This document shows positions 1 through 64,000 of a stretch of DNA of 64,000 nt, in pieces. The stretch covers positions 1 through 64,000 of the forward strand of contig JASAND010027992.1 of the NCBI GenBank assembly GCA_030248195.1. The letters are read 5' to 3'. This stretch comes from Trissonchulus latispiculum. Taxonomy: Eukaryota; Nematoda; Enoplea; Enoplida; Ironidae. Each line of letters starts with the position of its first letter. Positions within the stretch are counted from its first letter, which is position 1. Under the pieces are notes generated by a model that saw only the letters and a program-made list of their open reading frames with translations, was not told the origin of the DNA and did not search any database. Made by a program: the position numbers and the translations under genes.

Positions 1-330
1 ACCAGCTGAAAAAGGGAAATTGTTTAAAAATTCATTGCGGACGCAATGTAAGTAGTAGCCACAAAAACTTTATATCGTTGGATTCAGCTTAGATTGGACA
101 TTATGATTATGTAATTTTTACTCACTTTGCTAGACTCGCTATAGGTCGAAATTTTGGGTCAAAAAGTGGTATTTTCGAAAAAAACTGACTTTCAAATTAT
201 GAAATCTCACATATATCGGGTGAAAGCGGACGCCTAGGCGATCCTGAAAATCTGATCGAAAATTTTTTCCGTTGAGCGAGTCGCGAGTAATAACCAGTCA
301 AAGTCGGAAAAAGTGGCAAAGATCAAAGGA
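1..330. repeat. Arm of a foldback element (window-edge copy)
   Basis: This stretch is homologous to 17446-17775, the right arm of an internal foldback further along. Shared landmarks are TTTATATCGTTGGATTCA, AAATTTTGGGTCAAAAAGTGG and GTCGCGAGTAATARCCAGTCAAA. The other arm presumably lies before the window. No coding potential is seen. Confidence 0.6.
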
Positions 331-590
331 TTTTGAAAAATCTAAAAAATTGAATAACTCACGCAATTTTCAGCCAAAAAAAGGTTGAAATTTGGTGTGT
401 AGCACTTTCATACAAGAGGAAAATTTTCGTGAAAAAATCGCGGCAGTACCATGTACCAATCCTTCTGTACATATAAAAGCGGCGCCCTTTGAAATCGCAC
501 TTTACTTCAGTCTTTATCAGCCTTAAAATCTACACTTCGTCTAATATTCGGTAAAAATTAGAAAACAAGATTTAGTTTTACGATATTCAT

Positions 591-1400
591 TAAAAGGGTA
601 AAGCGTTATGCTACATTTTGAGATAAAGAAGGCTTCTCGCTACAAGCAAGAGTACATAATAGAATAAGAGTATGAAACTCTTACGCTACTATGTACTAAA
701 CATGCTTGATATGTTGGTCACTAACTCGGGACCCCCGCCCGAAAGTTTCGGGGGGGGGTCCCACCTACCCTCACTAATTACATGCTTTCATATAAGTGTG
801 TGTCCGACTCGCTGATTCGCTAATTAGCTTCGCTTACGATAGGCATTTTATTCGTAATTTTTAATTAATTAATTTTTACTTTAATTAGGTTTATGGAATT
901 TAAAACTAATTCGACAAGTTTGTAGCATTTTTTTCTGCTCTCTTTCCAACGATATAAAAATTGTTGCAGACTACATTCCTACGAATTTTTGTTTTGTGCA
1001 ACAATTTTTATATCATTGGAAAGAGCAGAAAAAATGCTACAAAGTTGTCGAATTAGTTTTTTAATTACATTAACCTAATTAAAGTTATAATTAATTAATT
1101 AAAAATTACTAATAAAATGCCTATCGTAAGCCTAAGCTAATTAGCGAATCAGCGAGCAGACACACACTTATATGAAAGCATGTAATTAGTGTAGAGTGGG
1201 ACCCCCCCCCCCGAAACTTTCGGGGGGGGGGTCCCGAGTTAGTGACCCGAGCATATCAAGCATGTTTAATACATAGTAGCGTAAGAGTTTCATACTCTTA
1301 TTCTATTATGTACTCTTGCTCCAAGTAATGAATGAGAATGAGTAACAATGGGTTCAAAGTTGATGACTCCAAAAGGATTCTCTCTCTAGGACCTTTAGTG
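591..1400. repeat. Fragment of the TTAA-flanked element, split by a foldback
   Basis: Positions 591-644 (GCTACATTTTGAGATAAAGAAGG) and 1321-1400 (CCAAGTAATGAATGAG) match adjacent sequence in the TTAA-flanked elements at 2740-2810 and 31430-31520. The 676-bp foldback at 645-1320 was therefore inserted into an older copy. The terminal inverted repeat is too decayed to place the end exactly. Confidence 0.55.
645..1320. mobile_element. Foldback element, 676 bp, long inverted arms
   Basis: The sequence folds into arms of about 324 bp (645-968 and 997-1320) around a 28-base loop (969-996). Arm ends are AGCAAGAGTAC and its complement. Each arm carries a G/C homopolymer hairpin (near 728-763 and 1199-1234). 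There is no ORF, so any movement would need a transposase in trans. The arms differ at many positions, which argues against an assembly hairpin artefact. The superfamily is not recognised. Confidence 0.75.
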
Positions 1401-1999
1401 AAACTGAGCTATCGTGAGAATGCCCTAAGACTAGACAATCTGACAGAATTCGTGCACCAAGAAAAAAATAACATCAATAACTAGAGAAAAATCCCGAGTT
1501 ATTTATGTCATACCGTAACATTTATGTTAAGACAGTGAAGTGATTACACTAAAGGCATCAAGTTTTAACTTTACTGTCATATATAAATCATATTTTACTA
1601 GCAGGCATGGAATTCAACTTCACATGTGGCGACCGTGTCAGGACTGCAACCTGCAATCTTTGGATTAAAATTTCAAATCTTAATCTTAAATGTTACAATC
1701 TTCAAATCATTAGATTTTGAAAAAAGGACTGACACTTGTTTCAGTCCGAGTTTCAGGTCTTCACCCTAACTAGTTTCAGCTTTCGTTTTCTTTCCAAAAT
1801 AGCTTCAGTTACTGAAAACCGGCTGTTGGTCCACTCTTGACCCCCGTTTGTCCACTGAATTGAAAGCTTTCTCACGAATACCCACAACGACAACCTCCCT
1901 CCATTCTTGCCGGGGATACCGGGGAAGGAATGTAAGGATTCAGATTGCAGAAACACGGCAGTAGTGTTTAAAACCGGCTATCCAATACACAAGTAAAGC
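1401..1999. other. No recognisable gene
   Basis: AT-rich sequence without a supported exon or repeat boundary. The only open frame (1753-1956, minus) lacks domain or splice support. Confidence 0.5.
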
Positions 2000-2844
2000 T
2001 TAAGGTGGTGATTCCTTTTGGGCACATATATATTGTTATTTGGCGGCGTAAATCAAGATGAAATTTGATGAAACATTCCGAAATATAGTTCTTTTATCGT
2101 TCTAACACCCTCCGCGCAATCCCGATTCAAAAATTCGAGATTTCCGGTCAGAGTGGTTTTTCCCAATTTCTGAACGTATGGCAGCGGCAATACAGTTATG
2201 ACTATATTCATTCGAAAGATCTCATTGAGCTTGATATTTTTGCTTTTTAAAGCAAGTTCCTAGCTTTTCTCTACCGTGAGATATAGCCGATTTTCTTGTT
2301 TTGGCGTCGACTTGTCATTTGTGCAGAAATCAAATAATCCAATATTTCTTGAACTACCAAGCCGTAAAATCAAACTCAGGGCGTCGATTTGAAGGTCTCA
2401 CAGGGACAAATTATCCGACGCATGATTGTCTTCCAACTGCTATCCTGTAGGCTGCTATCATAAAAATGTAGTTTTTACAACAACAGGACCAATTTTTTCC
2501 AAAGATTGTGGAGCATTCACAATGCAAGCTGGAGGGCCGCTGCTGAACAAATGTGTTCTGCACAAATATACACATGGGCGATTTTTTAGTTACCCCAAAT
2601 TGCTGCTTTCTAGCTAAAGTAATCGCTTGACAAATTTGGAAAAAAGTAGGCAAAATACAGGGTACGCACACATTTCAGCTTATTTCTTCTAAAATGTGTT
2701 AAAAATATTTTGGAAAAGCAACATTACTTTCATTGGTTAAAAAGAGAAAATGTCAAGCTACATTTTGATATAAAAAAGGCTTATTAACTATGAATGAGTA
2801 CTAATGGTGCAACTTTATGTGGCCAAAGGGAATCACCACCTTAA
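2000..2844. mobile_element. TTAA-flanked non-autonomous DNA transposon, copy 1
   Basis: Terminal inverted repeats GGTGGTGATTCCTTTTGG (from 2004) and CCAAAGGGAATCACCACC (to 2840) are immediately flanked by TTAA at 2000-2003 and 2841-2844. Duplication of TTAA is the target-site signature of the piggyBac superfamily. There is no transposase ORF. A related copy of 996 bp sits at 30550-31545, and a TIR-like end also appears near 16158. The superfamily assignment rests on the TTAA alone and is an inference. Confidence 0.75.
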
Positions 2845-4050
2845 GAAATGTGACACGCTACGTTTAAGTAGTGCTCTCTAAACGGTTCCGACTTTTGACA
2901 CAAGTATAAGAAGTCTGATAGGCGCAGGTTGGTAAAATTCACTTCCCGCCCGCTAGCTGGTGAGCTGTCGCGACGCGAGGCCCTGATAGGCTCAAAGACA
3001 AATGATAGCGGTAGGCCTGATAAACTGTCACCTGTATCTGACCGGCCCGTAGTGTTGGCGTTGGCCAATGGCCGGTCATTGGCCGAGAAAATCTCAGCCA
3101 GTTGGCTAGCCGCTGGCAACCTTTTTGAGTAAGGTTTTATTAAAATGACGCCCCATCAAGCACAGTTAAGGAACAAAAACACTAAAGTCCAGGAAGCGAA
3201 CGTTGGCAAATAGCTAAAAAATGGCCAATGGCTTGCTACGGCCAAGCAGTAACCAATGGACAACGAAAACTCAAGATAACCCTGGAAAGTTTCGGCCAAT
3301 CCCAACACTACCGGCCGGCACCAGCCGCTCTGGACAGGGCCGGTGCACAAAAAATCGACTGTATTATAAAGTTTGAATTTTCACCAATCCTAAAAAAATT
3401 GGTCATCTCCAATTCTATACAAAAAGCAGAGTCCTAGCCTAGCTAAAACTAGCACCACATAATTTATTATGTCGAAAATGTCAATATACAAAAACTGGAA
3501 TAATTAAAGTCACAATAATTATGCAACATGCAACATGCCATATACAATTGTCATGCATTAAATGCACTGAGAAGGCACCTAATTATAAATAATTTAGGAA
3601 GCTCCACGAGAAAAATAATTGAAATAAAACTGAGCAATTTAGAAATCTCCAAATTCAGTCTTCTTTTTCGTGGCAACAGCAGCACAGCCATTTCCAACGA
3701 CTTTTCCTTTTGCTATCTAAAACAACATCATATTGTCAAAAGCATAAACAATACTTGAAGTCTTTTAATCCACTAATTTTGGGCAGGGTACAGTGAGGCT
3801 CAATTTCAGGGCAGCACCTGTTATTAGAGCGGCCCACACGCAAACGAAAGTGCTAACTTCACTCAATCTCAAAATTTTGCAGCTACAATGAGGAACAGGG
3901 AATTTAATAGTTAGCTGCTTTTGCAAGCTAAGCGTGGGGTGAATTTTGGACATTTTCAGCACCAGTATCTCTCCCTCTAGTCGTTTCTTATCTAGAAGCC
4001 AAACTTGATCTAGATAACACCGGAACCATAATTCCAACCAAAGCTAAATA
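2845..4050. other. Gene-free stretch with a short imperfect inverted repeat
   Basis: No exon is supported. Positions 3044-3066 and 3294-3316 are inverted copies (GGCC..GTAGTGTTGG..TTGGCC) bracketing a segment rich in TGGCCAATGG. Nothing else is recognised. Confidence 0.4.
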
Positions 4051-4660
4051 ATAGGAAGCGTACGACACCGTACCCTGTGTGATACTCGGCACACTAAGGC
4101 GTCAAACTCGGGCGGGCGGGGGGTAACGGTTAACACAGTTAACCAACGTGTGCTTATATGCGTTTGAACTAAAACGAATCTGATTGGCCAATCACCAACC
4201 TTACGTATGTCAAAATTAAGTGCGTAAGCGCCCCCCCCCTCGAGATCTCGGGGGAGAGCCAGCTCACCATTGTTATGTTAGTGTGTCCATATACGATTGA
4301 ACGGCAATGTATTTGATTGGCTGCTTAGCTACTGCTATGGTAATGCCATGATGAAGGTTTCGGTAGCTCAAGAAGCCAATCAAATAAATTTCAGTTCAAT
4401 CGCATATAAACACACGCTTAGCAACGTTAAGCTGAGTCCCTCCCTCAGAGATCTAGGGAGATGGGTTGTTTTGTTTGCTGCATTGTTGCACTGCATTGTT
4501 GCATTGGACATAGTTCAGTTCACCTTATACATATAATTTCGATATACATACGCGATTAGCCAATCAGATTCGCTTTAGTTCAAACGCATACAAACATATC
4601 GTCAACTGTGAACCGTGCCTCCCCACCCGAAATTTCACAGACTATTGGCTCTAGGAAGGG
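4050..4660. repeat. Nested foldback element with CCAAT-type palindromes
   Basis: TTTGAACTAAAACGAATCTG (near 4164) recurs inverted near 4568-4590, and both copies abut ATTGGCCAAT/AGCCAATC motifs. A second, inner inverted pair (TTTGATTGGCT near 4312 and AAGCCAATCAAAT near 4373) carries C-rich hairpins. The architecture resembles the foldback at 645-1320. The exact termini are not resolved. Confidence 0.55.
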
Positions 4661-4734
4661 CACGGTGTTGTTACTCTTTCTACCATTTATCTACTTTTGT
4701 CACTACTAACTAACCTTTATTAGACGGACAGCCT

Positions 4735-4880
4735 TATTATAGGGGAGCGCTCTATGGGTGTAAAAGGCGCTGCGCGGTCCTTAGAGACCCGTTCGAGCAC
4801 CGTGCCAGCTAAATACTCAACGAAACTAGACAAATATGGTATCGTTGGAATCAGCAGGACGAGTACTACAAGTCGCAAAA
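4735..4880 (-). repeat. Dispersed repeat, inverted mate at 12520-12665
   Basis: The reverse complement shares GCTGATTCCAAC, a TCTAGTTT(C/A)GTTGA(G/A)TATTTAGC block and CGCGCAGCGCCTTTTACAC with 12520-12665. The small open frames at both sites come from this repeat and should not be annotated as genes. Confidence 0.6.
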
Positions 4881-5592
4881 AAGTTTTGGTCAAAATTTCC
4901 AACTCTGAAAATTTTCGCTTCCGGACAAGTTAGGTAAGTTTGTTTTTCCCGTGAAAAGTCACGCTCGGAAAAGGGCATTCTTCTGACTTAATGATAGAAT
5001 GATCTGGGCATTTTCAGCCGGTGAAGTTTGGTTTTTCTGAGAGGCATGGACGTGTTAATGTACCTTTTTGATAGTTTTTGGCCGGCCGGCCAAAGGTGGC
5101 CTCACGGCTATTTTGGCCAAAAAAGGCCTATTTTGTGTCAGAGTTGCAGAGCTCAGGGAACTAGCTCGAGAGACGCGGCTTGTTGCATAAGAAACTTTGG
5201 GTTGGGTACCATGGAATAGCGAGGGCGATTTTCGATATCTTGCCGGGCCGGAGCATACTCTGTACTTTAATCAAAACGAATCTGATGAACTACATCCGTT
5301 TTGTTTAAGTCGTAATTGTGTACAACGCTTCCATTACCGTATTTTCAACAATATTTTATCACACACGTACATATGTGAAATAATTAGTTGTGTGTCAAAC
5401 GTACCATCAGTTTTACATTTATACTATTATCGCGTGGCTTCTACATAATAGTAAGAGACTGCCAGAACAATATATATACAGACTTTGATAAAACATTCCC
5501 ACCCATACACTGAGAAGTCATAAAATACAGCTCATCAACTCGCATGAACCACAACCAGACGCCCATACCGACACAACAAAGCTTATCTTTAC

Positions 5593-6795
5593 CTTTCAAA
5601 TCAGAACTCCTGGAAGCAGTAGAGGGGCAAGCTGCTTCGGCTGCAATTCGATTCAGTTCTTCACGGGCCCGAGTTGCCGCGTCAGCATAGACAACTGGCG
5701 GTGGCAGGGAGAGCGGTGCTGAAGCATTCGAAGAAACAGCACGCCGCGGTAGGGAGGGGGGATTGGAGGATCCTGAAGCGCCGACCACGGCACGAGTAGT
5801 AGCAGGAGGTAGCCTGGATAAAGCAGGAAGGGGCTGTGATCGTTTAGGTGAAGATTTGGACTTGACAATAGAACTAGCGGTTTTGGCAACGTTGCTAGAC
5901 GATGGTTGGGCAAGGGAGGTAGTAGGAGTAGAAATTCGATGGGATTTATGAGGTAGTGTCGTTTTGTCAGCGGACTTGGCCGCAAGAGGTAGCTCTTGGT
6001 GAGCTGGGGTAGTATTGGCAGTCGGATGGGTGCAAGGAGATTTCGCAGCCCCGGAATTCGGCAAAATACCGGATTTGCCTGCAGCCGGGATTCCGTGAAG
6101 CGAAGGGGCTGGGCCGAGCAGATAGGGATTTCGAAATTTCCACTGAATCGACGAATCAGGGGTCAGCCCGCCAGTAGTGGACGAGTGAGCGGTCGCGACT
6201 ACCGAGTTCTTCCCCGCAATCGAAGTTGGTAAAATCGACGCATAAGCCGTGGTAGGATTACCACCACTCGTAGAGTTCCCTTCCTGGAGTCTATTTGGTG
6301 TCTGCCCTTGGGGCGGTTTTGATCTAAGCACACTCGAACTGCCGGCTAGGGTGCTCGGTTGAAGCACCGAAACTATAGTCCGCGGCGAATTTCCTGGAGG
6401 CTGAAATTCGGGAGGTTGATGAGAATTTAGGGGAGCACCAGCAGCGGCAACAGGAACTACAGAGGCGGGTTGAGAAGCCACACCGGCTGACTGAGTCGTG
6501 CTGCAGAACCGCAACTGTTGCGTGCTGTGCGCAGTAGGTAACAGTAGCGGTTGCAGCGAAGAAGGGGGCTTGCCCCCGTCTCCTCGCCGAGGAGAGGGTG
6601 CTGGGAGGGGGCGCTCACCCAGAAGTGGACGGCGTAGGGTAGAGGACGACGGCAGTTTCTGAGAGGGCATGGGGGCTTGACCCAGTCCAACCGCCCACGG
6701 TAGCGCTCCATGACAAAAAGAAGAATCCATTGGTAAGGGTGTATCGTCGGCTAAGATCTCAGATTTTCTGGAAGGAGCATCGACAGAAGCGAAGT
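5593..6795 (-). CDS. Ser/Pro-rich internal exon of an unidentified gene
   Basis: A 1203-nt open exon is bounded on the minus strand by a pyrimidine-rich acceptor (TTTGTTTTCTAG, exon starts 6795) and a donor (AAAG|GTAAAG, exon ends 5593). It encodes about 400 residues that are mostly Ser, Pro, Thr, Ala and Gly with scattered Lys/Arg, predicted to be disordered. A short helical, charged stretch (RAREELNRIAAEAA) lies near its end. I recognise no domain. GC content is clearly higher than the flanks, as expected for coding sequence here. The frame stays open to 5441, so an unspliced end is an alternative. It lies 1 kb downstream of the LOTUS exon on the same strand. Its acceptor phase fits a weak donor inside that exon (near 7912), so the two may belong to one gene, but this is unproven. 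Confidence 0.55.
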
Positions 6796-7793
6796 CTAGA
6801 AAACAAACTACGATAAAAAACTCAAACGGACGCTGATAAGACAATAATTCATAGTATAGATGCAAACGGTTAGGTTCTAACTTCAGTATATAGCACCATT
6901 TTAACCTTAGTTTCAAAAATTTCCCGGCACTGCTTGAATTTTTAAAAAATATTAGCTACTTTATTTTAAAAACATAGTTTTGCCATATTTTTAGCAGGCG
7001 GCTTTATGAACAAAACAGCCAAAATTGTTCCAAAAACTGGGCTCTTTCTGTTGGGTGAGCCCCCAACATGAAACCCTTCTCTGGCTTCCAAGACCCAAAT
7101 TACCCAAAATACGTACGTAAGCCAGAAATTGCAACTTTGCTTTATCCTATATGTATAGGTGTACCCCCAAGTAAAAGTAAAAGTGCTAAAAACGGTTGCG
7201 ACGAAAATTATGACAAACTTCATGGATGACATTGTAAGTAATTTTCAGTTAGAATTCCCTTAATCTGTTGCTCACCCTGAAAAATAGTATAGTTGTTAAT
7301 AAAAATAGTAGTCTTGATCATTTTTCAAAAAACACTGCCCTGTCTGTCCCGAAATTAGAAAGACTTCTCTCATCCAGAAATTCCAGGGAATCCGTAGGAT
7401 TTTTCATTCAATTTTCAAAAAGTTCAAGGACTAGCAGGCAGAAAATTATTAGAATAGTATTAGATTAATTACTAGAATATATAATATTAGAAAAATTAGA
7501 CTAAATATTAGATTAGAGAATTTATTAAATATTAGACAATATTAGGTTAAAAAAACATTAGAAATGTCCCAATTTAGAAACGAAACCATTTAGAAAATTC
7601 AAAAACGAAAATATGTCCCAATCAATTCATGAGAAATCCTTAAATATTTTTCAAGGCCCCCCTCCACTTAAAATCCTTGTTACGCTGCCTCGGCACATTT
7701 CATGTATATAACCCTCACAATGAAGTCCTCACAAAACTTAAAATCAAAAATCTAAAATCACAATTTACAACCATTTATACAAAAAACCCTCAA
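6796..7793. other. Intron or intergenic spacer between two minus-strand exons
   Basis: AT-rich, with no recognised domain in any frame. TTTATT near 7519 reads AATAAA on the minus strand, about 275 nt beyond the stop at 7794, and could be the polyadenylation signal if the LOTUS exon is terminal. Confidence 0.4.
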
Positions 7794-8919
7794 CTAACTC
7801 GAACGGGTCGACCGATTCACAGCCGTTGAGGTCAGGTTGGTAGGCGCTGAAGCCGAACAGTAGGAACTGTCAGTCGAAGATGACGAAGAAAGCAACGTCT
7901 TTTGACTGTCACCAGACGGGAGGGGCGGACTAAAGCTGGTCGGATTCGTGAGAAAGAATCGAATCGGCTGATTATCAAAACCGTGGCGGCATTCCACGTT
8001 GGGCAGGAATTTCAGCAACTCTTCCAGACACTGAAATCCGTGTTGGCGCGGCTGCAGGACCCGGCGAAAGGTCTGGGCAAAGGTTCGGGCAAATTCGCTG
8101 ACACTGAGCCCGCTGGCTGGGTGCTGAGCCAGCACCGACCGGATGCAGAGCAAATCGTCACCGGAAATTGGGGGCTGATTGGGCTGCGGTTGCGGGGGAT
8201 TCTCCTGAGCCTCTGCCGGCGGCCCAGGCAGTTGCTTAGGATTTCGCCGCTGTCGAGATCTGGATCTTTGCCGTCGTGAGGACGGTGGGCGTCTGGAACG
8301 AGCTCCAGCAGATCGCCTGGTCCTGGAGGAACCGGCGTCGAGAGATGACGTAACCCTCCGGGAAGGATTGCCGGATTCAGATTCGGCCAGGCCACCGGCC
8401 ACCAAAGCCTCCCCGTCATCATCTGTTGCAGCCAACAGCGGTTTTCTGTCCGACGTCTCCCAGTCCACTCGGCGGCTCCCAGGACCACTACCTCTGCCAC
8501 GATTCTGAAACGGCCGACCGGGCCGGGCCCGGGCACGACCTCTACCACGACCTCCTGCAGCTGCCCTCCCCCCTCGGCCACGAAAACCACCAGAGCCAAG
8601 TCCTCCCAAATTTTCCTTTTCCTCCTCAACCAACGGTTGTTGTCCATCAGAATTCCCGATTGGGGATCGGCCACCTCGACAGCCTCGTCCGTTAGCCCTC
8701 AGAACCCTTCTTTGACCAGAAATTCCTCGGCTGGTGGACTGGTCCTGCTTATCAATTAGGTCGTCTAGATGTGCCGTCTTTTCACCGGGTTTGGCCCAAA
8801 GGACGGGAATCCCGTAGTCGTCGTGGGTGATGTCCAGCTTGTCCGGGATGGCTTCCAGCAAGGATAGGAGACTGGGAAACCCGTAGCTCTCATAGTCGAT
8901 GTAGTTGTTGTACTCCTTC
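7794..8919 (-). CDS. LOTUS (OST-HTH) domain protein, C-terminal exon
   Basis: This exon encodes about 374 residues ending in TAG at 7794-7796. A good acceptor (TACACTGTTACAG, exon starts 8919) precedes it, so the codons upstream in the open frame are intronic. The first 45 residues (YESYGFPSLLSLLEAIPD) are the second half of a LOTUS domain whose start lies in an upstream exon. A long Arg/Gly-rich stretch with RGRGG-type repeats and SR-like RSRSRQRR follows. A complete LOTUS domain then runs from DDLLCIRSVL through HGFQCLEELLKFLPNVE to QPIRFFL, and a Ser-rich tail ends the protein. LOTUS proteins (Oskar, TDRD5, TDRD7, MARF1) act in germ-granule RNA regulation and can bind Vasa helicase or RNA; RGG boxes also bind RNA. 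I infer a cytoplasmic RNP role. No Tudor or NYN domain is visible, so the family member is left open. Confidence 0.8.
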
Positions 8920-8965
8920 CTGTAACAGTGTAGAACAAAATATATATGACAGGCTTTTTGCAAAA

Positions 8966-10692
8966 GTCACAGATGTCGTGATTGGATTTAAAATCGATCC
9001 TCTCCGATTTCCTTCATTTTCACGTATGTTGTACCCATTATTAGTCAAAGTATCACAGCGCAATCCGCTTCTCCAAATTCCCTCGTATGCGTGAGAAAAT
9101 GGCCTGCAAAGTTTCAATTTCAGCTCATTTTGAAGCAATCTGGAGCGATCAACTTTGAAGCATCCTAACTGAAGCTTGGATTACTCGATTGGGCTGAAAC
9201 TTGGCCTGCATTTTAAATAATATAAGTACTAATACTATGGCAAATTTGAACCAAAACGGTTAACTACTGCTCGCCTTTTGATCAAAAGCTGATGTCAGGA
9301 AGGGGACGTCACAACCATCATTTTCACGGTTTTTCGGCTGTAGCCAAAAACCTAGGTTAGGGAAACGGCTGATTTTCTATGGTAGTTGTAGGCTTGAATT
9401 GGGGCCACACGCTGTGTAAATTTAAGCCAAGCCGGTTTGGGCTTTTGAAGGCAAATTGGCACCAGAAGAAACATCGATCGGCCACTTTTTTGGGAATCGC
9501 CAAATTTTTCAATATTTTTCGTCCACAGCTTGATAGGAACGGAACAACCGTATACCCTTCCATCAGTTAATCACTCTAAGCAGTAGAAGTACATGTGGCA
9601 AAAGTTGTTTTATTCGGTTAAGGTACAAGTAAGCAGGCAACGTTTTGAATTCTGAAGTCCACGTCCAAACCAAGCTTGGCATTTAACGAGCACTAGCGAG
9701 AAAAGCGTGCATTTTTGGGACTTGTGTCAAGAAGAAAAGTTGTTCAGCTTGTCAAAAGCTTTCGAACGAGCTAAAATTTGTACTGTTTCGAACAACTTTA
9801 GTTTTCACGATTTTTTACAGTGCTCAAAATTACGAAATTTTGTTGTTCGAAACAGTACAAATTTTAGCTCATTCGAAAGCTTTTGTCAAGCTGAACAACT
9901 TTTCTTCTTGACACAAGTCCCAAAAATGCATGCATTTCTCGCTAGAGCTCGTTAAATGCAAAGCTATGCCAAGTTGTGCCAAGCTTGGTTTGCACGTGGA
10001 TCTCAAAATTCAAAACGTTGCCTACTGCAAGTACCTTAACCGAATAATACAATTTTTGGCACACGTACTTCTACTGCTTAGAGTGATTAAGTGATGAAAG
10101 GGATACGGTTGTTCGGTTCCTATCAAGCTGTGGACGAAAAAATATTGAAAAGTTTGGCGATTTCCAAAAACTGGCCGATGTCTCTTCTGGTGCCAATTTG
10201 CCTTCAAAAGCCCAAACCGATTAGTTTGACATCTACACAGCGTGTGGCCCCAATGCAAGCCTACAACTACCATAGAAAACCAGCCGTTTCCCTAACCTAG
10301 ATTTTTGGCTACAGCCCAAAAACCGTGAAGATGATGGTTGTGACGACCCCGTCCTGAAACAAGTTTTTGACCAAAACACGAGCAGTAGTTAACCGTTTTG
10401 GTTCAAATTCGCCAAAGAATTATTACTTATATTAGCTAATATGCATGCAAAGTTTCAGCTCAATCGAGCAAACCAAGCTTCAGTTAGGATGGTTCAAAGT
10501 TGGTCGCTCCAGATTGCATCAAAATGAGCTGGAATTGAAATCTTGAAGGCCATTTTCTCACGAGCGAATACGAGCGAATTTGGTGAAACGGATTGCGTAG
10601 TGATACTTTGACCAATAATCGGTACAACATATGTGAAAATGAAAGAAATCAGAGAGGATCGCTTTTAAAACCAATCGCAGCTAGTGACACAA
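8966..10692. mobile_element. Large foldback element, 1.7 kb, inside the LOTUS gene's upstream intron
   Basis: Two arms of about 830 bp mirror each other around a short loop near 9797-9842. Matching inverted blocks include GGTAGTTGTAGGCTTG (near 9379) with CAAGCCTACAACTACC (near 10256), and GACTTGTGTCAAGAAGAAAA (near 9719) with its complement near 9902. The outer ends (GTCACAGATGTCGTGATTGG and CCAATCGCAGCTAGTGAC) sit 47 bp beyond the LOTUS exon's acceptor. There is no transposase ORF and no clear target duplication. A transcript through it would form a long imperfect double-stranded RNA. Confidence 0.75.
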
Positions 10693-10734
10693 TCTATGTA
10701 CGACCCTTAGAAGAAGCGAGTCATATAGTCATTC

Positions 10735-12025
10735 AAGCGGGGAAAAACCCACTCGCCAATGCGGGGGGAAATCCACCTCCAGCGTAAGCTACCGGTATGG
10801 GCTATATATATAGGATTGATTTCATAGCCTATCTTGAAGAGCGTCCAAAATCAACCTAGAGGCTGCATTATTGCAGCCGCCGTTGCTTTCTTGCAAAGGT
10901 TTTGAAAATTTTGGTCCGTCCAAGTGCTAAAACTTGACAAACTTTGCCGGGCCACCCTGAACTACTGAAAAGACCCAGACTAAAACGGATTAATGTCTAC
11001 TAGATATATACGTATATGCATATACACAGAGTTGGCGCCGGGTCCGGGTACCCGCGCGGGGACCCTTGGGCCGTGCCGGGTCGGGTCCAACGTTAGGACC
11101 CGCGGGTCCAAAATACTGAAGAAACTGGATTTTAGTGCCTTTAGGGATGTTAAAACATAATTTGTTGTTTTTCTAAAAAGAGATTTGTAGAACCGATGTG
11201 TTAGGCATTGAGATAGAATGCTTAGTAGTAGTATAGTTTGTTGTTGTCTTTCTAATTTTATGTTGGTCTGCTGGGCTGGGCTAGAAACACAATATGTAAC
11301 TAGAATTGGAAGCAGAAATATGATAACTCAAATTGATAAGTTAGTATAAGATATTGCAATGTACGCAAAAATAAACCTACTAAACAAGCTCAAGGACATT
11401 GCTTTAAAATACATGCCACCAAAAATTCGTTCAAATTCTTTCATCCAGAGCAATCCTTAGTTATCTTAAGGACACGCTCTCGTAGTGTCTCTGGATTCAT
11501 GACAAAAAAGTGCTACCGATATGCAAACTAATACCAAACCAGCCCTAGCACTCAAAAATCATATAAAAGTTGTCATAAAGCGTAAAATAAATTTTCCTAA
11601 AGCTTATCACAGGTTTTATTCATTGGGCTATTAATAAAGCTTCAGTAAAATTTAAGACTGCAGTGAAATTTCAGAATGCAGTGAACGTTTGAAATGCAAA
11701 CTGGATCTTTTTTAGATTTGGGTACCCGGATCTGGGTCTGGACGGGTCCGGGTCCGGGTCCGGGCCGGGTCTGAAATTTTGGACCCGGAGCCAACTCTGC
11801 ATATACATAGCACCTGTTGCGCTTCACGATGATATGTCACACTGCGCTTAGTTCACCCTCCGGTATGACTTAGTTGGAGGAACCTACATAGAGTTGGCGG
11901 GGACATCCTACGGCGGGAAAAACCCACTTTCAAAATTAAAATTTTATCTAACCATTAGCAAGAAAGGGCAAACTATACACTCGTTTAATAGTGCCTAGAT
12001 TAAATTGGTGTATATATAGGCTTTG
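10735..12025. repeat. Dispersed repeat with GGGAAAAACCCAC ends, copy 1 (interrupted)
   Basis: Flanks of the hAT-like insertion (10735-11026 and 11808-12025) align to an uninterrupted copy at 16275-16770. Shared blocks are ATAGCCTATCTTGAAGAGC, AAATTTTGGTCCGTCCAAGTG and TAGAGTTGGCGGGGA. GGGAAAAACCCAC-type motifs stand near both ends (10739-10752, 11915-11927). No ORF and no superfamily assignment. Confidence 0.65.
11019..11807. mobile_element. hAT-like non-autonomous transposon A with 8-bp TSD
   Basis: The element (11027-11799, 773 bp) starts CAGAGTTGGCGCCGGGTC and ends in the inverted GACCCGGAGCCAACTCTG. It is flanked by a perfect 8-bp duplication CATATACA (11019-11026, 11800-11807). CAGNG termini plus 8-bp duplications are diagnostic of hAT elements. 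Subterminal GGGTCC tandem repeats occur at both ends, and the interior is AT-rich without a transposase. Removing it rejoins the repeat seen intact at 16275-16770, which confirms the insertion. Confidence 0.88.
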
Positions 12026-12495
12026 TCGGGCATCGTTCTGTTGTCCTGGGGGTCGAAATCTGACATGGTGCCGTTTCAAGCTATGACCAAAAATAATCTA
12101 GAGAAAAGCGCCTTTTCCAAATGCTTAAACTGCCAAAAATAAACAATTCTAAAAACTATACAAAATTTGTGCCTATGACTACAATAAAAATTATATATAT
12201 AACAAACCATACATTTTTCATATGATGACCTCAATTTTTGTACAATAACGAATATTTTGATGCACTTAAGAAACAACCAAACCCACTCTTTCGGTTGGAA
12301 CGGTTTTTAGTTAGGTATATATGTTTAAAAATTAGGTTCTAGGCGGACATAGGACAAGACTTTAAAACGTTAACATGGGCGAGACAGGCTGTACATAAAT
12401 GACAAGAGGGCTAGGTTAAAAGCGTCGCTAAGAAGCCCACGGTCATGCCATCTCTTCACATGCTGTTCTATCGACTGAGTAACAGGCTCAGTTGT
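12026..12495. other. No recognisable gene
   Basis: AT-rich stretch. The one small minus-strand frame (12076-12276) shows no domain and no splice support. Confidence 0.4.
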
Positions 12496-12519
12496 GTCCG
12501 CTGTTTTTTGCTAGAAACC

Positions 12520-12665
12520 AGTTACTCGTTGCGCTGATTCCAACAATATCAAACCTGTCTAGTTTAGTTGAATATTTAGCAGGCACGTGCTTGAACGGGC
12601 CTCTAAATGCCGCGCAGCGCCTTTTACACTCATCTCATATTATAGGGGGGAGGCGCTATCACCCC
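12520..12665 (+). repeat. Dispersed repeat, inverted mate at 4735-4880
   Basis: Shares CTGATTCCAACRATA, GTCTAGTTT, TATTTAGC and CGCGCAGCGCCTTTTACAC with the reverse complement of 4735-4880. The open frames through it are by-products. Confidence 0.6.
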
Positions 12666-12837
12666 CTCCCCCTACAAAAATATACGTACTTGTAGTCTTC
12701 GTCCAATTCCATTATGGTCCTTCCATTTCTATCTCCAGCCGATTTCACAATACAACGAATCACTATTTTAAGCTGGTCAAAATCATCGTCTGTATCAGAT
12801 GAACCCATCTCCTATAGCATTAAAATTATATGTACAG

Positions 12838-15085
12838 CCATGGGGTATAGCCATGGGGTGAAAAAACCCACCCCTTTTTGGGGGAAAAACCCACCCGCCT
12901 CCTGGGTCATGGGTTGGAGATATGGGTAATCTTACACTTTCCGAGTAGGGATCGACCGGAATTCCGGTTCCGGTTCCGGTTCCGGTACTTTTTGGTTCCG
13001 GTTCCGGTTCCGGTTCCGGTTTTTGAAAACGTACCGGAACCGGAACCAATTTTAGCCTATTATCAAAAGCAAAATTTTATTAAAATTTTCAAAAAATTTT
13101 ATCAAACTTCTTTAAAACTTTTTGAAAAATCTGCGATTCTCTTATAACCAGAATATTATTTATACAAAAATTTTCGCCTGCGGCGCTATTGCATTATATA
13201 CTTAGAATGTTTTGAATTTGTAATAATAATGTCTAATGTATCGTTGTTATGAATATTAATATATATATTATAAAACAAAAATAATACTTAATAAGTCAGA
13301 TTAGATAGCACAAGACCGCCGAAACTTTTAAATTTAAGAGTACCTAATGCTGAATTGAAATTATTGAAGCTATTTCAAAATTATAGAGTGCGCTGTTGTA
13401 TAATCAAATGTCAGTTTTAGCTTAAATTTAATCTTTTTAATTGTTTAAATCGAGACTGGACTTTAAATATGGACTACGTAAGTTTGTTGCTCTTTGTTTA
13501 GTAATTAATCCAGTGCGCAGATCAACAGAATTACTAAAAAATTATGGATGGAACAAATAGCAATGGTTTTTAAAAATCTTTTGAAGAAACGTAATTTAAA
13601 ATTTGAATATCCTGATGAAGCTAGCTAAACGGAAGAAATTTTGTTTAACTCAAGTTGGAGAAATTGTGCATTTCGGTTTTCTTTGAAACTTGTGAAAAAT
13701 ACTTTTGGCTTATATGTTTAATGGATGAAAATTTATATATAATATTTCAATCATGCAAAAGCCATTTGCATTTTAATCAGAAAACTCCAATAACAAAGTA
13801 ATTATACTGAGATATAACAACAAGCTAAGGAATTATAAGCCGATGTTCTAAACAAGTCCAATTTTGTATATAGCTGATGTTACCTAAGTTCATAACCAGA
13901 TTAGATTTACAATACGGAATTTATACATACAAGAACAGTAATTTTCAGAAAAAGTTTAATTTTGTCTGAAGTATATACAGAGAGAATAAAAGTAAACTAA
14001 AATAGTAATAGATATCTTTTGTTTTCTAAAAATGTAAATGGCATTATTTTTTATTTTGCGTTTTGAAAATGCTGCAACGCTTCTAGTAAAGTTAAATGAA
14101 CTTTTTGATTATGACTAGAAATTACCAGCCTAGAAAGCCAGATAAAAACTAAACATGTTTATGACTTATTTTGTCGATGTGTTGGTGCTCGCAAAAATTT
14201 TGGAGGAATCAATTTCTATCTACTTATATTTAGCTTAATTTAAAATTCGGCTTAACCAAGTAAGAAGTTATATTTTATTTGCAAGCAAATGTCCTTTAAG
14301 TCAACTTGCATTCGATTAAATTATTCATCGAAATTCGTATATAGAATGTAAAAATATAGATGACGTTTATTCCTCGAAAATATGCTCGAATAATATAAAT
14401 ATATATAGCACATTCATACCGTGTATTTTAAATTTTAAATTTTGATTTTAAAGCTATAATAAATGTAGTAAAGTTTAACTGTGCTATAAAACAAAAATCT
14501 CTTAATAAATTGCAAATTTCATGTTCCTGCATTGAAATAACTATATAAATATAAAGCAAACGTTCTTTACAATGTTCTAGTAACTATAAAAAAGCGAAAA
14601 ATTGTGCAAAATTGTCCAAATCGTCAGAAAAAATTTTCGATTTTTGTAGTGTTAAAGAGCTGGTTCCGGTTCCGGTTCCGGTTCCGGTTCCGGTTTTTTA
14701 AAGCCAGTTCCGGTTCCGGTTCCGGTTCCGGTTTTTTGGAGTTCCGGTCGATCCCTATTTCCGAGATATGAGTTCCAAAACATAGCAGCAGGAAGCGCGA
14801 CTCTTTCTAACCTAGGATCTAAGATCAAGTCATTTGGTTCAGTCCTGCTCATTTTATGACATTTTGAAAATGGCAACTACTTTTTGGTTCAACCATCCAA
14901 AAATTTACTAAAAGTTTGGACCGATGTAACTTTTGACTGGGTTGGGCTAGAAAAGTTTTGCAAAGATATGCAATGATGGCAATTCTTCCTCTTTGCACAC
15001 AGCCAGAATTAAACCGATCTGCTGTATCGTTAGTCTGGCAGATTGCCAAACGTGGCGGGGGAAAACCCACTTTGGGGGGGACCCA
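12838..15085. repeat. Repeat with GGGGAAAAACCCAC ends, host of hAT-like element B
   Basis: GGGGAAAAACCCAC motifs lie at 12881-12894 and 15057-15070 at the two edges of a segment interrupted by the element at 12946-14757. The motif is the same one that edges the repeats at 10735-12025 and 16275-16640, so this is probably another diverged family member. Confidence 0.4.
12938..14765. mobile_element. hAT-like non-autonomous transposon B with GGTTCC arrays
   Basis: The element (12946-14757, 1812 bp) begins TAGGGATCGACCGGAA and ends in the inverted TTCCGGTCGATCCCTA. It is flanked by a perfect 8-bp duplication TTTCCGAG (12938-12945, 14758-14765). Just inside each end is a tandem array of the hexamer GGTTCC (12963-13040; 14660-14735). 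The 1.6-kb interior is very AT-rich and encodes no transposase. The TAGGG terminus and 8-bp duplication place it in the hAT superfamily. The peptide frames through the arrays (repeating PEPEPE or GTGTGT) are artefacts. Confidence 0.88.
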
Positions 15086-16274
15086 TAACCCAAATTTTTT
15101 TGGAAAATTTTTTAACAACTCAACACGGAAACAATTAGACTATAGCACGGTACTATCGAGCACGCTGCGCCATCCTATGCGGTCAGATTCGGACAATTTT
15201 GCTTACCTGGCCAGCTAGGGGCTAAAAACCTTAAAAGTGCCATTTCGCTGCTGGAGGACCCAATACAGGTATACAGTACAGCTCAAAAAAAACTTTATTT
15301 TTTGCGAAGTTCGCCTTTTTTGCGAACTTCGCGAACTTGGTGAAATTTCGCCAAATTTCGCGAACTTCGCGAAGAATTTTTCGCGATGTTTCTCGAAGTT
15401 TTTACAGTTAGCTAATTGAGGGGTTTTCTCCATAGTAAAAATAAAAAGTTGAGTGGGCAAGCAAAATTTCAGTTTTGTTTTGATTCAAATCCAAACTTCA
15501 CGAATTTCGCGAACTTCTCCAAATTTCGCGAACTTCGCGAAGGATTTTCGCGAAGTTGTTAGTAATAAATAGCGAAAAGCTCGGTAACCAGTTTCAACCT
15601 CTTCCAGGAATTCGGGTGTTATCTGGAATGAAAGAAAGCAGCATGACGTACGCAACCAGATACGCTCTAATTAAACCAACTGAAATTTTTTTGTAGACCT
15701 TTATAATCCGCTACAGTGATGATAATAGCTCCGAGTGCGCCTAAAACTCTGATAACGTATCCTAGTTCGTGTAACGCGTCCCTCTTTGTAATCAAGTGAC
15801 TTAGTTAAAAACTAGCCCAAGAGTTCAGATAAATGAAATTGGGATTTCCCGCGCATATATACGTAACATATTGAATTCAAAATCCAATTTTGAAACTTTG
15901 TTGGGCATCCGGCACGGTTATTTGTCAACTCAAAACTTAGGTTAAAGAAGCTTTGTTGATTTAAAAGCAAAAAAATCATATCCAATTTTTGTCAGCTTTT
16001 CTTTCTGAATGGAATTTCTGACATCAAACTTGCACAAGCTACGACCAAAACATTTCAAAGATTTCTGAAGAGTTTTCAAGTCGTAAAAGTTCTAAGTTTC
16101 GTCAAAAATTCCGTCAAAAATCCCAAAAAAAGATTTTTGCCAGAATTCTTTACATGCTTAAGGTGGTGGTATCCTTTTGTGTAGTGCTTCTCGTGCTGAT
16201 TTTTTTGAAACGCTATAACTTTCTCAATTTCGGGAGTAGGAAAGAGATTTATACATCGTTTTAAAGCTTATCTG

Positions 16275-16770
16275 TATAGTCAAGAGGGGGGGAAACCCAT
16301 TTTAATATGCGGGAAAAAACCCACCTTCAGTGTGGGCTTAGCGGTATGAGCTATATAAGATTTTAATAGCCTATCTTGAAGAGCATCCAAAATACCACTA
16401 GAGGCTGTATTATTGTTGCTCCCGCTGCTTCCCCGCAAATTTTTTGGGACTTTGGAATTTTCGAAAATTTTGGTCCGTCCAAGTGCCGAAATTTGGCAAA
16501 CTTTGGCTGGTCACCCTGAACTAGTATGTGTAGGGCATCTGTTGGGCTTCATGGTGATATATGCCACACTGCTCTAACCCCTCTGGTGCTACCTGGGGGT
16601 GACCTAGAGTTGGCGGGGAAAAACCCACTTTTCAAAATTGAATTTTTTCTAACCGTTAGCAGGAGAGGTCAAACTAATACATTTGTTTAATAGAAAACAT
16701 ACATACATACATACATTTGTTTAATAGAGCCTATAGATTAAACTGGTATACATTTTTTGATTTGGCTCAA
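16275..16770. repeat. Dispersed repeat with GGGAAAAACCCAC ends, copy 2 (intact)
   Basis: Uninterrupted homologue of the repeat at 10735-12025, nested in the TA-flanked foldback. The motif occurs at 16311-16324 and 16615-16628. A 34-bp local duplication containing (CATA)n follows ATTTGTTTAATAG near 16680-16725. About 120 bp upstream, CTTAAGGTGGTGGTATCC (near 16158) resembles the terminus of the TTAA-flanked family. Confidence 0.6.
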
Positions 16771-17054
16771 CAAGTCTCAATACTCCAGAAAATCCGACAA
16801 ATGTGCGGTGACACGAATTTCGCAACGTTGTATCCAGTTTTCTCGCAACTGGAAGGTTTTCGCCCAAACTAAAAACTAAACTTCGCTGTTGGTTATAAGG
16901 AACAAAATTTAGTGCAATCTTTCACCCAGCTGTGCGGGAAAAGATGATCTGTATTGAGGTTAGCCCACCCGAAGTATGTATATCCAACAGAATGCTGATT
17001 TTATTGGTGGTATATAAAGTACAGGCCAAGGCCTACATGCTGGTATATAAATCG

Positions 17055-17775
17055 ATTTTGAAAATCCTTTGATCTTTGCCGCTTTTCCAAATTTGACTGG
17101 CTATTACTCGCGACTCTTTCAATTGAAAAATTTTTCAATTGGATTTTCAGGACCGCTTATGTGTCAGCTTTCATGTGACCTATGTGTTATTTCAAAATTT
17201 GAAAATCGATGTTTTCCAAAAATACACTTTTTGACCCAGAATTTCGGCAATGCGAATCTAGCAAAAGTGACTAAAAATAGCACAATAATAAGGTTTAGTC
17301 TGAGCTGAATCCAACGATATAAAGTTTTCGTGACTACGATTTATATTTCCCCTGCGACGAATTTTTAAACAAGTCCCCCTTTTAGCTAGTTTACACTGGT
17401 TGCGGCAAATCAATGCGAAATACGTACCACAACTTGTCAAAAATCAGCTGAAATAAGGAAATTGCTTGAAAATTCGTTGCGGGGACTATATTAGTTGTAG
17501 TCACGAAAACTTTATATCGTTGGATTCATTCAGCTTAAACTTTATGATTATGCTATTTTATATATGTACTTATATACTTCTGCTAGATTCGCATTGCAGA
17601 AATTTTGGGTCAAAAAGTGGTATATATTTCTCGAAAACATCGCTTTTCAAATTTTGACATAGGTCACATGAAAGCTGACGCATAAGCGGACCTGAAAATC
17701 CAATTGAAAAATTTTTCAATTGAAAGAGTCGCGAGTAATAGCCAGTCAAATTTGAAAAAGTGGCAAAATATTTGA
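17055..17775. repeat. Internal foldback, homologous to the window's first 330 bases
   Basis: The arms mirror each other around about 17400-17440. For example CCAAATTTGACTGGCTATTACTCGCGACTC (17089-17118, only landmark bases named) pairs with its complement near 17727-17756. GAGCTGAATCCAACGATATAAAG pairs with CTTTATATCGTTGGATTCA near 17510. No ORF. Confidence 0.7.
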
Positions 17776-18479
17776 AATTAGAAAAACTTGAATATACGAA
17801 CTATCGCACTTCTTGAGGAAATTAGCTGATGTTTGGGACTATATACATGTGATAATTTTCCACCAAACGGCTAGTTCCTTGCACCTACTGATCTTTCAAA
17901 ACCTAAACATCTGTTTTGATGAATTTTAATTTTCAATACTATTTCGCTCCCTACATTTTCTGGTCAACGTGTTATATAGAGTTTTAGGCCCACTCGGAGC
18001 TATTCGCATCCCTGTAGTGGATTATAAAGGTCTACAACAAAATGTCAGTTGGTTTAATTAGAGCGTATTGCGTACGTACATTCCATGCTGCTTTCTTTCA
18101 TTCCAGATAACAACACCCGAATCCCTGGAAGAGGTTGAAACTGGTTACCGAGCTGAGCTTTTCACTATTTATAACTAACAACTTCGCGAAAATCCTTCGC
18201 GAAGTTCGCGAAATTTGGAGAAGTTCGCGAAATTCGTGAAGTTTGGATTTGAATCAAAACAAAACTGAAATTTTGCTTGCCCACTCAACTTTTTATTTTT
18301 ACTATGGAGAAAACCCCTCAATTACTAACTGAAAAACGAAGTTCGCAAAATTTGGCGAAATTTCACCAAGTTCGCGAAGTTCGCAAAAAAGGCGAACTTC
18401 GCAAAAAATAAAGTTTTTTTGAGCTGTACTGTAGAGAAGTGCAAATAGGCTTAAAAGAAAGTTCTATATAAGTACGCCA

Positions 18480-19990
18480 AGATGACAAGATGACAACGCC
18501 CCCGGAATTTTGGGGGGCCTTTTTAGACCCCCCCCACCCTCCCCCAAAAAATTTTTCTATTTTTATGCCAAAAATCGCGTTTTCAGCCATTGCAAATATC
18601 GAAAAACATGAAATCATTAAGTAATTTTAACATTAGACAGTGTTTTTAAACTCGAAAACTTTAAGGTCAATATTGAGTCTAGAAGTCCATAAAACCGTTA
18701 TAAACGTGTATATTTCGCGATAATAAACACGTAGGCCGAAAATTTGGACTTTTTTAAAAAAATTGCCAAATTTACCTTAAAAATGCCCCATTTTGGCCCA
18801 ATTTTGGCGCCATCGGCGCGACTACCCCCCCCCCCCATCGGTGTAATTGGGGGGGGGGGGGTAGTAACCGGCACTTATGTAGATTGGGGGGGGACAAAAA
18901 TTTTGCCTTGGTCCCCCCTTATGGTTCGAAAAAATTTTTTGTCTCCGGTTTGGCTGAGAACTTGCCCCTAGGGTAAATCGAGGTCGCTGAGTTCAAAAAT
19001 CGAATCGAGAGATCGATCCGATCGATCTATCGATCAGTAGAATCGATCGATCAAAATCGATCAAAAAATTTTTGTCTCCGATTTTCGCGAAAAGTTGCCC
19101 CTAGGGTAATTCGGGGGTGCTGATTCCGAATCTGCAGTCGAAATTTCGATACGAGCTGCCAAAATCGAGTTATTGACGAATTTTTGAAAAATCGATAAAA
19201 ATCGATTTTTGCGGGCGCAGGATCGATTTTCACGAAATTTCGATTGCAGATTCGGAATCAGCACCCCCGAATTGCCCTAGGCCCAACTTTTCGCGAAAAT
19301 CGGAGACAAAAAATTTTTGATCGATTTTGATCGATCGATTCTACTGATCGATAGATCGATCGGATCGATCTCTCGATTCGATTTATAAAATAAGCGAACT
19401 AGATTTACCCAAAGTTCTCAGCCAAACCGGAGATAAAAAATTTTTTTCGAACCATAAGGGGGGACCAAGGCAAAATTTTTGTCCCCCCCCATCTGTGCCG
19501 TAGTGGCCCCCCCAGCCATTTTTTCAAACCCCCCCAAGAAATTTGTGGGGGCCCCCGGCCCCCCCAACTGGGGGGGGGGGGGTGGAATTCGGCCGAAAAT
19601 GGGGCATTTTTAGGGTAAATTTGGCAAATTTTTTACAAAAGTCCAAATATTTGGCTTAACGTGTTTATTATCGCGAGAAATACACGTTTACAGCGGTTTT
19701 ATGGATTTCTAGACTCAATATATACCTTATTGTGGACTCAGAAACATGTTGGCTATCAAATTTTCTAGTTTAAAAACACTGTCTAATCCTAATGTTAAAA
19801 TTACTTAATGATTTCATGTTTTTCGGTATTAGCAATGGCTGAAAATGCGATTTTTGGCATAAAAATAGAAAACTTTTTTGGGGGAGGTTTGGGGGGGGGT
19901 CGTGGGGGGGTTTGGGGTTTGGGTCTAAAAAGGGGGCCCCCAAAATTCCGGGGGAGGGGAGGGGCCCCCAACCCAAATCCCCGTTACACC
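18480..19990. repeat. G/C-homopolymer-rich foldback with nested GATCGA palindromes
   Basis: Inverted arms from about 18490 to 19970 share AAACATGAAATCATTAAGTAA and AAAACACTGTCTAAT with their complements. They contain runs of 8-13 G or C. The centre (19000-19390) is a further palindrome rich in ATCGATCGAT, with TGCTGATTCCGAATCTGCA inverted around about 19190. No coding potential. The G runs could form quadruplexes and may be miscounted in the sequence. Confidence 0.65.
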
Positions 19991-20019
19991 TATCTATGCC
20001 CCCCCAAGCCCAATTTGTA

Positions 20020-20470
20020 TAGTTTCCCTGGAAATTTTGGTTGGGGGGGGGTAAACTTCGGAAATTTGGTGGTCAACCCCCGAAATGTGATGGGGAGTAC
20101 CCCCCCCCCGAACCCCCCCCCCAAAATTCGGACCTCAGAAAATTCAAAAAATGGCCAAAAAATGCAAAATTTTCTGTAATTTAGCCCTTTTTTCATCAAA
20201 ATAAGGCTTGTTCTTAACGTTTTAGGCGTTTTTGCACCGTTTTAAAGCGATTTTAGGCCAAAATTTTAGAAAAATTTTTCAAAAAATGAACATTTTTCGA
20301 CCAAATTTAGCTAACTTTTTGGGTCCAAAAATCGTTGGAGGGGGGGTTCGGGGGGGGGGTAGCCAAAAGTGGGGGGAGGGATAGTCCAAAAATCTGGGAG
20401 GGGGTAAATTTGGTCGAAAATTTCGGGGGGGGGCATACCCCCCCCCCTAAGGAAACTATGCCAAGTTGGC
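20020..20470. repeat. Second oligo-G inverted repeat
   Basis: TATAGTTTCCCTGGAAATTTTGG (20028-20050, landmarks only) is mirrored at 20425-20460 by CCCCCTAAGGAAACTATG. Each arm contains runs of G or C of up to ten. No ORF survives scrutiny. Confidence 0.5.
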
Positions 20471-21216
20471 CCCTTTTTTGATGAAAGAAATCCCCAAACT
20501 GAATTTCGGAAAACGTTCTGGACATTTTGGTTAACACGTAAGGGTAACCAAAGGGGAAATTTCCTGATTAAAAATTAATTTTCATGAATTGAAAAACAAA
20601 ATAGTACGAAATAAAGGCCTATTGGGACCTATTACGGGAAACCAATTTTTAAGTGCTAATTCTCCCAAAATATTTATTAATAAAATTTAATTTTATTAAT
20701 TCTTTCCGCGTCCTTGTTTCCAAGCCTATTTCTTTACTTTCAGGCTTGAACTCCTGACGCCGCCTAGTAATCCTAGTAACAATTGCTCTCCCTCACTGGA
20801 ACTCAGTGTTCCCTAACTGGGAAGGCAAGAGGGCAATTGCTACCCAAAAATTGTGCATACAAAGAACTACGTAATTTTTGAATAACTAAAAACTGAATAT
20901 TATTATTCAATCTACGGAACTACCTATAAAGGTTAACTAATTTTTATATTGTTTTATTTATTTGGGAGGGGGTTAAGCCCCCTTCGAACCTGTTAGTACA
21001 CCTAAGGTGTGTACTAACTCCCTTCTCTGCGAAGCAATTATTTGTTGGGAGAGGGCCAACAGAGGCTCAGCCTAGTGAATGGAACTTTGAATGGGCGCAA
21101 CAACACGTGACTATTACGACTTAACATAAAAGTCAAACGAGGCCGATCTAGCGGCACACCTTTGAAATTGCTAATATTATGAAATAAAGATGTAACTTAA
21201 CAAAAACTATTTAGCC
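20461..21216. repeat. Multi-hairpin repeat beside the LTR element, related to 63000-63735
   Basis: The first 160 bases (CCCCTTTTTTGAT, then TTTGGTTAACACGTAAGGGTAACCAAAGGGG) align with the reverse complement of 63600-63735, which is on the far side of both genes. Downstream are several perfect hairpins, such as GTTAGTACAC/GTGTACTAAC (20992-21018) and GGGGGTTAAGCCCCC. It might be a terminal region of another transposon family. No gene. Confidence 0.45.
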
Positions 21217-21786
21217 CATATGTAATGAATTCAATTTTACTTAAGGACTGTGAGTCAAAATTGTTTTAGCTTTTGGTTGTTGTTATCAAAACAATTACTC
21301 TTGATCTAAAATATTTCAAGGCTGCTCATTTCATTCCAAAGTAGAGGAAGATTAATTCTTTCTGTGATGAATCTCATATTTTCCTGGAAAGTCGCGCTTT
21401 TAGTGCCATTCACTAATAGATTGCGACTTTTGTCCCAACTTTCATTCTAGGAGCAGAAGCAAGAATTTCTTGTCTGTTTAATTTCCTGTTTTCTCAAATT
21501 CGTTCCTTCAAAGAGTCACTTAATAATAAATTGCACCCTCTGGCACAGTGCTTGCTGTTTGCCACAGGTAGCACCTATATCATAAAGTGGGGGGACGCCG
21601 CAATTTCTGTTAACTTTATTTTGCATTATCACATTTTATCTCATATATCTTAAAGAAAACTAAGATAAAATGTTGACCACTGAAGAAATACAGAGTTTAA
21701 ATTTGTGCATTCTTTATGAAAATATACTAATTTTTTATAACTCAAGCTTTTGAGAAGCACCCCCTCAAGTTACAAACTTTGCAGTG

Positions 21787-22085
21787 GTCAAATTTACTTT
21801 CAGCCAAACCTTAACGTTTGGCAAAGTTTCGGAATAAAATCCATTATTGTGCTTTATTCCTTCACCTGTCCACATTAATTATGAGCCTTAGTCTTGCTTT
21901 AGGAAAGCTGAAAATTTAATCACGAACTTTATATTGGTCAAATTTACTTTCAGCCAAACCTTAACATTTGGCAAAGTTTCGGAATAAAATCCATTATTGT
22001 GTTGTATTCCTTCACCTGTCCACATTAATTATGAGTCTTAGTCTTGCTTTAGGAAAACAGAAAGTTTAACTTCTAAATTATAAGT
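21787..22085. repeat. Tandem duplication (2 x 150 bp) inside U3
   Basis: GTCAAATTTACTTTCAGCC begins at 21787 and again at 21937. About 130 bases match between the units. The same pair occurs in the 3' LTR (offset +19824), so the duplication predates this insertion. Confidence 0.85.
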
Positions 22086-23759
22086 GTATCTGCTCGGGAC
22101 TTGTATACTCAAAGAGTTTCTGACTTTCGTGTATTTAAAAGAAAGTTAATGACCACCTTTGGGTCCTTTATGCCGAAATGCACACTACTTTAGTGGGGTT
22201 TTGTGCCCATCTTTTACGATTTTGGTGTATGCCAGTTAGGCTCGCTGAAATAATATTTTTGGTTTATGCTTTTCCACTAGCCTAGGCTCACTGAAATAGT
22301 ATTTGTGGTAAATTGTAGTAATTAATTTTATCATAAATTTGTGGCTTCAATAGTTTTTCCAAAAGTAAATAGCGCCGGATAAAACAATTAATTACAGTTT
22401 TGCATTTAAAATCTGTAAACACGTTTAAAATTAACTTGGAAATGCAACCACTGAAATGAGCACAACCTTAAGTTAGTATTAACGAACAGAAACTGTTGAA
22501 GTATAAGAAATTTAACGGATTAAGTACCAGAGTTAAATTACAGTTTTAAAAATATCTGCTACGGCTGTTCCACCTTAACGCTGCGATATGTCTACTATTA
22601 GTTTATTTCACTAATTAACTTTTCAATTTCTACGATATTGATGCAGAAACGGAATTTACGAGTCAGAAAATTATGTCTGAAAAACTACAAGTATGGAAAG
22701 TCTAGGTCACATCCACATCATTAACTTTAACGAAAGTGTTAGAGCAAAATAATAATTTTTACACAATACCTAAATACTGTTCAGCTGGAACTTCTAAATT
22801 CTGGGCGATGGCTATCTACAGAAATTCACCAAACATCGAATCTATTTTGTCATGAGCACCGTTCAATAACAGATCAGATGTACTGTATCAGATATATTGA
22901 ACCTGGCTGAAGTTAGCAAATAAGTCCCACTATTTAGATACAGTGCTCATCAGTGCTCACCAAGCAATGTTATTGATGCTGTCAAATAGATTCCAGCATA
23001 GTTAGTCACGGTTCAAGAAAATAATACTGAGTCAAACTTTTTTGTGCACAAATTTTGTGACCTATTCAACGTTGACGGTCCGACTGTTGCGCAACTAAGT
23101 TTGAAATAAGTCCTAGAAGTTGGTGTCTGCACATCATGTAGTGTTGTCTCTGCGACTAAAACTGAAGTTCAGAGTACTCAGTCAATTAGTAATTAGTTTA
23201 ACCGCCAGTTTTGATTGATCTGAAATTTGAGCAATCCGAGCATAAAGCTAATGCAAATCGGACAAATTGTACAAACCGTACAGAAAGCATTTAGCAAATC
23301 ACCATGCATTCAGAAACTGGAAATTCAAGGCTTGTATCATTTCAATTTCAGTCGAATCCGTGATTGTGTTAACAAGCCGGTTTATGCACTACCAACTGTC
23401 TCAGTTTGTATCAAAATTTCACAGTTCAGGTTATGCAAATTGCTCCCCACGGTGATGAGTCTATGAAGTGTTAATTGAGTTGGCAAGGGGCAGAAATCGA
23501 CATTGGACTAATTAGACCATGCCGTATGATCTTCAACAAAATAAAGTTTAAGTCAATTCAAGCATTTTAGGTTGTTGCGCTATTTAAACTAATGAACAGC
23601 AGTTTAATTATCCAAAATGGTAGTGATAAGTTGTAGATTCTTTCACTAAATACTCGTAACATTTTTGTCAAAACACAAAGTTTGCAAGTTCAACTGTTTA
23701 ATCTCGGCATGTACAATGCGCAATTTGTATTCGGAGCATACCAACAGCAACCAATCAAC

Positions 23760-23809
23760 AACACCAGTAGGCCAGAAACCCACTAAGGGATCGAACCATT
23801 ACTGGTGTT
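23760..23809. other. tRNA-like hairpin in the LTR
   Basis: AACACCAGTA (23760-23769) pairs perfectly with TACTGGTGTT (23800-23809) across a 30-base loop. The loop on the minus strand contains GGTTCGATCCC, a match to the pol III B-box/T-loop consensus. There is no A-box or cloverleaf, so it is not called a tRNA. A second copy is at 43584-43633. Confidence 0.4.
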
Positions 23810-26253
23810 CGCATTTTGTAGTTTTCTTTCGTTGCTGATTGTAATTTCACAAAAAACGGGATTCTTCTAAGTTTCAGTCAAAACATTCGTCTTTTCACTC
23901 CAGTAATGTTTTCAAAACAGCCCAAACAACAGTAATGTGAAGTCGCTAGTTGTTAGTTAGAATGAGCTAATAACGCGCTAATAACAAGCATGTCCGTAAT
24001 TGCAAGTTTGCTTTCAAATGCAGAAAGTCATTGCTTTTAAAGCCAATTTCCTTAGACAGGTCAAAGACAGATCTTTTGTACCAAGGTGACACTCTGGTAA
24101 GATGATCCGAATTCTATCGTACAATTGAGTAGTACTTATCAACATTGGTTGTTTTAACTACCTTTCCTAAATTTAACAAAGTCACAGATTTATGAGCATT
24201 ACTGCAGATGTCTGGTATTGCCATCGCATTTTCAGAGACCTGTTAACTGTAAGAAAAGTAGAGCAAATTCGTGGCTGAAGAGTTAGTTTATAGTATTCAT
24301 TGCTGCAATAAAGGCCAGGTCTAAATTGCAAATCTCGATTTTTGCCATGCACAGATAATTAATAGTTCGATATCATGTTAAGTTAATTCTTCTGAAAACA
24401 TTACGTTTCTGTGCACAACACGGCTTTATCTGGCGTTTTTAGCTTTATCTAACTTAGTCACAAAGTCAAAATCATGTAGCATTGTAGCAATCACTGAAAC
24501 TGTGACGTTAACTGAAACTGAAACTGGGTCCAAGTTTTGATACACAATTCCATCGTACAATTTGGATTGATGTTCTTGCAATAATCTTAGCCAATACATT
24601 GTGATTGCAAAAAAGTAGCGGAAACTCTAAAACACATTCAAATTATAGATTCCTTTCCCAAATCCTTAATTGCATACGAACAACTGAACAGCTGGACAGC
24701 AAGTCTACTGAAAATATTAAATGCTACAAAATCTTGCAACTGTGAGTCTTTCGTAGTTACTCACAACCTTTTATATGATCATGAGTATCAACTGTGCAAC
24801 AGCCTTAAATAGTATCCAGTAGATGTTAAAGTCTCAAAAATGTGAAATATAAGATCATCACCTTAGCGTGTGATCTTACTATTCCCAACAGTGGCAACAG
24901 CAACAGTCGCATGGGTTACGTAACTTATCTAAAACTTTTAAATATCAAAGAGTTAACCCAAATATTAATCCTACTTTCAGAAAGTAGCAAATAATGCAGA
25001 AATTACAGTTCAAAGTTGTAAGGGTTTCAATTAGCAGCTTCTGTAACGATAAAATGGTTGTGTCAAAGCCAGTCAAAAAGGGCAATTTCTAGCTATAGGG
25101 GTTAAGGAAGCCACAAATTTATATTCATTTTGATAGGGCATGTTTTGATATTTTTGAATATTTACAAGGGTTAAAACCGTTTACTATGTAATTAATGGTT
25201 TTAACCCATTTGATTCAGGTTCGAAGATTCCTGGTACGGCCCACATCCGTGGCCGTGAATCAACTTTATTTATTTATTAATTAGTAATGTATTAGAAGTC
25301 GGAAATCTCAGAGCGACGAACATTTTGGTGGCTACAACTCTGCGGACTCTCGATTGAACCTATACTGTGGCTCATAGAATCATCTCGGAAGGTACTATGT
25401 AGCAGTAAAGTGCTATATACTGAGAAGTTAGAAACATCTGAGCGGCAGTGGCCTTGACTTATCTTTGGCTGCCATCTGTATGTCAGTTGATCATCGCAAA
25501 TATAATCTAAAGAAACCGTCTTCACCTTACGACGGCACTTGCCGTGGCTTTAGCCTGAACTTTCAAGTCCTACCTTTCTGGATTCAGGAATCCACCTTGA
25601 TGTTAGTCTAAAATTTGAAATCCTGCCTGTCTAAATTGCATGAACTCGGTCTTCAGTTTGTTGTTCTATTTTGTAATGGTTTGAAACTTTTGTATTTCTA
25701 AAGGTCAGAGTCTGCTTTACAAGTAATACTTCCTATAGGAATTCAGATTGGGACAATTAATTGTTTAAGCCTTCAGTTTCAATTCAAACCAAAATAATTG
25801 ACCTCTGTTTTTGTATTAACCGATTGGTAGTAATCACTGAGTGAAGAGAGTAGAGTCTAGTGCCTTATCTTATTATTAATTAATTGAGCTGTGTCTATAT
25901 CTATTCATTTGAACTGTCTTTGTAACTACTTTTATGAATCTGTTTTACCTTTTCATTCTGCGCTGTAATCATTATCCTTGTTGCTTCGTCCTTATCTATA
26001 CACTTATGAGATCTGACTATCATTAAATACTGTTTGTGTGGTAAACTGAATCTATCGCTGATTTCCGTATAAGTTGGCTTATAGGCTTGAAGGCGGTGAC
26101 TGAGCGTATACAACTCAGCCGAGCCTTTACTTGCATATTCACGACCCGAAGACCTATTTTGAGAATAGTATCTGCTGACCCCTGAAATTAGGCTAACTGT
26201 CGAGGCACCGTTGTCGGAAAATCACCTCATCGGAGTCTCTGACCTAAGTACTT

Positions 26254-26292
26254 TTATAGTACGCCGTTAGCCTGTGTAACGAATTATTCAGT
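26254..26292 (+). promoter_or_regulatory. Predicted LTR core promoter: TATA and initiator
   Basis: TTATAG at about 26254-26259 is followed some 33 bases later by TTCAGTG (26287-26293), a match to the TCAGT-type initiator. This would start transcription near 26290, leaving R plus U5 of only about 90 bases. The call is based on motif spacing alone. Confidence 0.5.
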
Positions 26293-26329
26293 GCTCGTTT
26301 TAACTAAAGTTGGATAATTTTGAATTTGG

Positions 26330-26335
26330 AATAAA
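26330..26335 (+). terminator. LTR polyadenylation signal AATAAA
   Basis: AATAAA lies about 40 bases after the predicted start site and 43 bases before the LTR end, a normal position for R. The 3' LTR copy at 46154-46159 would terminate the genomic transcript. Confidence 0.6.
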
Positions 26336-26386
26336 GACCCCTGATTCCATTAATCTAAGTTTAAGGAATTTCGTTACACAGAATTT

Positions 26387-26404
26387 TGGAGCCCCCAGTG
26401 AGGA
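26387..26404 (+). other. Primer-binding-site candidate
   Basis: TGGAGCCCCCAGTGAGGA starts eight bases after the 5' LTR, with the TGG expected opposite a tRNA 3' CCA. I could not match it confidently to a particular tRNA. A 6-bp stem, 4-base loop hairpin (GTGAGG/CCTCAC, 26439-26454) follows and repeats part of the motif, as packaging or dimerisation hairpins often do. Confidence 0.5.
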
Positions 26405-26596
26405 AAACTGACTCATTTTCGATTTTTAAACAATAACAGTGAGGTTGTCCTCACCTGACCCCATCAGTGGAAATCAGCGAAGATTTTGTTTTACTTCTGT
26501 AATTTTCACTTCCTTCTGTCTCTAGCTTAGGTTCACATATTATAGACCATCACCTTTTTTTAATAGGTCTGATTGAGTATCTAATTTAGAAGTGTC

Positions 26597-28321
26597 ATGT
26601 GGTCTCATATCATCTCACTGACTATATCTTTTTTAATACCTCAGTTTTTACGATTAGGTTCTAGTTTTTTCTATCCTGTTATGGTTCGGCTGTTAGCAGC
26701 AATGTTTAGGAAGTTCTGTCCCTGCACTTGTAGCCATAACACTAGCTTACCGTCTTGTAATTCATTAAGAGTCCTGTCCGTAGGAGTTCAAACTGAGGAA
26801 ATCGACGATAGCGGCATTGAATCTGATTACTCGGAAGACAGTTCATCCTGCTGCTCAGAAACCTTCTACGATGTTGAGGAACCGCCGAGTTCGTTTCCTG
26901 TAGCTAATGATAGATGTCTGATTGCCTCTCCCCAAGTCGACTATAATTCTGACTACGCTTCAGAAGTAGGTTCCAGCTTTCGTGACTCTTTGGAATCCTT
27001 GAAGTGTTCTTCGGAAGTTTCGCCGTATGGCATTTCGAACCCTTTACAGGATGTTTCTCTTCTGCATTGCCCTGTCCCCATTATGAAGCTCCCTTCGCCC
27101 CCATTGAATCTAGTTGCTAATGTAAACGATTGTGGTTACCCAAGTAGCTCTTTGTTGCCAGAATCTGCATCGTCATCTCCTGTACCAGGGTGCAAGATTA
27201 TCCGTTCGATAGATAGTCCTGGTAAGTTTCTTCAGTCTCGTCAATTGGTTAATCAATCATTGTCTCCTCAACCACAAGAGGAAGTTAGGGATAGTCATCA
27301 CTTGGAGTTACCAGAAGAAACTCAGCTGGATTCGTGCAGTTCCAGCGTTAGCAGAGGATACGATGAGTCCGGGTGTAAAACGGAAACGGATGTTCCATTG
27401 TTCCAACAACAGTTAAGTAAAGTTGTTCAAGAGGTTGTTCGGCTTCTTGGCGATAACTCACAAGTTCAGTCAGCATCGTCTGCTCTCCTGAATATCAAGC
27501 AATTTTCTGGTCTTGACCACGAGAACATCTTGGATCACCTTCATCAGTTCGAAGCTACTTGTACAGCCCTTCGTTGCTCCGATGAGACCAAGATAAAGTT
27601 GTTGCCGTGCACCTTTTCGGGAAAAGCAAAAGAGTTGCTTCGAGTCCAACAGTCGCATTTGTGGGGTACGTGGTCATCATGGCTAAAGAATATTCGGGAA
27701 CTTTTCATTAGTTCCGCGGATAAACTACTTGCTACAAAGTTGCTGTACACCATTAAACAAGGAGGTTCGGAAACGGTAACTGACTACTATTTGAGGTTAC
27801 ATAAATATTGTCGGGTAGGCGGCCAACTGAACCCCAGTTCTCATCAGGTTTATTTGGGCAGTGTCTTTGTCTTGGGTTTGAGGAAGGAATTACTCTCCAA
27901 AATGCCTTTATCAGATGAGTTGGAGTTGAATGCAGCGTTTACGTTTGCTCGTACAGCGGAGAGTACTGATTTAATATCCTGTGACCAGGTTCCAGCATTC
28001 CTGAAAGATAATTCCCCACCGACGATTGCCAAGAGTTCCCAACCATTAACCAGGCGCTGTTATAATTGTCACGGAATCGGACATATAAAGCGGAAGTGTC
28101 GCAAGCCTGGAGGAGGTGCCCACAGTCTTGTAAATCGTAATGTGCGTACCAGTTTTCCTTTTGCTCAGGAGACAGTAATGATTCGAGAAGATGCAGGTAG
28201 TTTGCGTAATACCAGTGAAAATAAGTACGATTATTCTGAATGTGCACCAACACAGTTGCATAAGCCCTCTTTGACTGGATGTATTGGGCCTATGTTCACT
28301 CCCAGCTTCGCATTGCATTAA
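26597..28321 (+). CDS. gag: Gag polyprotein of the giant LTR element
   Basis: A 574-codon ORF begins 307 bases downstream of the predicted transcription start. Residues 1-35 are unusually hydrophobic (two short membrane-like stretches, then CPCTC). Residues 55-290 are Ser-rich, acidic and probably disordered. About 295-450 resembles the Ty3/gypsy retrotransposon capsid, with QFSGLDHENILDHLHQFE near its start and a helical region ending around LNAAFTFARTAES. A CCHC zinc knuckle follows at Cys488, Cys491, His496, Cys501 (C-X2-C-X4-H-X4-C) for RNA packaging. The frame stops at 28319-28321 with no overlapping pol and no frameshift continuation visible. Gag should form the virus-like particle; replication enzymes must come from elsewhere. 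The intact ORF agrees with a young insertion. Confidence 0.9.
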   Translation: MWSHIISLTISFLIPQFLRLGSSFFYPVMVRLLAAMFRKFCPCTCSHNTSLPSCNSLRVLSVGVQTEEIDDSGIESDYSEDSSSCCSETFYDVEEPPSSFPVANDRCLIASPQVDYNSDYASEVGSSFRDSLESLKCSSEVSPYGISNPLQDVSLLHCPVPIMKLPSPPLNLVANVNDCGYPSSSLLPESASSSPVPGCKIIRSIDSPGKFLQSRQLVNQSLSPQPQEEVRDSHHLELPEETQLDSCSSSVSRGYDESGCKTETDVPLFQQQLSKVVQEVVRLLGDNSQVQSASSALLNIKQFSGLDHENILDHLHQFEATCTALRCSDETKIKLLPCTFSGKAKELLRVQQSHLWGTWSSWLKNIRELFISSADKLLATKLLYTIKQGGSETVTDYYLRLHKYCRVGGQLNPSSHQVYLGSVFVLGLRKELLSKMPLSDELELNAAFTFARTAESTDLISCDQVPAFLKDNSPPTIAKSSQPLTRRCYNCHGIGHIKRKCRKPGGGAHSLVNRNVRTSFPFAQETVMIREDAGSLRNTSENKYDYSECAPTQLHKPSLTGCIGPMFTPSFALH

Positions 28322-30549
28322 TACTCACACGATCTGTGACCTTCTTCATGCCATTTATGTTAATTAACTTAATTGGGAGCTTCAGCTCTGGAGGGCTTTA
28401 GCCCTGCGATAACTGGCTGGCTGAAGGTCCAGAATAGCGCAGAAGTGTCGTAGAGTAAATCAGAGATGTGTGCCTGTTTGCAGTAGTTTCTATGTGAATG
28501 CAATTTCTACGAAATTGCGATTTGTTATATATACCCAAAAATAGGTCAGAGAGTGAGGATTGTGTAATTGTTAGTTATATAATCGAAGCAGATTTTTGGT
28601 GTATTGACTAGTAGGCGTGATCGTGAGCAAGTGTTAGAAAGAGCAATTGGTATAAAATATCTGTGGTTATTAATTTAATTGAATCCGAATCTATCACCTC
28701 AAATATATAAGTAATCATGTTTCATACTTCTTTCTTTCTCGATTTGCTGGTTATCCTATTAATTATTGTCCCTGATGTATATAGGCGAGTGAACATTTAT
28801 ACTTGTTTTATTACGTTGTTTATTATATTTATTATGTTTAATAATGTAATTAGTTGTAACAATTGTATAATACATTGAATATTTAATTATTATGTGTGTC
28901 GATAGCGAATCCGAAAGGACTACATTTGTAAGAGTGTCGTTATGCCATTTCAAGAGTGTGTAGTGTAACCATTTGTAATAGTATGAAAACCATATATAGT
29001 CGGATTTGAATTATAACGCTCAACTTCACTTGAACGTATAGCCTTAGGCGGTGATCGAATGTTTGATAGGACCTTAATTAGGTATGTAGGTATGTCCTTA
29101 ACCTTGATCATAGGATTACACGAACGGTTGATAGCAATTCACTAACAATCAGTCCATGTGTCATGTCAGTTTCGTGAAATCCTCGGCAATAATCATTAGC
29201 TTTTCACGTTTCTTTGAATAGTTGGTTTATGTTTAGGAACTTTCTGGAGATGAGATCGGGGCAGGACATACAATGATAAATTTTAAAAGCAGCAAACGTT
29301 TACTTACAAACATCTTTTTGAACAATTAATACTAGGTTTTTAGTTAACATAAGATGTTGAAACTAAGCCCAACCGAAACTGGAGCAATCTTTAGTGCTTG
29401 GTATTTGTTTTAAATGAGAAAAGACAAGTTTTCGTTTTTAGAGCAGCAGTTCCCGGTTTGATTCAAACGCCGAACGCTTACATCCCCTCACATTTTATAT
29501 ATGTTTGTTGTTCAACGAGAATGAGTATTTTTACATTTTTACATTGTGTTTAATATATTGAGGCAAATTTTGGACGAAAATGGAACTAAGCGAAAATATA
29601 ATTTCTTTCACTGTCAGTCAGTGAAACCGACTTTGTACAGTTTCCGAACTTGAGCCGATCCGCGTTTAGTCAAAGTTGTCATGCCAAAAGGAAAACGTTT
29701 TCTCGTTTGAGCTAGCAGTGCAATTTATGACATTTAAGATTAAAGTTCAGGTGGTCCTGTTTCCGTGGAAACTTAATGTAGAATTAAAAGTATAACTCAA
29801 GATTGCACGCCTTTAATCACTAATTGATAGATAGAAGTCAAAGGGGAAGAGGTCTGGTTGATTAAGACAAAAGCATAGTTAACTGATAGTAAACTGCGAC
29901 GCTAAAATCGTATTTTTAATAGTTCGTAATTCTTCAATAATATTAAGCAACCTACATCGATTGTTCAGATCATACAGCGTTTAACTAAGCCTGATTATAT
30001 AGCTGGAGTAAGAGTCACCAAAGTACAATACTGCAAATGTGTAAAGATTGCTTTCCACCTGGTTGCATGGCTTATTTCATAGAAAGCTACATAACTTACG
30101 AGATAGACAGAACAAGCACGGAAGATGCCGCTTTGACATTGGCCAGGATTAAGCCAGATGATTTTAATTAACTACTTTGATTTTTTGAATAATTTTGAAG
30201 TGCATATCTTGAACAGATCTTACGCAGACTTGTATTCTACTTTCAATACTCCGTTACACGTTATCAATTTTATTTTAAAAGGGAATCAGAGGATCACTGC
30301 AACCGAATTCTTAAAACTCATGCAAACTTAGTTGTAAAACGTTTTCGGTTTTCATGTTCAGACCACGACTCTTGAGTAATGCATGGCAAAGGAACAAACT
30401 TAATATCTACTACTATATTTTTACCGTAAAGGATTTTGTTTTAGTAATTATGAAAGTCCAAAGTAGGTAAAAATTTTTCAAAAAAGCTTGAGCACAATGC
30501 TGTGATCTATTAACAAATTTCTTAAAGTTATCATCTGTTTTGATAGCAC
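28322..30549. other. Non-coding interior of the LTR element, part 1
   Basis: No frame with protein-domain similarity occurs in either strand, although this is where pol would normally follow gag. I see no RT YxDD box, no aspartic protease DTG/DSG in a plausible frame, and no integrase HHCC motif. Confidence 0.7.
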
Positions 30550-31545
30550 TTAAGGTGGTGATTCCTTTTGGGCACAAATTGTTGGTTGGCGGCGCAAATC
30601 AGGATGAAATCTGGCGAAACTTACCGAAATACGTTCTTTCAGCGTTCTAACACCCTTCGCGCAATCCCGGTTCGAAAATTCGAGATTTCCGATCAGGGCG
30701 GTTTTTCCCAATTTCTGATAGTTTGGCGGGCGCTATACAGTTATGACTATATTCATTTGAAAGATCTCGTTGAGCTTCACATTTTTTGCTTTTTAAAGCA
30801 ACGCTCTAGCTTTTCTCTAGCGTGCGATATAGCAGATTTTCTTGTTTTGGCGTCGAAAACTTGTCATTTTTGCAGAAATCAAATAATCCAACATTTCTTG
30901 AACTACGCAAGCCGTAAAATCTAACTAAGGTCGTCGATCTGAAGGTCTCACAGGGGCAAATTATCCGATGGATGATCGTCTTCCAACAGTTATCCTGTAG
31001 GCTGCTATCATGAAAAATGTAGTTTTTGCAAAAAACACGATTAATTCTTTTCCAAAGATTGTGGAGCATTCACCATGCAAGCTGGAGGGCTGCTACTTAA
31101 CAAATGAGTTCAGCACAAATATACCCCGGGGCGTTTTTTTTTAGTTGCAGCGATTACTGCTTTCTAGCTAAAGTAATCGCTTGACAAATTTGGAAAAAGT
31201 AGGCAAAATACAGGTTACGCACACATTTCAGCTTATTTCTCCATAACGAAGAGCGATTTCACAATAAATAAAAAATCGTCCCCAGCTATTTGATGGAGGT
31301 ATCGAATGATACAAGCCGATGTCTCGCGAAAAAATTTACTTGAGTCTGCAAAAAAATCGGGAAAATTATACTTCTTCTAAAATGTGTTAAAAATATTTTA
31401 GAAAAACAATATTGGTTTCATGGTATGCATTAAAACGAGAAAATGTAAAGCTGCATTTTGATACAAAAATGGTTTCTTAACTCCAAGTAATGAATGAGTA
31501 ATAATGGAGCAAACATTATGTGACCAAAGGGAATCACCATCTTAA
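30550..31545. mobile_element. TTAA-flanked non-autonomous transposon, copy 2 (inside LTR element)
   Basis: GGTGGTGATTCCTTTTGG (from 30554) and CCAAAGGGAATCACCAT (to about 31541) are flanked by TTAA (30550-30553, 31542-31545). The body aligns with copy 1 at 2000-2844. It carries about 130 extra bases near 31243-31375, between CAGCTTATTTCT and TCTTCTAAAATGTG. The 118-codon open frame inside is not conserved in copy 1 and is not a gene. Divergence from copy 1 looks far greater than that between the LTRs. Confidence 0.75.
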
Positions 31546-34500
31546 AAGAGTAATTGTGGAAGATGGAAATGAAGGAAATACAGGAAAATGAATACAGAGT
31601 AACTTTCTTGTTTTCACATACCTCGGATAGAGATTTCGCAACTCTATTTGTGCTAGATGCGTGCTATAAAAATTAATAAGATCATACCGTTATCACATAG
31701 TTGCAATTTTCGATCACTCAAAACCAAGCTGTCCATTATCACAAAAAAACCTTGATTTATGACGACTCATAGAGCCTGTGGAAATTTGTAGTGCTGTAAG
31801 TACTGAATTCAGAGTATTGAGTATTGAAAATTTAAAAGAAATAGCGAACTGCGAACTTGGAACATTCCGCTAACATCTGGAGTAAAATTGGACAATAGAA
31901 TGCCTGTCAGTTTTCTTCCAACAAAGTTAATCCAGCTCAATTATTTCGGGGTGAAGTTAGTTTAACTGTAAGGGATAACTTATGTAGGTTAGACTTAGAT
32001 TAATTTCGAAACTCCGTGTACTTCGTCATGCAAGTTTTGTGGACCTTGACTAGTAAAATTAAATGCTTAACCCTAAATTTCTGTAAAGAAAGATTATGAA
32101 TCACTTATAATAACCGTGATTCCAGTTTTATGGAAAAAAGTTTATCTGAAAGTATTAATAAGCAGGAGTTTAAGGCTTGTCTATAAATTGGGAAAATATT
32201 CCACCGTTGAGTTACATATTTAAATGTAATTAAATTTTCATTTTGCGGATTCAGAATATATACTGAATTAGCTATTGACAAAGTTTATTTGACAAGGTAA
32301 AATTATAGAATCGCTAAAATTAGTGCTAGCAAGTACAATGGAAACTATAATACTTATGGTAGCCGGGAACTGACATTTGGTTAGCGTGTCAGCAATCTGA
32401 TATTTTGTATGTTAGAGGTGGATTCTAAATCAATGAATTGTTCAAAAATAATGAGGACTGATTACAATTAGCTGGGTTTGATCCATTTTCAAGTATAACA
32501 TCAGTACTTGGTCATCTCTTTGTCGCCTGTAAAATTCAGTTTGATTCAACTCAAATCGGCCTCCATAGTGGGAATCAGCTTCGATGAGTAGCTAGCTGCT
32601 CGGTAACTGAGATGTAACTAACTTTAGAGAGCATGCGATTAAACATCAAGAGAGTTAAGAGTATAAGAAAACAATGAAACCTCCGGGACATATTTGGATT
32701 ACATATTTCTTAAAAAACCATCAAGGCTATTTGAACCATCTTACCTCCAAAAAAAAGTATTCCACTATTTAAAGTTTAGTTGACAGTCGCTTTCAAACCA
32801 AATAGTATAGTCATAACTAGGGATGTCAGCCATCAGCACTCCATTCAGAAAAGCATGTGGCACTGCATTGTCTTAGTTTTCTTAAAATCCAGGCTGTCCC
32901 TGTATAGCAATTTCAATCTTGATCGATGTCTACGAATACCAATTAGTCTGATTCATACTGATAATTTAGTTGCCAGAAATACACACTGCGACCAGACAGA
33001 AAACTTGCATAATCCACGACGCCGCAACACAAATGGGCCGTAATCCATGACGCCTATACCAAAATTTTCAGTAATCCATAAGGCCGATACCTATAATTTG
33101 GAACAAGATATTTTAAGTTGATCCAATTTTCTTGTACATTCCATATAGAAGTCAATTTATAGGTTTGATTTAGTAGCTAAACATAGATCCAATACTAACC
33201 GAAAGATCAAGCAGAACGTATATTGTCCACTTACACTTCCAATTTGTTGGGGAAGATTAAGTTAACATGTTGTTAAGAAAGTTGCATAAGTTGTATAATA
33301 TTCTTAGTTTGAGGAAAACGGTCAAAATTCTTCAACCTACAACGTAAATAACACATTGTCTAGTTTTATAATATTGTATAAAACTGATAGCGTTTTAGAT
33401 GTGTGTGCTTATGCTGCAGCAGCAGTGTTAAGTAAGTTAATGCTATGAAACATATCTTAGGTGTGCAAAACTCCGTCAGTCTTTAATTAGTAATCCATAT
33501 CACCATATCTTTGTCAATGACAGAAAACGTTTGAGTACATCCAAACCATTTAACACAGATCTGCGGTTGTATAATTGTGCATAGGATTTTGGGGAATTTG
33601 GAAGTCCTAGCAGCTTTGGTTAAAGATGACAAAAATCTAAATTTAATGTAGCCAAATACGTGCCAACTTTTTAAGATACGGTGTCTTCTCTGGCCAGAAT
33701 TGCCAGTGTAAGTATTCTGTTAAATGGAATACTTTATTCTCAAACTGTGAGTAAGGCGTAGGTTCAAATACCTAAAGTTTTCTTAAGTCCGAATTGGGCC
33801 AGAATCAGTCAGTTAATAGTATGTTTCTTCCTGTACAATTTCTGTTTGAAAAGTTTTGTGCCATTTTCACAAAGTTCGTGCAAATTACTTAACTATTTCA
33901 CTGTATTTACAAGGTACTTAATGTTCGTTAATCGCTACGTTCGCATCTCGAATCATCACTTGAACAGTAGTTTGTTGAAAGGAAAGTACCTTATCATGAA
34001 ACTTACGAATCTTATAGATTCAGTATTCAAATGATTATGATCAAATTTACCTTAGTTTTGGCAAGCCTTAATTAATCTATCTAGATTTGATATTAATGTA
34101 TTTTGTAGTCTATAAGCTAACTTAATTAGAGCGCGTGACTGTCTGTAATTTCAGGCGGTTCTACCGCACAATCTTTTGGTGATTCCTTTCTTTTGTAGGA
34201 CAATGAGGGTCAGGACTGTATTTCTGGTGCTTGTAGAAATTTATTAAAACCTCCATCGCTGGCATTCTAAAAATGTTTTCACTGTAACTTTAAAAAGTGT
34301 ATATATCTTTTTGGCGAACCAATAAACCAGTTGGTTTTAGATTTCAAACTAGACAGTTAAACAGATACATCAAGTGTTACTACAAATTAAAACTTGGAAC
34401 AATGTAAAACATTCCGACTGCTGAATTACTGCTATCCAGTTGACAAAACAAGATATTTAATCTATTAGCTGTGTAAGCGAAAAAAAAATAGTTACAAGTC

Positions 34501-35490
34501 ACAAGATTTTGATGCCACTAAGTATGAGTTTTTGGCTAAAAATTGGCAAACTTTACCACAATTTGGTAGAAATTAGCGGCCATTGCGTTAAAGAAACCGC
34601 GTCCAACTATGGGAGGGTCCAAATATCCTTCCCACATAAATTCGAGGTTTACTTATTAGTCAAACGGCATATTGAGTAATTGAGTGTTACCAAATTTGGC
34701 GGCAGTCAAGTGAATCTGTCAATCTGTAAGCTATGCAAAGTCTAGATAAATTTAAAGCAGATCCCCTCGAAGTGTAACAGCTAACTTTTTGTTTAGAATT
34801 AAGTGAATTGGCTTAAACATTTTTTAATGTGTCGGTTTTTCCTTTCATGGTCACTCAACACATATTTCCAGAGAGTATATGTTTATAGTGTCACAAATAG
34901 CTTCCCCCTAAAAACATTTTTATCTAACTATGCTTGTTGGTTTGCTACAGCGTGAAGGTTTGGCCGTTGTGCTGTTTAATTCACATTGAGGAAAAGGTCA
35001 ATTTTAATTACTTATTCTGCGGCAATTTTTCTTGGAAAATTAAGGTCATTATATTTTATTAGGTGCGGAGCAAAGTACGTGTTAGAAGTCAATTTCAATT
35101 AAAAAGTTTATTAAAGTTCATGTTTTTAGACTTTTGATCATTGCTCATGCGTCAGGTTTTTTGATGTCTTAACATTGTCTCAGAGACAATTTCTAAAGTA
35201 ATTTAGACAAAAATACGCAATCCTGCTTGCTCTGCAGCCCGTATTCTGTTAACAGCATACCTACAATGAACAGTTATGCTTGTCACCAAAAGTAACTGTT
35301 ATGGGAAATTCCAAAATTTGTAGTTAACAAAAGAAATTAATCTTTGGTTATTGGACAGTGTAAAGACCAAATTATAGTTCATAGTCTGAACTTTTTTAGT
35401 TTCTCACTGCGATTAAAATTATCAGCTTGTCTTAGACCCAACTGATACTAACTTTGGGTGGGCTAAATTTCGAGCATCAAACGGCAAGCA
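31546..35490. other. Non-coding interior of the LTR element, part 2
   Basis: AT-rich sequence with no domain-bearing frame. Three imperfect copies of TAATCCAYGACGCC occur at about 33010-33085. A TAGGGATGTCAGCC motif at 32818 resembles a hAT end but lacks a convincing partner. Confidence 0.6.
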
Positions 35491-36389
35491 TTAACACGTT
35501 CACGACAAAGCAGGTTTCAGGACGTAATAGTCTCAGACAAAACCAGTTAATGAAGAACTACAAGCTGAGGAATGAGTTCAATTATTTCAATAGAATCCCA
35601 ATATCATTGCGCAGTCAATTTTGGCTGTTTCGGGGTGTGACCCACCCGTGGGTCACATTGTTTATAAATACAAAGTACTATCCAGAGACAATGTGACCCA
35701 CCGGTGGGTCACAGTTTTTAAGCTTTTTTCGATGCTTTCGGGATATGTTTATCAAGTTTTCACACTTTTTCTTGTCAGTTTCCTTTATTTCAACGTTTTT
35801 ACCAGTCGTACGGGAGTTTTGTTAGTCCAAAAATGTTCTGTGTCATTCTAAAATGGGAATAATCAAGGTATTTGAGGATCTAAAACGCCGTAAATGCTGT
35901 ATTGATCGTTTATTATTATTATTATTAGGCATTTCAAGATTGGTACTAGAGTGGAAATTTAAATTTCAGCTCTTAGCCATCAAAATTAGTAAAAGACCGG
36001 GCCACACTAATAATTCAACCTAATGTTCAAGTTATTATTCATGAAACTGTTCCATAAACAGTGTTAGAGCATGTAGATAGTGGTGAGACATTAAACAGCA
36101 CTGATATTTGACTTTTAGGTGGTTTATATCAATTAAATAACCTAATTGTTGTTGAAAGGACAATGTGACCCACCGGTGGGTCACAGCCAAATCTGAAAGC
36201 TGCCAAACACTTCAGCGCACAGCAGCTTATTCCACACAGACAATGCATTAGTTTATCGCTTGCGCGACAGACAAAAGCGTGAAACATGGATAATATTTAT
36301 ATGCATTTGTGACCCACCGGTGGGTCACGCGTCTGAGCGGAAAGTAGGTTGTGACCCACCGGTGGGTCACATTGTCGCGAACGTGTTAA
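35491..36389. mobile_element. piggyBac-like MITE with five 20-bp palindromes
   Basis: The element (35495-36385, 891 bp) has 14-bp inverted ends CACGTTCACGACAA and TTGTCGCGAACGTG (13 of 14 paired) and is flanked by TTAA at 35491-35494 and 36386-36389. It contains the palindrome GTGACCCACCGGTGGGTCAC at 35693, 36165, 36309 and 36351, and a variant with CC in place of the central CG step at 35637. No transposase. The TTAA duplication and CAC-type termini indicate piggyBac ancestry. The palindromes are candidate transposase or host-factor binding sites. Confidence 0.82.
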
Positions 36390-39300
36390 ACCACCAATCT
36401 TAATCTAATATGATGCAGTTTGATTTTCGGTTCTGTTTCGATTTAATTTCATTACAATTCAGTTTCGCTCAGTGTGGAGCATAGCCCTCCTGGAGGAAAT
36501 TAATAAGTTGGTGGCGCAATTAGAAGCAGCGAAGTTAGCTGCTCAGCAATCAGCATGCCCAAGCAGAAAAGAAAGGTGCACATACATATTTCACCGCATT
36601 CCACAATCCTATATTCTGCTCTCATTTCACAGCTAATCTTTGAACTTTTACTGATAACGGAACCTAAATTAGTCTCCAGAAATAAAATTAAAGTGCGCTG
36701 TCTGATTCACAATAACAATTATTCAAGAATAAATATCTGTTTTGTTGTTGTGCAAACAGATTTGACAAGAGTTTCAAAAACTTAACGTTTTGAGTTGGCG
36801 TAGCATATTTTCGAACCAATCCTGTGCGATCGATTTATTATTAAATTAGTACTTAACAATTGGGCAACATGGAGCCAATACTTAATGTCTTGGGGTTAAA
36901 GAATGTGGCATATAGTCAGCAACCTGAGGAAGATCGCTGATACACTACTCTAAGCAACTGGTTCTAGCAATTGTAAACCTAATTGGTACTGCAATAACGA
37001 TTTTTTCCATGAAATTATTACGTGAAATTGTGATATTAACGACATAAAGGTCTAAAACGCATTATTCTTTGTAATTTTTGAGATACTATTTTTACGATAT
37101 TTTACGTTCTCCGAGACCACAACATCTCAGGGCTAGAAGCCTAGAAGTTCTAACCTAGGCATAAATCTAAGCACAAGAAAATTTGAGCTACTTTGATTTT
37201 AAATTTATAAAGTTAAAAATAAAGTTATAAATTATAAAGTTAAAAAATTAAGTTATAAAGTTAATAAAGTTTTATAAAGTTTTGTTAGTGAAGCTAATGG
37301 CCCAGATTAAGAAACAGTATTTTTATCGGCAATTTAATCCCATCAGCTGTTCCGTTTCGAATGCTTTAAAGCAGATTAACGGTTACTGCAGTATATATTG
37401 TAATAAAAATATCAAAATGATTCCAGAATCACAAATATAGTCTTTTATTATAGGACTTTTGATGTGAAAAGCTCCGATTGTAAAAGAATAAGCAAATAAG
37501 GTCAGCTCGTTTTACAGGTTTTAAGAGCTCAGAGCCAAAATGAATTCGTCGCACTTTTCATTTTATCTGTTCGTACTATACACAGCTCTAGAACAAACGA
37601 CGTAAAATGTTTTTCGTAAAACCAAGATCAAAAACGTCTAGCGGTTACGTCGAGTTCATAAACTAAACGTCGTTTCGCAAGGTTATCTTCGACAGTCTTC
37701 TAGAACCGGCATATCCTTTTTTGAAAATTTGATTCGTAACAAAATTGCCATCATTCTCAAAGTTAGGTTGAAATGTCAAAGACAGGTTCATTAGATATAT
37801 TGATTGCGATAATGATATCATCAGCGCCACTCCATTTGGTCCTGGCGGCTTCTCAGTGTCTATTTTCAAAGGGTACAAGACTGCTTATACGTGATTCTTC
37901 AAAACAAAGTGGTAGGTAACTTTCGTTAAATTGAAGAAATGTAACACAGGTTTTGGAAGTCTTGATATGTTTTAAATTTAGCAAATTTTCCAATACTCCA
38001 TTTACCTTCACCATATTGGCGTTAGGCCTGATTTTAGAAAGAGCCATTACTAAGGATTACAAGTATCAGCTCAATCCTCAAATACCGTCATTGATAAAAA
38101 CTAAACTGATACAAACTTCCATACCTATTCGCAGTTCCTATTGCTTTTGTCGCTTATTTCATGTCCTGTCAAATTTCAAGACAGTATTTTCACCAATTTT
38201 GTATGCGTTACAACCTTTCTGGGACAATACAGACGCCTTATAATAGGAATAAGAATAAGCCTTATACAGACTAAATCTGCTAACAGTAAGCGTTAGAAAT
38301 ATCACAGTCAAATTACTTGAAAGAAAATAATTCCACTACCTAAACAGATACTAGCTTAATGTTAACTCTTACGTACTTCTTCAAGAATTGAGACAAGTGT
38401 TTCTGGAATTGAACCATGAGGATCATTCTTACTACTACTGTGTCTAGTAACCAACAGAAACCAACAGACATATTGGTTCTACAGTCTTGCTTGGAATATA
38501 TTTAATTAAGATAATTTAACTATTATTTTGACTGGCCAATAATATTTGTGTTAGTTTGTGCAGCTTGATTGGTGACACAAGAGAAAGCTGGTATTCGACA
38601 ATGGCCATTTGCATAACTGATCTGGTGTGTGTGCTTTTACGGTGTACATTTGTCAGCATAGTTTGAGATATCTACTGTTCTTATATTAGACAGCAGTTCC
38701 AAATTCGAAATTTGGACAATTAAACGAAGTTTATCTTCTGCGGTATCAGTGGAGTCTGATAACAGGCGATTGGCGCCAATTGTCTTGTGATAGACGATAC
38801 TGCGGGTGACAGCTTCATTACGAATCATACAGTGGACACGGTGGGTCTGTCACAGTACAGTGTGTCCATACTGTAGTAACTAAATGTTTTAAAATTTAAT
38901 GTATCCTTTCGCTTTACGGTAAAAGTGGCGACAGAGAAATTACTGAAAGTAACCATTTCAATTGGCAGAATTCAAAATTCATAACCGTGTTTTGTTTTGT
39001 AAATTTTTGTTCGCATAGTTAAGAACCGTCATTCCAGTGGTCGCCGAGACACGGGGTCTCCCATGCAATCATCTGTGTGTGACGTCTGAGCTGTGGGAAC
39101 TATTACAAATTATTATAAACCTAACTTTTGCTTTCAGATAATTTCTGATGTCGTCCAGACTGTTGTGGTCCAAGTAATTTCCTTTCAAATTTGCATCAGT
39201 GAGTTGCAACCAAGGCCGCAATACAGATCAGCTTTTTAGAAGCCGGGTATCAGTTTGGAAAAGCCTGAATCTCAGAAGATACTTATATCGTCGACCAAAT

Positions 39301-41036
39301 TACATTTTCCAAGACAGGATCTAAAGCAAAGACACTGTCCAAGCAGATGCGAAAAATTCATTTAAGCAAAAGAAACAATACAAACTAGCGATAATCAGAG
39401 GCGTAGGCAATCCCAAGTTCGAGCAAAACACCGTCCTCCGTAAACAGTTGCTGGAAACCTGGCAGAGGTAGCTTCAGACAGTATACCTTCGAAAGTTTTA
39501 GATATTACAAATTCAGCTAAAGTTTGGATTGGGGAACTTCCTCCAAGTTGCGGTCAACCCCAGGATCTTCCTAGAAAAGCCAGCCGATTCCAGCTCACAG
39601 TCAGACTAAGCCTAAACCTAAGCCTAAGTCATAAGGAGTTAAAAACCTGATCACCTCCCTCCAGAGCAATATCCTTCAAGTGAATTTACTGCTCTCGTAC
39701 GATGACTTCAACGATTAGATTTTCATCGCAAAATCCGAAGACCGGCGGACTGACCTTCATTTCAGTGATTTAGGTGGATGTAAACTGTTGGATAAACTGC
39801 GGCAGTTGGTGGACGTTTGCTAGTTCCCTCATCTGTTTTTGCCGAGACACGGGGTCTCCTATGGTAAAGGCAGAGAAAGTAGTACTGGCTCTTGTCTGTA
39901 AATTACTGGTGTTTCATCCGATAGCTTTACCTTTTCGTCTTTAAATTTCATACGATCAGCTTTTAACATCTGAATTCATTCTGTATTCTCTAGTGGTTCC
40001 TTAATTCAGTCAAGCTATGCACTCCATGGCAATTGTTAGTCTATTCTGGTTTTAGTATTGCAAACAAACAACTACAGATTCCTTTACTTAAACCAAACCG
40101 ATTAGGCACGCGCTTGCATTGCTTTGTATTTCATTGTTTTTATATTCATCTTCTTCCTTCTCGCTTTCCTATGTCCAGCTTTATCTCACAGTCTCGCTGC
40201 TTAAATTCTATACTATCTCAGTTACGTTTTTCTCTATCCAGACAGATTAGTAGCAAAGTAATCTTTCCCTTACTCACCCTTCGCCCCCTAGTTGTCAACC
40301 TAGATCTTTTTAGTTGTTAAGGATCGGATATTATAGATAGAATATTGCTGCAAATGAGCGTTGGCTTCAAGGAAATAGTATTACTACAGCTCGGAAAGTT
40401 TAGTATCATTGCAACTAGATCACAGCGTATTAAAATTTATGTCGGAAAATTATAATAGCAAACCAACAAACTCTAAGCTTGACAGCAAATAAGCGAACTT
40501 TGACCTTATATTAAAGAATTCGATGTATTATATCTGTGTTTATGTTATATGTAGTTGAACCGTATCTTGTATCTTGTGTATTTTATCTATATCAACATAT
40601 TTATGCGTTTTGTTCTTATTATGTACCTCTTGCTCCTTGTTACTGTTTTTTCTGAAACTCTGTTGTTATGAATTTTGGCTATGTATGAGGTTGATACCTT
40701 TCTTTCAAAAGAAGCTAAACCTGAATTATTTCCTTTATCTACTGTATTTTTCGCAATATTTTGTTTGTTTGCCGTGAAGCTACATGAAGCGGTATTTAAT
40801 AGATTTCTGTTACTGCAAATCACTGTAATATGACAGGTGTCTTGCGGGTTGTCCCTATTGTGTCTTGCGTTAGTTTGATCTGTGTGAATTCTATTGATTT
40901 TATTGGTGGCCTCACTGAAGCCTATATTACCTTTTCTTGGGATGAAATTTAGAAATCTCTTATGATCAGACTAGAGTTTAGAATCTTCTTGTGTTCAAAA
41001 TCACCCTCCTAGTACAAAAACTACCCCTTTTTTCTT
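36390..41036. other. Non-coding interior of the LTR element, part 3
   Basis: No recognisable gene in any frame. An identical 19-mer, GCCGAGACACGGGGTCTCC, containing the inverted repeat GAGAC/GTCTC, occurs at 39043-39061 and 39841-39859. An AT-rich (TAAAGTT)n-like tract lies at 37195-37285. The frames of 60-96 codons here look random. Confidence 0.6.
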
Positions 41037-41043
41037 GGGAAGG
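41037..41043 (+). other. Weak polypurine tract before the 3' LTR
   Basis: GGGAAGG followed by C directly precedes the TGTAA start of the 3' LTR, where plus-strand DNA priming begins. It is short for a polypurine tract, but the position is right. Confidence 0.5.
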
Positions 41044-41044
41044 C

Positions 41045-44000
41045 TGTAATGAATTCAATTTTACTTAAGGACTGTGAGTCAAAATTGTTTTAGCTTTTGG
41101 TTGTTGTTATCAAAACAATTACTCTTGATCTAAAATATTTCAAGGCTGCTCATTTCATTCCAAAGTAGAGGAAGATTAATTCTTTCTGTGATGAATCTCA
41201 TATTTTCCTGGAAAGTCGCGCTTTTAGTGCCATTCACTAATAGATTGCGACTTTTGTCCCAACTTTCATTCTAGGAGCAGAAGCAAGAATTTCTTGTCTG
41301 TTTAATTTCCTGTTTTCTCAAATTCGTTCCTTCAAAGAGTCACTTAATAATAAATTGCACCCTCTGGCACAGTGCTTGCTGTTTGCCACAGGTAGCACCT
41401 ATATCATAAAGTGGGGGGACGCCGCAATTTCTGTTAACTTTATTTTGCATTATCACATTTTATCTCATATATCTTAAAGAAAACTAAGATAAAATGTTGA
41501 CCACTGAAGAAATACAGAGTTTAAATTTGTGCATTCTTTATGAAAATATACTAATTTTTTATAACTCAAGCTTTTGAGAAGCACCCCCTCAAGTTACAAA
41601 CTTTGCAGTGGTCAAATTTACTTTCAGCCAAACCTTAACGTTTGGCAAAGTTTCGGAATAAAATCCATTATTGTGCTTTATTCCTTCACCTGTCCACATT
41701 AATTATGAGCCTTAGTCTTGCTTTAGGAAAGCTGAAAATTTAATCACGAACTTTATATTGGTCAAATTTACTTTCAGCCAAACCTTAACATTTGGCAAAG
41801 TTTCGGAATAAAATCCATTATTGTGTTGTATTGCTTTACCTGTCCACATTAATTATGAGTCTTAGTCTTGCTTTAGGAAAACAGAAAGTTTAACTTCTAA
41901 ATTATAAGTGTATCTGCTCGGGACTTGTATACTCAAAGAGTTTCTGACTTTCGTGTATTTAAAAGAAAGTTAATGACCACCTTTGGGTCCTTTATGCCGA
42001 AATGCACACTACTTTAGTGGGGTTTTGTGCCCATCTTTTACGATTTTGGTGTATGCCAGTTAGGCTCGCTGAAATAATATTTTTGGTTTATGCTTTTCCA
42101 CTAGCCTAGGCTCACTGAAATAGTATTTGTGGTAAATTGTAGTAATTAATTTTATCATAAATTTGTGGCTTCAATAGTTTTTCCAAAAGTAAATAGCGCC
42201 GGATAAAACAATTAATTACAGTTTTGCATTTAAAATCTGTAAACACGTTTAAAATTAACTTGGAAATGCAACCACTGAAATGAGCACAACCTTAAGTTAG
42301 TATTAACGAACAGAAACTGTTGAAGTATAAGAAATTTAACGGATTAAGTACCAGAGTTAAATTACAGTTTTAAAAATATCTGCTACGGCTGTTCCACCTT
42401 AACGCTGCGATATGTCTACTATTAGTTTATTTCACTAATTAACTTTTCAATTTCTACGATATTGATGCAGAAACGGAATTTACGAGTCAGAAAATTATGT
42501 CTGAAAAACTACAAGTATGGAAAGTCTAGGTCACATCCACATCATTAACTTTAACGAAAGTGTTAGAGCAAAATAATAATTTTTACACAATACCTAAATA
42601 CTGTTCAGCTGGAACTTCTAAATTCTGGGCGATGGCTATCTACAGAAATTTACCAAACATCGAATCTATTTTGTCATGAGCACCGTTCAATAACAGATCA
42701 GATGTACTGTATCAGATATATTGAACCTGGCTGAAGTTAGCAAATAAGTCCCACTATTTAGATACAGTGCTCATCAGTGCTCACCAAGCAATGTTATTGA
42801 TGCTGTCAAATAGATTCCAGCATAGTTAGTCACGGTTCAAGAAAATAATACTGAGTCAAACTTTTTTGTGCACAAATTTTGTGACCTATTCAACGTTGAC
42901 GGTCCGACTGTTGCGCAACTAAGTTTGAAATAAGTCCTAGAAGTTGGTGTCTGCACATCATGTAGTGTTGTCTCTGCGACTAAAACTGAAGTTCAGAGTA
43001 CTCAGTCAATTAGTAATTAGTTTAACCGCCAGTTTTGATTGATCTGAAATTTGAGCAATCCGAGCATAAAGCTAATGCAAATCGGACAAATTGTACAAAC
43101 CGTACAGAAAGCATTTAGCAAATCACCATGCATTCAGAAACTGGAAATTCAAGGCTTGTATCATTTCAATTTCAGTCGAATCCGTGATTGTGTTAACAAG
43201 CCGGTTTATGCACTACCAACTGTCTCAGTTTGTATCAAAATGTCACAGTTCAGGTTATGCAAATTGCTCCCCACGGTGATGAGTCTATGAAGTGTTAATT
43301 GAGTTGGCAAGGGGCAGAAATCGACATTGGACTAATTAGACCATGCCGTATGATCTTCAACAAAATAAAGTTTAAGTCAATTCAAGCATTTTAGGTTGTT
43401 GCGCTATTTAAACTAATGAACAGCAGTTTAATTATCCAAAATGGTAGTGATAAGTTGTAGATTCTTTCACTAAATACTCGTAACATTTTTGTCAAAACAC
43501 AAAGTTTGCAAGTTCAACTGTTTAATCTCGGCATGTACAATGCGCAATTTGTATTCGGAGCATACCAACAGCAACCAATCAACAACACCAGTAGGCCAGA
43601 AACCCACTAAGGGATCGAACCATTACTGGTGTTCGCATTTTGTAGTTTTCTTTCGTTGCTGATTGTAATTTCACAAAAAACGGGATTCTTCTAAGTTTCA
43701 GTCAAAACATTCGTCTTTTCACTCCAGTAATGTTTTCAAAACAGCCCAAACAACAGTAATGTGAAGTCGCTAGTTGTTAGTTAGAATGAGCTAATAACGC
43801 GCTAATAACAAGCATGTCCGTAATTGCAAGTTTGCTTTCAAATGCAGAAAGTCATTGCTTTTAAAGCCAATTTCCTTAGACAGGTCAAAGACAGATCTTT
43901 TGTACCAAGGTGACACTCTGGTAAGATGATCCGAATTCTATCGTACAATTGAGTAGTACTTATCAACATTGGTTGTTTTAACTACCTTTCCTAAATTTAA

Positions 44001-46202
44001 CAAAGTCACAGATTTATGAGCATTACTGCAGATGTCTGGTATTGCCATCGCATTTTCAGAGACCTGTTAACTGTAAGAAAAGTAGAGCAAATTCGTGGCT
44101 GAAGAGTTAGTTTATAGTATTCATTGCTGCAATAAAGGCCAGGTCTAAATTGCAAATCTCGATTTTTGCCATGCACAGATAATTAATAGTTCGATATCAT
44201 GTTAAGTTAATTCTTCTGAAAACATTACGTTTCTGTGCACAACACGGCTTTATCTGGCGTTTTTAGCTTTATCTAACTTAGTCACAAAGTCAAAATCATG
44301 TAGCATTGTAGCAATCACTGAAACTGTGACGTTAACTGAAACTGAAACTGGGTCCAAGTTTTGATACACAATTCCATCGTACAATTTGGATTGATGTTCT
44401 TGCAATAATCTTAGCCAATACATTGTGATTGCAAAAAAGTAGCGGAAACTCTAAAACACATTCAAATTATAGATTCCTTTCCCAAATCCTTAATTGCATA
44501 CGAACAACTGAACAGCTGGACAGCAAGTCTACTGAAAATATTAAATGCTACAAAATCTTGCAACTGTGAGTCTTTCGTAGTTACTCACAACCTTTTATAT
44601 GATCATGAGTATCAACTGTGCAACAGCCTTAAATAGTATCCAGTAGATGTTAAAGTCTCAAAAATGTGAAATATAAGATCATCACCTTAGCGTGTGATCT
44701 TACTATTCCCAACAGTGGCAACAGCAACAGTCGCATGGGTTACGTAACTTATCTAAAACTTTTAAATATCAAAGAGTTAACCCAAATATTAATCCTACTT
44801 TCAGAAAGTAGCAAATAATGCAGAAATTACAGTTCAAAGTTGTAAGGGTTTCAATTAGCAGCTTCTGTAACGATAAAATGGTTGTGTCAAAGCCAGTCAA
44901 AAAGGGCAATTTCTAGCTATAGGGGTTAAGGAAGCCACAAATTTATATTCATTTTGATAGGGCATGTTTTGATATTTTTGAATATTTACAAGGGTTAAAA
45001 CCGTTTACTATGTAATTAATGGTTTTAACCCATTTGATTCAGGTTCGAAGATTCCTGGTACGGCCCACATCCGTGGCCGTGAATCAACTTTATTTATTTA
45101 TTAATTAGTAATGTATTAGAAGTCGGAAATCTCAGAGCGACGAACATTTTGGTGGCTACAACTCTGCGGACTCTCGATTGAACCTATACTGTGGCTCATA
45201 GAATCATCTCGGAAGGTACTATGTAGCAGTAAAGTGCTATATACTGAGAAGTTAGAAACATCTGAGCGGCAGTGGCCTTGACTTATCTTTGGCTGCCATC
45301 TGTATGTCAGTTGATCATCGCAAATATAATCTAAAGAAACCGTCTTCACCTTACGACGGCACTTGCCGTGGCTTTAGCCTGAACTTTCAAGTCCTACCTT
45401 TCTGGATTCAGGAATCCACCTTGATGTTAGTCTAAAATTTGAAATCCTGCCTGTCTAAATTGCATGAACTCGGTCTTCAGTTTGTTGTTCTATTTTGTAA
45501 TGGTTTGAAACTTTTGTATTTCTAAAGGTCAGAGTCTGCTTTACAAGTAATACTTCCTATAGGAATTCAGATTGGGACAATTAATTGTTTAAGCCTTCAG
45601 TTTCAATTCAAACCAAAATAATTGACCTCTGTTTTTGTATTAACCGATTGGTAGTAATCACTGAGTGAAGAGAGTAGAGTCTAGTGCCTTATCTTATTAT
45701 TAATTAATTGAGCTGTGTCTATATCTATTCATTTGAACTGTCTTTGTAACTACTTTTATGAATCTGTTTTACCTTTTCATTCTGTGCTGTAATCATTATC
45801 CTTGTTGCTTCGTCCTTATCTATACACTTATGAGATCTGACTATCATTAAATACTGTTTGTGTGGTAAACTGAATCTATCGCTGATTTCCGTATAAGTTG
45901 GCTTATAGGCTTGAAGGCGGTGACTGAGCGTATACAACTCAGCCGAGCCTTTACTTGCATATTCACGACCCGAAGACCTATTTTGAGAATAGTATCTGCT
46001 GACCCCTGAAATTAGGCTAACTGTCGAGGCACCGTTGTCGGAAAATCACCTCATCGGAGTCTCTGACCTAAGTACTTTTATAGTACGCCGTTAGCCTGTG
46101 TAACGAATTATTCAGTGCTCGTTTTAACTAAAGTTGGATAATTTTGAATTTGGAATAAAGACCCCTGATTCCATTAATCTAAGTTTAAGGAATTTCGTTA
46201 CA
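41045..46202 (+). repeat. 3' LTR, 5158 bp
   Basis: Same length as the 5' LTR and identical apart from five substitutions (41833, 41837, 42651, 43242, 45785). It ends TTACA and is followed by the target duplication CATA (46203-46206). All internal features of the 5' copy recur at +19824. Confidence 0.93.
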
Positions 46203-46206
46203 CATA

Positions 46207-49200
46207 GCTTTCTTAATATTGAGAGTTAGCAAACTCGGATTTGAATTTTGGAATGAGGAAAGAAATGCCTTTCAGACAAATCAAAGTGATATTTTCACTC
46301 AAAATCTCAAGAATTAACTAATTATTTACCTAATTACCACAAAATAGACCTATCTAACACCTATTAACACCTTGCTTTATGCATCCGGCTAACGAATGAT
46401 TATGTTTTAGTGACCCATCCTCCAACTTATACACTTATTAACTGTATGAAACGCCTTTTTAACTGAATTTTCCGGACGAATTGCTATTTGTTATGCAATA
46501 CATTTCTTGATAACCTTTTCCTCCAATAAGTTTTAGCTTATTTTAATCAAAATTTCGGAATACTTCTGACAACAGGAGGTCTCATTCAAGGCCTAGGAAG
46601 AGTAACGACTCCTCCATTACTTCACTGAAAGCGGTAAATGGGCCTGTCACCGACCCGAAAAGGGTTATGACTTATGACCCCTCCTTATTAGTTCGATAGT
46701 CTGATTAATCCTTATTTACCTGCATTCTACTGGCGTTCTATTCCATTTTAAGTAAACTGAGTGAGTCGTAGCGTTATTTCGAACCTTATTTTCTAACCAC
46801 ACTAGAACCTATGTCCCTATTTGTGAATTTCTGAGTGTTTCGGACTGGCTGGCAACTCTGGTAATCACATGACAAATATTTTCATAAAATTGCTTGAATG
46901 TTTCCTTATTCACGTTCAGGATCTTGCTGACACATCGCTTACAACACAAGACATCGAATAATTCAACCAAAGATCAGAATCAGTAACAAATTGAGTTTTT
47001 CTGTCAATTTTAATTCCATTTAGGTTTTTACATTACATATTGTAAATTCTTGAACCAAAGGAAACAATGGAAAATCACAAAATCTTTTGATTTTCTCGTC
47101 TCTGCTTCAACCAGACATGACCAAACCCTGCTGGCCATTTTTCACCCGTCCTGTCAACAACACCACCGGCAAAGGAAGCCTGGCAAGAGGGAAACAATTA
47201 TTGGTTCCAAAAAGTCTAGTCTCCTAAAAATATACACAACTCTTCTAGGATTAATTTCTTGGATAGCTACAATCTGGATTCTGGGAGCGTTTTGTAGTTT
47301 TCAGAGTTTAGAAGTTTGAGAACCAATTAAAGCAGACAATAACTCAAAACTATTACCGATAGGTGGCAATAAACTACTTTTTTCACATAGGAAGTTGGAA
47401 TTGACTTTTCTTGGCATAAGCAGTCACTAAATCTCAAGTCCGCAGCTAGCATAATTTTCTAAATGACAGTTAATTTACGAACAGTCCTCTGGTCTGAGAC
47501 AGTAACTGCATGCAAGCAATCGAAAATCATTTTTTGGTTTTAAATTCTTTTTAAATTTAAATTCTGCCACATAGTATGTGGTCTATAAGTTATTGGACGA
47601 AGAAAAAGTGCGCTGGCAAAGTATTTAATATTTTCCTTTAATACCTTAACAAAATACAAAAATGTGAAACTATGAAGTTAATGCAACATGGAAACAGTTA
47701 GTCTTCATGATTTTAATTTCGTTTAGATGTTTTTTCGAATGTTATGAAAGCTGCAGCAAATTTTTATTCCAAGATGGATTTACTCTGTTTGATCCAGTTT
47801 ACTCCAGTTTATTCCTGTTTTGACTGGATATCGGGTACCCGAACCAGGATCCTGGTGCAAGAAAGCTTTCGTATACCCGATAAGTATCCGACTTCCCTAC
47901 CCAACTTCTCGTGCCCACGACTGTTTGGAATTTAATATTTTTTGTCTGATAGTAAATAAATGTTCTGCGATATAGGCGTAGTCTTGAAACAAAACCTATC
48001 CTGACTTGAAATTTATGCTTGGTGTAGTCCTCTATTGTATTTGACTGCAACTGCGCACTGTCACTAAGGTATCTGTGCTTTGCCTTTTTGTCCTGCATTA
48101 AAATGTCTAGTTGGGCTTTAGCCTAAGCCAGTACTTAATTTTGGCATCCACGGTTTATCGCATGAGTGCTCCCAGACTACTGTCCTTTCGTCGATACAAG
48201 CACCAAATGCTAGCTTTGTCGTAAGTTTGCTGTGACTGAAATTCTAAAGTGCTCAGTAAGTGCTAACAGTTATTATACTTAATGGAACTGCTGTACGAAA
48301 TCTTTGCTTGTCGGTGCAATACCCGGTGAAAGAAAAAAACCGCCTTCCTGTTCAGGCTTTTTCCTATTTTGATGTACCTAAAAACAAAAAGAAAAATGCT
48401 CTAAGTTATTAGTTTCATTTATGTAATGTAAACGGACAAAAGCATCCGAAGTAGTTAGTACATTTAGTAAATTTATTCTTCAGAAATCTAATGTAGCCTT
48501 AAATCAATATGTCAAGCTTTTAGGAAAATGATCATTTGTTTGTGCTACGGACGGAGATTCAATTTCCATTTCTTGCATAAAAATTTGGCTTTAACGATCA
48601 TTTAAACAGTTGTCCAAAATATGTCGTTTTTACTCGATTTTTAAAAACCTAATCATTTTTACACTGAAACCAAATTGGTAACGTCCAAACAAGTATTCAG
48701 ATCATAGGTTAACACGGGGAAACTTGGTGGATCCAAGCCCCCTCCAAATCCGGACAAGGTACAAGCCCTGCCACCTTCGAAGACAATCGGTAAGGAAAAA
48801 CTGGCCAAGGGGGAAGCAAAAATGGCCGGAAAATATTAGTTTTTGCACTACAATTTTGAAAAATACTACAAATTTAAAATTTGTTGCAGATTTTAAAAAA
48901 ATGGCAGATTTTAATCAAATTAGCGTTAATGTTTCGTTCGAAAGCCTTCCTTAATGTAGAGCTGCAAACCCATTTGATTGTTTGGGGACAAGACCACCCA
49001 GGACAAGAGTAAGGCAAGTCCCTATGTTAATGTATGATTCTGATTAGAGTAAAAACTTGAAAAGACACACAATTAATGAACACTATGGAGTAAGCTAGTG
49101 GATAGTATATTATTGTCGTGCTTTACACAAGGGTCTGCAATCCAGTTTCAGCAATTCAAAGGGATTCAATAAGTTGCACCAGTGGTCTTATTATACGAGA

Positions 49201-49686
49201 CGTACTGGTTGTGAGGGAGCACTACTGCGAAATTACTACCTTCTCTTTGATCACAGCCATCTCCATTTTTCTCCGCCTTTTCCATTCATAACCGAAGAAA
49301 CCTTAACGGACATTCTGGACCATTCAAAATAGTATTACTTCAATTTAGTCTAATACGCTTCCTATACGACGTTTAGCAACATAACGAAAATGCAATCAAT
49401 AATGCGTATTTGCGCAAAGAGAACCGTTTGGTCACCTTGTTTTGGGATCTATAAGTAATCTGTCGAACTTGCTGCTTCCATTGGGAGCATGAATGTTGGA
49501 GCAAAATAAAGCTAGGTCAAGCTTGTTCCTTCATTCGTGGTATGAAATTTTCGCGTTTTTGTATTACTTGCAACCATGCATTGTAATTTATGCTATTTTG
49601 TTATGAATTTTAAGGCCGTCTTTGTTGAAATTCAATGCTAAATTTGTAAAACTCCAGACATCTTCAAGCCTGTATTCTTGGTTGAA
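46207..49686. other. Intergenic region upstream of the channel gene
   Basis: No supported exon. A frame at 47050-47319 encodes a short peptide with one membrane-like segment (LLGLISWIATIWILGAF) but lacks the family motifs, an obvious start context or splice sites. A small inverted motif (TATCGGGTACCCGA and ATACCCGATA) lies at about 47829-47882. Confidence 0.4.
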
Positions 49687-50095
49687 ATGAAAGGAGTACT
49701 TCTAAACGATTTGAAAAACGCGTCTGCGCATGGTTTCGGCCCTGCCATTGCTTCAACTAAGAAATGGAAAGTTGCATGGATAGCAACTATTCTATTATGT
49801 TGGGGAGTGATGACATATCAACTGTTTCGGCACTTAAAAAAGTTCTGCCAATTTGACACCACTACTTTGACAACAAGGAAGTTTGAATCTTCACTACGGA
49901 CAAGACCTGTAGTATCTATTTGTAATTTGAATGCAATTAAGAAGAGCCAGATAGATGACGAACTAAGAGAAAAATTGAAGGATCTGGAACAAACGTTCCA
50001 GAACGACAATTTCATGCCCAGACCTTCTTTGGAACAGCGATCCAAGGAACGTGAAAAGTCTGAACTGGTATATATTCATTCTAGTGAAACTACAG
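49687..50095 (+). CDS. DEG/ENaC exon 1: N-terminus, TM1
   Basis: The start is ATG at 49687, the first in frame. It encodes residues 1-136 and ends phase 1 at the donor ACAG|GTAAT. It contains SAHG, TM1 and the ICNLN motif. Confidence 0.88.
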
Positions 50096-53000
50096 GTAAT
50101 TTAAAGTTTGGATATTAAAATTCTGATAATTATCATCCTAATCATCCTAATCTCTGGTTTTTTACTGTTAAATAATCAAAAAGCTTACATAATAAATATC
50201 AAAAAGCTTAACAACCGTGTAGATCAAACATGTATAAAATTACGTGCATTGCAATTAGTGCATCGTGAATAGGTATTTAACCAAACGGCTTTTGTTTATA
50301 ATTCATTTTCTATGTATCTTGTAGCTAAAGTTTGTAAAAAAAGTAAATTTAATGATGATAGGCTAGCCATTTTCTCAAAGCGTTTGCCGCTCTATAAATC
50401 AAAAAGGGTGAAAGCTGGCCACCTGAATCCTTTAGAAAAGGTTTAGAGAAAAAGGAAATATGACGTGGAAACAAAGCAAGGATAGCCGTTGGAAGCTTTA
50501 TTTCATTTCATCATGTTCAAATTTTCGCTTAAGGTGCTGGTTTCCTTTCGGATATTTTTTACACTAGCTGCTTCAATCCTTTGTGAAATTAGTTTAAAAT
50601 TGTGGAATCACTCATGTTAGCGCTCTTTACCAACCTGGATCCCGGGTTCTTAGGTGGAGGAACAAGAAATTTTGAGTTTGGGAACAGGTTTGGCTTTCGG
50701 AACTGTACTTCCAGTAAACAATGCACACACCGGATTAGTTGTGATGTCTATAAAAAGGGCACCAAAATGAACATTTTTGTTTTTACGCACATTCATTTAT
50801 TTCATTCCGTTAAGCCAGTCTAAGCGGCGTGTAAAAGTTATCATTTTGAGGAAATCAATTTATTGAAAGTTACTGAAACATTTTAGGCAATGTTGGTTTA
50901 TTTATATGCTAAATTCATACACCGTCCAAATTCACATTTTACCATCACCGAGCAGCAGTCTAATTTTTTTAGCTAGGCATTTTATCGGATAAATTACTTT
51001 GGCAAAACTGTGATTATTTTGTTTTAAACATCGATTTCTCAAACACTGCCGAACGGATTAGAACGATTTTTGACAGTATTGTTGAGATACGTTTTTATAG
51101 ATTTTTGATAGCACAGAAAGTTTTGTTTTGGCCGTTTCGGCAGTTTGGATAGATCGATGTATTAAGATCGACGGTCAGTGGTTAACTAGGATGTCAGAAA
51201 ATAAACCTGTTTTGCTACTTCCATATATTGAGGCCAATCTTCACGTTGTGAGCTTTAAAATGCCTTTGAAGCTTTAATTAAAAGATGTATTCTAAGTCTA
51301 GACATTGCGAAAGTTATAACCTTCAAGCACCACTGCACGAAAGGATACCACCAGCTGAATACAAAACCGGTTACAGAGAACAATATATGAGTGGTTCCTT
51401 AGTCGGAAAGTGAAGTCGATCAATCGCAGGCAGTGTTCCTCCCCAGAAACACACGGATATGTAGAACGTAAATATGCTAAATTATACAAAAAACTTCTAA
51501 GACTAGTTAGCAAAGCCAATTAATTCTATTTTAGCTTTTACTGAACAATGACGTTAGATAACTGGTGAATACTGAAAACTGAAATACTTAAAACATATAA
51601 CAAACATAATTGCTAAGAACTGCTATCAACCGCATTTTAGCATTTAAAAGCTGAATCCTAAGCTGAATTTTAAATTGAATACCAACGAATGGGATACGGC
51701 TTTGTGAATATGTTATATTTTAAAATGGTATAACAGAAAATTGGGATATTTGTATTGTGACTTTCCAAAATTTTAATTTGTTTACTTTGGAAATGCACAA
51801 ACTGCAAGAATAATTCAACAAATGAGCGTGTGTTATAGGTCATAATATATCGGACTTCATGATTGAATGTTCAATACAAAGAGACAGTTGCGAAAGCCTG
51901 CGTCTTGTGATAAAGCCATGGAAGCACGGACTATATGGAAACTGTTACAGCCTGTTCGTGCCGTCAAGCAAAATCCAGCTTCCAAGGCGAGACTTTTCGA
52001 TCGACATGTTACTGTCAACAGAGTCATGGGAATATCTGCCCATATTTAATGCTCTGTCGGGATTTAAATACCAAATTCACGAGTACGGTAAAATACCAAA
52101 GCCCAATGCAGAAGCAATTACACTGATTGCAGGCAACGCCTATGAGATTGCAGTAGAATTTTCCACAATAAAAGTATGTTGCAAATGAAGATAGTATTTA
52201 CAAACATTAGCAACTGTTGAAATGAAACGAAATCTAAAAAGAACAGCAAAACTAAACAGTAAAGCATTTGGTAAGGGCAGAATAGACTCTTAACGGTGTC
52301 TATTTTGTGGTCATGTTTTCGACGATTTCTGATCTCGCTGACTTTTACATATTTTATTGTCCAAACGGTATATTTTAACGAGTGTTTAAAATTAATGTCG
52401 TAAGTCTTACTTTTATTGAGCAAATTTCATCTCAATGTTGAGATCTCGTGTGTTCAACATAGGAAATTGGAAAAGTTTTCACTTTTTCACGTGCGTCCCT
52501 TTTTTCCCTCACGATTGTCAAATGGCAAGCCTTAGATCATATTAATTCAATCTTTCCGAAAGCGATTTATAGGAATTTTAAAATAGGTTTTTAAAAATGT
52601 TAATGAATTTTTGAAGTAGGATATGAATTGCTACGAAATTTCAATACTTCAAAATTCATTAAAATTCATTGAAAACCTAATTTAGAATGCTGGTTCCTTT
52701 GGGAAAATGCAATTAATGTCATGTAAAGCTTGGACGGATCCAAGCTTGGATAATTTTGGTTGCAGGCTTACTCCGTTTAATATAATGCATAATATCATTG
52801 CCATGTACACGCTTCCCGAAATTACATAAACATATGTTCTAACAGCAAGATTGAAAGCGAATTCTGTGTTTAGAGAGTGTCAATGTTGCCTCGCTGGAGT
52901 TGGTGCGTGAGTGATTGGAGTGAAATTAGCGATTCCATTAGAATATACGACAAATTAGGCACCAGTTTATATTGTGAATATGGAGCTGCAAACAACCTAT

Positions 53001-55204
53001 GCTATAAATACTCTACAAATGATTGTATTATGGGTTGCTTCGATGCATCAGTCAAAAAGAAGGCTAACTGCACGATTACGAGCCTTGTTGCTGGTCCATT
53101 TCTGAAGATAGTGAATTCGTCACTGCCCTCTTGCAACTTCAAGAAACATAAAAACATTCTTAATGCCGTCTTTGAGGTAAGACTTAAGTTTTGATTCGTC
53201 ACAGACGATAATTAGGAAGGTGGTGTGAGTGTACGGTGTGAGGTGTGCTACGAGGAAACTTCTGAAAATTAAACTTGAAACCGTTATCAATTGTGATTAG
53301 TGTAGCAGTCATGTAAATAGGAGCAGCGTATGGTCGGGCACAACCGATTAAAACTGAGTCCGTTATGAATAAGCTTTTTGTTTAATTAATCGCTGATATA
53401 AGTTGACTGCCAGTAACTTCTCAACTAAACTAACACCAACTGTCAAAAAACAGAAGTTGGCAGAACAAACCATAACTTCCCACGAATTCCCACGAATCAA
53501 GAAGTGTAGTGCTTTTTGTGAAAATAACCGTGCTTTAGATAGTTAGTTGTAATTAGTAATTAGTTGTAGAATATCACTGCGGAAATGGAAACATTGTGCA
53601 GTCCGATCTGCCTTCCAGAATGTGACAGTACCAGATATTCAATTTCTGTTTCAACATCAACATTCCCGAGCTTGTCTTATGTGGAATCTCTATTTATTCC
53701 AAAACTACGCCAGCTGCTGTTGAATAATTTGACGAATGAGGTACACTATTTTTTACATAATTCAATTTGAATTTGAAGGTAGTGGTTTCGCAAATAAACG
53801 AAAAGCGATACTCACTCATACCTGAACCGGAGGTCAAATTTCACTGACCCCTGTGGAAGCAAATTTGGGTACCCCTTTTGGAATCGATTTTCAAACATAT
53901 ACTTTTGACAGCATTTTTAGCAACTTTTGACGGTTTTAACAAAAAACAGCCAGTTTTTAGTAAAAACAACGCTTTGCAGACGTTTTTAGCAAAAAATAGT
54001 GATGTTAATTGAAAAATTCCGACAAACCTGGAACCTTTATGCAAATTTTAAACGTAAAACCTATTTGTTGTGCAATTTTCTTACTCCTTGTGGGAGCAAT
54101 TCCGTTACCCCTTATGGGCGAAATCCCCCCTTCCCCCTGTCAACTTGTGTACTCGCTACCAAAACTACATTACGCAAGAGAGTGGCTGGTGTTAGGCATC
54201 AGTCTGCTCTTATAAACGCGCAAAATCATGCTCTGCCCCCTAACGTCCCCAGCAATAGCGTAGTTATTGAAGCCTCCTGCAGCAAGTCAGTACTACCAAG
54301 CCAGCACGCTATTGCGTATGTCCCTCTTGTTTCCACGGGCAGGAACCCTTGCAAATGTGATCCATCATTGATCAATGTCACAGTTTACAGAGGAGGTCTC
54401 TTACTGTAACGACGGGTGGGAAGCTTCCGCATAGAGTAGGACTCGAGAGCTAAAACAGTGTATGTAGCACTCATTATCTTCTTAACATTATGAACTCTGG
54501 GTATGACTGGGTCTTCGGACTTTAGCATCCAGCTTTTCGAGCCGAATTTATAAAAGCTATTCCAGCAATCATATGTTTAGACAAATGCTGCCCTCAAAGG
54601 ATTGAAAGTGGATGAAAAATTACTGGAGGAAATCAATTTGACAATACACCGTGAAAATGATACCGTCGCAAGGATTGTGTTAGAGGAAATGCGCAACAAC
54701 TATGTCTTTGTCAGTGCTTACTTTCCATTTTTTGATCACATGTTTATGGAACTGACTCCGGCGACGGACTTTTTTGGATTCCTAGCAGAAGTTGGAGGAA
54801 CGTTAGGTGAGAAATGTGAGAAATTTGCGGAAAGCACAGAAACAGTGTGGTCAACTACAGTTAGCGTGACTTTGTAATAAGCCACAATGTTTGAATTGAA
54901 ATATACGCTCGGAAAAGTTGAAAGACTCTCCGAAGACGGAATGATTTCGTGCAACGCATAAACTGAAATATCCACAAAATTAGTTAACTGCCAAGTGACT
55001 TTTCTAAGGTATAAATTGTTTGACTAATAGCTATTACAGCGGGAGTGTAAAACAACACCAGTAGAATTGCTTATTTGCGTTTATTGGAATGTTGATGCAT
55101 GTATATTTCTTTGTGCATTAAGTTATATTTTGTTGATTTTAGGGCTGTACAGTGGCATGAGCTTTCTCTCCTTATTTGAACTAATCCACATATGTTTAAA
55201 ATGA
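49687..55204 (+). CDS. DEG/ENaC sodium channel subunit (six exons)
   Basis: Joining 49687-50095, 51839-52173, 52874-53176, 53570-53740, 54581-54806 and 55143-55204 gives 501 codons plus TGA. All introns are GT-AG and every junction is in phase. The family is trimeric sodium-selective channels of the plasma membrane, gated by protons, peptides, bile acids or force. Seen in order: the cytosolic His-Gly gating motif (residues 15-16), TM1 (about 27-47), ICNLN after TM1 (78-82), GHNISDFMIEC (137-147), the YGNCYSL block, Cys-rich extracellular regions, the CSPICLPEC and YSISVSTSTFP blocks, then LAEVGGTLG leading into TM2 with the GxS selectivity filter (Gly486-Met-Ser488). The cytosolic tail is nearly absent. 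No break is seen, so it is probably functional. The ligand cannot be told from sequence; FaNaC/ASIC-like invertebrate channels are the nearest in style. Confidence 0.92.
51839..52173 (+). CDS. DEG/ENaC exon 2: proximal extracellular domain
   Basis: Acceptor TTATAG|GT; the split glycine (137) begins the GHNISDF block. Encodes to residue 248 and ends phase 0 at AAAA|GTATGT. Includes YGNCYSLF and the SGFKYQIHEYGKIPKP block. The preceding intron is 1743 bp. Confidence 0.9.
52874..53176 (+). CDS. DEG/ENaC exon 3: Cys-rich extracellular part
   Basis: Acceptor TGTTTAG|AGA, donor TTGAG|GTAAGA, phase 0 at both ends; residues 249-349. It carries the YSTNDCIMGCF block that matches the family's Y-S-x-x-x-C-x-x-x-C pattern. 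Confidence 0.88.
53570..53740 (+). CDS. DEG/ENaC exon 4: CxxxC and S-x-S-x-FP block
   Basis: Acceptor TTGTAG|AAT, donor AATGAG|GTACAC, phase 0; residues 350-406. Contains CSPICLPECDSTRYSIS, typical of the distal extracellular domain. Confidence 0.88.
54581..54806 (+). CDS. DEG/ENaC exon 5: pre-TM2 region
   Basis: Acceptor TGTTTAG|ACA, donor TTAG|GTGAGA, ending phase 1; residues 407-481. Ends in FFGFLAEVGGTL just before the pore. An open frame within the preceding intron (53999-54409) is not coding. Confidence 0.88.
55143..55204 (+). CDS. DEG/ENaC exon 6: TM2 and stop
   Basis: This 62-nt terminal exon has the acceptor TGATTTTAG|GG. It encodes GLYSGMSFLSLFELIHICLK and a TGA stop. GMS fits the GxS selectivity filter. 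ATTAAA at 55239-55244, 35 bases after the stop, is a possible variant polyadenylation signal. Confidence 0.88.
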
Positions 55205-56261
55205 CAATTGTAAATCCAATATACATGTCATTATAAACATTAAACATTATATTTGTTTCATTTACATGCCTTAACCAATGGCATTAGTATTCTTAGAAAT
55301 TTCTTACTGCGAATTTCTGAGGGGTGTTGTACGCATTAAAGCAGAAAAAGCTTGGTGTTAAATAAGAGAGGTCTAGTTTTTCAGTCTACTAAACATGCAT
55401 GAGAATTACACTGGTACTTCTTCCCCTCATTTTTGCAGTTTTTCATTTTACCCCAATGCCTACCGAGCTCTAACAGATCTTTCTTCGAGTTGATGCAACA
55501 AATTGGGGAATGGGTGTGTGGTCATCTAAACAACCGCTGATGCCAAGGGTGTGACTGAAATAGACGTGTGCTAGGTATGTGTGAGGTCATATATCTGTCC
55601 TTCAATTGTGTTTCTCCGAGTCTTGAGGATTGCAGTATGCTGAAGGCATCATATCTTTAAAAATTCGCTCAAAAAAATCATAAACCCGCTTATAACGAAG
55701 TGACCAAGTTAAAGGTGTTGACCATGTGTTGCTTGGGGGGTTTCACCCACGATCTGGAGCTCAACCCCTCAGAGGGATCCCTCACCCACCACCTGAATCC
55801 GGATTTTTTAGGTTTTTTGGGTAAGCCGCCGGTTTGAATCCCCCAAACATCCCCTCCTGCACATGTCTGGTGTTGACTTTACTATTAATAATTCCTTGTT
55901 TGCCCTTTCATTTTTTGAACAAATAGGAACTATAGCTAAACAGCCTACCAAAACCAGCATCGCTGGGAATGAGCGGCGATATAGGAATCGAATTGGACTA
56001 ATCAAATGTACCGTCGTCAGCAAGATTGCCAGAACCATCTGACTGAACCGATTCAACATTGTCCGTGCCAGCTTCTATCAGAAAAATTTGTTGAGTGAGA
56101 GAAACGAAGCTTCACGGTAAACATCATGGACTAAGATAGCAAATAAATTAGAGCAAAAATATAACTATAACTACCAATGTGTACATATTTGTGCAATTGG
56201 TGGTTTAGTAAGCATACGCGGATAACTCTACTAAGGTTTTTGCTAGCAAATCCTCTTCGTT
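55205..56261. other. Intergenic spacer
   Basis: No exon supported. A short inverted-repeat element of about 120 bp may lie at 55729-55850 (TTGGGGGGTTTCACC and GAATCCCCCAAACA). Confidence 0.4.
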
Positions 56262-56705
56262 GGCGACACTAGGGTTGTTCCAATGAGAAATTGACCGGGC
56301 CGGGCCCGGGCCCTGGCCTAAACTATCAGCCGGGCTGGGCCCGGGCCTGGCCCGGCCCAGGCCCGGCTCGGAGCCCAGGGCTTGCAACTAGGCCCGGAGC
56401 CCAGTCAAAGCCCGTTGCCCGCTACCAGGCCCGGCCCAAAGCCCGGGCCCGTTCCTTGGCCCGACTTTAAATCTCCAGCCACGGTGAAAGGCCCGGACTC
56501 CGAAGCCCGAGCCCGCTGCTAGGCCCGACCCAAAGCCCGGACCACAGCAAGTCCTTGACTCGCAAACTGAGCCCAGCAGGCACGATGAGCCCGGCAGGCC
56601 CGGCGAGCCAGGTAGGCCCGGTGAGCCCGGTGGGCCCGGCCTCTAAAATCGGGCCTCGTAGCGGGCCGGGCCGCTACACGGCCCGGGGACAACCCTAGGC
56701 GACAC
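56262..56705. mobile_element. hAT-like non-autonomous transposon C, GC-rich
   Basis: The element (56270-56697, 428 bp) begins TAGGGTTGTTCC, ends GGGGACAACCCTA, and is flanked by a perfect 8-bp duplication GGCGACAC (56262-56269, 56698-56705). The interior is almost entirely GGCCCGG-type short repeats. The long open frames through it are low-complexity artefacts. It lies between the channel and the sulfotransferase genes. Confidence 0.85.
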
Positions 56706-57540
56706 ATTCAAGTCAAGAGTGATTGGAATATTTTGGCATGCCTTGAACACTTATCCCGAAGCCATCTCAAATTTAACAATTATTCACACATTGCCGAACT
56801 TGATGATTTTCGCGAATTTTTAAGGAGCTTCAGCACAACTGTGTGAAGAAGTTTAAATCACACAGATTGCGTATTAGACAGTTTACAGGTATTTCACAAG
56901 ATCCAGTTTGTAGCATTAATTCGTTGTTTAATGTTATTGCACCCCGACTAACCAGTAGTCACAAGAGAATATCTGAAAGTTTTAACAAAACCCTTGGCTT
57001 TGTGATTGAATTTTGCATTCATATTTGCAAAGCGTCATTGTTTTTAAACTGATCTTCATCAGAGAAACTGAATGAAAGAAATACTTGTATCTTTCCAAAG
57101 GCACTGATTACCCACACCTTCGGATTTAACTAGATTTTTAATATCTATCGGGTGTCAATACTAATAGATTTAAATTATGACTCCACCGAAAAACATTTAA
57201 GTCTAGAGTTCCTCTTTCCTGTCATGAATTTGCCTAAGATTACCAACTTTGTAGGTAGACCTCATTTGCGACACCGGCTATACTTGTAGATGCTTGTTTT
57301 TTGGAGTGCTGCTATTGCGACTTTTGGATTAATGCTAAATGTGTAACATGTACTTTGCCCAGGCATGTGCTAGACTTAGAATTTGGGAATTCATGTGATC
57401 CCAAAACCATAAAAGTTTCGAGATTTTTAACTTAAAGCCAAAAAGAAATTTAGTTTAGTGGTGGTGAACCAACCCTCATCGAGAACTAGCGAAGGTTACA
57501 GAGGTTAACCTTTCACTTAAAGCATAAAACTGATTACTAT
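56706..57540. other. Intergenic spacer
   Basis: No recognised gene or bounded repeat. The 69-codon frame at 56843-57052 has no domain similarity that I can see. Confidence 0.4.
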
Positions 57541-57549
57541 TTAATGTAT

Positions 57550-57885
57550 TACGTGAATGCTCACGCCTAAAAACTCAGTTTTAAGTTGTCATGGCTATAA
57601 ATTTTAAGTGATTATGTTCACACTGAGTCTTGTGTTTTCAGTTTTAAGTTTTAGGACAGCCTAGAGGTTGCCTAGGGCGCCTAGAGGTGAATATTGTTTT
57701 TGTCCTAAAACCAGTTTTAAGTTTTTCAGTTTAGAACATAGCAATTTTGATTGACTGCTAGAGCAATTCCACTCTGCCTAAACTTAAAACTGGTAGTCCA
57801 GTGTGAATACCCCATGGCACAATTAAATTTCTTGAAATTAAAATTAAACCTTAAAACCGTAAGTCTTAAAACTTGTCTGTGAACA
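57550..57885. repeat. MITE-like inverted repeat with TTCACACTG ends
   Basis: GTTCACACTGAG (near 57617) with CAGTTTTAAGTTTTAGG just inside is mirrored at 57778-57812 by CCTAAACTTAAAACTGG and CAGTGTGAAT. Further GTTTTAAG motifs and a GTCTGTGAAC at about 57870 suggest nested copies. No clear target duplication. Confidence 0.45.
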
Positions 57886-58087
57886 AGGCCGCCGTGTTCC
57901 GTCGTCTGTTCGTACTGAAATCAAAGCTGCAAGTTTTTTCAGCCATCTAGTTGGTGAAAACTTTCCTGTACAAATGATAAAACTACCCTACTTTTTTGGC
58001 GTTTTAGTTTTGTGATAGTTTTAGCATTTACATTTGTACAAGTTAAATGGTAATTAGTGTATCATAAATTGTAACTATGTCCTAGAT

Positions 58088-58356
58088 ATGCTAGCAATCA
58101 TTAAACTATTTCTGTACTTTATACTTCGTCGACTATATCTACAGTTGACTGCTGCTTTTTGGAGACTTAATGGGGTGGAAAAACATCTGGCAAAATTGGC
58201 TGAGGGTGAAAAATGGTCAGAAGTTGAAAAGGCAAAATTGTTCCGACAGTCCTGTCAAATTCTGAGGATTAGGTGGAAGTATAAACTCGTGGCGGTGGAT
58301 ACACCGCAGAGTCATGATTTCATCTGCGATCATGAACAATTTGCGGATCCATCGAT
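58088..58356 (+). CDS. Sulfotransferase exon 1: signal anchor
   Basis: ATG at 58088; residues 1-89 and a split codon. Donor TCGAT|GTAAGT. Hydrophobic LAIIKLFLYFILRRLYLQL followed by a charged, helical stem region. Confidence 0.78.
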
Positions 58357-61300
58357 GTAAGTTTTATGTTTAAATAGTTAATTGAAAAACGCAGCAGTTG
58401 ATCTTGCGAAGGCTGCTTTGTAATCAGCTCGAGTTTGTAAGGTTCAATTGAATTAAAGTGGACTTTATTAACTATAGTCTATGTTGCTCGGTTGCCAGTC
58501 TCAATCTGCCAATCTAGCTCAATCTCATAAAGCATATATGTGCACCCACCTGCTCTTTGTCTCATGACGTTTTGTCGAATTTACACCTGAAATGACATGA
58601 AATTGAAAGCTGCACACTAGGAAAAATCTTGCTCCTGTGCAAAATTTGAACTAGTGAAGTCGTGCTGCCGTAGGGACCCGGTACGTTCTGCCAGTTGAGT
58701 CACGGCGGTGATACAAGCGCACCCAACTTGGTTGAGGTAAAATATACCACATTTTATGACATTATGCCTGAACTTCCACATTTGTAGTACAGAAAGGAGG
58801 AAGAGCATTCTCAAAAGTTTTCCATTTGTGCTTAGCTAATTGAAAGTATAAATTTACAATCTAGATTATTGAACGGGAACTGGACAGTGTATCAGATGTC
58901 AAAACGATGGACCTATCTGGTGCTGTCACCGGACCATAAGTTGGCAGACTTCCAAGCCACCACCGTCCCGTTTATGTTTGTGGCACAGTTCGAGAGAGCC
59001 ACCAAAGTGGCCCGGCTGCCGCACTGGACTTTTGTTCAACTGTGTGACAAGTTGCAGCTGAACCCAGAGTCCCATCCTCTGGTCATGATTTCGAATACGC
59101 CGCGTAGCGGATCTACGTTGATCACAAATTTGCTCTGCTGCTTTCCCAGGTATGCTTTATACTGAAATGGTTTCTAGGAGGATAGCTTTTCTTGAAATCA
59201 GTTGTTGCTCTATGCTTTCAGACCAACGCTAACCTAATGGGGTTATTCTGAAAACAATTCAAGTTGATCTAAAACTTATTTTTGCAGGTAAAACAATGTT
59301 AGAAATCAAGCTGGATACCGTAGCTAGATGAGCACTGATCTAGTTGTTGCATGTAACCAATGATGCTGCAACTTAATTATGCTATTAAGCTAGGAGGCAA
59401 ACAGGTCTTATCAGGAGCTCACGTGAATTTTGAAAGGTCGAAGTCAGTAAAGTCAGCTAAAATTCCACAACGGCTACAGTTGCTGTAGTGCTGCCTCTCA
59501 GCTGGATTTCTTTGAAATGACTTATTAGAAGCGTTGATGTGTCAAGGAAGCAGTCATTGCAATCATAAATCAGCTAAAAGCGGATTAGGTCAGTTGGTGT
59601 AGTGATCTGCGGAATCGATTAACTGGGCCAATTGTTTACATTTCATTTCTGATATCAACCGAATTTTTACTTGCTCCTGCTCCTTTTCTTAGTCCTGGTT
59701 TACTGCTACTCTCTGCTTGTGACTTTCCTTTGGTCCACCAGTATTTACATGCAACAGTGCAGAATATGTAGGATTTGAGAGCTGGCCAGTGCACACTTTC
59801 TTCATACTTTTTCAATCCTGATTTCGTCCTTTCTATATCAAAATAGCGGTACCTTTAGAATAGCAGTAAATTTTGCATACATTTTCTGCTGACAAATAAA
59901 ACAATTATTAGCTCTACTTTTTAGAACAGTTTCTGTTTCTGAACCGGCGTGTACGACCTATCTGACGACCATGAAAAAGGGAAAGGATCTTCCATCCAAA
60001 CTTCTGGCTGATTTAGCACGATCTTGCCTGCAATACATGCGATACAGTTGCGGTCATGGTAACATTCTGCTTATGAAACAGCAATGCGGTCATTCTGAAA
60101 TGTTGCCCGAAATTGCAGAGGCGTTTGGCAATTCCATTCGACACATCTTCATACGTAGAAGGTAAGTAAGAGGAGTCAAAGCATCGACAACTGCATGGGC
60201 ACTAGGGGACTGTTTCCTGGGAAATCAAAAGGTTCAAATCAAAAGGATGGCGAAGGTTGTTCACCTACTCCCAAGGTTTTGGGTCCATTGCATTTGACAC
60301 TGATACTCTGCTTCCTTATTTAGTGCCCAACATGATGGAGCTCGAAAAGCCTGCTTTGGGTAAAACATGAATAGGCATGGTTCGCATACAGTGCTAAAAG
60401 GAGTGCTGAATATATTTTTCAGGAGTGCTGAAAAGAATATTTTGTCAATAGTGCGAATTATGACCGCTGCCGGCATAGATAACATGCAACGTTTGCGGAA
60501 TTCAGGCCTGTTTCCAACAATAATGGAGCCTTATGGAGCAATACGGTTGATATATATTAGTTTGTTATGTTAAATTACATAGTGTTTACTGTTAATGATG
60601 CGCAGAATGAGCACTTTAGCGCTTGCAGGTTTGAAGGTACTAGAAAATGATGTAATCTCTGTCGCTGATAAAGAAAGAATATGAAGCCGTTTGAAAACAG
60701 TATTAACCCAAAAAATCACGGTGGTGTACACTATATTTATGTAATTTTAATATGGGATGAGATGCAGAGATGAGAGAATCAGTCTAATGCGTTTTAAGAG
60801 TTACAATGTATAAAGTCTCTCTAAACTCAAACAATTCAAATCTCAACTAAAAGGTAAATAAATAACTGTAAACAGTTTTGTAGAACACCTCGGGTAATTG
60901 CTATGGCAATTATTCAGCGTCAAAAACCTTTTTTTCCCTCAAAAATTTATACGTTCTAAGCTGGCACTACCCCTGACCGGAGCACTGACTGGGGCGAGGT
61001 GGCTGTAAAAAATCTAAACAATTGAGCATCTCACAAGTTTAGTCTGTCAGGGAATTCCTATTATACAAATTTGTACCATAAAATGTAGAAAAGGACATGT
61101 CCTATCGAGTTGTTTCACAAATCACTATTATTTGTTTCAGATTTTTACTTCAACTGAAAACCTTGTACGGTATTGACTCTGTGCTATCGCAGGCGGTCTA
61201 TCTATATCTCCGTCCGTGTTTGGATGTAGCTGATGCGGAGCAAAATGATGGCATAATCTTTCATCGTGTTACCTACGAAGATTTGACAGAATCGACTGAA

Positions 61301-61510
61301 ACGGCCGTTCCCGCATTGGCTAAGTTTTTGAATCAAAGCATCGACATGACTGCAGTCCAGGAGTGTCTCAAAAAGGATTCGCAGGAGGGCTCCATCCTAA
61401 ATCAGAAATCCCTGAATGCTAGAAATCCGAAAGCAAATCGACTGACTGAGGAGGAAAAACTGGAATGTAATAGAATTTGTCAAGCCTTGGGTGCGCAGCC
61501 CCTGTTTTGA
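58088..61510 (+). CDS. Membrane-anchored P-loop sulfotransferase (five exons)
   Basis: Joining 58088-58356, 58865-59149, 59925-60161, 60423-60545 and 61141-61510 gives 427 codons plus TGA, with all phases consistent. A hydrophobic N-terminus (about residues 3-25) suggests a type II Golgi anchor. The 5'-phosphosulfate-binding P-loop is TPRSGST (168-174), embedded in ISNTPRSGSTLITNLL. The 3'-phosphate site spans the exon 3/4 junction, with Arg264 and Ser272 eight residues apart as in known sulfotransferases. The family moves sulfate from PAPS to carbohydrates, proteins or small molecules. Acceptor specificity cannot be told; overall it looks like the divergent carbohydrate-type group. An extra 5' exon is possible, since TCCTAG lies just before the first ATG. 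Confidence 0.85.
58865..59149 (+). CDS. Sulfotransferase exon 2: P-loop
   Basis: Acceptor ACAATCTAG|ATTATTG, donor TTCCCAG|GTATGC; residues 90-184 plus a split Arg. Contains the PAPS-binding P-loop near its end. GC content is higher than the surrounding introns. Confidence 0.88.
59925..60161 (+). CDS. Sulfotransferase exon 3: up to the 3'-phosphate site
   Basis: Acceptor CTTTTTAG|AACAG, donor GTAGAAG|GTAAGT; residues 186-263. Ends in SIRHIFIRR, the strand preceding the conserved Arg of the 3'-phosphate-binding motif. Confidence 0.85.
60423..60545 (+). CDS. Sulfotransferase exon 4: conserved Ser
   Basis: Acceptor TTTTTCAG|GAGTGC; residues 265-304 starting SAEKNILSIVRI, with Ser272 of the PAPS site. 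The donor chosen, TACG|GTTGAT, is weak but is the one that keeps phase with exon 5. Confidence 0.72.
61141..61510 (+). CDS. Sulfotransferase exon 5: C-terminus
   Basis: Acceptor TTTGTTTCAG|ATTT; residues 306-427 and TGA. It contains IIFHRVTYEDLTESTE, a strand and helix usual in the C-terminal half of the fold, and an Asn/Lys/Arg-rich end. Confidence 0.85.
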
Positions 61511-61628
61511 AACTGTTGACATTAGAAGATGTAGTGTAATGTCCACGGAACGCATACTACTTCATGGTTGCAATTACTGAAATTGTAAAAGATTAGAATG
61601 TTCGATATTACTATTTCCAAAACGCCGA

Positions 61629-61634
61629 AATAAA
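61629..61634 (+). terminator. Sulfotransferase polyadenylation signal
   Basis: AATAAA 119 bases after the stop codon, a normal short 3' UTR distance. Confidence 0.65.
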
Positions 61635-62940
61635 TTTCTGTATTTACCTGTTTTAATTTTAAGGATAAGAATGAACTTGGAAGTGAATGGAATCAGGCAT
61701 CTTCCGAGCCACATACGGAAATGCGAAGTACTTTAAGAGGGCTAAACAGTGAGCCCGTAACCTTTACATCATTGGTTCAAATCAAGTGTGACCCGGTTTT
61801 AGCTCAAATGCAAATGCTTGAAACTTCAGCTTCAGATCACAAGTCTAAGTTGGGGTTTTGACCCCGTTGTTTGGATGGACCAACAAATAAAACCTTATGT
61901 ACCCTACTAATTTTGTAAACTTTTTCATGGGCAAAGTGTTTCACATTTGGTAAATGGCGTTTTGGTTTTGTGAAATCTGAATTTGTGAAACACAACAGAA
62001 TGTGAATCCGGCTCACTTAGCGGTTGAATCTTGAAAACAAGCTATTCAGCTGTTGCCCACAATTCTTGGGAAATATATCTGTAATGTCCCAATATCTCAG
62101 TTTTAATTCTGATAAGAGTTCTGCTCCGTTAGAGCACTGTAAGAACAATGGGCTGTCAAAGCTGAACAAGCTGCAAAGATCAAAGGATGTTGAAACCTGA
62201 AAACCTATAAATTTTCATTGAATCTTTTAAAAATGTAGCTTCGCAGCAGCGCGGGTGGTGATTATGATATATGTAATGGAATGACTTAGATCTTGTGCTT
62301 AAAAGTGGTTAAAAAGTTGGTTTCTAATTGGTCATCGTCCCAAAAGAAATCTACTAGAAACGGAATCTAACAGATCTTGTCGATGTTAAGCTTTAGTTTG
62401 ATATTGTGTCCAAGCCATAATCAATTGTCATTGTATAATTGTTGAAATCAGAGTTGCCAGTCCCAAATAAGCAGTTTCCAACTAATACGAGAAGAAAATC
62501 CTAAGGTTACTCCAACATTAACACAAGAGAAGGGCACTTACAAGCTTAGTTAGGATCAATCAGTCCAAATAATGAGCTATTATACGTGAAGTGATAAAAA
62601 CCATAATAATAAGGTCAATTCCAAAATTCCCCTTTCTGAAGGGACAGGTGTCCTTTCCCTCAGTGGCCCGGGTGCGGTCACTCTCCCCTTCCATTGCTAG
62701 AGATTAATAAGAACGGAGGAATCATAAAACTCTAGAAATCCTAGTGTTGGTGTAAAAGCGAAACTTATAATTACCATGACAAGAATGCAACATCTCTAGC
62801 TGAAAAGAGTACACTAATCCTTGTCAGCAGTGTTTCAAAACCTTTTTCAGTGTTTAACAACATATATTAGAAGATGGTTTGACAAAATAATTGCATAATT
62901 AGGTTATACGTAAGAAATTAAAAGTAATAAGTACCTAAGT
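61635..62940. other. No recognisable gene
   Basis: AT-rich sequence with no exon, hairpin cluster or repeat boundary that I can support. Confidence 0.4.
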
Positions 62941-63735
62941 GTGTTTACTTGCAATAATTTGTGTTTTACAATGTTTTAGGGTCTTAATTTGTTATTAATC
63001 ATGTTAACTAGTGTTAGTTAGGCTTAATTTATGTTAATTAGCTAATTATTACGTAAGAAATGAATTTTTGGTCTGTGATGCAACTTAGGCTCATATGAAA
63101 GAGAAATTTCTCCCATTTCCAAAAATGCAATCCCCACGTTTTAACTCCCAAAATTGAGTGAGTTATAAGCAAAAATGTTTTAGTAAGATTAGCCTTTATT
63201 TCCTAATCTTACTTTGCTTAAAAGGAAAGTCCAAAAAGGGGACTTCTAAAAAACCTTTGTACTAACTTCTTTCCCTCTTTCCTTTCTCCTTTCTTTGTCT
63301 GGGAGGTTGTCTACCTCCCAGCCTACATAGCAGTCAGGTGTACTGCTGTTCCCTTTCTTCTTTCCTACGTACGAGAGGCTTGTCCTCAGGTGAACTTTTG
63401 TTGGGCCTAGTCCAACAAGAAGAGGACAACAAAAGTTCGCCTCAATAGAAGAAAAGAAAGTACAAATTTTAACATATAGGTAAAGTTCGGAGGGGGCTTA
63501 ATTAATTCCCCCATGATTAAGTTATTATGAAAGTTATTACGCATAGTTAGTCAAGTACGTAGTATATTAAGACCCTTATCTTAAGTTGCGTAAAGTTCAC
63601 AAACGAAAGTCAAAATTCGTGATATTTCCCCTTGGTTACGTTTACATGTTAACCAAAGTTTCGCAAAATTTTGCAGAATTTCAACACCCAGAATTAATCA
63701 AAAAAGGGGTCAGTTGGGGGCAATATGTCCCCATT
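62941..63735 (-). repeat. Multi-hairpin repeat, reverse-oriented relative of 20461-21216
   Basis: The reverse complement of 63600-63735 aligns with 20461-20620. Perfect hairpins are GTAAGATTAG/CTAATCTTAC (63183-63212), CTGGGAGGT/ACCTCCCAG (63299-63321) and a 16-bp near-perfect stem AGGTGAACTTTTGTTG with CAACAAAAGTTCGCCT (63388-63442). No ORF. Confidence 0.5.
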
Positions 63736-63782
63736 ATCGTTAATCTTCCCTCTCTCGGGCTGGCCGGTCCGGCAAGCCGCTG

Positions 63783-63837
63783 GATTGGCCTATGGTAGAG
63801 ATAGGAAGCTTCTGGAAGTTTCTAGAAACTTCCAGAA
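63783..63837. promoter_or_regulatory. Seven-unit heat-shock element with inverted CCAAT box
   Basis: From 63805 to 63837, GAA and TTC alternate in seven perfect 5-bp-spaced units: GAA at 63805, 63815, 63825 and 63835; TTC at 63810, 63820 and 63830. HSF1 trimers need three units. GATTGG (63783-63788) is an inverted CCAAT box, a common partner of HSF sites. The regulated transcript would start beyond this point, possibly near the initiator-like TCATTAGTG at about 63938. Its product is outside the window. Confidence 0.75.
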
Positions 63838-63886
63838 GTTTACACACAAAATTTTAAGAAAAGTTTAAGACTTCTTTCGACCTGAG

Positions 63887-63921
63887 CTGTCAGCGAGCTG
63901 TCAGTGAGCTGTCAGCTCGAA
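63887..63921. repeat. Short tandem repeat GAGCTGTCAG x3
   Basis: Three near-identical decamers (GAGCTGTCAG with one variable base in the spacing) lie between the heat-shock element and the window end. They might be part of the same promoter. Confidence 0.6.
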
Positions 63922-64000
63922 TCCCAAAATTTTAAGCTCATTAGTGTTCGTTTAGTTGCGACCGACAGCGGTCGGATTTTAACTCCCCTTCCCCGTGCGT

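Follow-up and report, generated by a model that had tools for sequence, protein, structure and literature searches.

Satellites usually give up their capsid and borrow it. Among the pol-less LTR elements, LARDs are long, bounded by LTRs, moved in trans and without a coding gag, and TR-GAGs are small. The TR-GAG elements described in plants consist of a lone Gag ORF between two LTRs and are thought to use the proteins of a related element, and one of them transposed in Arabidopsis ddm1 mutants (PMC8704663). The Burro elements of planarians are giant Gypsy elements with an ORF1 of 4,873 aa (PMC6431247), and NADAR-bearing retrotransposons are described from Ectocarpus (with a Gypsy Pol) and from the oyster (Tx1 ORF1) (PMC12477816). 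Presented here is an element of Trissonchulus latispiculum contained in a window of 64,000 nucleotides, i.e., the whole stretch analysed, of contig JASAND010027992.1. We read it as a probable gag-only retro-satellite of giant Ty3/Gypsy type using the Pol of Burro-like helpers, with a probability of roughly three in four. Such elements would reverse the usual scheme of satellites, with the capsid retained and the enzymes borrowed.

Structure of the element and its interior

The element spans 24,982 bp (21221..46202) and is a recently inserted giant LTR retrotransposon (Table 1). Its two LTRs are distinguished by five substitutions without gaps, and the target site duplication flanks the element on both sides. 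A sequence-only reading had reported equal LTRs of 5158 bp, a CATA duplication, TGTAA/TTACA ends and an intact gag; the LTR alignment, both flanks, the LTR termini and the 574-aa ORF bear all of this out. The 70 bases upstream of the 3′ LTR are almost unchanged in a second copy on contig C18648, and the insert-like stretch, which has an 82–88% similarity with positions 1999–2844 of the window, is without an aligned counterpart there. Rfam returned no matches at the gathering score.

Table 1. Features of the gag-only element and its flanks (window positions)
Feature	Position	Strand	Basis
Target site duplication CATA, left	21217..21220	.	sequence
5′ LTR, 5158 bp, TGTAAT...GTTACA	21221..26378	+	self-comparison of window
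148-bp tandem duplication within 5′ LTR	21772–22069		
Primer binding site (PBS), 18 nt	26387..26404	+	complementarity to tRNA-Thr(UGU) 3′ end with CCA
gag ORF, 574 aa, intact	26597..28321	+	ORF, profiles, family alignment, dN/dS
Capsid (Retrotrans_gag) match, residues 335–410	27599..27826	+	profile
CCHC zinc knuckle match, residues 487–503	28055..28105	+	profile, E 0.018, below cut-off
Conserved double hairpin 3′ of gag	28375..28405	+	hairpins 28376–28389 and 28392–28405
Insert-like stretch	30549..31545	.	similarity to window 1999–2844
Decayed NADAR-SGNH accessory ORF remnant	39164..39811	+	stops, frameshifts, middle gone
PPT candidate, short purine-rich run adjoining 3′ LTR	41037..41044	+	sequence
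3′ LTR, 5158 bp	41045..46202	+	self-comparison of window
Target site duplication CATA, right	46203..46206	.	sequence

Pol was searched for in the six frames of 28322–41044, with X at stops, and no Pfam family was matched at E ≤ 1 (0/6 frames). Likewise, tblastn at E ≤ 1 aligned to the window interior none of the protease, RT, RNase H and integrase segments from an element of the same genome that does carry pol, while the same Pfam library applied to that pol-bearing element as a positive control recovered RT_RNaseH (2e-40) and integrase domains. The earlier description of an interior without any replication-enzyme motif is thus upheld, and the diverged pol that could have overturned it did not appear in the profile search; what that description overlooked is the decayed NADAR-SGNH gene. 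In all, pol was absent from the two interiors read nearly whole and from 8-kb stretches of three further copies, and at 29 loci none of the three forward frames of the 1.5 kb 3′ of gag contained an ORF longer than 103 aa.

A NADAR ORF is present in two relatives (dN/dS 0.11). These gag-only elements have it as a separate frame in their 3′ interior, in one of them with an SGNH-like second half. In the window copy it has decayed and was therefore probably dispensable for the last jump. An open frame of a distant relative (L040) gave only weak Pfam matches, below the cut-off.

Gag, double hairpin and related loci

Searched alone, the window Gag lies below the curated Pfam cut-offs for both the capsid (Retrotrans_gag, E 4e-4) and the knuckle. 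At the family level, Retrotrans_gag is matched at E ≤ 0.01 in 18 of 22 members (best 4.4e-6), and the CCHC knuckle at the same threshold in 8/22. The PNMA profile has matches in 6/22, and the Cys and His of the knuckle are invariant across the 22 aligned members. Neither the single sequence nor the 22-member profile found database relatives of Gag at E ≤ 0.001 among the best 8000 candidates each. The best PDB match reached only E 0.37, and a single-sequence fold prediction was uninformative (mean pLDDT 35.6).

In 23 of the 29 fetched relatives, gag keeps to a single frame for 1600 bases or more from its ATG, and one internal stop was seen in 4/30 fetched gag matches. The dN/dS set, in which the window takes the place of L009, is without the six of 30 gag loci (L012, L013, L029, L030, L035, L038) in which a single frame from an ATG does not exceed 1600 bases; the Gag protein alignment is additionally without L033 and L034. 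The median dN/dS of 0.33 (275 pairs) is a rough figure, because the pairs are mutually dependent and the members recombine, and points to purifying selection by which Gag is kept in the family. The window gag has a dN/dS of 0.28–0.37 against 22/23 relatives and of 0.66 against its nearest copy, the latter indistinguishable from neutral (p 0.17).

The double hairpin is found 3′ of gag in 29/30 fetched gag loci. Genome-wide it occurs at 30 places, every one adjoining a gag of this kind, and at none for the reversed control. At seven loci, paired LTR 3′ ends located 16–20 kb apart surround gag. Recombinants are also present: L031 combines an L017-type LTR end with an L032-type gag, and L026 has its breakpoint within gag. 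Judging from these loci, the genome holds a diverse clade of gag-only elements and not a lone copy. Of the earlier placement among gag-only or LARD-type elements, the gag-only part survives, for the clade and not for a single odd copy.

Primer site, candidate helpers and alternatives

The PBS matches the 3′ end of tRNA-Thr(UGU) over 18 nt, CCA included. The 21-nt PBS region is found at 213 genome places with at most one mismatch (reversed control, 0); three places fit the tRNA end itself, one being a tRNA-Thr gene according to ARAGORN and two not being tRNA genes. Three sampled pol-bearing Ty3/Gypsy elements (L044, L045, L046) have a PBS identical to that of the gag-only elements, and their Gag is only 28–29% identical to the gag-only Gag. 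Concerning the LTR 3′ ends, pol-bearing L045 has 92% identity with gag-only L024 (206 bp), L046 has 90% with gag-only L032 (264 bp), and L044 has 81% with L045 (133 bp); except for its last ~50 bases, the end of L044 is no closer to gag-only ends than to L045. One of the three, C4438, encodes one ORF of 3821 aa that matches gag, a fusion glycoprotein, protease, RT, RNase H and integrase, as well as OTU; the env-like match is a weak one (Fusion_gly, E 3.8e-5) that falls short of the Pfam cut-off.

The sequence-only reading had proposed looking for a pol-bearing partner with the same PBS and LTR ends. The PBS was recovered in the three elements above and related LTR 3′ ends in two of the three, but the search for a partner of the window's LTR class came up empty: its 50 places among the matches listed had no contig in common with the best 150 of 4344 RT candidates (compared by eye). 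Three further loci gave no pol match; C19902 contains such a gag in broken form, and C5598 and C14721 matched neither gag nor pol in 9.9 kb each. Contigs C5501 and C6541 were rejected as pol partners: their similarity to the LTR is confined to its final ~1.25 kb, and the pieces read yielded neither pol nor gag, save chance-like matches (E 0.067–0.64).

In the proposed mechanism, RNA would be made from the 5-kb LTR and would encode Gag alone, as the intact ORF and the purifying selection in the family suggest. Its own Gag would package this RNA, probably via the double hairpin just 3′ of gag, and tRNA-Thr(UGU) would prime reverse transcription at the site common to pol-bearing elements. Burro-like giant elements of Gag-Env-Pol type would supply protease, RT and integrase in trans, as the common PBS and LTR 3′ ends and the mosaic members suggest. 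Trans-mobilisation and the role of the hairpin are inferences. The earlier guess of an own Gag with borrowed RT and integrase gains support from the selected Gag and from pol-bearing elements with the same 21-nt PBS region and, in two of the three sampled, closely related LTR 3′ ends. The NADAR ORF of the relatives would be an accessory gene. Mixed particles with helper Gag are unproven, because the two Gags are so dissimilar. A wider scenario falls somewhat short of even odds: the giant pol-less elements may form a retro-satellite clade of long standing, with a diverged Gag and packaging hairpins of their own and, in some members, their own NADAR enzyme directed against host defence based on ADP-ribosylation, and helpers of Burro type with an env may copy them and perhaps also take them from cell to cell.

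Since its LTRs are 99.9% identical and the assembly consists of many contigs, the long repeats might be an assembly or segmental duplication artefact without other genomic copies, a concern already raised by the sequence-only reading. The element is no assembly duplicate, because C18648 carries another copy with its own target site duplication (CATT), unrelated flanks and two ~5.05-kb LTRs without mismatches; with many diverged relatives besides, we consider this explanation practically ruled out. Pol could also come from a very diverged or split enzyme of the same clade that escaped detection, for example on unsampled members, given that five clade interiors were read over at least 8 kb and that scoring covered the best 76 of 1590 gag candidates. 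Against this stand the empty six-frame search of the window, the single chance-like match (E 0.96) at E ≤ 1 when local PR, RT, RNase H and IN pieces were compared by tblastn with seven clade stretches, and the open frames at gag loci, which among the matches listed reach at most 1231 aa versus the 3821 aa of C4438; we find such an enzyme very unlikely.

Deletion derivatives are common, and Gag might be a passive leftover in a LARD-like derivative moved wholly by helper Gag and Pol, as the near-neutral closest copy pair and the decayed accessory ORF would allow. However, the long gag kept by most fetched relatives and the family's median dN/dS speak against it, and Gag was not kept within a gag-pol parent that was seen, because the sampled pol-bearing elements carry a different one; this reading appears unlikely. 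Gag families can be domesticated, and the PNMA matches might suggest that the host took over gag and hairpin, the LTR structure being incidental. A domesticated gene would be without LTR flanks and not recently mobile, whereas target site duplications, near-identical LTRs, a conserved PBS and the seven loci with paired LTR ends mark a mobile element, and domestication was rejected as exceedingly improbable. A gag-only retro-satellite served by Burro-like helpers is thus the reading that we prefer.

Comparison with known systems

A diverse animal clade that combines a selected Gag with a common primer site, and that exchanges LTRs with giants bearing an env, offers a way to test what makes Gag worth retaining and by what means packaging stays specific if Pol is shared, with the double hairpin as a ready candidate packaging signal. 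We found no gag-only giant LTR element of an animal in the open-access literature (titles and abstract openings, among the matches listed), which is weak evidence of novelty. Regarding classification, TG...CA LTRs with a target site duplication, a tRNA-complementary PBS and, at the family level, a Retrotrans_gag capsid with CCHC knuckle agree with Ty3/Gypsy, the Pol order PR-RT-RH-IN is absent from the element, and its putative assignment to this type is by Gag, PBS and partners only.

With LARDs the element has in common its length, LTR bounds, missing pol and probable movement in trans, but they have no coding capacity and here gag is intact and selected. C4438 resembles Burro in domain layout, with a single giant ORF of gag, an env-like part between gag and PR, then RT, RH and IN; from Burro as outlined in PMC6431247 it differs by its 3821-aa ORF and OTU match, and the window element by being without env or pol. 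The host, too, is probably no planarian: a cox1-like fragment fits mitochondrial code 5 better and reads AAA as Lys at conserved sites, contrary to flatworm codes, although the fragment has a broken frame and may be a nuclear copy. The Ectocarpus and oyster elements, as presented in PMC12477816, likewise have a NADAR domain captured by a retroelement, whereas here NADAR is a separate ORF in gag-only elements. The layout of LTRs around a single Gag ORF without pol is that of the TR-GAGs, as characterized in PMC8704663. An autonomous relative with similar LTRs, another TR-GAG trait, is present for other members and was not found for the window's LTR class in the best 150 of 4344 RT candidates. 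Unlike the small plant TR-GAGs, the present element belongs to an animal and measures 25 kb with 5.2-kb LTRs, within a clade where gag is under selection, a hairpin is conserved 3′ of it and two relatives carry another ORF under selection.

Structure and genomic copies of the element

The giant LTR element of the window (bases 1-64000 of contig C18975; the assembly spans 734 Mb in 21,732 contigs) has a total length of 24,982 bp and an interior of 14,666 bp. Pairwise comparison of its two 5158-bp LTRs revealed 5 differing sites and 0 gaps; with K = 0.00097 between the LTRs, the element is young. The LTRs start with TGTAAT and end with GTTACA, CATA is found on both sides of the element, and each LTR harbors a tandem duplication. 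Additionally, the left flank bears four large palindromes, and a stretch outside the element recurs in its interior (table below). No aligned counterpart of this repeat was found in the C18648 copy.

Coordinates of features in the window
Feature	Position	Remark
Tandem duplication within each LTR	21772-22069 and 41596-41893	148 bp
Large palindromes, left flank	645-1320, 8980-10676, 17075-17767, 18881-19494	81-89% to own reverse complement
Repeat outside the element and its interior counterpart	1999-2844 and 30549-31545	82-88% identity
Decayed NADAR ORF remnant	39164-39811	

A second full copy is located on contig C18648, with an LTR pair of 0 mismatches and 1 indel over 5049 aligned bases and CATT as target site duplication (TSD), while its flanks have no meaningful match with those of the window copy. 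The window element is a real copy and not an assembly artefact; the giant LTR element of the sequence-only reading is confirmed, and this full copy with its own TSD refutes the proposed alternative of a segmental or assembly duplication. Relative to each other, both copies are mosaics: LTR identity rises from 88% over the initial 0.7 kb through 94-95% in the central part to 98.8% over the final 2.9 kb, their gags share 93% protein identity, and the aligned parts of the interiors are 73-85% identical with unaligned gaps between them. When the LTR 3'-end search was set by eye against the gag search, paired same-strand LTR 3' ends bracketing a gag were found at 7 loci, with a spacing of 16.0 to 20.2 kb, and the giant design is therefore not peculiar to the window copy.

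A selected gag and an interior without pol

The gag search of the genome led to 110 places (76 of 1590 candidates scored), and 30 loci were fetched, the window's own among them. A single-frame gag exceeding 1600 bases from its ATG is present in the window and in 23 of the 29 other loci, and an internal stop falls in the gag match of 4 of the 30. The window gag presents a dN/dS of 0.28-0.37 against 22 of its 23 intact relatives and of 0.66 against the nearest, L010 (44 and 19 changes; not different from neutral, p = 0.17); the median is 0.33 over 275 pairs, which are non-independent and come from recombining members. Of 22 gag members, 18 were matched by the capsid profile at E ≤ 0.01, the best at 4.4e-6, and 8 by the zinc knuckle profile at the same threshold.

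The claim of a pol-less interior was upheld. Pfam detected 0 families at E ≤ 1 in six frames of 28322-41044, and recovered RT, RNase H and integrase in a pol-bearing element used as positive control. Pieces of protease, RT, RNase H and integrase from this pol-bearing element, on contig C4438 of the same genome, were compared with the window interior and flanks, 10 kb of the C18648 interior, three further copies (8 kb each) and two distant relatives (6 kb). The window interior gave 0 matches at E ≤ 1, and the sole match at that threshold in all these stretches covers 22 residues in L051 (E = 0.96). Finally, no forward-frame ORF above 103 aa exists in the 1.5 kb downstream of gag in 29 loci; in the thirtieth, L035, the contig extends 3 bases past gag.

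A conserved double hairpin and a NADAR ORF

Two short hairpins, GGAGC-UUNA-GCUCY and GGGC-UUUA-GCCC, follow gag in 29 of the 30 loci, 43 to 96 bases from the gag match (244 in L034); in the thirtieth the sequence stops at the contig end. A genome-wide search (≤ 2 mismatches) returned 30 places and its reversed control 0, and comparison by eye with the gag search placed all 30 directly 3' of a window-type gag. Similar GGAGC-NNNN-GCUCC hairpins occur after gag in two more distant members, with gag identities of 41 and 43%, and none of this kind in 4.5-kb pieces of three pol-bearing elements. Given its place and conservation, the likeliest role of the double hairpin is that of a packaging or dimerisation signal; covariation gives no support for the stems, because they hardly vary.

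An ORF was also identified in the 3' interior of two relatives. That of C13741 is open for 366 codons (363 aa from ATG) and contains a NADAR domain (E = 1.6e-19) and an SGNH/GDSL match below cut-off (1.6e-5), while that of C2485 has at least 310 codons, reaching the end of the fetched stretch (NADAR, 2.2e-23). Their common part shows a dN/dS of 0.11. Decayed remnants are established at the matching place in the window and C18648, and no NADAR-type ORF was found within the 8 kb of C9337, the third copy read there. According to PMC11125620, NADARs reverse guanine ADP-ribosylation, and the ORF may act against host defence. Capture from another repeat is likely, since the genome is very rich in NADAR (2478 first-look candidates; 150 scored, all of them above cut-off). 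These domains, some of them in 670-730-aa frames, probably belong to other repeats.

Primer binding site, pol-bearing elements and exchange

The 21-nt primer binding site (PBS) region occurs at 213 genomic places at ≤ 1 mismatch (reversed control 0), and the 3' end of a tRNA-Thr(UGU) gene on contig C934 is exactly complementary to the PBS, with 18 matched bases including CCA. Two other places of the tRNA-end search were rejected, as they are not tRNA genes. The leader 5' of gag in L011, L028, L035 and L037 contains repeat units, in each of which CAGTGAGGA corresponds to the PBS 3' half.

An RT_RNaseH_2 search (150 of 4344 candidates scored) placed many matches in open frames of 2000-3841 aa. 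Compared by eye, these 150 and the first 100 of the 213 PBS places share 11 contigs. RT lies downstream of the PBS on the same strand in 8 of them, at about 8 kb in C4438, C3815, C6651, C5939, C7570 and C13074 and at 5 and 9.5 kb in the other two; strand or order misfits in C1134, C6771 and C10619. Three of the 8 fitting elements were sampled as candidate helpers. All have the PBS and LTR ends of the common TTCATTACACGGTAAA type, and their Gag shares 28-29% identity with that of the window (E = 2e-27 to 1e-30). Along the C4438 ORF, gag is followed by a weak fusion-glycoprotein-like match (below cut-off, E = 3.8e-5) and then by matches to protease, RT, RNase H and integrase, in the domain order published for the giant element Burro (PMC6431247). 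An OTU-like cysteine protease match, in the C-terminal part after the integrase, is just above the Pfam cut-off.

The sequence-only reading had looked to a pol-bearing partner with the same LTR ends and PBS. The PBS is indeed common to the three sampled elements, but none with the window's LTR class emerged from the two incomplete lists compared, as 50 LTR 3'-end places share no contig with the 150 RT places scored of 4344 (by eye), and three further loci gave no pol match. This absence counts against the helper model. Concerning LTR 3' ends, pol-bearing L045 is 92% identical to gag-only L024 over 206 bp and pol-bearing L046 90% to gag-only L032 over 264 bp; both values exceed the 81% identity, over 133 bp, between the pol-bearing L044 and L045. 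Over that stretch, the gag-only end nearest to L044 reaches about 81%, no closer than L045, and only the final ~50 bases are an exception. Among gag-only members, L031 combines an LTR end 97.5% like that of L017 (481 bp) with an L032-like gag, and within the gag of L026 likeness to L037 gives way to likeness to L023. Template switching within shared particles would yield mosaic members of this kind, although recombination after insertion could produce them as well. The main proposal, an element with its own Gag and probably borrowed enzymes, holds. The window element works like TR-GAG, from which it differs in its far larger size, its animal host, its diverse clade under selection and its own conserved RNA element.
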